Source: Eutreptiella sp. 'Long Island Sound 2002' (Eukaryota; Euglenozoa; Euglenophyceae; Eutreptiales; Eutreptiaceae). From it: a stretch of DNA of 64,000 nucleotides. Where the stretch lies: the NCBI GenBank assembly GCA_964036045.1, contig CAXIWF010000662.1, forward strand, positions 100,582 through 164,581. The letters run 5' to 3'. Of the stretch, positions 1 to 64,000 are shown in pieces (the stretch's first letter is position 1; every line of letters starts with the position of its first letter). A program made the position numbers and the translations under genes. Below the pieces are notes generated by a model. The model was not told the DNA's origin, did not search any database, and worked only from the letters and a program-made list of their open reading frames with translations.

Positions 1-3000
1 TTTTCCGAGAATTTTCTGACAATTTTCTGAGAATTTTCCGAGAATTTTCCGAGAATTTTCCGAGAATTTTCCGAGAATTTTCCGAGAATTTTCCGAGAAT
101 TTTCTGAGAATTTTCCGAGAATTTTCCGAGAATTTTCCGAGAATTTTCCGAGAATTTTCCGAGAATTTTCCGAGAATTTTCCGAGAATTTTCCGAGAATT
201 TTCTGGGAATTTTCCGAGAATTTTCTGGGAATTTTCCGAGAATTTTCTGAGAATTTTCCGAGAATTTTCCGAGAATTTTCCGAGAATTTTCCGAGAATTT
301 TCCGAGAATTTTCCGAGAATTTTCCGAGAATTTTCCGAGAATTTTCCGAGAATTTTCCGAGAATTTTCTGAGAATTTTCCGAGAATTTTCCGAGAATTTT
401 CCGAGATTTTTCCGAGAATTTTCCGTCAATTTTCCGAGAATTTTCCGAGAATTTTCCAGGATTTTTCCAAGTTTTCTGAGAATTTTCCGAGAATTTTCCG
501 ACGATTTTCTGAGAATTTTCCGAGAAGGTTCCGAGAATTTTCCGAGAATTTTCCGAGAATTTTCCGAGAATTTTCCGAGAATTTTCCGAGAATTTTCCGA
601 GAATTTTCCGAGAATTTTCCGAGAATTTTCCGAGAATTTTCTGGGAATTTTCTGAGAATTTTCTGAGAATTTTCCGAGAATTTTCCGAGAATTTTCCGAG
701 AATTTTCCGAGAATTTTCCGAGAATTTTCCGAGAATTTTCCGAGAATTTTCCGAGAATTTTCCGAGAATTTTCCGAGAATTTTCCGAGAATTTTCCGAGA
801 ATTTTCCGAGAATTTTCCGAGAATTTTCCGAGAATTTTCCGAGAATTTTCCGAGAATTTTCTGAGAATTTTCTGAGAATTTTCCGAGAATTTTCCGAGAA
901 TTTTCCCAGAATTTTCCGAGAATTTTCCGAGAATTTTCCGCGAATTTTCCGAGAATTTTCCGAGAATTTTCTGAGAATTTTCCGAGAATTTTCCGAGAAT
1001 TTTCCGAGAATTTTCCGAGAATTTTCCGAGAATTTTCCGAGAATTTTCCGAGAATTTTCCGAGAATTTTCTGAGAATTTTCCGAGAATTTTCCGAGAATT
1101 TTCCGAGAATTTTCCGAGAATTTTCCGAGAATTTTCCGTCAATTTTCCGAGAATTTTCCGAGAATTTTCCAGGATTTTTCCGAGAATTTTCTGAGAATTT
1201 TCCGACGATTTTCTGAGAATTTTCCGAGAAGGTTCCGAGAATTTTCCGAGAATTTTCCGAGAATTTTGCGAGAATTTTCCGAGAATTTTCCGAGAATTTT
1301 CCGAGAATTTTCCGAGAATTTTCCCAGAATTTTCCGAGAATTTTCCGAGAATTTTCTGGGAATTTTCCGAGAATTTTCTGAGAATTTTCCGAGAATTTTC
1401 CGAGAATTTTCCGAGAATTTTCTGAGAATTTTCCGAGAATTTTCCGAGAATTTTCCGAGAATTTTCCGAGAATTTTCCGAGAATTTTCCGAGAATTTTCC
1501 GAGAATTTTCCGAGAATTTTCCGAGAATTTTCGAAGAATTTTCCGAGAATTTTCCGAGAGTTTTCTGGGAATTTTCCGAGAATTTTCTGAGAATTTTCCG
1601 AGAATTTTCCGAGAATTTTCCGAGAATTTTCCGAGAATTTTCCGAGAATTTTCCGAGAATTTTCCGAGAATTTTCCGAGAATTTTCTGAGAATTTTCTGA
1701 GAATTTTCCGAGAATTTTCCGAGAATTTTCCGAGAATTTTCCGAGAATTTTCCGAGAATTTTCCGAGAATTTTCTGAGAATTTTCCGAGAATTTTCCGAG
1801 AATTTTCCGAGAATTTTCCGAGAATTTTCCGAGAATTTTCCGAGAATTTTCCGAGAATTTTCCGAGAATTTTCTGGGAATTTTCCGAGAATTTTCCGAGA
1901 ATTTTCCGAGAATTTTCCGAGAATTTTCCGAGAATTTTCTGGGAATTTTCCGAGAATTTTCTGAGAATTTTCCGAGAATTTTCCGAGAATTTTCCGAGAA
2001 TTTTCCGAGAATTTTCCGAGAATTTTCCGAGAATTTTCCGAGAATTTTCCGAGAATTTTCTGAGAATTTTCCGAGAATTTTCCGAGAATTTTCCGAGAAT
2101 TTTCCGAGAATTTTCCGAGAATTTTCCGAGAATTTTCCGAGAATTTTCCGAGAATTTTCCGAGAATTTTCCGAGAATTTTCTGAGAATTTTCTGAGAATT
2201 TTCCGAGAATTTTCCGAGAATTTTCCCAGAATTTTCCGAGAATTTTCCGAGAATTTTCCGAGAATTTTCCGAGAATTTTCCGAGAATTTTCTGAGAATTT
2301 TCCGAGAATTTTCCGAGAATTTTCCGAGAATTTTCCGAGAATTTTCCGAGAATTTTCCGAGAATTTTCCGAGAATTTTCTGAGAATTTTCCGAGAATTTT
2401 CCGAGAATTTCCGAGAATTTTCCGAGAATTTTCCGAGAATTTTCCGTCAATTTTCCGAGAATTTTCCGAGAATTTTCCAGGATTTTTCCGAGAATTTTCT
2501 GAGAATTTTCCGAGAATTTTCCGACGATTTTCTGAGAATTTTCCGAGAATTTTCCGAGAATTTTGCGAGAATTTTCCGAGAATTTTCCGAGAATTTTCCG
2601 AGAATTTTCCGAGAATTTTCCCAGAATTTTCCGAGAATTTTCCGAGAATTTTCTGGGAATTTTCCGAGAATTTTCTGAGAATTTTCCGAGAATTTTCCGA
2701 GAATTTTCCGAGAATTTTCTGAGAATTTTCCGAGAATTTTCCGAGAATTTTCCGAGAATTTTCCGAGAATTTTCCGAGAATTTTCCGAGAATTTTCCGAG
2801 AATTTTCTGAGAATTTTCCGAGAATTTTCCGAGAATTTTCCGAGAATTTTCCGAGAATTTTCCGAGAATTTTCCGAGAATTTTCCGAGAATTTTGCGAGA
2901 ATTTTCCGAGAATTTTCCGAGAATTTTCCGAGAATTTTCCGAGAATTTTCCCAGAATTTTCCGAGAATTTTCCGAGAATTTTCTGGGAATTTTCCGAGAA

Positions 3001-3785
3001 TTTTCTGAGAATTTTCCGAGAATTTTCCGAGAATTTTCCGAGAATTTTCCGAGAATTTTCCGAGAATTTTCCGAGAATTTTCCGAGAATTTTCCGAGAAT
3101 TTTCTGACAATTTTCCGAGAATTTTCCGAGAATTTTCCGAGAATTTTCCGAGAATTTTCCGAGAGTTTTCTGGGAATTTTCCGAGAATTTTCTGAGAATT
3201 TTCCGAGAATTTTCCGAGAATTTTCCGAGAATTTTCCGAGAATTTTCCGAGAATTTTCCGAGAATTTTCCGAGAATTTTCTGAGAATTTTCTGAGAATTT
3301 TCCGAGAATTTTCCGAGAATTTTCCGAGAATTTTCCGAGAATTTTCGGAGAATTTTCCGAGAATTTTCCGAGAATTTTCTGAGAATTTTCCGAGAATTTT
3401 CCGAGAATTTTCCGAGAATTTTCCGAGAATTTTCCGAGAATTTTCCGAGAATTTTCCGAGAATTTTCTGGGAATTTTCCGAGAATTTTCCGAGAATTTTC
3501 CGAGAATTTTCCGAGAATTTTCCGAGAATTTTCTGGGAATTTTCCGAGAATTTTCTGAGAATTTTCCGAGAATTTTCCGAGAATTTTCCGAGAATTTTCC
3601 GAGAATTTTCCGAGAATTTTCCGAGAATTTTCCGAGAATTTTCCGAGAATTTTCTGAGAATTTTCCGAGAATTTTCCGAGAATTTTCCGAGAATTTTCCG
3701 AGAATTTTCCGAGAATTTTCCGAGAATTTTCCGAGAATTTTCCGAGAATTTTCCGAGAATTTTCCGAGAATTTTCCGAGAATTTT
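1..3785 (+). repeat. Left flank: satellite modules of a separate family
   Basis: This stretch lies left of the giant repeat and contains no TTAA landmark. It has TCAA landmarks at about 423, 1136 and 2446, each followed by an AGGATTTTTCC variant and an ACGA variant; the first two also carry AGGTTCC (about 528 and 1228). CCCAG monomers (about 904, 1324, 2224, 2620, 2950) are more frequent here than elsewhere. GCG variants at about 1268, 2571 and 2895 each head a similar run of monomers. A 9-bp monomer (TTTTCCAAG then TTTTCTGAG) sits near 470 and a 10-mer near 2409. I find no counterpart of this stretch just left of copy B. Confidence 0.8.
423..1136 (+). repeat. About 715-bp higher-order module (left flank)
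   Basis: The interval between the TCAA landmarks at 423 and 1136 is about 65 monomers. Both ends show the same landmark order: TCAA, two canonical monomers, AGGATTTTTCC, ACGA, then AGGTTCC about 90-105 bp after the TCAA. A similar spacing of about 725 bp separates paired AGGTTCC landmarks in segments S1 and S2 (7938/8664 and 10809/11534), so a block of about 65 monomers appears to be a recurring intermediate level of the hierarchy. Confidence 0.6.
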
Positions 3786-6745
3786 CTGGGAATTTTCCGA
3801 GAATTTTCTGAGAATTTTCCGAGAATTTTCCGAGAATTTTCCGAGAATTTTCCGAGAATTTTCCGAGAATTTTCCGAGAATTTTCCGAGAATTTTCCGAG
3901 AATTTTCTGAGAATTTTCTGAGAATTTTCCGAGAATTTTCCGAGAATTTTCGGAGAATTTTCCGAGAATTTTCCGAGAATTTTCCGAGAATTTTCCGAGA
4001 ATTTTCTGGGAATTTTCCGAGAATTTTCTGAGAATTTTCCGAGAATTTTCTGGGAATTTTCCGAGAATTTTCTGAGAATTTTCGGAGAATTTTCTGAGAA
4101 TTTTCCGAGAATTTTCCGACGATTTTCTGAGAATTTTCCGAGAATTTTCTGAGAATTTTCCGAGAATTTTCCGAGAATTTTCCGAGAATTTTCCGAGAAT
4201 TTTCCGAGAATTTTCCGTCAATTTTCCGAGAATTTTCCGAGAATTTTCCAGGATTTTTCCGAGAATTTTCTGAGAATTTTCCGAGAATTTTCCGACGATT
4301 TTCTGAGAATTTTCCGAGAAGGTTCCGAGAATTTTCCGACAATTTTCCGAGAATTTTCCGAGAATTTTCCGAGAATTTTCCGAGAATTTTCCGAGAATTT
4401 TCCGAGAATTTTCCGAGAATTTTCCGAGAATTTTCTGGGAATTTTCCGAGAATTTTCTGAGAATTTTCCGAGAATTTTCCGAGAATTTTCCGAGAATTTT
4501 CTGAGAATTTTCCGAGATTTTTCCGAGAATTTTCTGAGAATTTTCCGAGAATTTTCCGAGTATTTTCCGAGAATTTTCCGAGAATTTTCCGAGAATTTTC
4601 CGAGAATTTTCCGAGAATTTTCCGAGAATTTTCCGAGAATTTTTTGGGAATTTTCCGAGAATTTTCTGAGAATTTTCCAAGAATTTTCCGAGAATTTTCC
4701 GAGAATTTTCCGAGAATTTTCTGAGAATTTTCTGAGAATTTTCCGAGAATTTTCCGAGAATTTTCCGAGGATTTTCCGAGAATTTTCCGAGAATTTTCCG
4801 AGAATTTTCTGAGAATTTTCCGAGAATTTTCCGAGAATTTTTCGAGAATTTTCTGAGAATTTTCCGAGAATTTTCCGAGAATTTTCCGAGAATTTTCCGA
4901 GAATTTTCCGAGAATTTTCCGAGAATTTTCCGAGAATTTTCCGAGAATTTTCCGAGAATTTTCCGAGAATTTTCCGAGAATTTTCCGAGAATTTTCCGAG
5001 AATTTTCTGGGAATTTTCCGAGTATTTTCTGAGAATTTTCCGAGAATTTTCCGAGAATTTTCCGAGAATTTTCCGAGAATTTTCCGAGAATTTTCCGAGA
5101 ATTTTCCGAGAATTTTCTGAGAATTTTCCGAGAATTTCCCGAGAATTTTCCGAGAATTTTCCGAGAATTTTCCGAGAATTTTCCGAGAATTTTCCGAGAA
5201 TTTTCCGAGAATTTTCTGGGAATTTTCCGAGAATTTTCCGAGAATTTTCCGAGAATTTTCCGAGAATTTTCCGAGAATTTTCTGGGAATTTTCCGAGAAT
5301 TTTCTGAGAATTTTCCGAGAATTTTCCGAGAATTTTCCGAGAATTTTCCGAGAATTTTCCGAGAATTTTCCGAGAATTTTCCGAGAATTTTCCGAGAATT
5401 TTCTGAGAATTTTCCGTCAATTTTCCGAGAATTTTCCGAGAATTTTCCGAGAATTTTCCGAGAATTTTCTGGGAATTTTCCGAGAATTTTCTGAGAATTT
5501 TCCGAGAATTTTCCGAGAATTTTCCGAGAATTTTCCGAGAATTTTCCGAGAATTTTCCGAGAATTTTCCGAGAATTTTCCGAGAATTTTCTGAGAATTTT
5601 CTGAGAATTTTCCGAGAATTTTCCGAGAATTTTGCGAGAATTTTCCGAGAATTTTCCGAGAATTTTCCGAGAATTTTCCGAGAATTTTCCGAGAATTTTC
5701 TGAGAATTTTCCGAGAATTTTCCGAGAATTTTCCGAGAATTTTCCGAGAATTTTCCGAGAATTTTCCGAGAATTTTCCGAGAATTTTCCGAGAATTTTCC
5801 GAGAATTTTCCGAGAATTTTCCGACAATTTTCCGAGAATTTTCCGAGAATTTTCCGAGAATTTTCCGAGAATTTTCCGAGAATTTTCCGAGAATTTTCCG
5901 AGAATTTTCCGAGAATTTTCTGGGAATTTTCCGAGAATTTTCTGAGAATTTTCCGAGAATTTTCCGAGAATTTTCCGAGAATTTTCTGAGAATTTTCCGA
6001 GATTTTTCCGAGAATTTTCTGAGAATTTTCCGAGAATTTTCCGAGAATTTTCCGAGAATTTTCCGAGAATTTTCCGAGAATTTTCCGAGAATTTTCCGAG
6101 AATTTTCCGAGAATTTTCCGAGAATTTTTTGGGAATTTTCCGAGAATTTTCTGAGAATTTTCCAAGAATTTTCCGAGAATTTTCCGAGAATTTTCCGAGA
6201 ATTTTCTGAGAATTTTCTGAGAATTTTCCGAGAATTTTCCGAGAATTTTCCGAGAATTTTCCGAGAATTTTCCGAGAATTTTCCGAGAATTTTCTGAGAA
6301 TTTTCCGAGAATTTTCCGAGAATTTTTCGAGAATTTTCTGAGAATTTTCCGAGAATTTTCCGAGAATTTTCCGAGAATTTTCCGAGAATTTTCCGAGAAT
6401 TTTCCGAGAATTTTCCGAGAATTTTCCGAGAATTTTCCGAGAATTTTCCGAGAATTTTCCGAGAATTTTCCGAGAATTTTCCGAGAATTTTCTGGGAATT
6501 TTCCGAGAATTTTCTGAGAATTTTCCGAGATTTTTCCGAGATTTTTCCGAGAATTTTCCGAGAATTTTCCGAGAATTTTCCGAGAATTTTCCGAGAATTT
6601 TCCGAGAATTTTCTGAGAATTTTCCGAGAATTTCCCGAGAATTTTCCGAGAATTTTCCGAGAATTTTCCGAGAATTTTCCGAGAATTTTCCGAGAATTTT
6701 CCGAGAATTTTCCGAGAATTTTCTGGGAATTTTCCGAGAATTTTC
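3785..6745 (+). repeat. Segment S0 (copy A): start of giant repeat to first TTAA
   Basis: Landmarks in order: CGGAG 3951 and 4083, ACGA near 4119, TCAA 4215, AGGATTTTTCC near 4250, ACGA 4294, AGGTTCC 4320, ACAA 4339, GAGATTTTTCC 4515, GAGTATT 4560, TTTTTTGGG 4643, CCAAG 4678, GAGGATT 4768, TTTTTCGAG 4830, GAGTATT 5021, CCCGAG 5137, TCAA 5415, GCG 5633, ACAA 5822, TTTTTTGGG 6125, CCAAG 6164, TTTTTCGAG 6325, two GAGATTTTTCC near 6530-6545, CCCGAG 6631, TTAA 6745. The tail series (TTTTTTGGG, CCAAG, TTTTTCGAG, CCCGAG) occurs twice, ending once without and once with a TTAA. Confidence 0.8.
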
Positions 6746-9594
6746 CGTTAATTTTCCGAGAATTTTCCGAGAATTTTCCGAGAATTTTCTGGGAATTTTC
6801 CTAGAATTTTCTGAGAATTTTCCGAGAATTTTCCGAGAATTTTCCGAGAATTTTCCGAGAATTTTCCGAGAATTTTCCGAGAATTTTCCGAGAATTTTCT
6901 GAGAATTTTCCGTCAATTTTCCGAGAATTTTCCGAGAATTTTCCGAGAATTTTCCGAGAATTTTCTGGGAATTTTCCGAGAATTTTCTGAGAATTTTCCG
7001 AGAATTTTCCGAGAATTTTCCGAGAATTTTCCGAGAATTTTCCGAGAATTTTCCGAGAATTTTCCGAGAATTTTCCGAGAATTTTCTGAGAATTTTCTGA
7101 GAATTTTCCGAGAATTTTCCGAGAATTTTGCGAGAATTTTCCGAGAATTTTCCGAGAATTTTCCGAGAATTTTCCGAGAATTTTCCGAGAATTTTCTGAG
7201 AATTTTCCGAGAATTTTCCGAGAATTTTCCGAGAATTTTCCGAGAATTTTCCGAGAATTTTCCGAGAATTTTCCGAGAATTTTCCGAGAATTTTCTGGGA
7301 ATTTTCCGAGAATTTTCCGAGAATTTTCCGAGAATTTTCCGACAATTTTCCGACAATTTTCTGGGAATTTTCCGAGAATCTTCTGAGAATTTTCCGAGAA
7401 TTTTCCGAGAATTTTCCGAGAATTTTCCGAGAATTTTCCGAGAATTTTCCGAGAATTTTCCGAGAATTTTCCGAGAATTTTCCGAGAATTTTCCGAGAAT
7501 TTTCCGAGAATTTTCCGAGAATTTTCCGAGAATTTTCCGAGAATTTTCTGGGAATTTTCTGAGAATTTTCCGAGAATTTTCCGAGAATTTTCCGAGAATT
7601 TTCCGAGAATTTTCCGAGAATTTTCCGAGAATTTTCCGAGAAGTTTCTGAGAATTTTCCGAGAATTTTCCGAGAATTTTCCGAGAATTTTCTGGGAATTT
7701 TCCGAGAATTTTCTGAGAATTTTCCGAGAATTTTCTGAGAATTTTCCGAGAATTTTCCGAGAATTTTCTGAGAATTTTCCGAGAATTTTCCGAGAATTTT
7801 CCGAGAATTTTCCGAGAATTTTCCGAGTTTTTTCCGAGAATTTTCCGAGAATTTTCCGAGAATTTTCCGAGAATTTTCCGAGAATTTTCCGAGAATTTTC
7901 TGAGAATTTTCCGAGAATTTTCCGACGATTTTCTGAGAAGGTTCCGAGAATTTTCCGACAATTTTCCGAGAATTTTCCGAGAATTTTCCGAGAATTTTCC
8001 GAGAATTTTCCGAGAATTTTCCGAGAATTTTCCGAGAATTTTCCGAGAATTTTCTGGGAATTTTCCGAGAATTTTCTGAGAATTTTCCGAGAATTTTCCG
8101 AGAATTTTCCGAGAATTTTCTGAGAATTTTCCGAGATATTTCCGAGAATTTTCTGAGAATTTTCCGAGAATTTTCCGAGAATTTTCCGAGAATTTTCCGA
8201 GAATTTTCCGAGAATTTTCCGAGAATTTTCCGAGAATTTTCTGGGAATTTTCCGAGAATTTTCTGAGAATTTTCCGAGAATTTTCCGAGAATTTTCCGAG
8301 AATTTTCCGAGAATTTTCCGAGAATTTTCCGAGAATTTTCCGAGAAGTTTCTGAGAATTTTCCGAGAATTTTCCGAGAATTTTCCGAGAATTTTCTGGGA
8401 ATTTTCCGAGAATTTTCTGAGAATTTTCCGAGAATTTTCTGAGAATTTTCCGAGAATTTTCCGAGAATTTTCTGAGAATTTTCCGAGAATTTTCCGAGAA
8501 TTTTCCGAGAATTTTCCGAGAATTTTCCGAGAATTTTCCGAGAATTTTCCGAGAATTTTCCGAGAATTTTCCGAGAATTTTCCGAGAATTTTCCAGGAAT
8601 TTTCCGAGAATTTTCTGAGAATTTTCCGAGAATTTTCCGACGATTTTCTGAGAATTTTCCGAGAAGGTTCCGAGAATTTTCCGACAATTTTCCGAGAATT
8701 TTCCGAGAATTTTCCGAGAATTTTCCGAGAATTTTCCGAGAATTTTCCGAGAATTTTCCGAGAATTTTCCGAGAATTTTCTGGGGATTTTGCGAGAATTT
8801 TCTGAGAATTTTCCGAGAATTTTCCGAGAATTTTCCGAGAATTTTCTGAGAATTTTCCGAGATATTTCCGAGAATTTTCTGAGAATTTTCCGAGAATTTT
8901 CCGAGAATTTTCCGAGAATTTTCCGAGAATTTTCCGAGAATTTTCCGAGAATTTTCCGAGAATTTTCCGAGAATTTTCCGAGAATTTTTTGGGAATTTTC
9001 CGAGAATTTTCTGAGAATTTTCCAAGAATTTTCCGAGAATTTTCCGAGAATTTTCCGAGAATTTTCTGAGAATTTTCTGAGAATTTTCCGAGAATTTTCC
9101 GAGAATTTTCCGAGAATTTTCCGAGAATTTTCCGAGAATTTTCCGAGAATTTTCTGAGAATTTTCCGAGAATTTTCCGAGAATTTTTGGAGAATTTTCTG
9201 AGAATTTTCCGAGAATTTTCCGAGAATTTTCCGAGAATTTTCCGAGAATTTTCCGAGAATTTTCCGAGAATTTTCCGAGAATTTTCCGAGAATTTTCCCA
9301 GAATTTTCCGAGAATTTTCCGAGAATTTTCCGAGAATTTTCCGAGAATTTTCTGGGAATTTTCCGAGAATTTTCTGAGAATTTTCCGAGAATTTTCCGAG
9401 ATTTTTCCGAGAATTTTCCGAGAATTTTCCGAGAATTTTCCGAGAATTTTCCGAGAATTTTCCGAGAATTTTCTGAGAATTTTCCGAGAATTTCCCGAGA
9501 ATTTTCCGAGAATTTTCCGAGAATTTTCCGAGAATTTTCCGAGAATTTTCCGAGAATTTTCCGAGAATTTTCTGGGAATTTTCCGAGAATTTTC
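6745..9594 (+). repeat. Segment S1 (copy A), 2849 bp = 259 monomers
   Basis: Landmarks in order: TTAA 6745, TCAA 6910, GCG 7130, two ACAA near 7341-7352, AATC 7378, AAGTTTCTGAG 7641, GTTTTTT 7826, ACGA 7925, AGGTTCC 7938, ACAA 7958, GATATT 8134, AAGTTTCTGAG 8344, CCAGGAATT 8594, ACGA 8640, AGGTTCC 8664, ACAA 8683, GCG 8789, GATATT 8861, TTTTTTGGG 8987, CCAAG 9023, TTTTTGGAG 9186, CCCAG 9298, CCCGAG 9492. The ACGA to AGGTTCC interval at 7925 is one monomer shorter than at every other site. S1 is followed directly by a near-identical sister, S2. Confidence 0.85.
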
Positions 9595-12443
9595 CGTTAA
9601 TTTTCCGAGAATTTTCCGAGAATTTTCCGAGAATTTTCTGGGAATTTTCCGAGAATTTTCTGAGAATTTTCCGAGACTTTTCCGAGAATTTTCCGAGAAT
9701 TTTCCGAGAATTTTCCGAGAATTTTCCGAGAATTTTCCGAGAATTTTCTGAGAATTTTCCGTCAATTTTCCGAGAATTTTCCGAGAATTTTCCGAGAATT
9801 TTCCGAGAATTTTCTGGGAATTTTCCGAGAATTTTCTGAGAATTTTCCGAGAATTTTCCGAGAATTTTCCGAGAATTTTCCGAGAATTTTCCGAGAATTT
9901 TCCGAGAATTTTCCGAGAATTTTCCGAGAATTTTCTGAGAATTTTCTGAGAATTTTCCGAGAATTTTCCGAGAATTTTGCGAGAATTTTCCGAGAATTTT
10001 CCGAGAATTTTCCGAGAATTTTCCGAGAATTTTCCGAGAATTTTCTGAGAATTTTCCGAGAATTTTCCGAGAATTTTCCGAGAATTTTCCGCGAATTTTC
10101 CGCGAATTTTCCGAGAATTTTCCGAGAATTTTCCGAGAATTTTCCGAGAATTTTCTGGGAATTTTCCGAGAATTTTCCGAGAATTTTCCGAGAATTTTCC
10201 GAGAATTTTCCGACAATTTTCTGGGAATTTTCCGAGAATCTTCTGAGAATTTTCCGAGAATTTTCCGAGAATTTTCCGAGAATTTTCCGAGAATTTTCCG
10301 AGAATTTTCCGAGAATTTTCCGAGAATTTTCCGAGAATTTTCCGAGAATTTTCCGAGAATTTTCCGAGAATTTTCCGAGAATTTTCCGAGAATTTTCTGG
10401 GAATTTTCTGAGAATTTTCCGAGAATTTTCCGAGAATTTTCCGAGAATTTTCCGAGAATTTTCCGAGAATTTTCCGAGAATTTTCCGAGAATTTTCCGAG
10501 AAGTTTCTGAGAATTTTCCGAGAATTTTCCGAGAATTTTCCGAGAATTTTCTGGGAATTTTCCGAGAATTTTCTGAGAATTTTCCGAGAATTTTCTGAGA
10601 ATTTTCCGAGAATTTTCCGAGAATTTTCTGAGAATTTTCCGAGAATTTTCCGAGAATTTTCCGAGAATTTTCCGAGAATTTTCCGAGTTTTTTCCGAGAA
10701 TTTTCCGAGAATTTTCCGAGAATTTTCCGAGAATTTTCCGAGAATTTTCCGAGAATTTTCTGAGAATTTTCCGAGAATTTTCCGACGATTTTCTGAGAAT
10801 TTTCCGAGAAGGTTCCGAGAATTTTCCGACAATTTTCCGAGAATTTTCCGAGAATTTTCCGAGAATTTTCCGAGAATTTTCCGAGAATTTTCCGAGAATT
10901 TTCCGAGAATTTTCCGAGAATTTTCTGGGAATTTTCCGAGAATTTTCTGAGAATTTTCCGAGAATTTTCCGAGAATTTTCCGAGAATTTTCTGAGAATTT
11001 TCCGAGATATTTCCGAGAATTTTCTGAGAATTTTCCGAGAATTTTCCGAGAATTTTCCGAGAATTTTCCGAGAATTTTCCGAGAATTTTCCGAGAATTTT
11101 CCGAGAATTTTCTGGGAATTTTCCGAGAATTTTCTGAGAATTTTCCGAGAATTTTCCGAGAATTTTCCGAGAATTTTCCGAGAATTTTCCGAGAATTTTC
11201 CGAGAATTTTCCGAGAAGTTTCTGAGAATTTTCCGAGAATTTTCCGAGAATTTTCCGAGAATTTTCTGGGAATTTTCCGAGAATTTTCTGAGAATTTTCC
11301 GAGAATTTTCTGAGAATTTTCCGAGAATTTTCCGAGAATTTTCTGAGAATTTTCCGAGAATTTTCCGAGAATTTTCCGAGAATTTTCCAAGAATTTTCCG
11401 AGAATTTTCCGAGAATTTTCCGAGAATTTTCCGAGAATTTTCCGAGAATTTTCCGAGAATTTTCCAGGAATTTTCCGAGAATTTTCTGAGAATTTTCCGA
11501 GAATTTTCCGACGATTTTCTGAGAATTTTCCGAGAAGGTTCCGAGAATTTTCCGACAATTTTCCGAGAATTTTCCGAGAATTTTCCGAGAATTTTCCGAG
11601 AATTTTCCGAGAATTTTCCGAGAATTTTCCGAGAATTTTCTGGGAATTTTGCGAGAATTTTCTGAGAATTTTCCGAGAATTTTCCGAGAATTTTCCGAGA
11701 ATTTTCTGAGAATTTTCCGAGATATTTCCGAGAATTTTCTGAGAATTTTCCGAGAATTTTCCGAGAATTTTCCGAGAATTTTCCGAGAATTTTCCGAAAA
11801 TTTTCCGAGAATTTTCCGAGAATTTTCCGAGAATTTTCCGAGAATTTTTTGGGAATTTTCCGAGAATTTTCTGAGAATTTTCCAAGAATTTTCCGAGAAT
11901 TTTCCGAGAATTTTCCGAGAATTTTCTGAGAATTTTCTGAGAATTTTCCGAGAATTTTCCGAGAATTTTCCGAGAATTTTCCGAGAATTTTCCGAGAATT
12001 TTCCGAGAATTTTCTGAGAATTTTCCGAGAATTTTCCGAGAATTTTTCGAGAATTTTCTGAGAATTTTCCGAGAATTTTCCGAGAATTTTCCGAGAATTT
12101 TCCGAGAATTTTCCGAGAATTTTCCGAGAATTTTCCGAGAATTTTCCGAGAATTTTCCGAGAATTTTCCGAGAATTTTCCGAGAATTTTCCGAGAATTTT
12201 CTGGGAATTTGCCGAGAATTTTCTGAGAATTTTCCGAGAATTTTCCGAGAATTTTCCGAGAATTTTCCGAGAATTTTCCGAGAATTTTCCGAGAATTTTC
12301 CGAGAATTTTCCGAGAATTTTCTGAGAATTTTCCGAGAATTTCCCGAGAATTTTCCGAGAATTTTCCGAGAATTTTCCGAGAATTTTCCGAGAATTTTCC
12401 GAGAATTTTCCGAGAATTTTCTGGGAATTTTCCGAGAATTTTC
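9594..12443 (+). repeat. Segment S2 (copy A), 2849 bp, tandem sister of S1
   Basis: Same length in monomers (259) and the same landmark series as S1: TCAA 9759, GCG 9978, ACAA 10212, AATC 10237, AAG 10502, GTTTTTT 10686, ACGA 10785, AGGTTCC 10809, GATATT 11007, AAG 11217, ACGA 11509, AGGTTCC 11534, GCG 11649, GATATT 11722, GAAAATT 11797, TTTTTTGGG 11847, CCAAG 11882, TTTTTCGAG 12043, a TTTGCCGAG monomer near 12210, CCCGAG 12331. The GCG-to-GATATT stretch is displaced from that of S1 by 2860 bp. Differences from S1 include two CGCGAATT-type monomers near 10090 and the GAAAATT monomer. Confidence 0.85.
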
Positions 12444-15400
12444 CGTTAATTTTCCGAGAATTTTCCGAGAATTTTCCGAGAATTTTCTGGGAATTTTCTG
12501 AGAATTTTCCGAGAATTTTCCGAGAATTTTCCGAGAATTTTCCGAGAATTTTCCGAGAATTTTCCGAGAATTTTCCGAGAATTTTCCGAGAATTTTCCGA
12601 GAATTTTCTGAGAATTTTCCGTCAATTTTCCGAGAATTTTCCGAGAATTTTCCGAGAATTTTCCGAGAATTTTCTGGGAATTTTCCGAGAATTTTCTGAG
12701 AATTTTCCGAGAATTTTCCGAGAATTTTCCGAGAATTTTCCGAGAATTTTCCGAGAATTTTCCGAGAATTTTCCGAGAATTTTCCGAGAATTTTCTGAGA
12801 ATTTTCTGAGAATTTTCCGAGAATTTTCCGAGAATTTTGCGAGAATTTTCCGAGAATTTTCCGAGAATTTTCCGAGAATTTTCCGAGAATTTTCTGAGAA
12901 TTTTCCGAGAATTTTCCGAGAATTTTCCGAGAATTTTCCGAGAATTTTCCGAGAATTTTCCGAGAATTTTCCGAGAATTTTCCGAGAATTTTCTGGGAAT
13001 TTTCCGAGAATTTTCCGAGAATTTTCCGAGAATTTTCCGAGAATTTTCCGACAATTTTCTGGGAATTTTCCGAGAATTTTCTGAGAATTTTCCGAGAATT
13101 TTCCGAGAATTTTCCGAGAATTTTCCGAGAATTTTCCGAGAATTTTCCGAGAATTTTCCGAGAATTTTCCGAGAATTTTCCGAGAATTTTCCGAGAATTT
13201 TCCGAGAATTTTCCGAGAATTTTCGAGAATTTTCCGAGAATTTTCTGGGAATTTTCCGAGAATTTTCTGAGAATTTTCCGAGAATTTTCCGAGAATTTTC
13301 CGAGAATTTTCCGAGAATTTTCCGAGAATTTTCCGAGAATTTTCCGAGAATTTTCTGAGAATTTTCCGAGAATTTTCCGAGAATTTTCCGAGAATTTTCC
13401 GAGAATTTTCTGGGAATTTTCCGAGAATTTTCTGAGAATTTTCCGAGAATTTTCCGAGAATTTTCCGAGAATTTTCTGAGAATTTTCCGAGAATTTTCCG
13501 AGAATTTTCCGAGAATTTTCCGAGAATTTTCCGAGAATTTTCCGAGAATTTTCCGAGAATTTTCCGAGAATTTTCCGAGAATTTTCCGAGAATTTTCTGG
13601 GAATTTTCCGAGAATTTTCTGAGAATTTTCCGAGAATTTTCCGAGAATTTTCCGAGAATTTTCCGAGAATTTTCTGAGAATTTTCTGAGAATTTTCCGAG
13701 AATTTTCCGAGAATTTTCCGAGAATTTACCGAGAATTTTCCGAGAATTTTCCGAGAATTTTCCGAGAATTTTCTGAGAATTTTCCGAGAATTTTCCGAGA
13801 ATTTTCCGAGAATTTTCCGAGAATTTTCCGAGAATTTTCCGAGAATTTTCCGAGAATCTTCCGAGAATTTTCCGAGAATTTTCCGAGAATTTTCCCGGAA
13901 TTTTCCGAGAATTTTCTGAGAATTTTCCGAGAATTTTCCGAGAATTTTCCGAGAATTTTCCGAGAATTTTCCGAGAATTTTCCGAGAATTTTCCGAGAAT
14001 TTTCTGAGAATTTTCCGAGAATTTTCCGAGAATTTTCCGAGAATTTCCCGAGAATTTTCCGGGAATTTTCCGAGAATTTTCCGAGAATTTTCCGAGAATT
14101 TTCTGGGAATTTTCCGAGAATTTTCCGAGAATTTTCCGAGAATTTTCCGAGAATTTTCTGGGAATTTTCCGAGAATTTTCTGAGAATTTTCCGAGAATTT
14201 TCCGAGAATTTTCCGAGAATTTTCCGAGAATTTTCCGAGAATTTTCCGAGAATTTTCCGAGAATTTTCCGAGAATTTTCTGAGCATTTTCCGAGAATTTT
14301 CCGAGAATTTTCCGAGAATTTTCCGAGAATTTTCCGTCAATTTTCCGAGAATTTTCCGAGAATTTTCCAGGATTTTTCCGAGAATTTTCTGAGAATTTTC
14401 CGAGAATTTTCCGACGATTTTCTGAGAATTTTCCGAGAAGGTTTCGAGAATTTTCCGAGAATTTTCCGAGAATTTTCCGAGAATTTTCCGAGAATTTTCC
14501 GAGAATTTTCCGAGAATTTTCCGAGAATGTTCCGAGAATTTTCCGAGAATTTTCTGGGAATTTTCCGAGAATTTTCTGAGAATTTTCCGAGAATTTTCCG
14601 AGAATTTTCCGAGAATTTTCTGAGAATTTTCCGAGAATTTTCCGAGAATTTTCCGAGAATTTTCCGAGAATTTTCCGAGAATTTTCCGAGAATTTTCCGA
14701 GAATTTTCCGAGAATTTTCCGAGAATTTTCCGAGAATTTTCCGAGAATTTTCCGAGAATTTTCCGAGAATTTTCCGAGAATTTTCTGAGAATTTTCCGAG
14801 AATTTTCCGAGAATTTTCCGAGAATTTTCTGAGAATTTTCCGAGAATTTTCCGAGAATTTTCCGAGAATTTTCCGAGAATTTTCCGAGAATTTTCCGAGA
14901 ATTTTCCGAGAATTTTCCGAGAATTTTCCGAGAATTTTCCGAGAATTTTCCGAGAATTTTCTGGGAATTTTCCGAGAATTTTCTGAGAATTTTCCGAGAA
15001 TTTTCCGAGAATTTTCCGAGAATTTTCCGAGAATTTTCCGAGAATTTTCCGACAATTTTCCGAGAATTTTCCGAGAATTTTCCGAGAATTTTCCGAGAAT
15101 TTTCCGAGAATTTTCCGAGAATTTTCCGAGAATTTTCCGAGAATTTTCTGGGAATTTTCCGAGAATTTTCTGAGAATTTTCCGAGAATTTTCCGAGAATT
15201 TTCCGGGAATTTTCTGAGAATTTTCCGAGATTTTTCCGAGAATTTTCTGAGAATTTTCCGAGAATTTTCCGAGAATTTTCCGAGAATTTTCCGAGAATTT
15301 TCCGAGAATTTTCCGAGAATTTTCCGAGAATTTTTTGGGAATTTTCCGAGAATTTTCTGAGAATTTTCCAAGAATTTTCCGAGAATTTTCCGAGAATTTT

Positions 15401-15940
15401 CCGAGAATTTTCTGAGAATTTTCTGAGAATTTTCCGAGAATTTTCCGAGAATTTTCCGAGAATTTTCCGAGAATTTTCCGAGAATTTTCCGAGAATTTTC
15501 TGAGAATTTTCCGAGAATTTTCCGAGAATTTTTCGAGAATTTTCTGAGAATTTTCCGAGAATTTTCCGAGAATTTTCCGAGAATTTTCCGAGAATTTTCC
15601 GAGAATTTTCCGAGAATTTTCCGAGAATTTTCCGAGAATTTTCCGAGAATTTTCCGAGAATTTTCCGAGAATTTTCCGAGAATTTTCCGAGAATTTTCTG
15701 GGAATTTTCCGAGAATTTTCTGAGAATTTTACGAGAATTTTCCGAGAATTTTCCGAGAATTTTCCGAGAATTTTCCGAGAATTTTCCGAGAATTTTCCGA
15801 GAATTTTCCGAGAATTTTCTGAGAATTTTCCGAGAATTTCCCGAGAATTTTCCGAGAATTTTCCGAGAATTTTCCGAGAATTTTCCGAGAATTTTCCGAG
15901 AATTTTCCGAGAATTTTCTGGGAATTTTCCGAGAATTTTC
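12443..15940 (+). repeat. Segment S3 (copy A), 3497 bp, TTTCG subfamily
   Basis: Landmarks: TCAA 12619, GCG 12838, ACAA 13050, a 10-bp monomer (TTTTCGAGAA) near 13222, TTTACCGAG 13727, GAATCTTCC 13857, CCCGG 13893, CCCGAG and CCGGG near 14047-14060, GAGCATTTT 14283, TCAA 14335, AGGATTTTTCC 14370, ACGA 14412, AGGTTTCG 14438, GAATGTTCC 14527, ACAA near 15050, GAGATTTTTCC 15229, TTTTTTGGG 15333, CCAAG 15368, TTTTTCGAG 15530, TTTACGAG 15729, CCCGAG 15838. It lacks the AATC-CTGAG, GTTTTTT and GATATT landmarks of S1/S2, and its AGGTT landmark is of the TTTCG form. The single 10-mer explains why its length is one base short of 318 monomers. Confidence 0.82.
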
Positions 15941-17876
15941 CGTTAATTTTCCGAGAATTTTCCGAGAATTTTCCGAGAATTTTCTGGGAATTTTCCGAGA
16001 ATTTTCTGAGAATTTTCCGAGAATTTTCCGAGAATTTTCCGAGAATTTTCCGAGAATTTTCCGAGAATTTTCCGAGAATTTTCCGAGAATTTTCCGAGAA
16101 TTTTCCGTCAATTTTCCGAGAATTTTCCGAGAATTTTCCGAGAATTTTCCGAGAATTTTCTGGGAATTTTCCGAGAATTTTCTGAGAATTTTCCGAGAAT
16201 TTTCCGAGAATTTTCCGAGAATTTTCCGAGAATTTTCCGAGAATTTTCCGAGAATTTTCCGAGAATTTTCCGAGAATTTTCTGAGAATTTTCTGAGAATT
16301 TTCCGAGAATTTTCCGAGAATTTTGCGAGAATTTTCCGAGAATTTTCCGAGAATTTTCCGAGAATTTTCCGAGAATTTTCCGAGAATTTTCTGAGAATTT
16401 TCCGAGAATTTTCCGAGAATTTTCCGAGAATTTTCCGAGAATTTTCCGAGAATTTTCCGAGAATTTTCCGAGAATTTTCCGAGAATTTTCTGGGAATTTT
16501 CCGAGAATTTTCCGAGAATTTTCCGAGAATTTTCCGAGAATTTTCCGACAATTTTCTGGGAATTTTCCGAGAATTTTCCGAGAATTTTCCGAGAATTTTC
16601 CGAGAATTTTCCGAGAATTTTCCGAGAATTTTCCGAGAATTTTCCGAGAATTTTCCGAGAATTTTCCGAGAATTTTCCGAGAATTTTCCGAGAATTTTCC
16701 GAGAATTTTCCGAGAATTTTCTGGGAATTTTCTGAGAATTTTCCGAGAATTTTCCGAGAATTTTCCGAGAATTTTCCGAGAATTTTCCGAGAATTTTCCG
16801 AGAATTTTCCGAGAATTTTCCGAGAAGTTTCTGAGAATTTTCCGAGAATTTTCCGAGAATTTTCCGAGAATTTTCTGGGAATTTTCCGAGAATTTTCTGA
16901 GAATTTTCCGAGAATTTTCTGAGAATTTTGCGAGAATTTTCCGAGAATTTTCTGAGAATTTTCCGAGAATTTTCCGAGAATTTTCCGAGAATTTTCCGAG
17001 AATTTTCCGAGTTTTTTCCGAGAATTTTCCGAGAATTTTCCGAGAATTTTCCGAGAATTTTCCGAGAATTTTCCGAGAATTTTCTGAGAATTTTCCGAGA
17101 ATTTTCCGACGATTTTCTGAGAATTTTCCGAGAAGGTTCCGAGAATTTTCCGACAATTTTCCGAGAATTTTCCGAGAATTTTCCGAGAATTTTCCGAGAA
17201 TTTTCCGAGAATTTTCCGAGAATTTTCCGAGAATTTTCCGAGAATTTTCTGGGAATTTTCCGAGAATTTTCTGAGAATTTTCCGAGAATTTTCCGAGAAT
17301 TTTCCGAGAATTTTCTGAGAATTTTCCGAGATATTTCCGAGAATTTTCTGAGAATTTTCCGAGAATTTTCCGAGAATTTTCCGAGAATTTTCCGAGAATT
17401 TTCCGAGAATTTTCCGAGAATTTTCCGAGAATTTTCTGGGAATTTTCCGAGAATTTTCTGAGAATTTTCCGAGAATTTTCCGAGAATTTTCCGAGAATTT
17501 TCCGAGAATTTTCCGAGAATTTTCCGAGAATTTGCCGAGAAGTTTCTGAGAATTTTCCGAGAATTTTCCGAGAATTTTCCGAGAATTTTCTGGGAATTTT
17601 CCGAGAATTTTCTGAGAATTTTCCGAGAATTTTCTGAGAATTTTCCGAGAATTTTCCGAGAATTTTCTGAGAATTTTCCAAGAATTTTCCGAGAATTTTC
17701 CGAGAATTTTCCGAGAATTTTCCGAGAATTTTCCGAGAATTTTCCGAGAATTTTCCGAGAATTTTCCGAGAATTTCCCGAGAATTTTCCGAGAATTTTCC
17801 GAGAATTTTCCGAGAATTTTCCGAGAATTTTCCGAGAATTTTCCGAGAATTTTCTGGGAATTTTCCGAGAATTTTC
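15940..17876 (+). repeat. Segment S4 (copy A), 1936 bp = 176 monomers
   Basis: Short form of the S1-type module. Landmarks: TCAA 16106, GCG 16324, ACAA 16550, AAG 16826, GCG 16928, GTTTTTT 17008, ACGA 17108, AGGTTCC 17134, ACAA 17153, GATATT 17332, TTTGCCGAGAAG 17533, CCAAG 17679, CCCGAG 17776. It has a single ACGA-AGGTT-GATATT block where S1/S2 have two. The AATC landmark expected just after the ACAA is missing here but present at the equivalent place in copy B (43183), one of the clearer point differences between the giant copies. Confidence 0.82.
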
Positions 17877-20583
17877 CGTTAATTTTCCGAGAATTTTCCG
17901 AGAATTTTCCGAGAATTTTCTGGGAATTTTCCGAGAATTTTCTGAGAATTTTCCGAGAATTTTCCGAGAATTTTCCGAGAATTTTCCGAGAATTTTCCGA
18001 GAATTTTCCGAGAATTTTCCGAGAATTTTCCGAGAATTTTCTGAGAATTTTCCGTCAATTTTCCGAGAATTTTCCGAGGATTTTCCGAGAATTTTCCGAG
18101 AATTTTCTGGGAATTTTCCGAGAATTTTTTGAGAATTTTCCGAGAATTTTCCGAGAATTTTCCGAGAATTTTCCGAGAATTTTCCGAGAATTTTCCGAGA
18201 ATTTTCCGAGAATTTTCCGAGAATTTTCTGAGAATTTTCTGAGAATTTTCCGAGAATTTTCCGAGAATTTTGCGAGAATTTTCCGAGAATTTTCCGAGAA
18301 TTTTCCGAGAATTTTCCGAGAATTTTCCGAGAATTTTCTGAGAATTTTCCGAGAATTTTCCGAGAATTTTCCGAGAATTTTCCGAGAATTTTCCGAGAAT
18401 TTTCCGAGAATTTTCCGAGAATTTTCTGGGAATTTTCCGAGAATTTTCCGAGAATTTTCCGAGAATTTTCCGAGAATTTTCCGACAATTTTCTGGGAATT
18501 TTCCGAGAATCTTCTGAGAATTTTCCGAGAATTTTCCGAGAATTTTCCGAGAATTTTCCGAGAATTTTCCGAGAATTTTCCGAGAATTTTCCGAGAATTT
18601 TCCGAGAATTTTCCGAGAATTTTCCGAGAATTTTCCGAGAATTTTCCGAGAATTTTCCGAGAATTTTCCGAGAATTTTCTGGGAATTTTCTGAGAATTTT
18701 CCGAGAATTTTCCGAGAATTTTCCGAGAATTTTCCGAGAATTTTCCGAGAATTTTCCGAGAATTTTCCGAGAATTTTCCGAGAAGTTTCTGAGAATTTTC
18801 CGAGAATTTTCCGAGAATTTTCCGAGAATTTTCTGAGAATTTTCCGAGAATTTTCCGAGAATTTTCTGAGGATTTTCCGAGAATTTTCCGAGAATTTTCC
18901 GAGAATTTTCCGAGTTTTTTCCGAGAATTTTCCGAAGAATTTTCCGAGAATTTTCCGAGAATTTTCCGAGAATTTTCCGACGATTTTCTGAGAATTTTCC
19001 GAGAAGGTTCCGAGAATTTTCCGACAATTTTCCGAGAATTTTCCGAGAATTTTCCGAGAATTTTCCGAGAATTTTCCGAGAATTTTCCGAGAATTTTCCG
19101 AGAATTTTCCGAGAATTTTCTGGGAATTTTCCGAGAATTTTCTGAGAATTTTCCGAGAATTTTCCGAGAATTTTCCGACAATTTTCTGAGAATTTTCCGA
19201 GATATTTCCGAGAATTTTCTGAGAATTTTCCGAGAATTTTCCGAGAATTTTCCGAGAATTTTCCGAGAATTTTCCGAGAATTTTCCGAGAATTTTCTGGG
19301 AATTTTCCGAGAATTTTCTGAGAATTTTCCGAGAATTTTCCGAGAATTTTCCGAGAATTTTCCGAGAATTTTCCGAGAATTTTCCGAGAATTTTCCGAGA
19401 AGTTTCTGAGAATTTTCCGAGAATTTTCCGAGAATTTTCCGAGAATTTTCTGGGAATTTTCCGAGAATTTTCTGAGAATTTTCCGAGAATTTTCTGAGAA
19501 TTTTCCGAGAATTTTCCGAGAATTTTCTGAGAATTTTCCGAGAATTTTCCGAGAATTTTCCGAGAATTTTCCGAGAATTTTCCGAGAATTTTCCGAGAAT
19601 TTTCCGAGAATTTTCCGAGAATTTTCCGAGAATTTTCCGAGAATTTTCTGAGAATTTTCCGAGAATTTTCCGACGATTTTCTGAGAATTTTCCGAGAAGG
19701 TTCCGAGAATTTTCCGACAATTTTCCGAGAATTTTCCGAGAATTTTCCGAGAATTTTCCGAGAATTTTCCGAGAATTTTCTGGGAATTTTCCGAGAATTT
19801 TCTGAGAATTTTCCGAGAATTTTCCGAGAATTTTCCGAGAATTTTCTGAGAATTTTCCGAGATATTTCCGAGAATTTTCTGAGAATTTTCCGAGAATTTT
19901 CCGAGAATTTTCCGAGAATTTTCCGAGAATTTTCCGAGAATTTTCCGAGAATTTTCCGAGAATTTTCCGAGAATTTTTTGGGAATTTTCCGAGAATTTTC
20001 TGAGAATTTTCCAAGAATTTTCCGAGAATTTTCCGAGAATTTTCCGAGAATTTTCTGAGAATTTTCTGAGAATTTTCCGAGAATTTTCCGAGAATTTTCC
20101 GAGAATTTTCCGAGAATTTTCCGAGAATTTTCCGAGAATTTTCCGAGAATTTTCTGAGAATTTTCCGAGAATTTTCCGAGAATTTTTCGAGAATTTTCTG
20201 AGAATTTTCCGAGAATTTTCCGAGAATTTTCCGAGAATTTTCCGAGAATTTTCCGAGAATTTTCCGAGAATTTTCCGAGAATTTTCCGAGAATTTTCCGA
20301 GAATTTTCCGAGAATTTTCCGAGAATTTTCCGAGAATTTTCCGAGAATTTTCCGAGAATTTTCTGGGAATTTTCCGAGAATTTTCTGAGAATTTTCCGAG
20401 AATTTTCCGAGAATTTTCCGAGAATTTTCCGAGAATTTTCCGAGAATTTTCCGAGAATTTTCCGAGAATTTTCTGAGAATTTTCCGAGAATTTCCCGAGA
20501 ATTTTCCGAGAATTTTCCGAGAATTTTCCGAGAATTTTCCGAGAATTTTCCGAGAATTTTCTGGGAATTTTCCGAGAATTTTC
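17876..20583 (+). repeat. Segment S5 (copy A), 2707 bp, long S1-type module
   Basis: Landmarks: TCAA 18053, GAGGATTTTCC 18077, TTTTTTGAG near 18127, GCG 18270, ACAA 18483, AATC 18508, AAG 18782, GAGGATT 18868, GTTTTTT 18913, a one-base insertion (CCGAAGAATT) near 18933, ACGA 18979, AGGTTCC 19008, ACAA 19022, ACAA 19176, GATATT 19201, AAG 19398, ACGA 19671, AGGTTCC 19697, ACAA 19716, GATATT 19861, TTTTTTGGG 19976, CCAAG 20011, TTTTTCGAG 20183, CCCGAG 20491. The insertion accounts for the length being 246 monomers plus one base. Confidence 0.82.
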
Positions 20584-22092
20584 CGTTAATTTTCCGAGAA
20601 TTTTCCGAGAATTTTCCGAGAATTTTCTGGGAATTTTCTGAGAATTTTCTGAGAATTTTCCGAGAATTTTCCGAGAATTTTCCGAGAATTTTCCGAGAAT
20701 TTTCCGAGAATTTTCCGAGAATTTTCCGAGAATTTTCCGAGAATTTTCTGAGAATTTTCCGTCAATTTTCCGAGAATTTTCCGAGAATTTTCCGAGAATT
20801 TTCCGAGAATTTTCTGGGAATTTTCCGAGAATTTTCTGAGAATTTTCCGAGAATTTTCCGAGAATTTTCCGAGAATTTTCCGAGAATTTTCCGAGAATTT
20901 TCCGAGAATTTTCCGAGAATTTTCCGAGAATTTTCTGAGAATTTTCTGAGAATTTTCCGAGAATTTTCCGAGAATTTTGCGAGAATTTTCCGAGAATTTT
21001 CCGAGAATTTTCCGAGAATTTTCCGAGAATTTTCCGAGAATTTTCTGAGAATTTTCCGAGAATTTTCCGAGAATTTTCCGAGAATTTTCCGAGAATTTTC
21101 CGAGAATTTTCCGAGAATTTTCCGAGAATTTTCCGAGAATTTTCTGGGAATTTTCCGAGAATTTTCCGAGAATTTTCCGAGAATTTTCCGAGAATTTTCC
21201 GACAATTTTCTGGGAATTTTCCGAGAATTTTCTGAGAATTTTCCGAGAATTTTCCGAGAATTTTCCGAGAATTTTCCGAGAATTTTCCGAGAATTTTCCG
21301 AGAATTTTCCGAGAATTTTCCGAGAATTTTCCGAGAATTTTCCGAGAATTTTCCGAGAATTTTCCGAGAATTTTCCGAGAATTTTCCGAGAATTTTCCGA
21401 GAATTTTCTGGGAATTTTCCGAGAATTTTCTGAGAATTTTCCGAGAATTTTCCGAGAATTTTCCGAGAATTTTCCGAGAATTTTCTGAGAATTTTCTGAG
21501 AATTTTCCGAGAATTTTCCGAGAATTTTCCGAGAATTTTCCGAGAATTTTCCGAGAATTTTCCGAGAATTTTCCGAGAATTTTCTGAGAATTTTCCGAGA
21601 ATTTTCCGAGAATTTTCCGAGAATTTTCCGAGAATTTTCCGAGAATTTTCCGAGAATTTTCCGAGAATTTTCCGAGAATTTTCCGAGAATTTTCCGAGAA
21701 TTTTCCGAGAATTTTCCGAGAATTTTCTGGGAATTTTCCGAGAATTTTCTGAGAATTTTCCGAGAATTTTCCGAGAATTTTCCGAGAATTTTCCGAGAAT
21801 TTTCCGAGAATTTTCCGAGAATTTTCCGAGAATTTTCTGAGAATTTTCCGAGAATTTCCCGAGAATTTTCCGGGAATTTTCCGAGAATTTTCCGAGAATT
21901 TTCCGAGAATTTTCTGGGAATTTTCCGAGAATTTTCCGAGAATTTTCCGAGAATTTTCCGAGAATTTTCCGAGAATTTTCTGGGAATTTTCCGAGAATTT
22001 TCTGAGAATTTTCCGAGAATTTTCCGAGAATTTTCCGAGAATTTTCCGAGAATTTTCCGAGAATTTTCCGAGAATTTTCCGAGAATTTTCTG

Positions 22093-22866
22093 AGCATTTT
22101 CCGAGAATTTTCCGAGAATTTTCCGAGAATTTTCCGAGAATTTTCCGAGAATTTTCCGTCAATTTTCCGAGAATTTTCCGAGAATTTTCTAGGATTTTTC
22201 CGAGAATTTTCTGAGAATTTTCCGAGAATTTTCCGACGATTTTCTGAGAATTTTCCGAGAAGGTTTCGAGAATTTTCCGAGAATTTTCCGAGAATTTTCC
22301 GAGAATTTTCCGAGAATTTTCCGAGAATTTTCCGAGAATTTTCCGAGAATTTTCCGAGAATTTTCCGAGAATTTTCTGGGAATTTTCCGAGAATTTTCTG
22401 AGAATTTTCCGAGAATTTTCCGAGAATTTTCCGAGAATTTTCTGAGAATTTTCCGAGAATTTTCTGAGAATTTTCCGAGAATTTTCCGAGAATTTTCCGA
22501 GAATTTTCCGAGAATTTTCCGAGAATTTTCCGAGAATTTTCCGAGAATTTTCCGAGAATTTTCCGAGAATTTTCCGAGAATTTTCCGAGAATTTTCTGAG
22601 AATTTTCCGAGAATTTTCCGAGAATTTTCCGAGAATTTTCTGAGAATTTTCCGAGAATTTTCCGAGAATTTTCCGAGAATTTTCCGAGAATTTTCTGAGC
22701 ATTTTCCGAGAATTTTCCGAGAATTTTCCGAGAATTTTCCGAGAATTTTCCGAGAATTTTCCGTCAATTTTCCGAGAATTTTCCGAGAATTTTCTAGGAT
22801 TTTTCCGAGAATTTTCTGAGAATTTTCCGAGAATTTTCCGACGATTTTCTGAGAATTTTCCGAGAA
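22093..22866 (+). repeat. Private tandem duplication of about 605 bp (55 monomers)
   Basis: The ordered set GAGCATTTT, TCAA, TAGGATTTTTCC, ACGA, AGGTTTCG occurs at 22093-22261 and again at 22699-22866, displaced by about 605 bp, which is 55 monomers. The equivalent segments in copy B (49099-49266) and in the third S6 copy (58472-58641) carry it once. Together with a length change upstream of it, this accounts for the fall in offset between the giant copies, from about 26.66 kb to about 26.40 kb. Duplication in copy A or loss from the others both fit; two single-copy relatives make a copy A duplication the simpler reading. Confidence 0.75.
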
Positions 22867-24402
22867 GGTTTCGAGAATTTTCCGAGAATTTTCCGAGAAT
22901 TTTCCGAGAATTTTCCGAGAATTTTCCGAGAATTTTCCGAGAATTTTCCGAGAATTTTCCGAGAATTTTCCGAGAATTTTCTGGGAATTTTCCGAGAATT
23001 TTCTGAGAATTTTCCGAGAATTTTCCGAGAATTTTCCGAGAATTTTCTGAGAATTTTCCGAGAATTTTCTGGGAATTTTCCGAGAATTTTCCGAGAATTT
23101 TCCGAGAATTTTCCGAGAATTTTCCGAGAATTTTCCGAGAATTTTCCGAGAATTTTCCGAGAATTTTCCGAGAATTTTCCGAGAATTTTCCGAGAATTTT
23201 CCGAGAATTTTCTGAGAATTTTCCGAGAATTTTCCGAGAATTTTCCGAGAATTTTCTGAGAATTTTCCGAGAATTTTCCGAGAATTTTCCGAGAATTTTC
23301 CGAGAATTTTCCGAGAATTTTCCGAGAATTTTCCGAGAATTTTCCGAGAATTTTCCGAGAATTTTCCGAGAATTTTCTGGGAATTTTCCGAGAATTTTCT
23401 GAGAATTTTCCGAGAATTTTCCGAGAATTTTCCGAGAATTTTCCGAGAATTTTCCGAGAATTTTCCGAGAATTTTCCGAGAATTTTCTGAGAATTTTCCG
23501 AGAATTTTCCGAGAATTTTCCGAGAATTTCCCGAGAATTTTCCGAGAATTTTCCGAGAATTTTCCGAGAATTTTCCGAGAATTTTCTGGGAATTTTCCGA
23601 GAATTTTCCGAGAATTTTCCGAGAACTTTCCGAGAATTTTCCGAGAATTTTCTGGGAATTTTCCGAGAATTTTCTGAGAATTTTCCGAGAATTTTCTGAG
23701 AATTTTCCGAGAATTTTCCGAGAATTTTCCGAGAATTTTCCGAGAATTTTCCGAGAATTTTCCGTCAATTTTCCGAGAATTTTCCGAGAATTTTCCAGGA
23801 TTTTTCCGAGAATTTTCTGAGAATTTTCCGAGAATTTTCCGACGATTTTCTGAGAATTTTCCGAGAAGGTTTCGAGAATTTTCCGAGAATTTTCCGAGAA
23901 TTTTCCGAGAATTTTCCGAGAATTTTCCGAGAATTTTCCGAGAATTTTCCGAGAATTTTCCGAGAATTTTCCGAGAATTTTCTGGGAATTTTCCGAGAAT
24001 TTTCTGAGAATTTTCCGAGAATTTTCCGAGAATTTTCCGAGAATTTTCTGAGAATCTTCCGAGAATTTTCCGAGAATTTTCCGAGAATTTTCCGAGAATT
24101 TTCCGAGAATTTTCCGAGAATTTTCCGAGAATTTTCCGAGAATTTTCCGAGAATTTTCCGAGAATTTTCCGAGAATTTTCTGGGAATTTTCCGAGAATTT
24201 TCTGAGAATTTTCCGAGAATTTTCCGAGAATTTTCCGAGAATTTTCCGAGAATTTTCCGAGAATTTTCCGAGAATTTTCTGAGAATTTTCCGAGAATTTT
24301 CCGAGAATTTTCCGAGAATTTTCCGAGAATTTTCCCAGAATTTTCCGAGAATTTTCCGAGAATTTTCTGGGAATTTTCCGAGAATTTTCTGAGAATTTTC
24401 CG

Positions 24403-25060
24403 AGTAATTTCCGAGAATTTTCCGAGAATTTTCTGAGAATTTTCCGAGAATTTTCCGAGAATTTTCCGAGAATTTTCCGAGAATTTTCCGAGAATTTTCC
24501 GAGAATTTTCCGAGAATTTTCCGAGAATTTTCCGAGAATTTTCCGAGAATTTTCCGAGAATTTTCCGAGAATTTTCCGAGAATTTTCCGAGAATTTTCCG
24601 AGAGTTTTCTGGGAATTTTCCGAGAATTTTCTGAGAATTTTCCGAGAATTTTCCGAGAATTTGCCGAGAATTTTCCGAGAATTTTCCGAGAATTTTCCGA
24701 GAATTTTCCGAGAATTTTCCGAGAATTTTCTGAGAATTTTCTGAGAATTTTCCGAGAATTTTCCGAGAATTTTCCGAGAATTTTCCGAGAATTTTCCGAG
24801 AATTTTCCGAGAATTTTCCGAGAATTTTCTGAGAATTTTCCGAGAATTTTCCGAGAATTTTCCGAGAATTTTTCCGAGAATTTTCCGAGAATTTTCCGAG
24901 AATTTTCCGAGAATTTTCCGAGAATTTTCTGGGAATTTTCCGAGAATTTTCCGAGAATTTTCCGAGAATTTTCCGAGAATTTTCCGAGAATTTTCTGGGA
25001 ATTTTCCGAGAATTTTCTGAGAATTTTCCGAGAATTTTCCGGGAATTTTCCGAGAATTTA
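24403..25060 (+). repeat. Right-type module, copy in S6 (about 660 bp)
   Basis: Ordered variants GAGTAATTTCC 24403, GAGAGTTTTCTGGG 24602, TTTGCCGAG 24662, five-T monomer 24870, TTTATCGAG 25058. The same order recurs at 50774-51415, 60133-60778, 61554-62153, partly at 62478-62936, and at 63327-63938. This copy and the 50.8-kb copy lack the ATTATCC and CCGGG variants that mark the three rightmost copies, so they look ancestral to the re-amplified set at the right end of the window. Confidence 0.78.
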
Positions 25061-25577
25061 TCGAGAATTTTCCGAGAATTTTCCGAGAATTTTCTGGGAA
25101 TTTTCCGAGAATTTTCTGAGAATTTTCCGAGAATTTTCTGAGAATTTTCCGAGAATTTTCCGAGAATTTTCCGAGAATTTTCCGAGAATTTTCCGAGAAT
25201 TTTCCGTCAATTTTCCGAGAATTTTCCGAGAATTTTCCAGGATTTTTCCGAGAATTTTCTGAGAATTTTCCGAGAATTTTCCGACGATTTTCTGAGAATT
25301 TTCCGAGAAGGTTTCGAGAATTTTCCGAGAATTTTCCGAGAATTTTCCGAGAATTTTCCGAGAATTTTCCGAGAATTTTCCGAGAATTTTCCGAGAATTT
25401 TCCGAGAATTTTCCGAGAATTTTCTGGGAATTTTCCGAGAATTTTCTGAGAATTTTCCGAGAATTTTCCGAGAATTTTCCGAGAATTTTCTGAGAATTTT
25501 CCGAGAATTTTCCGAGAATTTTCCGAGAATTTTCCGAGAATTTTCCGAGAATTTTCCGAGAATTTTCCGAGAATTTT

Positions 25578-27448
25578 CCGTTAATTTTCCGAGAATTTTC
25601 CGAGAATTTTCCAAGAATTTTCTGGGAATTTTCCGAGAATTTTCTGAGAATTTTCCGAGAATTTTCCGAGAATTTTCCGAGAATTATCCGAGAATTTTCC
25701 GAGAATTTTCCGAGAATTTTCCGAGAATTTTCCGAGAATTTTCTGAGAATTTTCCGTCAATTTTCCGAGAATTTTCCGAGAATTTTCCGAGAATTTTCCG
25801 AGAATTTTCTGGGAATTTTCCGAGAATTTTCTGAGAATTTTCCGAGAATTTTCCGAGAATTTTCCGAGAATTTTCCGAGAATTTTCCGAGAATTTTCCGA
25901 GAATTTTCCGAGAATTTTCCGAGAATTTTCTGAGAATTTTCTGAGAATTTTCCGAGAATTTTCCGAGAATTTTCCGAGAATTTTCCGAGAATTTTCCGAG
26001 AATTTTCCGAGAATTTTCCGAGAATTTTCCGAGAATTTTCTGAGAATTTTCCGAGAATTTTCCGAGAATTTTCCGAGAATTTTCCGAGAATTTTCCGAGA
26101 ATTTTCCGAGAATTTTCCGAGAATTTTCCGAGAATTTTCTGGGAATTTTCCGAGAATTTTCCGAGAATTTTCCGAGAATTTTCCGAGAATTTTCCGACAA
26201 TTTTCTGGGAATTTTCCGAGAATCTTCTGAGAATTTTCCGAGAATTTTCCGAGAATTTTCCGAGAATTTTCCGAGAATTTTCCGAGAATTTTCCGAGAAT
26301 TTTCCGAGAATTTTCCGAGAATTTTCCGAGAATTTTCCGAGAATTTTCCGAGAATTTTCCGAGAATTTTCCGAGAATTTTCTGGGAATTTTCTGAGAATT
26401 TTCCGAGAATTTTCCGAGAATTTTCCGAGAATTTTCCGAGAATTTTCCGAGAATTTTCCGAGAATTTTCCGAGAATTTTCCGAGAAGTTTCTGAGAATTT
26501 TCCGAGAATTTTCCGAGAATTTTCCGAGAATTTTCTGGGAATTTTCCGAGAATTTTCTGAGAATTTTCCGAGAATTTTCTGAGAATTTTCCGAGAATTTT
26601 CCGAGAATTTTCTGAGAATTTTCCGGGAATTTTCCGAGAATTTTCCGAGAATTTTCCGAGAATTTTCCGAGTTTTTTCCGAGAATTTTCCGAGAATTTTC
26701 CGAGAATTTTCCGAGAATTTTCCGAGAATTTTCCGAGAATTTTCTGAGAATTTTCCGAGAATTTTCCGACGATTTTCTGAGAATTTTCCGAGAAGGTTCC
26801 GAGAATTTTCCGACAATTTTCCGAGAATTTTCCGAGAATTTTCCGAGAATTTTCCGAGAATTTTCCGAGAATTTTCCGAGAATTTTCTGAGAATTTTCCG
26901 AGATATTTCCGAGAATTTTCTGAGAATTTTCCGAGAATTTTCCGAGAATTTTCCGAGAATTTTCCGAGAATTTTCCGAGAATTTTCCGAGAATTTTCCGA
27001 GAATTTTCTGGGAATTTTCCGAGAATTTTCTGAGAATTTTCCGAGAATTTTCCGAGAATTTTCCGAGAATTTTCCGAGAATTTTCCGAGAATTTTCCGAG
27101 AATTTGCCGAGAAGTTTCTGAGAATTTTCCGAGAATTTTCCGAGAATTTTCCGAGAATTTTCTGGGAATTTTCCGAGAATTTTCTGAGAATTTTCCGAGA
27201 ATTTTCTGAGAATTTTCCGAGAATTTTCCGAGAATTTTCTGAGAATTTTCCGAGAATTTTCCGAGAATTTTCCGAGAATTTTCCGAGAATTTTCCGAGAA
27301 TTTTCCGAGAATTTTCCGAGAATTTTCCGAGAATTTTCCGAGAATTTCCCGAGAATTTTCCGAGAATTTTCCGAGAATTTTCCGAGAATTTTCCGAGAAT
27401 TTTCCGAGAATTTTCCGAGAATTTTCTGGGAATTTTCCGAGAATTTTC
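25578..27448 (+). repeat. Segment S7 (copy A), 1870 bp = 170 monomers
   Basis: Short S1-type module. Landmarks: TCAA 25755, GAATTATCC 25684, ACAA 26196, AATC 26221, AAG 26485, CCGGG 26625, GTTTTTT 26669, ACGA 26767, AGGTTCC 26791, ACAA 26813, GATATT 26903, TTTGCCGAGAAG 27103, CCCGAG 27346. It has one ACGA-AGGTT-GATATT block and lacks the TTTTTTGGG and CCAAG part of the tail. S4 and S7 are the two short segments and flank the S5/S6 pair in both giant copies. Confidence 0.82.
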
Positions 27449-30209
27449 CGTTAATTTTCCGAGAATTTTCCGAGAATTTTCCGAGAATTTTCTGGGAATT
27501 TTCCGAGAATTTTCTGAGAATTTTCCGAGAATTTTCCGAGAATTTTCCGAGAATTTTCCGAGAATTTTCCGAGAATTTTCCGAGAATTTTCCGAGAATTT
27601 TCCGAGAATTTTCTGAGAATTTTCCGTCAATTTTCCGAGAATTTTCCGAGAATTTTCCGAGAATTTTCCGAGAATTTTCTGGGAATTTTCCGAGAATTTT
27701 CTGAGAATTTTCCGAGAATTTTCCGAGAATTTTCCGAGAATTTTCCGAGAATTTTCCGAGAATTTTCCGAGAATTTTCCGAGAATTTTCCGAGAATTTTC
27801 TGAGAATTTTCTGAGAATTTTCCGAGAATTTTCCGAGAATTTTGCGAGAATTTTCCGAGAATTTTCCGAGAATTTTCCGAGAATTTTCCGAGAATTTTCC
27901 GAGAATTTTCTGAGAATTTTCCGAGAATTTTCCGAGAATTTTCCGAGAATTTTCCGAGAATTTTCCGAGAATTTTCCGAGAATTTTCCGAGAATTTTCCG
28001 AGAATTTTCTGGGAATTTTCCGAGAATTTTCCGAGAATTTTCCGAGAATTTTCCGAGAATTTTCCGACAATTTTCTGGGAATTTTCCGAGAATCTTCTGA
28101 GAATTTTCCGAGAATTTTCCGAGAATTTTCCGAGAATTTTCCGAGAATTTTCCGAGAATTTTCCGAGAATTTTCCGAGAATTTTCCGAGAATTTTCCGAG
28201 AATTTTCCGAGAATTTTCCGAGAATTTTCCGAGAATTTTCCGAGAATTTTCCGAGAATTTTCTGGGAATTTTCTGAGAATTTTCCGAGAATTTTCCGAGA
28301 ATTTTCCGAGAATTTTCCGAGAATTTTCCGAGAATTTTCCGAGAATTTTCCGAGAATTTTCCGAGAAGTTTCTGAGAATTTTCCGAGAATTTTCCGAGAA
28401 TTTTCCGAGAATTTTCTGGGAATTTTCCGAGAATTTTCTGAGAATTTTCCGAGAATTTTCTGAGAATTTTCCGAGAATTTTCCGAGAATTTTCTGAGAAT
28501 TTTCCGAGAATTTTCCGAGAATTTTCCGAGAATTTTCCGAGTTTTTTCCGAGAATTTTCCGAGAATTTTCCGAGAATTTTCCGAGAATTTTCCGAGAATT
28601 TTCCGACGATTTTCTGAGAATTTTCCGAGAAGGTTCCGAGAATTTTCCGACAATTTTCCGAGAATTTTCCGAGAATTTTCCGAGAATTTTCCGAGAATTT
28701 TCCGAGAATTTTCCGAGAATTTTCCGAGAATTTTCCGAGAATTTTCTGGGAATTTTCCGAGAATTTTCTGAGAATTTTCCGAGAATTTTCCGAGAATTTT
28801 CCGAGAATTTTCTGAGAATTTTCCGAGATATTTCCGAGAATTTTCTGAGAATTTTCCGAGAATTTTCCGAGAATTTTCCGAGAATTTTCCGAGAATTTTC
28901 CGAGAATTTTCCGAGAATTTTCCGAGAATTTTCTGGGAATTTTCCGAGAATTTTCGGAGAATTTTCCGAGAATTTTCCGAGAATTTTCCGAGAATTTTCC
29001 GAGAATTTTCCGAGAATTTTCCGAGAATTTTCCGAGAAGTTTCTGAGAATTTTCCGAGAATTTTCCGAGAATTTTCCGAGAATTTTCTGGGAATTTTCCG
29101 AGAATTTTCTGAGAATTTTCCGAGAATTTTCTGAGAATTTTCCGAGAATTTTCCGAGAATTTTCTGAGAATTTTCCGAGAATTTTCCGAGAATTTTCCGA
29201 GAATTTTCCGAGAATTTTCCGAGAATTTTCCGAGAATTTTCCGAGAATTTTCCGAGAATTTTCCGAGAATTTTCCGAGAATTTTCTGAGAATTTTCCGAG
29301 AATTTTCCGACGATTTTCTGAGAATTTTCCGAGAAGGTTCCGAGAATTTTCCGACAATTTTCCGAGAATTTTCCGATAATTTTCCGAGAATTTTCCGAGA
29401 ATTTTCCGAGAATTTTCTGGGAATTTTCCGAGAATTTTCTGAGAATTTTCCGAGAATTTTCCGAGAATTTTCCGAGAATTTTCTGAGAATTTTCCGAGAT
29501 ATTTCCGAGAATTTTCTGAGAATTTTCCGAGAATTTTCCGAGAATTTTCCGAGAATTTTCCGAGAATTTTCCGAGAATTTTCCGAGAATTTTCCGAGAAT
29601 TTTCCGAGAATTTTCCGAGAATTTTTTGGGAATTTTCCGAGAATTTTCTGAGAATTTTCCAAGAATTTTCCGAGAATTTTCCGAGAATTTTCCGAGAATT
29701 TTCTGAGAATTTTCTGAGAATTTTCCGAGAATTTTCCGAGAATTTTCCGAGAATTTTCCGAGAATTTTCCGAGAATTTTCCGAGAATTTTCTGAGAATTT
29801 TCCGAGAATTTTCCGAGAATTTTTCGAGAATTTTCTGAGAATTTTCCGAGAATTTTCCGAGAATTTTCCGAGAATTTTCCGAGAATTTTCCGAGAATTTT
29901 CCGAGAATTTTCCGAGAATTTTCCGAGAATTTTCCGAGAATTTTCCGAGAATTTTCCGAGAATTTTCCGAGAATTTTCCGAGAATTTTCTGGGAATTTTC
30001 CGAGAATTTTCTGAGAATTTTCCGAGAATTTTCCGAGAATTTTCCGAGAATTTTCCGAGAATTTTCCGAGAATTTTCCGAGAATTTTCCGAGAATTTTCT
30101 GAGAATTTTCCGAGAATTTCCCGAGAATTTTCCGAGAATTTTCCGAGAATTTTCCGAGAATTTTCCGAGAATTTTCCGAGAATTTTCTGGGAATTTTCCG
30201 AGAATTTTC
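27448..30209 (+). repeat. Segment S8 (copy A), 2761 bp = 251 monomers
   Basis: Long S1-type module. Landmarks: TCAA 27626, GCG 27843, ACAA 28069, AATC 28091, AAG 28366, GTTTTTT 28539, ACGA 28606, AGGTTCC 28629, ACAA 28647, GATATT 28828, CGGAG 28955, AAG 29038, ACGA 29308, AGGTTCC 29336, ACAA 29352, GATAATTTT 29376, GATATT 29490, TTTTTTGGG 29624, CCAAG 29660, TTTTTCGAG 29821, CCCGAG 30117. Two ACGA-AGGTT-GATATT blocks are present, as in S1, S2 and S5. Confidence 0.82.
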
Positions 30210-33200
30210 CGTTAATTTTCCGAGAATTTTCCGAGAATTTTCCGAGAATTTTCTGGGAATTTTCTGAGAATTTTCCGAGAATTTTCCGAGAATTTTCCGA
30301 GAATTTTCCGAGAATTTTCCGAGAATTTTCCGAGAATTTTCCGAGAATTTTCCGAGAATTTTCCGAGAATTTTCTGAGAATTTTCCGTCAATTTTCCGAG
30401 AATTTTCCGAGAATTTTCCGAGAATTTTCCGAGAATTTTCTGGGAATTTTCCGAGAATTTTCTGAGAATTTTCCGAGAATTTTCCGAGAATTTTCCGAGA
30501 ATTTTCCGAGAATTTTCCGAGAATTTTCCGAGAATTTTCCGAGAATTTTCCGAGAATTTTCTGAGAATTTTCTGAGAATTTTCCGAGAATTTTCCGAGAA
30601 TTTTCGGAGAATTTTCCGAGAATTTTCCGAGAATTTTCCGAGAATTTTCCGAGAATTTTCTGGGAATTTTCCGAGAATTTTCTGAGAATTTTCCGAGAAT
30701 TTTCTGGGAATTTTCCGAGAATTTTCTGAGAATTTTCGGAGAATTTTCTGAGAATTTTCCGAGAATTTTCCGACGATTTTCTGAGAATTTTCCGAGAATT
30801 TTCTGAGAATTTTCCGAGAATTTTCCGAGAATTTTCCGAGAATTTTCCGAGAATTTTCCGAGAATTTTCCGTCAATTTTCCGAGAATTTTCCGAGAATTT
30901 TCCAGGATTTTTCCGAGAATTTTCTGAGAATTTTCCGAGAATTTTCCGACGATTTTCTGAGAATTTTCCGAGAAGGTTCCGAGAATTTTCCGACAATTTT
31001 CCGAGAATTTTCCGAGAATTTTCCGAGAATTTTCCGAGAATTTTCCGAGAATTTTCCGAGAATTTTCCGAGAATTTTCCGAGAATTTTCTGGGAATTTTC
31101 CGAGAATTTTCTGAGAATTTTCCGAGAATTTTCCGAGAATTTTCCGAGAATTTTCTGAGAATTTTCCGAGATTTTTCCGAGAATTTTCTGAGAATTTTCC
31201 GAGTATTTTCCGAGAATTTTCCGAGAATTTTCCGAGAATTTTCCGAGAATTTTCCGAGAATTTTCCGAGAATTTTCCGAGAATTTTTTGGGAATTTTCCG
31301 AGAATTTTCTGAGAATTTTCCAAGAATTTTCCGAGAATTTTCCGAGAATTTTCCGAGAATTTTCTGAGAATTTTCTGAGAATTTTCCGAGAATTTTCCGA
31401 GAATTTTCCGAGGATTTTCCGAGAATTTTCCGAGAATTTTCCGAGAATTTTCTGAGAATTTTCCGAGAATTTTCCGAGAATTTTTCGAGAATTTTCTGAG
31501 AATTTTCCGAGAATTTTCCGAGAATTTTCCGAGAATTTTCCGAGAATTTTCCGAGAATTTTCCGAGAATTTTCCGAGAATTTTCCGAGAATTTTCCGAGA
31601 ATTTTCCGAGAATTTTCCGAGAATTTTCCGAGAATTTTCTGGGAATTTTCCGAGTATTTTCTGAGAATTTTCCGAGAATTTTCCGAGAATTTTCCGAGAA
31701 TTTTCCGAGAATTTTCCGAGAATTTTCCGAGAATTTTCCGAGAATTTTCTGAGAATTTTCCGAGAATTTCCCGAGAATTTTCCGAGAATTTTCCGAGAAT
31801 TTTCCGAGAATTTTCCGAGAATTTTCCGAGAATTTTCCGAGAATTTTCTGGGAATTTTCCGAGAATTTTCCGAGAATTTTCCGAGAATTTTCCGAGAATT
31901 TTCCGAGAATTTTCTGGGAATTTTCCGAGAATTTTCTGAGAATTTTCCGAGAATTTTCCGAGAATTTTCCGAGAATTTTCCGAGAATTTTCCGAGAATTT
32001 TCCGAGAATTTTCCGAGAATTTTCCGAGAATTTTCTGAGAATTTTCCGTCAATTTTCCGAGAATTTTCCGAGAATTTTCCGAGAATTTTCCGAGAATTTT
32101 CTGGGAATTTTCCGAGAATTTTCTGAGAATTTTCCGAGAATTTTCCGAGAATTTTCCGAGAATTTTCCGAGAATTTTCCGAGAATTTTCCGAGAATTTTC
32201 CGAGAATTTTCCGAGAATTTTCTGAGAATTTTCTGAGAATTTTCCGAGAATTTTCCGAGAATTTTGCGAGAATTTTCCGAGAATTTTCCGAGAATTTTCC
32301 GAGAATTTTCCGAGAATTTTCCGAGAATTTTCTGAGAATTTTCCGAGAATTTTCCGAGAATTTTCCGAGAATTTTCCGAGAATTTTCCGAGAATTTTCCG
32401 AGAATTTTCCGAGAATTTTCCGAGAATTTTCCGAGAATTTTCCGAGAATTTTCCGACAATTTTCCGAGAATTTTCCGAGAATTTTCCGAGAATTTTCCGA
32501 GAATTTTCCGAGAATTTTCCGAGAATTTTCCGAGAATTTTCCGAGAATTTTCTGGGAATTTTCCGAGAATTTTCTGAGAATTTTCCGAGAATTTTCCGAG
32601 AATTTTCCGAGAATTTTCTGAGAATTTTCCGAGATTTTTCCGAGAATTTTCTGAGAATTTTCCGAGAATTTTCCGAGAATTTTCCGAGAATTTTCCGAGA
32701 ATTTTCCGAGAATTTTCCGAGAATTTTCCGAGAATTTTCCGAGAATTTTCCGAGAATTTTTTGGGAATTTTCCGAGAATTTTCTGAGAATTTTCCAAGAA
32801 TTTTCCGAGAATTTTCCGAGAATTTTCCGAGAATTTTCTGAGAATTTTCTGAGAATTTTCCGAGAATTTTCCGAGAATTTTCCGAGAATTTTCCGAGAAT
32901 TTTCCGAGAATTTTCTGAGAATTTTCCGAGAATTTTCCGAGAATTTTTCGAGAATTTTCTGAGAATTTTCCGAGAATTTTCCGAGAATTTTCCGAGAATT
33001 TTCCGAGAATTTTCCGAGAATTTTCCGAGAATTTTCCGAGAATTTTCCGAGAATTTTCCGAGAATTTTCCGAGAATTTTCCGAGAATTTTCCGAGAATTT
33101 TCCGAGAATTTTCTGGGAATTTTCCGAGAATTTTCTGAGAATTTTCGGAGATTTTTCCGAGATTTTTCCGAGAATTTTCCGAGAATTTTCCGAGAATTTT

Positions 33201-33355
33201 CCGAGAATTTTCCGAGAATTTTCCGAGAATTTTCTGAGAATTTTCCGAGAATTTCCCGAGAATTTTCCGAGAATTTTCCGAGAATTTTCCGAGAATTTTC
33301 CGAGAATTTTCCGAGTATTTTCCGAGAATTTTCTGGGAATTTTCCGAGAATTTTC
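30209..33355 (+). repeat. Junction segment S9: end of copy A and S0 of copy B
   Basis: This 3146-bp TTAA-to-TTAA interval contains the join between the giant copies. From 30209 to about 30437 it has the copy A end (TTAA, TCAA 30387, four canonical monomers). From there it repeats S0: CGGAG 30605 and 30738, TCAA 30870, ACGA 30948, AGGTTCC 30971, GAGATTTTTCC 31171, GAGTATT 31203, TTTTTTGGG 31285, CCAAG 31320, GAGGATT 31411, TTTTTCGAG 31482, GAGTATT 31653, CCCGAG 31768, TCAA 32047, GCG 32265, ACAA 32456, TTTTTTGGG 32760, CCAAG 32797, TTTTTCGAG 32944, CGGAGATTTTTCC 33145, CCCGAG 33254, GAGTATT 33313. The S0 part is four monomers shorter than in copy A. Confidence 0.8.
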
Positions 33356-36204
33356 CGTTAATTTTCCGAGAATTTTCCGAGAATTTTCCGACAATTTTCT
33401 GGGAATTTTCCGAGAATTTTCTGAGAATTTTCCGAGAATTTTCCGAGAATTTTCCGAGAATTTTCCGAGAATTTTCCGAGAATTTTCCGAGAATTTTCCG
33501 AGAATTTTCTGAGAATTTTCCGTCAATTTTCCGAGAATTTTCCGAGAATTTTCCGAGAATTTTCCGAGAATTTTCTGGGAATTTTCCGAGAATTTTCTGA
33601 GAATTTTCCGAGAATTTTCCGAGAATTTTCCGAGAATTTTCCGAGAATTTTCCGAGAATTTTCCGAGAATTTTCCGAGAATTTTCCGAGAATTTTCTGAG
33701 AATTTTCTGAGAATTTTCCGAGAATTTTCCGAGAATTTTCCGAGAATTTTCCGAGAATTTTCCGAGAATTTTCCGAGAATTTTCCGAGAATTTTCCGAGA
33801 ATTTTCTGAGAATTTTCCGAGAATTTTCCGAGAATTTTCCGAGAATTTTCCGAGAATTTTCCGAGAATTTTCCAGGAATTTTCCGAGAATTTTCCGAGAA
33901 TTTTCTGGGAATTTTCCGAGAATTTTCCGAGAATTTTCCGAGAATTTTCCGAGAATTTTCCGACAATTTTCTGGGAATTTTCCGAGAATCTTCTGAGAAT
34001 TTTCCGAGAATTTTCCGAGAATTTTCCGAGAATTTTCCGAGAATTTTCCGAGAATTTTCCGAGAATTTTCCGAGAATTTTCCGAGAATTTTCCGAGAATT
34101 TTCCGAGAATTTTCCGAGAATTTTCCGAGAATTTTCCGAGAATTTTCTGGGAATTTTCTGAGAATTTTCCGAGAATTTTCCGAGAATTTTCCGAGAATTT
34201 TCCGAGAATTTTCCGAGAATTTTCCGAGAATTTTCCGAGAATTTTCCGAGAAGTTTCTGAGAATTTTCCGAGAATTTTCCGAGAATTTTCCGAGAATTTT
34301 CTGGGAATTTTCCGAGAATTTTCTGAGAATTTTCCGAGAATTTTCTGAGAATTTTCCGAGAATTTTCCGAGAATTTTCTGAGAATTTTCCGAGAATTTTC
34401 CGAGAATTTTCCGAGAATTTTCCGAGAATTTTCCGAGTTTTTTCCGAGAATTTTCCGAGAATTTTCCGAGAATTTTCCGAGAATTTTCCGAGAATTTTCC
34501 GAGAATTTTCTGAGAATTTTCCGAGAATTTTCCGACGATTTTCTGAGAATTTTCCGAGAAGGTTCCGAGAATTTTCCGACAATTTTCCGAGAATTTTCCG
34601 AGAATTTTCCGAGAATTTTCCGAGAATTTTCCGAGAATTTTCCGAGAATTTTCCGAGAATTTTCCGAGAATTTTCTGGGAATTTTCCGAGAATTTTCTGA
34701 GAATTTTCCGAGAATTTTCCGAGAATTTTCCGAGAATTTTCTGAGAATTTTCCGAGATATTTCCGAGAATTTTCGGAGAATTTTCCGAGAATTTTCCGAG
34801 AATTTTCCGAGAATTTTCCGAGAATTTTCCGAGAATTTTCCGAGAATTTTCCGAGAATTTTCTGGGAATTTTCCGAGAATTTTCTGAGAATTTTCCGAGA
34901 ATTTTCCGAGAATTTTCCGAGAATTTTCCGAGAATTTTCCGAGAATTTTCCGAGAATTTTCCGAGAAGTTTCTGAGAATTTTCCGAGAATTTTCCGAGAA
35001 TTTTCCGAGAATTTTCTGGGAATTTTCCGAGAATTTTCTGAGAATTTTCCGAGAATTTTCTGAGAATTTTCCGAGAATTTTCCGAGAATTTTCTGAGAAT
35101 TTTCCGAGAATTTTCCGAGAATTTTCCGAGAATTTTCCGAGAATTTTCCGAGAATTTTCCGAGAATTTTCCGAGAATTTTCCGAGAATTTTCCGAGAATT
35201 TTCCGAGAATTTTCCAGGAATTTTCCGAGAATTTTCTGAGAATTTTCCGAGAATTTTCCGACGATTTTCTGAGAATTTTCCGAGAAGGTTCCGAGAATTT
35301 TCCGACAATTTTCCGAGAATTTTCCGAGAATTTTCCGAGAATTTTCCGAGAATTTTCCGAGAATTTTCCGAGAATTTTCCGAGAATTTTCCGAGAATTTT
35401 CTGGGGATTTTGCGAGAATTTTCTGAGAATTTTCCGAGAATTTTCCGAGAATTTTCCGAGAATTTTCTGAGAATTTTCCGAGATATTTCCGAGAATTTTC
35501 TGAGAATTTTCCGAGAATTTTCCGAGAATTTTCCGAGAATTTTCCGAGAATTTTCCGAGAATTTTCCGAGAATTTTCCGAGAATTTTCCGAGAATTTTCC
35601 GAGAATTTTTTGGGAATTTTCCGAGAATTTTCTGAGAATTTTCCAAGAATTTTCCGAGAATTTTCCGAGAATTTTCCGAGAATTTTCTGAGAATTTTCTG
35701 AGAATTTTCCGAGAATTTTCCGAGAATTTTCCGAGAATTTTCCGAGAATTTTCCGAGAATTTTCCGAGAATTTTCTGAGAATTTTCCGAGAATTTTCCGA
35801 GAATTTTTGGAGAATTTTCTGAGAATTTTCCGAGAATTTTCCGAGAATTTTCCGAGAATTTTCCGAGAATTTTCCGAGAATTTTCCGAGAATTTTCCGAG
35901 AATTTTCCGAGAATTTTCCCAGAATTTTCCGAGAATTTTCCGAGAATTTTCCGAGAATTTTCCGAGAATTTTCTGGGAATTTTCCGAGAATTTTCTGAGA
36001 ATTTTCCGAGAATTTTCCGAGATTTTTCCGAGAATTTTCCGAGAATTTTCCGAGAATTTTCCGAGAATTTTCCGAGAATTTTCTGAGAATTTTCCGAGAA
36101 TTTCCCGAGAATTTTCCGAGAATTTTCCGAGAATTTTCCGAGAATTTTCCGAGAATTTTCCGAGAATTTTCCGAGAATTTTCTGGGAATTTTCCGAGAAT
36201 TTTC
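33355..36204 (+). repeat. Segment S1' (copy B), 2849 bp = 259 monomers
   Basis: Exactly the same length as S1. Landmarks: TCAA 33520, CCAGGAATT 33870, ACAA 33962, AATC 33989, AAG 34252, GTTTTTT 34436, ACGA 34535, AGGTTCC 34560, GATATT 34757, CGGAG 34775, AAG 34970, CCAGGAATT 35214, ACGA 35260, AGGTTCC 35285, GCG 35410, GATATT 35482, TTTTTTGGG 35609, CCAAG 35643, TTTTTGGAG 35807, CCCAG 35919, CCCGAG 36103. The GCG at 35410 and TTTTTGGAG at 35807 each lie 26621 bp from their S1 partners. It has the full ACGA-to-AGGTT spacing that S1 lacks by one monomer. Confidence 0.85.
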
Positions 36205-39064
36205 CGTTAATTTTCCGAGAATTTTCCGAGAATTTTCCGAGAATTTTCTGGGAATTTTCCGAGAATTTTCTGAGAATTTTCCGAGACTTTTCCGAGAATT
36301 TTCCGAGAATTTTCCGAGAATTTTCCGAGAATTTTCCGAGAATTTTCCGAGAATTTTCCGAGAATTTTCTGAGAATTTTCCGTCAATTTTCCGAGAATTT
36401 TCCGAGAATTTTCCGAGAATTTTCCGAGAATTTTCTGGGAATTTTCCGAGAATTTTCTGAGAATTTTCCGAGAATTTTCCGAGAATTTTCCGAGAATTTT
36501 CCGAGAATTTTCCGAGAATTTTCCGAGAATTTTCCGAGAATTTTCCGAGAATTTTCTGAGAATTTTCTGAGAATTTTCCGAGAATTTTCCGAGAATTTTG
36601 CGAGAATTTTCCGAGAATTTTCCGAGAATTTTCCGAGAATTTTCCGAGAATTTTCCGAGAATTTTCTGAGAATTTTCCGAGAATTTTCCGAGAATTTTCC
36701 GAGAATTTTCCGAGAATTTTCCGAGAATTTTCCGAGAATTTTCCGAGAATTTTCCGAGAATTTTCTGGGAATTTTCCGAGAATTTTCCGAGAATTTTCCG
36801 AGAATTTTCCGAGAATTTTCCGACAATTTTCTGGGAATTTTCCGAGAATCTTCTGAGAATTTTCCGAGAATTTTCCGAGAATTTTCCGAGAATTTTCCGA
36901 GAATTTTCCGAGAATTTTCCGAGAATTTTCCGAGAATTTTCCGAGAATTTTCCGAGAATTTTCCGAGAATTTTCCGAGAATTTTCCGAGAATTTTCCGAG
37001 AATTTTCTGGGAATTTTCTGAGAATTTTCCGAGAATTTTCCGAGAATTTTCCGAGAATTTTCCGAGAATTTTCCGAGAATTTTCCGAGAATTTTCCGAGA
37101 ATTTTCCGAGAAGTTTCTGAGAATTTTCCGAGAATTTTCCGAGAATTTTCCGAGAATTTTCTGGGAATTTTCCGAGAATTTTCTGAGAATTTTCCGAGAA
37201 TTTTCTGAGAATTTTCCGAGAATTTTCCGAGAATTTTCTGAGAATTTTCCGAGAATTTTCCGAGAATTTTCCGAGAATTTTCCGAGAATTTTCCGAGTTT
37301 TTTCCGAGAATTTTCCGAGAATTTTCCGAGAATTTTCCGAGAATTTTCCGAGAATTTTCCGAGAATTTTCTGAGAATTTTCCGAGAATTTTCCGACGATT
37401 TTCTGAGAATTTTCCGAGAAGGTTCCGAGAATTTTCCGACAATTTTCCGAGAATTTTCCGAGAATTTTCCGAGAATTTTCCGAGAATTTTCCGAGAATTT
37501 TCCGAGAATTTTCCGAGAATTTTCCGAGAATTTTCTGGGAATTTTCCGAGAATTTTCTGAGAATTTTCCGAGAATTTTCCGAGAATTTTCCGAGAATTTT
37601 CTGAGAATTTTCCGAGATATTTCCGAGAATTTTCTGAGAATTTTCCGAGAATTTTCCGAGAATTTTCCGAGAATTTTCCGAGAATTTTCCGAGAATTTTC
37701 CGAGAATTTTCCGAGAATTTTCTGGGAATTTTCCGAGAATTTTCTGAGAATTTTCCGAGAATTTTCCGAGAATTTTCCGAGAATTTTCCGAGAATTTTCC
37801 GAGAATTTTCCGAGAATTTTCCGAGAAGTTTCTGAGAATTTTCCGAGAATTTTCCGAGAATTTTCCGAGAATTTTCTGGGAATTTTCCGAGAATTTTCTG
37901 AGAATTTTCCGAGAATTTTCTGAGAATTTTCCGAGAATTTTCCGAGAATTTTCTGAGAATTTTCCGAGAATTTTCCGAGAATTTTCCGAGAATTTTCCAA
38001 GAATTTTCCGAGAATTTTCCGAGAATTTTCCGAGAATTTTCCGAGAATTTTCCGAGAATTTTCCGAGAATTTTCCAGGAATTTTCCGAGAATTTTCTGAG
38101 AATTTTCCGAGAATTTTCCGACGATTTTCTGAGAATTTTCCGAGAAGGTTCCGAGAATTTTCCGACAATTTTCCGAGAATTTTCCGAGAATTTTCCGAGA
38201 ATTTTCCGAGAATTTTCCGAGAATTTTCCGAGAATTTTCCGAGAATTTTCCGAGAATTTTCTGGGAATTTTGCGAGAATTTTCTGAGAATTTTCCGAGAA
38301 TTTTCCGAGAATTTTCCGAGAATTTTCTGAGAATTTTCCGAGATATTTCCGAGAATTTTCTGAGAATTTTCCGAGAATTTTCCGAGAATTTTCCGAGAAT
38401 TTTCCGAGAATTTTCCGAAAATTTTCCGAGAATTTTCCGAGAATTTTCCGAGAATTTTCCGAGAATTTTTTGGGAATTTTCCGAGAATTTTCTGAGAATT
38501 TTCCAAGAATTTTCCGAGAATTTTCCGAGAATTTTCCGAGAATTTTCTGAGAATTTTCTGAGAATTTTCCGAGAATTTTCCGAGAATTTTCCGAGAATTT
38601 TCCGAGAATTTTCCGAGAATTTTCCGAGAATTTTCTGAGAATTTTCCGAGAATTTTCCGAGAATTTTTCGAGAATTTTCTGAGAATTTTCCGAGAATTTT
38701 CCGAGAATTTTCCGAGAATTTTCCGAGAATTTTCCGAGAATTTTCCGAGAATTTTCCGAGAATTTTCCGAGAATTTTCCGAGAATTTTCCGAGAATTTTC
38801 CGAGAATTTTCCGAGAATTTTCCGAGAATTTTCTGGGAATTTGCCGAGAATTTTCTGAGAATTTTCCGAGAATTTTCCGAGAATTTTCCGAGAATTTTCC
38901 GAGAATTTTCCGAGAATTTTCCGAGAATTTTCCGAGAATTTTCCGAGAATTTTCTGAGAATTTTCCGAGAATTTCCCGAGAATTTTCCGAGAATTTTCCG
39001 AGAATTTTCCGAGAATTTTCCGAGAATTTTCCGAGAATTTTCTGGGAATTTTCCGAGAATTTTC
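36204..39064 (+). repeat. Segment S2' (copy B), 2860 bp = 260 monomers
   Basis: One monomer longer than S2. Landmarks: TCAA 36380, GCG 36600, ACAA 36822, AATC 36849, AAG 37112, GTTTTTT 37296, ACGA 37395, AGGTTCC 37420, GATATT 37616, AAG 37827, CCAAG 37998, CCAGGAATT 38075, ACGA 38121, AGGTTCC 38146, GCG 38270, GATATT 38341, GAAAATT 38418, TTTTTTGGG 38468, CCAAG 38503, TTTTTCGAG 38663, TTTGCCGAG 38841, CCCGAG 38973. It shares with S2, not with S1/S1', the GAAAATT and TTTTTCGAG variants, so each sister pairs with its positional counterpart rather than with its tandem neighbour. Confidence 0.85.
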
Positions 39065-42000
39065 CGTTAATTTTCCGAGAATTTTCCGAGAATTTTCCGA
39101 GAATTTTCTGGGAATTTTCTGAGAATTTTCTGAGAATTTTCCGAGAATTTTCCGAGAATTTTCCGAGAATTTTCCGAGAATTTTCCGAGAATTTTCCGAG
39201 AATTTTCCGAGAATTTTCCGAGAATTTTCTGAGAATTTTCCGTCAATTTTCCGAGAATTTTCCGAGAATTTTCCGAGAATTTTCCGAGAATTTTCTGGGA
39301 ATTTTCCGAGAATTTTCTGAGAATTTTCCGAGAATTTTCCGAGAATTTTCCGAGAATTTTCCGAGAATTTTCCGAGAATTTTCCGAGAATTTTCCGAGAA
39401 TTTTCCGAGAATTTTCTGAGAATTTTCTGAGAATTTTCCGAGAATTTTCCGAGAATTTTGCGAGAATTTTCCGAGAATTTTCCGAGAATTTTCCGAGAAT
39501 TTTCCGAGAATTTTCTGAGAATTTTCCGAGAATTTTCCGAGAATTTTCCGAGAATTTTCCGAGAATTTTCCGAGAATTTTCCGAGAATTTTCCGAGAATT
39601 TTCTGGGAATTTTCCGAGAATTTTCCGAGAATTTTCCGAGAATTTTCCGAGAATTTTCCGACAATTTTCTGGGAATTTTCCGAGAATTTTCTCAGAATTT
39701 TCCGAGAATTTTCCGAGAATTTTCCGAGAATTTTCCGAGAATTTTCCGAGAATTTTCCGAGAATTTTCCGAGAATTTTCCGAGAATTTTCCGAGAATTTT
39801 CCGAGAATTTTCCGAGAATTTTCCGAGAATTTTCGAGAATTTTCCGAGAATTTTCTGGGAATTTTCCGAGAATTTTCTGAGAATTTTCCGAGAATTTTCC
39901 GAGAATTTTCCGAGAATTTTCCGAGAATTTTCCGAGAATTTTCCGAGAATTTTCCGAGAATTTTCTGAGAATTTTCCGAGAATTTTCCGAGAATTTTCCG
40001 AGAATTTTCCGAGAATTTTCTGGGAATTTTCCGAGAATTTTCTGAGAATTTTCCGAGAATTTTCCGAGAATTTTCCGAGAATTTTCTGAGAATTTTCCGA
40101 GAATTTTCCGAGAATTTTCCGAGAATTTTCCGAGAATTTTCCGAGAATTTTCCGAGAATTTTCCGAGAATTTTCCGAGAATTTTCCGAGAATTTTCTGGG
40201 AATTTTCCGAGAATTTTCTGAGAATTTTCCGAGAATTTTCCGAGAATTTTCCGAGAATTTTCCGAGAATTTTCTGAGAATTTTCTGAGAATTTTCTGAGA
40301 ATTTTCCGAGAATTTTCCGAGAATTTTCCGAGAATTTACCGAGAATTTTCCGAGAATTTTCCGAGAATTTTCCGAGAATTTTCTGAGAATTTTCCGAGAA
40401 TTTTCCGAGAATTTTCCGAGAATTTTCCGAGAATTTTCCGAGAATTTTCCGAGAATTTTCCGAGAATTTTCCGAGAATTTTCCGAGAATTTTCCGAGAAT
40501 TTTCTGGGAATTTTCCGAGAATTTTCTGAGAATTTTCCGAGAATTTTCCGAGAATTTTCCGAGAATTTTCCGAGAATTTTCCGAGAATTTTCCGAGAATT
40601 TTCTGAGAATTTTCCGAGAATTTTCCGAGAATTTTCCGAGAATTTCCCGAGAATTTTCCGGGAATTTTCCGAGAATTTTCCGAGAATTTTCCGAGAATTT
40701 TCTGGGAATTTTCCGAGAATTTTCCGAGAATTTTCCGAGAATTTTCCGAGAATTTTCTGGGAATTTTCCGAGAATTTTCTGAGAATTTTCCGAGAATTTT
40801 CCGAGAATTTTCCGAGAATTTTCCGAGAATTTTCCGAGAATTTTCCGAGAATTTTCCGAGAATTTTCTGAGCATTTTCCGAGAATTTTCCGAGAATTTTC
40901 CGAGAATTTTCCGAGAATTTTCCGAGAATTTTCCGTCAATTTTCCGAGAATTTTCCGAGAATTTTCCAGGATTTTTCCGAGAATTTTCTGAGAATTTTCC
41001 GAGAATTTTCCGACGATTTTCTGAGAATTTTCCGAGAAGGTTTCGAGAATTTTCCGAGAATTTTCCGAGAATTTTCCGAGAATTTTCCGAGAATTTTCCG
41101 AGAATTTTCCGAGAATTTTCCGAGAATTTTCCGAGAATTTTCCGAGAATTTTCTGGGAATTTTCCGAGAATTTTCTGAGAATTTTCCGAGAATTTTCCGA
41201 GAATTTTCCGAGAATTTTCTGAGAATTTTCCGAGAATTTTCCGAGAATTTTCCGAGAATTTTCCGAGAATTTTCCGAGAATTTTCCGAGAATTTTCCGAG
41301 AATTTTCCGAGAATTTTCCGAGAATTTTCCGAGAATTTTCCGAGAATTTTCCGAGAATTTTCCGAGAATTTTCCGAGAATTTTCTGAGAATTTTCCGAGA
41401 ATTTTCCGAGAATTTTCCGAGAATTTTCTGAGAATTTTCCGAGAATTTTCCGAGAATTTTCCGAGAATTTTCCGAGAATTTTCCGAGAATTTTCCGAGAA
41501 TTTTCCGAGAATTTTCCGAGAATTTTCCGAGAATTTTCCGAGAATTTTCCGAGAATTTTCTGGGAATTTTCCGAGAATTTTCTGAGAATTTTCCGAGAAT
41601 TTTCCGAGAATTTTCCGAGAATTTTCCGAGAATTTTCCGAGAATTTTCCGACAATTTTCCGAGAATTTTCCGAGAATTTTCCGAGAATTTTCCGAGAATT
41701 TTCCGAGAATTTTCCGAGAATTTTCCGAGAATTTTCCGAGAATTTTCTGGGAATTTTCCGAGAATTTTCTGAGAATTTTCCGAGAATTTTCGGAGAATTT
41801 TCCGGGAATTTTCTGAGAATTTTCCGAGATTTTTCCGAGAATTTTCTGAGAATTTTCCGAGAATTTTCCGAGAATTTTCCGAGAATTTTCCGAGAATTTT
41901 CCGAGAATTTTCCGAGAATTTTCCGAGAATTTTCCGAGAATTTTTTGGGAATTTTCCGAGAATTTTCTGAGAATTTTCCAAGAATTTTCCGAGAATTTTC

Positions 42001-42539
42001 CGAGAATTTTCCGAGAATTTTCTGAGAATTTTCTGAGAATTTTCCGAGAATTTTCAGAGAATTTTCCGAGAATTTTCCGAGAATTTTCCGAGAATTTTCC
42101 GAGAATTTTCTGAGAATTTTCCGAGAATTTTCCGAGAATTTTTCGAGAATTTTCTGAGAATTTTCCGAGAATTTTCCGAGAATTTTCCGAGAATTTTCCG
42201 AGAATTTTCCGAGAATTTTCCGAGAATTTTCCGAGAATTTTCCGAGAATTTTCCGAGAATTTTCCGAGAATTTTCCGAGAATTTTCCGAGAATTTTCTGG
42301 GAATTTTCCGAGAATTTTCTGAGAATTTTCCGAGAATTTTCCGAGAATTTTCCGAGAATTTTCCGAGAATTTTCCGAGAATTTTCCGAGAATTTTCCGAG
42401 AATTTTCCGAGAATTTTCTGAGAATTTTCCGAGAATTTCCCGAGAATTTTCCGAGAATTTTCCGAGAATTTTCCGAGAATTTTCCGAGAATTTTCCGAGA
42501 ATTTTCCGAGAATTTTCTGGGAATTTTCCGAGAATTTTC
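39064..42539 (+). repeat. Segment S3' (copy B), 3475 bp
   Basis: Counterpart of S3, two monomers shorter, and carrying the same 10-bp monomer near 39832, so that indel predates the duplication. Landmarks: TCAA 39240, GCG 39459, ACAA 39660, CTCAG 39691, TTTACCGAG 40336, CCCGAG and CCGGG near 40646-40661, GAGCATTTT 40870, TCAA 40935, AGGATTTTTCC 40968, ACGA 41013, AGGTTTCG 41040, ACAA 41650, CGGAG 41790, GAGATTTTTCC 41826, TTTTTTGGG 41943, CCAAG 41979, CAGAG near 42055, TTTTTCGAG 42141, CCCGAG 42438. The CTCAG monomer near 39691 is private. Confidence 0.82.
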
Positions 42540-44497
42540 CGTTAATTTTCCGAGAATTTTCCGAGAATTTTCCGAGAATTTTCTGGGAATTTTCCGAGAA
42601 TTTTCTGAGAATTTTCCGAGAATTTTCCGAGAATTTTCCGAGAATTTTCCGAGAATTTTCCGAGAATTTTCCGAGAATTTTCCGAGAATTTTCCGAGAAT
42701 TTTCTGAGAATTTTCCGTCAATTTTCCGAGAATTTTCCGAGAATTTTCCGAGAATTTTCCGAGAATTTTCTGGGAATTTTCCGAGAATTTTCTGAGAATT
42801 TTCCGAGAATTTTCCGAGAATTTTCCGAGAATTTTCCGAGAATTTTCCGAGAATTTTCCGAGAATTTTCCGAGAATTTTCCGAGAATTTTCTGAGAATTT
42901 TCTGAGAATTTTCCGAGAATTTTCCGAGAATTTTGCGAGAATTTTCCGAGAATTTTCCGAGAATTTTCCGAGAATTTTCCGAGAATTTTCCGAGAATTTT
43001 CTGAGAATTTTCCGAGAATTTTCCGAGAATTTTCCGAGAATTTTCCGAGAATTTTCCGAGAATTTTCCGAGAATTTTCCGAGAATTTTCCGAGAATTTTC
43101 TGGGAATTTTCCGAGAATTTTCCGAGAATTTTCCGAGAATTTTCCGAGAATTTTCCGACAATTTTCTGGGAATTTTCCGAGAATCTTCTGAGAATTTTCC
43201 GAGAATTTTCCGAGAATTTTCCGAGAATTTTCCGAGAATTTTCCGAGAATTTTCCGAGAATTTTCCGAGAATTTTCCGAGAATTTTCCGAGAATTTTCCG
43301 AGAATTTTCCGAGAATTTTCCGAGAATTTTCCGAGAATTTTCTGGGAATTTTCTGAGAATTTTCCGAGAATTTTCCGAGAATTTTCCGAGAATTTTCCGA
43401 GAATTTTCCGAGAATTTTCCGAGAATTTTCCGAGAATTTTCCGAGAAGTTTCTGAGAATTTTCCGAGAATTTTCCGAGAATTTTCCGAGAATTTTCTGGG
43501 AATTTTCCGAGAATTTTCTGAGAATTTTCCGAGAATTTTCTGAGAATTTTGCGAGAATTTTCCGAGAATTTTCTGAGAATTTTCCGAGAATTTTCCGAGA
43601 ATTTTCCGAGAATTTTCCGAGAATTTTCCGAGTTTTTTCCGAGAATTTTCCGAGAATTTTCCGAGAATTTTCCGAGAATTTTCCGAGAATTTTCCGAGAA
43701 TTTTCTGAGAATTTTCCGAGAATTTTCCGACGATTTTCTGAGAATTTTCCGAGAAGGTTCCGAGAATTTTCCGACAATTTTCCGAGAATTTTCCGAGAAT
43801 TTTCCGAGAATTTTCCGAGAATTTTCCGAGAATTTTCCGAGAATTTTCCGAGAATTTTCCGAGAATTTTCTGGGAATTTTCCGAGAATTTTCTGAGAATT
43901 TTCCGAGAATTTTCCGAGAATTTTCCGAGAATTTTCTGAGAATTTTCCGGGATATTTCCGAGAATTTTCTGAGAATTTTCCGAGAATTTTCCGAGAATTT
44001 TCCGAGAATTTTCCGAGAATTTTCCGAGAATTTTCCGAGAATTTTCCGAGAATTTTCTGGGAATTTTCCGAGAATTTTCTGAGAATTTTCCGAGAATTTT
44101 CCGAGAATTTTCCGAGAATTTTCCGAGAATTTTCCGAGAATTTTCCGAGAATTTGCCGAGAAGTTTCTGAGAATTTTCCGAGAATTTTCCGAGAATTTTC
44201 CGAGAATTTTCTGGGAATTTTCCGAGAATTTTCTGAGAATTTTCCGAGAATTTTCTGAGAATTTTCCGAGAATTTTCCGAGAATTTTCTGAGAATTTTCC
44301 AAGAATTTTCCGAGAATTTTCCGAGAATTTTCCGAGAATTTTCCGAGAATTTTCCGAGAATTTTCCGAGAATTTTCCGAGAATTTTCCGAGAATTTCCCG
44401 AGAATTTTCCGAGAATTTTCCGAGAATTTTCCGAGAATTTTCCGAGAATTTTCCGAGAATTTTCCGAGAATTTTCTGGGAATTTTCCGAGAATTTTC
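42539..44497 (+). repeat. Segment S4' (copy B), 1958 bp = 178 monomers
   Basis: Counterpart of S4, two monomers longer. Landmarks: TCAA 42717, GCG 42934, ACAA 43158, AATC 43183, AAG 43445, GCG 43549, GTTTTTT 43631, ACGA 43730, AGGTTCC 43754, ACAA 43773, GGGATATT 43950, TTTGCCGAGAAG 44153, CCAAG 44298, CCCGAG 44396. The second GCG is 26621 bp from its S4 partner at 16928. Unlike S4 it retains the AATC landmark. Confidence 0.82.
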
Positions 44498-47243
44498 CGT
44501 TAATTTTCCGAGAATTTTCCGAGAATTTTCCGAGAATTTTCTGGGAATTTTCCGAGAATTTTCTGAGAATTTTCCGAGAATTTTCCGAGAATTTCCGAGA
44601 ATTTTCCGAGAATTTTCCGAGAATTTTCCGAGAATTTTCCGAGAATTTTCCGAGAATTTTCTGAGAATTTTCCGTCAATTTTCCGAGAATTTTCCGAGGA
44701 TTTTCCGAGAATTTTCCGAGAATTTTCTGGGAATTTTCCGAGAATTTCTGAGAATTTTCCGAGAATTTTCCGAGAATTTTCCGAGAATTTTCCGAGAATT
44801 TTCCGAGAATTTTCCGAGAATTTTCCGAGAATTTTCTGAGAATTTTCTGAGAATTTTCCGAGAATTTTCCGAGAATTTTGCGAGAATTTTCCGAGAATTT
44901 TCCGAGAATTTTCCGAGAATTTTCCGAGAATTTTCCGAGAATTTTCTGAGAATTTTCCGAGAATTTTCCGAGAATTTTCCGAGAATTTTCCGAGAATTTT
45001 CCGAGAATTTTCCGAGAATTTTCCGAGAATTTTCCGAGAATTTTCTGGGAATTTTCCGAGAATTTTCCGAGAATTTTCCGAGAATTTTCCGAGAATTTTC
45101 CGACAATTTTCTGGGAATTTTCCGAGAATCTTCTGAGAATTTTCCGAGAATTTTCCGAGAATTTTCCGAGAATTTTCCGAGAATTTTCCGAGAATTTTTC
45201 CGAGAATTTTCCGAGAATTTTCCGAGAATTTTCCGAGAATTTTCCGAGAATTTTCCGAGAATTTTCCGAGAATTTTCCGAGAATTTTCCGAGAATTTTCT
45301 GGGAATTTTCTGAGAATTTTCCGAGAATTTTCCGAGAATTTTCCGAGAATTTTCCGAGAATTTTCCGAGAATTTTCCGAGAATTTTCCGAGAATTTTCCG
45401 AGAAGTTTCTGAGAATTTTCCGAGAATTTTCCGAGAATTTTCCGAGAATTTTCTGGGAATTTTCCGAGAATTTTCTGAGAATTTTTCCGAGAATTTTCTG
45501 AGAATTTTCCGAGAATTTTCCGAGAATTTTCTGAGGATTTTCCGAGAATTTTCCGAGAATTTTCCGAGAATTTTCCGAGTTTTTTCCGAGAATTTTCCGA
45601 GAATTTTCCGAGAATTTTCCGAGAATTTTCCGAGAATTTTCCGACGATTTTCTGAGAATTTTCCGAGAAGGTTCCGAGAATTTTCCGACAATTTTCCGAG
45701 AATTTTCCGAGAATTTTCCGAGAATTTTCCGAGAATTTTCCGAGAATTTTCCGAGAATTTTCCGAGAATTTTCCGAGAATTTTCTGGGAATTTTCCGAGA
45801 ATTTTCTGAGAATTTTCCGAGAATTTTCCGAGAATTTTCCGAGAATTTTCTGAGAATTTTCCGAGATATTTCCGAGAATTTTCTGAGAATTTTCCGAGAA
45901 TTTTCCGAGAATTTTCCGAGAATTTTCCGAGAATTTTCCGAGAATTTTCCGAGAATTTTCCGAGAATTTTCTGGGAATTTTCCGAGAATTTTCTGAGAAT
46001 TTTCCGAGAATTTTTCCGAGAATTTTCCGAGAATTTTCCGAGAATTTTCCGAGAATTTTCCGAGAATTTTCCGAGAAGTTTCTGAGAATTTTCCGAGAAT
46101 TTTCCGAGAATTTTCCGAGAATTTTCTGTTTCTGAGAATTTTCCGAGAATTTTCTGAGAATTTTCCGAGAATTTTCCGAGAATTTTCTGAGAATTTTCCG
46201 AGAATTTTCCGAGAATTTTCCGAGAATTTTCCGAGAATTTTCCGAGAATTTTCCGAGAATTTTCCGAGAATTTTCCGAGAATTTTCCGAGAATTTTCCGA
46301 GAATTTTCCGAGAATTTTCCGAGAATTTTCTGAGAATTTTCCGAGAATTTTCCGACGATTTTCTGAGAATTTTCCGAGAAGGTTCCGAGAATTTTCCGAC
46401 AATTTTCCGAGAATTTTCCGAGAATTTTCCGAGAATTTTCCGAGAATTTTCCGAGAATTTTCTGGGAATTTTCCGAGAATTTTCTGAGAATTTTCCGAGA
46501 ATTTTCCGAGAATTTTCCGAGAATTTTCTGAGAATTTTCCGAGATATTTCCGAGAATTTTCTGAGAATTTTCCGAGAATTTTCCGAGAATTTTCCGAGAA
46601 TTTTCCGAGAATTTTCCGAGAATTTTCCGAGAATTTTCCGAGAATTTTTTGGGAATTTTCCGAGAATTTTCTGAGAATTTTCCAAGAATTTTCCGAGAAT
46701 TTTCCGAGAATTTTCCGAGAATTTTCTGAGAATTTTCTGAGAATTTTCCGAGAATTTTCCGAGAATTTTCCGAGAATTTTCCGAGAATTTTCCGAGAATT
46801 TTCCGAGAATTTTCTGAGAATTTTCCGAGAATTTTCCGAGAATTTTTCGAGAATTTTCTGAGAATTTTCCGAGAATTTTCCGAGAATTTTCCGAGAATTT
46901 TCCGAGAATTTTCCGAGAATTTTCCGAGAATTTTCCGAGAATTTTCCGAGAATTTTCCGAGAATTTTCCGAGAATTTTCCGAGAATTTTCCGAGAATTTT
47001 CCGAGAATTTTCCGAGAATTTTCTGGGAATTTTCCGAGAATTTTCTGAGAATTTTCCGAGAATTTTCCGAGAATTTTCCGAGAATTTTCCGAGAATTTTC
47101 CGAGAATTTTCCGAGAATTTTCCGAGAATTTTCTGAGAATTTTCCGAGAATTTCCCGAGAATTTTCCGAGAATTTTCCGAGAATTTTCCGAGAATTTTCC
47201 GAGAATTTTCCGAGAATTTTCTGGGAATTTTCCGAGAATTTTC
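44497..47243 (+). repeat. Segment S5' (copy B), 2746 bp, with frame-breaking indels
   Basis: Counterpart of S5. Landmarks: TCAA 44674, GAGGATT 44697, GCG 44880, ACAA 45103, AATC 45129, AAG 45405, GAGGATT 45536, GTTTTTT 45578, ACGA 45643, AGGTTCC 45669, ACAA 45688, GATATT 45866, AAG 46076, ACGA 46353, AGGTTCC 46381, ACAA 46399, GATATT 46543, TTTTTTGGG 46647, CCAAG 46682, TTTTTCGAG 46846, CCCGAG 47154. Its length is not a multiple of 11: three-T monomers near 44593 and 44747, five-T monomers near 45195, 45483 and 46011, and a truncated CTGTTTCTGAG junction near 46127 break the 11-bp register. S5 has none of these. Confidence 0.8.
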
Positions 47244-48420
47244 CGTTAATTTTCCGAGAATTTTCCGAGAATTTTCCGAGAATTTTCTGGGAATTTTCTG
47301 AGAATTTTCTGAGAATTTTCCGAGAATTTTCCGAGAATTTTCCGAGAATTTTCCGAGAATTTTCCGAGAATTTTCCGAGAATTTTCCGAGAATTTTCCGA
47401 GAATTTTCTGAGAATTTTCCGTCAATTTTCCGAGAATTTTCCGAGAATTTTCCGAGAATTTTCCGAGAATTTTCTGGGAATTTTCCGAGAATTTTCTGAG
47501 AATTTTCCGAGAATTTTCCGAGAATTTTCCGAGAATTTTCCGAGAATTTTCCGAGAATTTTCCGAGAATTTTCCGAGAATTTTCGAGAAGTTTCTGAGAA
47601 TTTTCTGAGAATTTTCCGAGAATTTTCCGAGAATTTTGCGAGAATTCAGTGAATTTCCGAGAATTTTCCGAGAATTTTCCGAGAATTTTCCGAGAATTTT
47701 CTGAGAATTTTCTGAGAATTTTCCGAGAATTTTCCGAGAATTTTCCGAGAATTTTCCGAGAATTTTCCGAGAATTTTCCGAGAATTTTCTGGGAATTTTC
47801 CGAGAATTTTCCGAGAATTTTCCGAGAATTTTCCGAGAATTTTCCGACAATTTTCTGACAATTTCTGGGATTTTCCCGAGAATTTTCTGAGAATTTTCCG
47901 AGAATTTTCCGAGAATTTTCCGAGAATTTTCCGAGAATTTTCCGAGAATTTTCCGAGAATTTTCCGAGAATTTTCCGAGAATTTTCCGAGAATTTTCCGA
48001 GAATTTTCCGAGAATTTTCCGAGAATTTTCTGGAGAACTTTCCGAGAATTTTCCGAGAATTTTCCGAGAATTTTCCGAGAATTTCCGAGAATTTTCCGAG
48101 AATTTTCCGAGAATTTTCCGAGAATTTTCCGAGAATTTTCCTGAGAATTTTCCGAGAATTTTCCGAGAATTTTCCGAGAATTTTCCGAGAATTTTCTGGG
48201 AATTTTCCGAGAATTTTCTGAGAATTTTCCGAGAATTTTCCGAGAATTTTCCGAGAATTTTCTGAGAATTTTCCGAGAATTTTCCGAGAATTTTCCGAGA
48301 ATTTTCCGAGAATTTTCCGAGAATTTTCCGAGAATTTTCCGAGAATTTTCGCGAGAATTTTCCGAGAATTTTCCGAGACTTCGAGATTTTCCAGAATTTT
48401 CTGGGGAATTTTCCGAGAAT
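44590..48420. other. Indel-rich patch in copy B
   Basis: Register-breaking changes cluster here and are rare elsewhere: 10-mers near 44593, 44747, 47580, 47655 and 48080; 12-mers near 45195, 45483, 46011, 48140 (CCTGAG) and 48350 (CGCGAG); irregular joins near 46127 (CTGTTTCTGAG), 47643-47655 (GAATTCAGTGAATTTCC), 47860-47880 (TGACAATTTCTGGGATT), 48022 (CTGGAGAACTTTCC) and 48378-48405 (GAGACTTCGAG then CCAGAATT). The equivalent part of copy A, about 17.97-21.8 kb, shows only one such change (18933). Either this is a stretch of poor consensus quality, or a locally mutated or exchanged segment; the mix of single-base homopolymer changes with larger irregular joins does not settle it. Confidence 0.75.
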
Positions 48421-51400
48421 TTTCTGAGAATTTTCCGAGAATTTTCCGAGAATTTTCCGAGAATTTTCCGAGAATTTTCTGAGAATTTTCTGAGAATTTT
48501 CCGAGAATTTTCCGAGAATTTTCCGAGAATTTTCCGAGAATTTTCCGAGAATTTTCCGAGAATTTTCCGAGAATTTTCTGAGAATTTTCCGAGAATTTTC
48601 CGAGAATTTTCCGAGAATTTTCCGAGAATTTTCCGAGAATTTTCCGAGAATTTTCCGAGAATTTTCCGAGAATTTTCCGAGAATTTTCCGAGAATTTTCC
48701 GAGAATTTTCTGGGAATTTTCCGAGAATTTTCTGAGAATTTTCCGAGAATTTTCCGAGAATTTTCCGAGAATTTTCCGAGAATTTTCCGAGAATTTTCCG
48801 AGAATTTTCCGAGAATTTTCTGAGAATTTTCCGAGAATTTTCCGAGAATTTTCCGAGAATTTCCCGAGAATTTTCCGGGAATTTTCCGAGAATTTTCCGA
48901 GAATTTTCCGAGAATTTTCTGGGAATTTTCCGAGAATTTTCCGAGAATTTTCCGAGAATTTTCCGAGAATTTTCCGAGAATTTTCTGGGAATTTTCCGAG
49001 AATTTTCTGAGAATTTTCCGAGAATTTTCCGAGAATTTTCCGAGAATTTTCCGAGAATTTTCCGAGAATTTTCCGAGAATTTTCCGAGAATTTTCTGAGC
49101 ATTTTCCGAGAATTTTCCGAGAATTTTCCGAGAATTTTCCGAGAATTTTCCGAGAATTTTCCGTCAATTTTCCGAGAATTTTCCGAGAATTTTCTAGGAT
49201 TTTTCCGAGAATTTTCTGAGAATTTTCCGAGAATTTTCCGACGATTTTCTGAGAATTTTCCGAGAAGGTTTCGAGAATTTTCCGAGAATTTTCCGAGAAT
49301 TTTCCGAGAATTTTCCGAGAATTTTCCGAGAATTTTCCGAGAATTTTCCGAGAATTTTCCGAGAATTTTCCGAGAATTTTCCGAGAATTTTCTGGGAATT
49401 TTCCGAGAATTTTCTGAGAATTTTCCGAGAATTTTCCGAGAATTTTCCGAGAATTTTCTGAGAATTTTCCGAGAATTTTCCGAGAATTTTCCGAGAATTT
49501 TCCGAGAATTTTCCGAGAATTTTCCGAGAATTTTCCGAGAATTTTTCCGAGAATTTTCCGAGAATTTTCCGAGAATTTTCCGAGAATTTTCCGAGAATTT
49601 TCTGAGAATTTTCCGAGAATTTTCCGAGAATTTTCCGAGAATTTTCTGAGAATTTTCCGAGAATTTTCCGAGAATTTTCCGAGAATTTTCCGAGAATTTT
49701 CCGAGAATTTTCCGAGAATTTTCCGAGAATTTTCCGAGAATTTTCCGAGAATTTTCTGGGAATTTTCCGAGAATTTTCTGAGAATTTTCCGAGAATTTTC
49801 CGAGAATTTTCCGAGAATTTTCCGAGAATTTTCCGAGAATTTTCCGAGAATTTTCCGAGAATTTTCTGAGAATTTTCCGAGAATTTTCCGAGAATTTTCC
49901 GAGAATTTCCCGAGAATTTTCCGAGAATTTTCCGAGAATTTTCCGAGAATTTTCCGAGAATTTTCTGGGAATTTTCCGAGAATTTTCCGAGAATTTTCCG
50001 AGAATTTTCCGAGAATTTTCCGAGAATTTTCTGGGAATTTTCCGAGAATTTTCTGAGAATTTTCCGAGAATTTTCTGAGAATTTTCCGAGAATTTTCCGA
50101 GAATTTTCCGAGAATTTTCCGAGAATTTTCCGAGAATTTTCCGTCAATTTTCCGAGAATTTTCCGAGAATTTTCCAGGATTTTTCCGAGAATTTTCTGAG
50201 AATTTTCCGAGAATTTTCCGACGATTTTCTGAGAATTTTCCGAGAAGGTTTCGAGAATTTTCCGAGAATTTTCCTAGAATTTTCCGAGAATTTTCCGAGA
50301 ATTTTCCGAGAATTTTCCGAGAATTTTCCGAGAATTTTCCGAGAATTTTCCGAGAATTTTCTGGGAATTTTCCGAGAATTTTCTGAGAATTTTCCGAGAA
50401 TTTTCCGAGAATTTTCCGAGAATTTTCTGAGAATTTTCGGAGAATTTTCCGAGAATTTTCCGAGAATTTTCCGAGAATTTTCCGAGAATTTTCCGAGAAT
50501 TTTCCGAGAATTTTCCGAGAATTTTCCGAGAATTTTCCGAGAATTTTCCGAGAATTTTCTGGGAATTTTCCGAGAATTTTCTGAGAATTTTCCGAGAATT
50601 TTCCGAGAATTTTCCGAGAATTTTCTGAGAATTTTCCGAGAATTTTCCGAGAATTTTCTGAGAATTTTCCGAGAATTTTCCGAGAATTTTCCGAGAATTT
50701 TCCGAGAATTTTCCCAGAATTTTCCGAGAATTTTCCGAGAATTTTCTGGGAATTTTCCGAGAATTTTCTGAGAATTTTCCGAGTAATTTCCGAGAATTTT
50801 CCGAGAATTTTCTGAGAATTTTCCGAGAATTTTCCGAGAATTTTCCGAGAATTTTCCGAGAATTTTCCGAGAATTTTCCGAGAATTTTCCGAGAATTTTC
50901 CGAGAATTTTCCGAGAATTTTCCGAGAATTTTCCGAGAATTTTCCGAGAATTTTCCGAGAGTTTTCTGGGAATTTTCCGAGAATTTTCTGAGAATTTTCC
51001 GAGAATTTTCCGAGAATTTGCCGAGAATTTTCCGAGAATTTTCCGAGAATTTTCCGAGAATTTTCCGAGAATTTTCCGAGAATTTTCTGAGAATTTTCTG
51101 AGAATTTTCCGAGAATTTTCCGAGAATTTTCCGAGAATTTTCCGAGAATTTTCCGAGAATTTTCCGAGAATTTTCCGAGAATTTTCTGAGAATTTTCCGA
51201 GAATTTTCCGAGAATTTTCCGAGAATTTTTCCGAGAATTTTCCGAGAATTTTCCGAGAATTTTCCGAGAATTTTCCGAGAATTTTCTGGGAATTTTCCGA
51301 GAATTTTCCGAGAATTTTCCGAGAATTTTCCGAGAATTTTCCGAGAATTTTCTGGGAATTTTCCGAGAATTTTCTGAGAATTTTCCGAGAATTTTCCGAG

Positions 51401-51935
51401 AATTTTCCGAGAATTTATCGAGAATTTTCCGAGAATTTTCCGAGAATTTTCTGGGAATTTTCCGAGAATTTTCTGAGAATTTTCCGAGAATTTTCTGAGA
51501 ATTTTCCGAGAATTTTCCGAGAATTTTCCGAGAATTTTCCGAGAATTTTCCGAGAATTTTCCGTCAATTTTCCGAGAATTTTCCGAGAATTTTCCAGGAT
51601 TTTTCCGAGAATTTTCTGAGAATTTTCCGAGAATTTTCCGACGATTTTCTGAGAATTTTCCGAGAAGGTTTCGAGAATTTTCCGAGAATTTTCCATGAAT
51701 TTTCCGAGAATTTTCCGAGAATTTTCCGAGAATTTTCCGAGAATTTTCCGAGAATTTTCCGAGAATTTTCCGAGAATTTTCTGGGAATTTTCCGAGAATT
51801 TTCTGAGAATTTTCCGAGAATTTTCCGAGAATTTTCCGAGAATTTTCTGAGAATTTTCCGAGAATTTTCCGAGAATTTTCCGAGAATTTTCCGAGAATTT
51901 TCCGAGAATTTTCCGAGAATTTTCCGAGAATTTTC
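47243..51935 (+). repeat. Segment S6' (copy B), 4692 bp
   Basis: Counterpart of S6, about 300 bp shorter. Landmarks: TCAA 47420, irregular stretch to 48420, CCCGAG and CCGGG near 48861-48876, GAGCATTTT 49099, TCAA 49163, TAGGATTTTTCC 49195, AGGTTTCG 49266, a five-T monomer 49543, CCCGAG 49908, TCAA 50143, AGGTTTCG 50246, a CCTAG monomer 50274, CGGAG 50437, CCCAG 50713, GAGTAATTTCC 50774, GAGAGTTTT 50957, TTTGCCGAG 51018, five-T monomer 51229, TTTATCGAG 51416, TCAA 51563, AGGTTTCG 51666, CCATG 51692. The GAGC-TCAA-TAGG set is present once, against twice in S6. The right-type module at 50774-51416 matches the one at 24403 with an offset of 26371 bp. Confidence 0.82.
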
Positions 51936-53816
51936 CGTTAATTTTCCGAGAATTTTCCGAGAATTTTCCGAGAATTTTCTGGGAATTTTCCGAGAATTTT
52001 CTGAGAATTTTCCGAGAATTTTCCGAGAATTTTCCGAGAATTTTCCGAGAATTTTCCGAGAATTTTCCGAGAATTTTCCGAGAATTTTCCGAGAATTTTC
52101 TGAGAATTTTCCGTCAATTTTCCGAGAATTTTCCGAGAATTTTCCGAGAATTTTCCGAGAATTTTCTGGGAATTTTCCGAGAATTTTCTGAGAATTTTCC
52201 GAGAATTTTCCGAGAATTTTCCGAGAATTTTCCGAGAATTTTCCGAGAATTTTCCGAGAATTTTCCGAGAATTTTCCGAGAATTTTCTGAGAATTTTCTG
52301 AGAATTTTCCGAGAATTTTCCGAGAATTTTGCGACAATTTTCCGAGAATTTTGCGAGAATTTTCCGAGAATTTTCCGAGAATTTTCCGAGAATTTTCTGA
52401 GAATTTTCCGAGAATTTTCCGAGAATTTTCCGAGAATTTTCCGAGAATTTTCCGAGAATTTTCCGAGAATTTTCCGAGAATTTTCCGAGAATTTTCTGGG
52501 AATTTTCCGAGAATTTTCCGAGAATTTTCCGAGAATTTTCCGAGAATTTTCCGACAATTTTCTGGGAATTTTCCGAGAATCTTCTGAGAATTTTCCGAGA
52601 ATTTTCCGAGAATTTTCCGAGAATTTTCCGAGAATTTTCCGAGAATTTTCCGAGAATTTTCCGAGAATTTTCCGAGAATTTTCCGAGAATTTTCCGAGAA
52701 TTTTCCGAGAATTTTCCGAGAATTTTCCGAGAATTTTCTGGGAATTTTCTGAGAATTTTCCGAGAATTTTCCGAGAATTTTCCGAGAATTTTCCGAGAAT
52801 TTTCCGAGAATTTTCCGAGAATTTTCCGAGAATTTTCCGAGAAGTTTCTGAGAATTTTCCGAGAATTTTCCGAGAATTTTCCGAGAATTTTCTGGGAATT
52901 TTCCGAGAATTTTCTGAGAATTTTCCGAGAATTTTCTGAGAATTTTCCGAGAATTTTCCGAGAATTTTCTGAGAATTTTCCGAGAATTTTCCGAGAATTT
53001 TCCGAGAATTTTCCGAGAATTTTCCGAGTTTTTTCCGAGAATTTTCCGAGAATTTTCCGAGAATTTTCCGAGAATTTTCCGAGAATTTTCCGAGAATTTT
53101 CTGAGAATTTTCCGAGAATTTTCCGACGATTTTCTGAGAATTTTCCGAGAAGGTTCCGAGAATTTTCCGACAATTTTCCGAGAATTTTCCGAGAATTTTC
53201 CGAGAATTTTCCGAGAATTTTCCGAGAATTTTCCGAGAATTTTCCGAGAATTTTCCGAGAATTTTCTGGGAATTTTCCGAGAATTTTCTGAGAATTTTCC
53301 GAGAATTTTCCGAGAATTTTCCGAGAATTTTCTGAGAATTTTCCGAGATATTTCCGAGAATTTTCTGAGAATTTTACGAGAATTTTCCGAGAATTTTCCG
53401 AGAATTTTCCGAGAATTTTCCGAGAATTTTCCGAGAATTTTCCGAGAATTTTCTGGGAATTTTCCGAGAATTTTCTGAGAATTTTCCGAGAATTTTCCGA
53501 GAATTTTCCGAGAATTTTCCGAGAATTTTCCGAGAATTTTCCGAGAATTTGCCGAGAAGTTTCTGAGAATTTTCCGAGAATTTTCCGAGAATTTTCCGAG
53601 AATTTTCAGGGAATTTTCCGAGAATTTTCTGAGAATTTTCCGAGAATTTTCTGAGAATTTTCCGAGAATTTTCCGAGAATTTTCTGAGAATTTTCCGAGA
53701 ATTTTCCGAGAATTTTCCGAGAATTTTCCGAGAATTTTCCGAGAATTTTCCGAGAATTTTCCGAGAATTTTCCGAGAATTTTCCGAGAATTTTCTGGGAA
53801 TTTTCCGAGAATTTTC
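51935..53816 (+). repeat. Segment S7' (copy B), 1881 bp = 171 monomers
   Basis: Counterpart of S7, one monomer longer. Landmarks: TCAA 52112, GCGACAATT 52330, GCG 52351, ACAA 52552, AATC 52580, AAG 52843, GTTTTTT 53027, ACGA 53125, AGGTTCC 53155, ACAA 53168, GATATT 53347, TTTTACGAG 53374, TTTGCCGAGAAG 53551, CAGGGAATT 53606. The CCCGAG landmark seen at 27346 in S7 is absent here, and the CCGGG of S7 (26625) is also absent. Confidence 0.8.
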
Positions 53817-56599
53817 CGTTAATTTTCCGAGAATTTTCCGAGAATTTTCCGAGAATTTTCTGGGAATTTTCCGAGAATTTTCTGAGAATTTTCCGAGAAT
53901 TTTCCGAGAATTTTCCGAGAATTTTCCGAGAATTTTCCGAGAATTTTCCGAGAATTTTCCGAGAATTTTCCGAGAATTTTCTGAGAATTTTCCGTCAATT
54001 TTCCGAGAATTTTCCGAGAATTTTCCGAGAATTTTCCGAGAATTTTCTGGGAATTTTCCGAGAATTTTCTGAGAATTTTCCGAGAATTTTCCGAGAATTT
54101 TCCGAGAATTTTCCGAGAATTTTCCGAGAATTTTCCGAGAATTTTCCGAGAATTTTCCGAGAATTTTCCGAGAATTTTCTGAGAATTTTCCGAGAATTTT
54201 CCGAGAATTTTGCGAGAATTTTCCGAGAATTTTCCGAGAATTTTCCGAGAATTTTCCGAGAATTTTCCGAGAATTTTCTGAGAATTTTCCGAGAATTTTC
54301 CGAGAATTTTCCGAGAATTTTCCGAGAATTTTCCGAGAATTTTCCGAGAATTTTCCGAGAATTTTCCGAGAATTTTCTGGGAATTTTCCGAGAATTTTCC
54401 GAGAATTTTCCGAGAATTTTCCGAGAATTTTCCGACAATTTTCTGGGAATTTTCCGAGAATCTTCTGAGAATTTTCCGAGAATTTTCCGAGAATTTTCCG
54501 AGAATTTTCCGAGAATTTTCCGAGAATTTTCCGAGAATTTTCCGAGAATTTTCCGAGAATTTTCCGAGAATTTTCCGAGAATTTTCCGAGAATTTTCCGA
54601 GAATTTTCCGAGAATTTTCCGAGAATTTTCTGGGAATTTTCTGAGAATTTTCCGAGAATTTTCCGAGAATTTTCCGAGAATTTTCCGAGAATTTTCCGAG
54701 AATTTTCCGAGAATTTTCCGAGAATTTTCCGAGAAGTTTCTGAGAATTTTCCGAGAATTTTCCGAGAATTTTCCGAGAATTTTCTGGGAATTTTCCGAGA
54801 ATTTTCTGAGAATTTTCCGAGAATTTTCTGAGAATTTTCCGAGAATTTTCCGAGAATTTTCTGAGAATTTTCCGAGAATTTTCCGAGAATTTTCCGAGAA
54901 TTTTCCGAGTTTTTTCCGAGAATTTTCCGAGAATTTTCCGAGAATTTTCCGAGAATTTTCCGAGAATTTTCCGACGATTTTCTGAGAATTTTCCGAGAAG
55001 GTTCCGAGAATTTTCCGACAATTTTCCGAGAATTTTCCGAGAATTTTCCGAGAATTTTCCGAGAATTTTCCGAGAATTTTCCGAGAATTTTCCGAGAATT
55101 TTCCGAGAATTTTCTGGGAATTTTCCGAGAATTTTCTGAGAATTTTCCGAGAATTTTCCGAGAATTTTCCGAGAATTTTCTGAGAATTTTCCGAGATATT
55201 TCCGAGAATTTTCTGAGAATTTTCCGAGAATTTTCCGAGAATTTTCCGAGAATTTTCCGAGAATTTTCCGAGAATTTTCCGAGAATTTTCCGAGAATTTT
55301 CTGGGAATTTTCCGAGAATTTTCTGAGAATTTTCCGAGAATTTTCCGAGAATTTTCCGAGAATTTTCCGAGAATTTTCCGAGAATTTTCCGAGAATTTTC
55401 CGAGAAGTTTCTGAGAATTTTCCGAGAATTTTCCGAGAATTTTCCGAGAATTTTCTGGGAATTTTCCGAGAATTTTCTGAGAATTTTCCGAGAATTTTCT
55501 GAGAATTTTCCGAGAATTTTCCGAGAATTTTCTGAGAATTTTCCGAGAATTTTCCGAGAATTTTCCGAGAATTTTCCGAGAATTTTCCGAGAATTTTCCG
55601 AGAATTTTCCGAGAATTTTCCGAGAATTTTCCGAGAATTTTCCGAGAATTTTCCGAGAATTTTCCGAGAATTTTCTGAGAATTTTCCGAGAATTTTCCGA
55701 CGATTTTCTGAGAATTTTCCGAGAAGGTTCCGAGAATTTTCCGACAATTTTCCGAGAATTTTCCGAGAATTTTCCGAGAATTTTCCGAGAATTTTCCGAG
55801 AATTTTCTGGGAATTTTCCGAGAATTTTCTGAGAATTTTCCGAGAATTTTCCGAGAATTTTCCGAGAATTTTCTGAGAATTTTCCGAGATATTTCCGAGA
55901 ATTTTCTGAGAATTTTCCGAGAATTTTCCGAGAATTTTCCGAGAATTTTCCGAGAATTTTCCGAGAATTTTCCGAGAATTTTCCGAGAATTTTCCGAGAA
56001 TTTTCCGAGAATTTTTTGGGAATTTTCCGAGAATTTTCTGAGAATTTTCCAAGAATTTTCCGAGAATTTTCCGAGAATTTTCCGAGAATTTTCTGAGAAT
56101 TTTCTGAGAATTTTCCGAGAATTTTCCGAGAATTTTCCGAGAATTTTCCGAGAATTTTCCGAGAATTTTCCGAGAATTTTCTGAGAATTTTCCGAGAATT
56201 TTCCGAGAATTTTTCGAGAATTTTCTGAGAATTTTCCGAGAATTTTCCGAGAATTTTCCGAGAATTTTCCGAGAATTTTCCGAGAATTTTCCGAGAATTT
56301 TCCGAGAATTTTCCGAGAATTTTCCGAGAATTTTCCGAGAATTTTCCGAGAATTTTCCGAGAATTTTCCGAGAATTTTCCGAGAATTTTCTGGGAATTTT
56401 CCGAGAATTTTCTGAGAATTTTCCGAGAATTTTCCGAGAATTTTCCGAGAATTTTCCGAGAATTTTCCGAGAATTTTCCGAGAATTTTCTGAGAATTTTC
56501 CGAGAATTTCCCGAGAATTTTCCGAGAATTTTCCGAGAATTTTCCGAGAATTTTCCGAGAATTTTCCGAGAATTTTCTGGGAATTTTCCGAGAATTTTC
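53816..56599 (+). repeat. Segment S8' (copy B), 2783 bp = 253 monomers
   Basis: Counterpart of S8, two monomers longer. Landmarks: TCAA 53993, GCG 54210, ACAA 54434, AATC 54461, AAG 54735, GTTTTTT 54906, ACGA 54973, AGGTTCC 54998, ACAA 55017, GATATT 55196, AAG 55405, ACGA 55699, AGGTTCC 55731, ACAA 55743, GATATT 55870, TTTTTTGGG 56014, CCAAG 56049, TTTTTCGAG 56212, CCCGAG 56509, TTAA 56599. The CGGAG of S8 (28955) and the GATAATTTT (29376) are not shared, so those arose in copy A after the duplication, or were lost here. Confidence 0.82.
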
Positions 56600-59500
56600 C
56601 GTTAATTTTCCGAGAATTTTCCGAGAATTTTCCGAGAATTTTCTGGGAATTTTCTGAGAATTTTCTGAGAATTTTCCGAGAATTTTCCGAGAATTTTCCG
56701 AGAATTTTCCGAGAATTTTCCGAGAATTTTCCGAGAATTTTCCGAGAATTTTCCGAGAATTTTCTGAGAATTTTCCGTCAATTTTCCGAGAATTTTCCGA
56801 GAATTTTCCGAGAATTTTCCGAGAATTTTCTGGGAATTTTCCGAGAATTTTCTGAGAATTTTCCGAGAATTTTCCGAGAATTTTCCGAGAATTTTCCGAG
56901 AATTTTCCGAGAATTTTCCGAGAATTTTCCGAGAATTTTCCGAGAATTTTCTGAGAATTTTCTGAGAATTTTCCGAGAATTTTCCGAGAATTTTGCGAGA
57001 ATTTTCCGAGAATTTTCCGAGAATTTTCCGAGAATTTTCCGAGAATTTTCCGAGAATTTTCTGAGAATTTTCCGAGAATTTTCCGAGAATTTTCCGAGAA
57101 TTTTCCGAGAATTCTCCGAGAATTTTCCGAGAATTTTCCGAGAATTTTCCGAGAATTTTCTGGGAATTTTCCGAGAATTTTCCGAGAATTTTCCGAGAAT
57201 TTTCCGAGAATTTTCCGACAATTTTCTGGGAATTTTCCGAGAATTTTCTGAGAATTTTCCGAGAATTTTCCGAGAATTTTCCGAGAATTTTCCGAGAATT
57301 TTCCGAGAATTTTCCGAGAATTTTCCGAGAATTTTCCGAGAATTTTCCGAGAATTTTCCGAGAATTTTCCGAGAATTTTCCGAGAATTTTCCGAGAATTT
57401 TCCGAGAATTTTCCGAGAATTTTCTGGGAATTTTCCGAGAATTTTCTGAGAATTTTCCGAGAATTTTCCGAGAATTTTCCGAGAATTTTCCGAGAATTTT
57501 CCGAGAATTTTCCGAGAATTTTCCGAGAATTTTCTGAGAATTTTCCGAGAATTTTCCGAGAATTTTCCGAGAATTTTCCGAGAATTTTCTGGGAATTTTC
57601 CGAGAATTTTCTGAGAATTTTCCGAGAATTTTCCGAGAATTTTCCGAGAATTTTCTGAGAATTTTCCGAGAATTTTCCGAGAATTTTCCGAGAATTTTCC
57701 GAGAATTTTCCGAGAATTTTCCGAGAATTTTCCGAGAATTTTCCGAGAATTTTCCGAGAATTTTCCGAGAATTTTCTGGGAATTTTCCGAGAATTTTCTG
57801 AGAATTTTCCGAGAATTTTCCGAGAATTTTCCGAGAATTTTCCGAGAATTTTCTGAGAATTTTCTGAGAATTTTCCGAGAATTTTCCGAGAATTTTCCGA
57901 GAATTTTCCGAGAATTTTCCGAGAATTTTCCGAGAATTTTCCGAGAATTTTCTGAGAATTTTCCGAGAATTTTCCGAGAATTTTCCGAGAATTTTCCGAG
58001 AATTTTCCGAGAATTTTCCGAGAATTTTCCGAGAATTTTCCGAGAATTTTCCGAGAATTTTCCGAGAATTTTCCGAGAATTTTCTGGGAATTTTCCGAGA
58101 ATTTTCTGAGAATTTTCCGAGAATTTTCCGAGAATTTTCCGAGAATTTTCCGAGAATTTTCCGAGAATTTTCCGAGAATTTTCCGAGAATTTTCTGAGAA
58201 TTTTCCGAGAATTTTCCGAGAATTTTCCGAGAATTTCCCGAGAATTTTCCGGGAATTTTCCGAGAATTTTCCGAGAATTTTCCGAGAATTTTCTGGGAAT
58301 TTTCCGAGAATTTTCCGAGAATTTTCCGAGAATTTTCCGAGAATTTTCCGAGAATTTTCTGGGAATTTTCCGAGAATTTTCTGAGAATTTTCCGAGAATT
58401 TTCCGAGAATTTTCCGAGAATTTTCCGAGAATTTTCCGAGAATTTTCCGAGAATTTTCCGAGAATTTTCTGAGCATTTTCCGAGAATTTTCCGAGAATTT
58501 TCCGAGAATTTTCCGAGAATTTTCCGAGAATTTTCCGTCAATTTTCCGAGAATTTTCCGAGAATTTTCTAGGATTTTTCCGAGAATTTTCTGAGAATTTT
58601 CCGAGAATTTTCCGACGATTTTCTGAGAATTTTCCGAGAAGGTTTCGAGAATTTTCCGAGAATTTTCCGAGAATTTTCCGAGAATTTTCCGAGAATTTTC
58701 CGAGAATTTTCCGAGAATTTTCCGAGAATTTTCCGAGAATTTTCCGAGAATTTTCTGGGAATTTTCCGAGAATTTTCTGAGAATTTTCCGAGAATTTTCC
58801 GAGAATTTTCCGAGAATTTTCTGAGAATTTTCCGAGAATTTTCCGAGAATTTTCCGAGAATTTTCCGAGAATTTTCCGAGAATTTTCCGAGAATTTTCCG
58901 AGAATTTTCCGAGAATTTTCCGAGAATTTTCCGAGAATTTTCCGAGAATTTTCCGAGAATTTTCCGAGAATTTTCCGAGAATTTTCCGAGAATTTTCCGA
59001 GAATTTTCCGAGAATTTTCTGAGAATTTTCCGAGAATTTTCCGAGAATTTTCCGAGAATTTTCCGAGAATTTTCCGAGAATTTTCCGAGAATTTTCCGAG
59101 AATTTTCCGAGAATTTTCCGAGAATTTTCTGGGAATTTTCCGAGAATTTTCTGAGAATTTTCCGAGAATTTTCCGAGAATTTTCCGAGAATTTTCCGAGA
59201 ATTTTCCGAGAATTTTCCGAGAATTTTCCGAGAATTTTCTGAGAATTTTCCGAGAATTTTCCGAGAATTTTCCGAGAATTTCCCGAGAATTTTCCGAGAA
59301 TTTTCCGAGAATTTTCCGAGAATTTTCCGAGAATTTTCTGGGAATTTTCCGAGAATTTTCCGAGAATTTTCCGAGAATTTTCCGAGAATTTTCCGAGAAT
59401 TTTCTGGGAATTTTCCGAGAATTTTCTGAGAATTTTCCGAGAATTTTCTGAGAATTTTCCGAGAATTTTCCGAGAATTTTCCGAGAATTTTCCGAGAATT

Positions 59501-60925
59501 TTCCGAGAATTTTCCGTCAATTTTCCGAGAATTTTCCGAGAATTTTCCAGGATTTTTCCGAGAATTTTCTGAGAATTTTCCGAGAATTTTCCGACGATTT
59601 TCTGAGAATTTTCCGAGAAGGTTTCGAGAATTTTCCGAGAATTTTCCGAGAATTTTCCGAGAATTTTCCGAGAATTTTCCGAGAATTTTCCGAGAATTTT
59701 CCGAGAATTTTCCGAGAATTTTCCGAGAATTTTCTGGGAATTTTCCGAGAATTTTCTGAGAATTTTCCGAGAATTTTCCGAGAATTTTCTGAGAATTTTC
59801 CGAGAATTTTCCGAGAATTTTCCGAGAATTTTCCGAGAATTTTCCGAGAATTTTCCGAGAATTTTCCGAGAATTTTCCGAGAATTTTCCGAGAATTTTCC
59901 GAGAATTTTCTGGGAATTTTCCGAGAATTTTCTGAGAATTTTCCGAGAATTTTCCGAGAATTTTCCGAGAATTTTCCGAGAATTTTCCGAGAATTTTCCG
60001 AGAATTTTCTGAGAATTTTCCGAGAATTTTCCGAGAATTTTCCGAGAATTTTCCGAGAATTTTCCCAGAATTTTCCGAGAATTTTCCGAGAATTTTCTGG
60101 GAATTTTCCGAGAATTTTCTGAGAATTTTCCGAGTAATTTCCGAGAATTTTCCGAGAATTTTCTGAGAATTTTCCGAGAATTTTCCGAGAATTTTCCGAG
60201 AATTTTCCGAGAATTTTCCGAGAATTTTCCGAGAATTTTCCGAGAATTTTCCGAGAATTTTCCGAGAATTTTCCGAGAATTTTCCGAGAATTTTCCGAGA
60301 ATTTTCCGAGAATTTTCCGAGAGTTTTCTGGGAATTTTCCGAGAATTTTCTGAGAATTTTCCGAGAATTTTCCGAGAATTTGCCGAGAATTTTCCGAGAA
60401 TTTTCCGAGAATTTTCCGAGAATTTTCCGAGAATTTTCCGAGAATTTTCTGAGAATTTTCTGAGAATTTTCCGAGAATTTTCCGAGAATTTTCCGAGAAT
60501 TTTCCGAGAATTTTCCGAGAATTTTCCGAGAATTTTCCGAGAATTTTCTGAAAATTTTCCGAGAATTTTCCGAGAATTTTCCGAGAATTTTTCCGAGAAT
60601 TTTCCGAGAATTTTCCGAGAATTTTCCGAGAATTTTCCGAGAATTTTCTGGGAATTTTCCGAGAATTTTCCGAGAATTTTCCGAGAATTTTCCGAGAATT
60701 TTCCGAGAATTTTCTGGGAATTTTCCGAGAATTTTCTGAGAATTTTCCGAGAATTTTCCGAGAATTTTCCGAGAATTTATCGAGAATTTTCCGAGAATTT
60801 TCCGAGAATTTTCTGGGAATTTTCCGAGAATTTTCTGAGAATTTTCCGAGAATTTTCTGAGAATTTTCCGAGAATTTTCCGAGAATTTTCCGAGAATTTT
60901 CCGAGAATTTTCCGAGAATTTTCCG
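56599..60925 (+). repeat. Third S6-type segment (S6''), replacing a third giant unit
   Basis: After TTAA 56599 and TCAA 56776 the array does not return to S0 but to an S6-type series: GCG 56994, a GAATTCTCC monomer 57112, ACAA 57216, CCCGAG 58234, CCGGG 58250, GAGCATTTT 58472, TCAA 58537, TAGGATTTTTCC 58568, AGGTTTCG 58641, CCCGAG 59281, TCAA 59517, AGGTTTCG 59619, CCCAG 60064, right-type module 60133-60778, TCAA 60925. Spacing from the S6' landmarks is a steady 9.36-9.37 kb (47420/56776, 49163/58537, 50143/59517, 51563/60925). No TTAA follows, unlike S6 and S6'. Confidence 0.8.
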
Positions 60926-63900
60926 TCAATTTTCCGAGAATTTTCCGAGAATTTTCCAGGATTTTTCCGAGAATTTTCTGAGAATTTTCCGAGAATTTTC
61001 CGACGATTTTCTGAGAATTTTCCGAGAAGGTTTCGAGAATTTTCCGAGAATTTTCCGAGAATTTTCCGAGAATTTTCCGAGAATTTTCCGAGAATTTTCC
61101 GAGAATTTTCCGAGAATTTTCCGAGAATTTTCTGGGAATTTTCCGAGAATTTTCTGAGAATTTTCCGAGAATTTTCCGAGAATTTTCCGAGAATTTTCTG
61201 AGAATTTTCCGAGAATTTTCCGAGAATTTTCCGAGAATTTTCCGAGAATTTTCCGAGAATTTTCCGAGAATTTTCCGAGAATTTTCCGAGAATTTTCCGA
61301 GAATTTTCCGAGAATTTTCCGAGAATTTTCTGGGAATTTTCCGAGAATTTTCTGAGAATTTTCCGAGAATTTTCCGAGAATTTTCCGAGAATTTTCCGAG
61401 AATTTTCCGAGAATTTTCCGAGAATTTTCTGAGAATTTTCCGAGAATTTTCCGAGAATTTTCCGAGAATTTTCCGAGAATTTTCCCAGAATTTTCCGAGA
61501 ATTTTCCGAGAATTTTCTGGGAATTTTCCGAGAATTTTCTGAGAATTTTCCGAGTAATTTCCGAGAATTTTCCGAGAATTTTCCGAGAATTTTCCGAGAA
61601 TTTTCCGAGAATTTTCCGAGAATTTTCCGAGAATTTTCCGAGAATTTTCCGAGAATTTTCCGAGAATTTTCCGAGAATTTTCCGAGAATTTTCCGAGAGT
61701 TTTCTGGGAATTTTCCGAGAATTTTCTGAGAATTTTCCGAGAATTTTCCGAGAATTTGCCGAGAATTTTCCGAGAATTATCCGAGAATTTTCCGAGAATT
61801 TTCCGAGAATTTTCCGAGAATTTTCTGAGAATTTTCTGAGAATTTTCCGAGAATTTTCCGAGAATTTTCCGAGAATTTTCCGAGAATTTTCCGAGAATTT
61901 TCCGAGAATTTTCCGAGAATTTTCTGAGAATTTTCCGAGAATTTTCCGAGAATTTTCCGAGAATTTTTCCGAGAATTTTCCGAGAATTTTCCGAGAATTT
62001 TCCGAGAATTTTCCGAGAATTTTCTGGGAATTTTCCGAGAATTTTCCGAGAATTTTCCGAGAATTTTCCGAGAATTTTCCGAGAATTTTCCGGGAATTTT
62101 CCGAGAATTTTCTGAGAATTTTCCGAGAATTTTCCGAGAATTTTCCGAGAATTTATCGAGAATTTTCCGAGAATTTTCCGAGAATTTTCCGAGAATTTTC
62201 CGAGAATTTTCTGAGAATTTTCCGAGAATTTTCCGAGAATTTTCCGAGAATTTTCCGAGAATTTTCCGAGAATTTTCCGAGAATTTTCCGAGAATTTTCC
62301 GAGAATTTTCTGGGAATTTTCCGAGAATTTTCTGAGAATTTTCCGAGAATTTTCCGAGAATTTTCCGAGAATTTTCCGAGAATTTTCCGAGAATTTTCCG
62401 AGAATTTTCCGAGAATTTTCCGAGAATTTTCCGAGAATTTTCCGAGAATTTTCCGAGAATTTTCCGAGAATTTTCCGAGAGTTTTCTGGGAATTTTCCGA
62501 GAATTTTCTGAGAATTTTCCGAGAATTTTCCGAGAATTTGCCGAGAATTTTCCGAGAATTATCCGAGAATTTTCCGAGAATTTTCCGAGAATTTTCCGAG
62601 AATTTTCTGAGAATTTTCTGAGAATTTTCCGAGAATTTTCCGAGAATTTTCCGAGAATTTTCCGAGAATTTTCCGAGAATTTTCCGAGAATTTTCCGAGA
62701 ATTTTCTGAGAATTTTCCGAGAATTTTCCGAGAATTTTCCGAGAATTTTTCCGAGAATTTTCCGAGAATTTTCCGAGAATTTTCCGAGAATTTTCCGAGA
62801 ATTTTCTGGGAATTTTCCGAGAATTTTCCGAGAATTTTCCGAGAATTTTCCGAGAATTTTCCGAGAATTTTCCGGGAATTTTCCGAGAATTTTCTGAGAA
62901 TTTTCCGAGAATTTTCCGAGAATTTTCCGAGAATTTATCGAGAATTTTCCGAGAATTTTCCGAGAATTTTCCGAGAATTTTCCGAGAATTTTCCGAGAAT
63001 TTTCCGAGAATTTTCCGAGAATTTTCCGAGAATTTTCCGAGAATTTTCCGAGAATTTTCCGAGAATTTTCCGAGAATTTTCCGAGAATTTTCTGGGAATT
63101 TTCCGAGAATTTTCCGAGAATTTTCTGAGAATTTTCCGAGAATTTTCCGAGAATTTTCCGAGAATTTTCCGAGAATTTTCCGAGAATTTTCCGAGAATTT
63201 TCTGAGAATTTTCCGAGAATTTTCCGAGAATTTTCCGAGAATTTTCCGAGAATTTTCCCAGAATTTTCCGAGAATTTTCCGAGAATTTTCTGGGAATTTT
63301 CCGAGAATTTTCTGAGAATTTTCCGAGTAATTTCCGAGAATTTTCCGAGAATTTTCTGAGAATTTTCCGAGAATTTTCCGAGAATTTTCCGAGAATTTTC
63401 CGAGAATTTTCCGAGAATTTTCCGAGAATTTTCCGAGAATTTTCCGAGAATTTTCCGAGAATTTTCCGAGAATTTTCCGAGAGTTTTCTGGGAATTTTCC
63501 GAGAATTTTCTGAGAATTTTCCGAGAATTTTCCGAGAATTTGCCGAGAATTTTCCGAGAATTATCCGAGAATTTTCCGAGAATTTTCCGAGAATTTTCCG
63601 AGAATTTTCTGAGAATTTTCTGAGAATTTTCCGAGAATTTTCCGAGAATTTTCCGAGAATTTTCCGAGAATTTTCCGAGAATTTTCCGAGAATTTTCCGA
63701 AGATTTTTCTGAGAATTTTCCGAGAATTTTCCGAGAATTTTCCGAGAATTTTTCCGAGAATTTTCCGAGAATTTTCCGAGAATTTTCCGAGAATTTTCCG
63801 AGAATTTTCTGGGAATTTTCCGAGAATTTTCCGAGAATTTTCCGAGAATTTTCCGAGAATTTTCCGAGAATTTTCCGGGAATTTTCCGAGAATTTTCTGA

Positions 63901-64000
63901 GAATTTTCCGAGAATTTTCCGAGAATTTTCCGAGAATTTATCGAGAATTTTCCGAGAATTTTCCGAGAATTTTCCGAGAATTTTCCGAGAATTTTCTGAG
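60133..64000 (+). repeat. Re-amplified right-type modules
   Basis: The ordered set GAGTAATTTCC, GAGAGTTTTCTGGG, TTTGCCGAG, five-T monomer, TTTATCGAG occurs at 60133-60778, 61554-62153, 62478-62936 (no GAGTAATTTCC) and 63327-63938. The last three also carry GAATTATCC (about 61776, 62558, 63562) and CCGGG (about 62091, 62872, 63877), which the copy at 60133 and the older copies at 24403 and 50774 lack. Spacing between the last three is about 0.78 and 1.0 kb. A CCGAAGATTTTTCTGAG irregular monomer sits near 63698. The array continues off the right edge of the window. Confidence 0.78.

Follow-up and report, generated by a model that had tools for sequence, protein, structure and literature searches.

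A 26.6-kb tandem duplication in an 11-bp satellite array described as a patchwork of adjacent block duplications

Alpha satellite consists of monomers of about 171 bp, and its higher-order units are present in many tandem copies. The unequal crossover model put forward by Smith in 1976 is said to predict nested, locally homogenised, in-register block duplications. In satellites of short monomers long units have also been reported: the part of one paper considered here gives 3.6 kb for the unit of DYZ1, cited there as a tandem array of pentanucleotides, and 1.77 kb for the HSat2 unit (PMC4022460). In Arabidopsis, the relevant part of another paper describes higher-order repeats in arrays of telomeric variants of about 7 bp, whose expansion and contraction it explains by slippage and unequal crossing-over (PMC11406999). 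A sequence-only reading of the array studied here had set a 26.6-kb block of 11-bp monomers against known higher-order satellites, and it passed over DYZ1, the HSat2 unit and the Arabidopsis arrays as precedents.

The window analysed comprises the 64,000 bases at the right end of contig C659 (164,581 bp; window C659:100582-164581), which belongs to an assembly of 2.28 Gb in 2205 contigs. According to TRF the window is a single array with a period of 11, 5818.8 copies and 93% matches, and it holds no N bases. The exact consensus TTTTCCGAGAA is found in 4337 of 5818 monomers, followed in abundance by TTTTCTGAGAA (n = 659) and TTTTCTGGGAA (n = 268). TTAA occurs at 18 sites, the same number as the copies of monomer TTTTCCGTTAA. 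The ratio of observed to expected CpG is 2.39 in the window, with one CpG per consensus monomer; the commonest variant monomer (n = 659) is the C-to-T form of this CpG, and the G-to-A form is rare (n = 19). Table 1 lists the features discussed below.

Table 1 Features of the satellite array, in window coordinates (C659 coordinates where given)
Feature	Position	Strand	Basis or remark
11-bp satellite array, consensus TTTTCCGAGAA	1..64000	+	right end of C659 array
Copy A of 26.6-kb duplicated block	3738..30600	+	monomer-string self-alignment
Copy B of 26.6-kb duplicated block	30392..56990	+	monomer-string self-alignment
26.6-kb junction, 19 monomers (209 bp), putative exchange point	30392..30600	+	identical to A start and B end
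Same 19-monomer stretch at A left boundary	3738..3946	+	
Same 19-monomer stretch at B right boundary	56782..56990	+	
9.4-kb adjacent duplication, first copy	42524..52073 (C659:143105-152654)	+	self-alignment
9.4-kb duplication, second copy, extends past B end	51920..61424 (C659:152501-162005)	+	self-alignment
9.8-kb adjacent duplication, right part of second copy, overlaps A left boundary	1..7807	+	C659:88813-98622, 98601-108388
2.86-kb nested tandem duplication in A	5938..13076 (C659:106519-110819 / 109379-113657)	+	
Same 2.86-kb nested duplication in B	32570..39686	+	self-alignment
Irregular-monomer stretch of copy B	44419..49418	+	19/69 of the array's irregular-length monomers

On C659 the array begins near position 16,762 and extends over 147.8 kb. 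Its variant make-up differs between C659:16,762-57,000 and C659:57,000-164,581, where TTTTCTGGGAA amounts to less than 1% and to 3-5% of the monomers, respectively, as if two array generations abutted. A period of 17 monomers (187 bp, nucleosome-like) was enriched 1.94-fold in the right part and 0.79-fold in the left, with the multiples 34 and 51 near 1; since the enrichment is confined to the right part and the multiples stay near 1, a small repeat of 187 bp was dropped. DNA curvature from phased AATTTT tracts was also considered, using wedge values and 4000 letter permutations of the consensus; the consensus lies within the top 10.5% of permutations, which is too weak to build on. The array is preceded, in C659:1-16761, by another satellite with a 169-bp unit, which is interrupted by a GC-rich element with Pfam matches to reverse transcriptase and RVT_3 and 38 retroelement protein matches. 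By our own reading of a neighbouring frame, for which there was no Pfam hit, this element resembles a DIRS element.

The array was cut into monomers and the monomer strings were aligned, because plain dot-plots are uninformative owing to the runs of consensus monomers. The best self-alignment is that of copies A and B (2386 monomers, 97.2% identical, score 2450), which have 573 of 639 non-consensus monomers in common. At the nucleotide level they differ by 58 substitutions in 26,232 compared bases (about 0.22%). Whole monomers were gained or lost at 64 places; 54 of these involve single monomers and 35 consensus monomers only. Three token shuffles of the first 2500 against the next 2500 monomers scored 17-21, compared with 2131 for the same stretches unshuffled. 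Under the scoring used for the whole contig, A scored 2569 against B. Against B, scores were 22-438 for six 26.6-kb segments taken elsewhere in the array, 41-616 for nine versions of A with shuffled blocks and 18.5 for A in reversed order. A chance origin of the likeness between A and B is thus ruled out by the shuffle and segment controls. The sequence-only reading had proposed two head-to-tail units of about 26.6 kb with the same ordered segments, and had named an alignment identity no better than that between random segments of the array as one outcome that would count against them; the alignment and its controls bear the two units out. The limits it gave (3785, 30437/30438 and 56830) are correct to about 50-210 bp.

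The TTAA landmarks pair nine to nine in order between the copies. The intervals that had been quoted for them were reproduced, and two intervals that had not been quoted differ more (2707/2746 and 4995/4692). In the last of these intervals, where the difference is 303 bp, A on balance contains more monomers than B does, and also more than C (the second 9.4-kb copy). A and B share, as copies of a higher-order unit do, an ordered series of variants over many monomers. That a whole block of more than 26 kb arose by copying, as had been suggested, is supported by the two ordered head-to-tail blocks.

One stretch of 19 monomers is identical at all three boundaries of the pair, including its four variant monomers, and A and B overlap by these 209 bp. 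In the whole array there are 20 occurrences of this stretch. Among 18,777 random position pairs, 0.07% lie in an exact match of this length with at least four variants. Outside the block the 40-monomer flanks are unlike (1 of 13 variants shared before it, 0 of 22 after it), so that the pair has the form of a tandem segmental duplication, with two adjacent direct copies and differing outer flanks. No irregular monomer is present at the 26.6-kb junction and the 11-bp register is kept. Likewise, among the 12 best-scoring adjacent pairs, 11 have junctions without an irregular monomer within 30 bp, and the 12th has one near the edge. Homology shared between outer ends and junction, with the register kept, is clear for the 26.6-kb pair, and several other pairs show little of it or none. 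The overlap of the 9.4-kb pair is 14 monomers long and includes three variants; in four other pairs it measures 1, 2, 6 and 9 monomers and contains no variant, and of the nine listed pairs three do not overlap (gaps 0, 0 and +99). In-register junctions together with a shared stretch are the trace expected of homologous exchange between misaligned arrays.

Self-alignment of the whole contig, with all 13,437 monomers, yielded 174 strict islands, of which 19 are adjacent pairs. When the lags were permuted 1000 times, adjacent pairs averaged 7.1 in number and never exceeded 18. The 19 pairs are not all independent, as at least one 1.5-kb pair is counted twice, having been copied by a later duplication. 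Their sizes are 26.6, 9.8, 9.4, 5.2, 3.5, 2.5, 2.3, 2.2 and 1.8 kb and smaller, down to 0.76 kb, and substitutions within pairs range from 0 to 0.47%. The array therefore seems better described as a patchwork of many adjacent two-copy duplications of 0.76 to 26.6 kb. Judged by these alignments, A and B are a genuine feature of an ordinary type, larger than any of the many other tandem duplications that keep the register. On chromosome C1, 20 kb sampled from the satellite form a patchwork of the same sort, in which the nested blocks are smaller and the variants are its own; TTTTCCGTTAA and TTTTCTGGGAA are missing there. The arrays therefore appear locus-specific, at least between C659 and the C1 sample.

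Nested pairs allow the relative age of some events to be read directly from the assembled monomers, just as the two copies, their adjacency, their common register and the shared boundary stretch are. For the 2.86-kb duplication, present as A1 and A2 in A and as B1 and B2 in B, differing monomers number 9 between A1 and B1, 2 between A2 and B2 and 15-18 in the four other pairs. As A1-B1 and A2-B2 are closest, this duplication clearly precedes the 26.6-kb event. At the block's left end the differing monomers number 1 for P-Q and 7 for both Q-B and P-B, and by this count the 9.8-kb duplication is shown to follow the 26.6-kb event. The 9.4-kb triple is less regular. Its raw whole-monomer identities are 0.955 (A-B), 0.976 (A-C) and 0.958 (B-C), and the raw informative positions (14 A=C, 10 A=B, 4 B=C) are contrary to the expected order. 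Irregular-length monomers, which make up 9 of the 14 A=C and 1 of the 4 B=C positions, were set aside by hand, leaving 10 A=B, 5 A=C and 3 B=C. A 9.4-kb event older than the 26.6-kb event is thus supported, but the support is thin.

In the sequence-only reading the 26.6-kb block was the unit of a higher-order repeat. In the strict sense such a unit is reiterated many times in tandem, and in C659 the full block is present in two copies, in an assembly that does not cover this satellite completely. C659 stops 7 kb past B, inside the array, and further copies of a longer series might lie beyond this end or be unassembled; the landmark motif is moreover found on C7 and C1878, as would be expected if parts of a related array stood elsewhere. 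The 7 kb to the right of B, however, do not go on as a third copy, since they score at most 41 when aligned with the start of A or of B, and whole-contig alignment detected no further full copy in the 88 kb of satellite that precede A. A 4-kb piece of the left end of the block recurs at C659:94575-98622, through the 9.8-kb duplication; the search of the parent contig for further units, which had been recommended, thus returned this piece and no third full copy. As judged by one 44-mer and the landmark motif, the unit is also unique genome-wide: the unit-specific 44-mer has two places in the 2.28-Gb assembly, one in A and one in B, and the landmark motif as a 44-mer has 39 places (25 on C659, 8 on C7 at 79.59-79.72 Mb, 6 on C1878), where the spacings on C7 (G000:C7:79590374-79721798) and C1878 are unlike those on C659. 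With two full copies in 147.8 kb and no series in the flanking array, we consider a true higher-order repeat improbable. Ordered landmarks that pair off are insufficient for such a call, and copy number needs testing.

The best explanation, and in our view the probable one, is that an 11-bp euglenid satellite grows by in-register unequal exchange, with the 26.6-kb pair as the largest event in C659. Misaligned sister arrays would exchange unequally but in register, or be repaired by an equivalent copying process that depends on homology, and each event would leave one adjacent second copy of arbitrary block size (0.76-26.6 kb in C659). For the large pair, 209-bp stretches of 19 monomers about 26.6 kb apart would have misaligned and recombined, leaving A and B with a hybrid junction between them; the pair would later have been altered by the gain and loss of single monomers, by point changes and by the 9.8-kb duplication across the left end. 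We infer the mechanism of exchange as well as the presence of both copies in the cell. Rather unlikely, though the strongest competitor, is an assembly artefact in which haplotypes or overlapping contigs of one locus were joined head to tail by the assembler. A divergence of 0.22% is compatible with heterozygosity between haplotypes, the pair exceeds common long reads, C659 is small and ends inside the array, and the C1 array meets N at two sampled points, which indicates that the assembly struggles with this satellite. Furthermore, 19 of the 69 irregular-length monomers of the C659 array cluster in C659:145-150 kb, within copy B (no other 5-kb bin has more than 7), probably a low-quality, poorly polished patch of consensus; this patch does not touch the 26.6-kb junction. 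Against a joining artefact, the window is free of N, like adjacent pairs occur down to 0.76 kb, a size that single long reads could presumably span, and the order of events is coherent across nested pairs, except for the raw counts of the 9.4-kb triple. Copying of blocks by extrachromosomal circles or by rolling-circle replication with reinsertion is known for satellites generally and would also give head-to-tail copies, but it would tend towards several equal units, whereas the listed pairs are two-copy and of many unit sizes; we regard it as very improbable here.

The exact dimer has 1,044,382 occurrences in the assembly (580,138 + 464,244), which extrapolates to about 21 Mb at the density of C659. 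The landmark motif shared by C7, C1878 and C659 suggests that C659 and C1878 may be unplaced parts of one chromosome-specific array belonging to chromosome C7. On C1 the first listed dimer place is at 148.05 Mb, with none before it if the listing is in position order, and the start of the array adjoins an A-rich minisatellite. Of the points sampled on C1, those at 148.09-148.20 Mb are satellite and those at 148.3 and 148.4 Mb read N; the minisatellite is present at 148.5 Mb, in the other orientation, and again at 148.7 Mb. A broader scheme can be imagined, in which each chromosome carries one localised, chromosome-specific and perhaps centromeric block of the satellite, and in which exchange at a dispersed 209-bp sub-motif drives duplications of kb to tens of kb, leaving arrays whose past events can be put in dated order. 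We hold this scheme to be doubtful; the one indication of a putative centromeric role is the localised block on C1 (from 148.05 Mb).

Contigs C1 to C27 measure 20.5-201 Mb, and at the starts of C2-C27 (n = 26) CCCTAA repeats were found at 10 and N at 5. For E. gracilis, the part of a genome paper considered here gives 46 chromosomes of 22.7-121.4 Mb (PMC11252322). COX1 (PF00115) has 86 matches in the assembly, on C42, C3 and about 70 other contigs, most of the matches being on small ones. The best match of the COX1 at locus L060 is PDB 8iuf_C1 with 721 bits (next best 435), and 8IUF is listed as an 'Eg-' supercomplex in the part considered of a paper on Euglena (PMC10884005). Over the first aligned columns L060 is identical to Euglena at 204 of 306 positions (67%), and the same type of COX1 is present at L059 (95%) and L061 (100%). 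The chromosome-size contig C3 (190 Mb) contains COX1 pieces on both strands with 92-99% identity (L082, G000:C3:130919801-130922500), which look as though mitochondrial DNA had recently been inserted into the nuclear genome and rearranged. These euglenid-type pieces tie the chromosomes to the same organism as that COX1, and by this marker the genome is a euglenid's, though, given the chromosome sizes of E. gracilis, probably that of another species. A vertebrate or hagfish origin, which telomeres of the TTAGGG type had suggested, was dropped in view of this COX1; the part considered of a further paper has no 11-bp family (PMC10461843). A different COX1 on the 50-kb contig C42 is readable if TGA codes for an amino acid, and its best match is PDB 7jro; it probably stems from a second organism in the assembly.

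Among the matches listed by a literature search on euglenids and satellites, no description of satellite TTTTCCGAGAA was found, which is far from proof of absence. Searches for the letters of the monomer (13 of 22 rotations, both strands) gave no satellite paper by title among the matches listed, and '11-bp monomer' and like phrases gave only papers unrelated by title. Exact 33-mer scans of genome_contigs and viral_contigs, sets that may leave out the window's own genome, gave 0 matches each.

What C659 offers is a clean record of the growth of a short-monomer satellite, with block sizes, breakpoints, register and relative ages from one contig. Its value lies in this legible history and in the euglenid lineage, and no new class of repeat is involved. 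It resembles alpha-satellite higher-order repeats in that blocks are more similar than monomers are, but there the unit has many tandem copies and here two. With human DYZ1 and HSat2-3, as far as the cited part of that paper describes them, it has in common long units within a satellite of short monomers (PMC4022460); their unit, however, defines the whole array, whereas the C659 block has two copies and exceeds the DYZ1 unit in length about sevenfold. The telomeric variants of Arabidopsis, within the account considered here, likewise show blocks of short monomers duplicated in place, in units of a few monomers to short blocks, compared with thousands of monomers in the C659 block (PMC11406999). 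Nothing at C659 contradicts a model of the Smith type, and the locus can be regarded as an example of it with datable steps.
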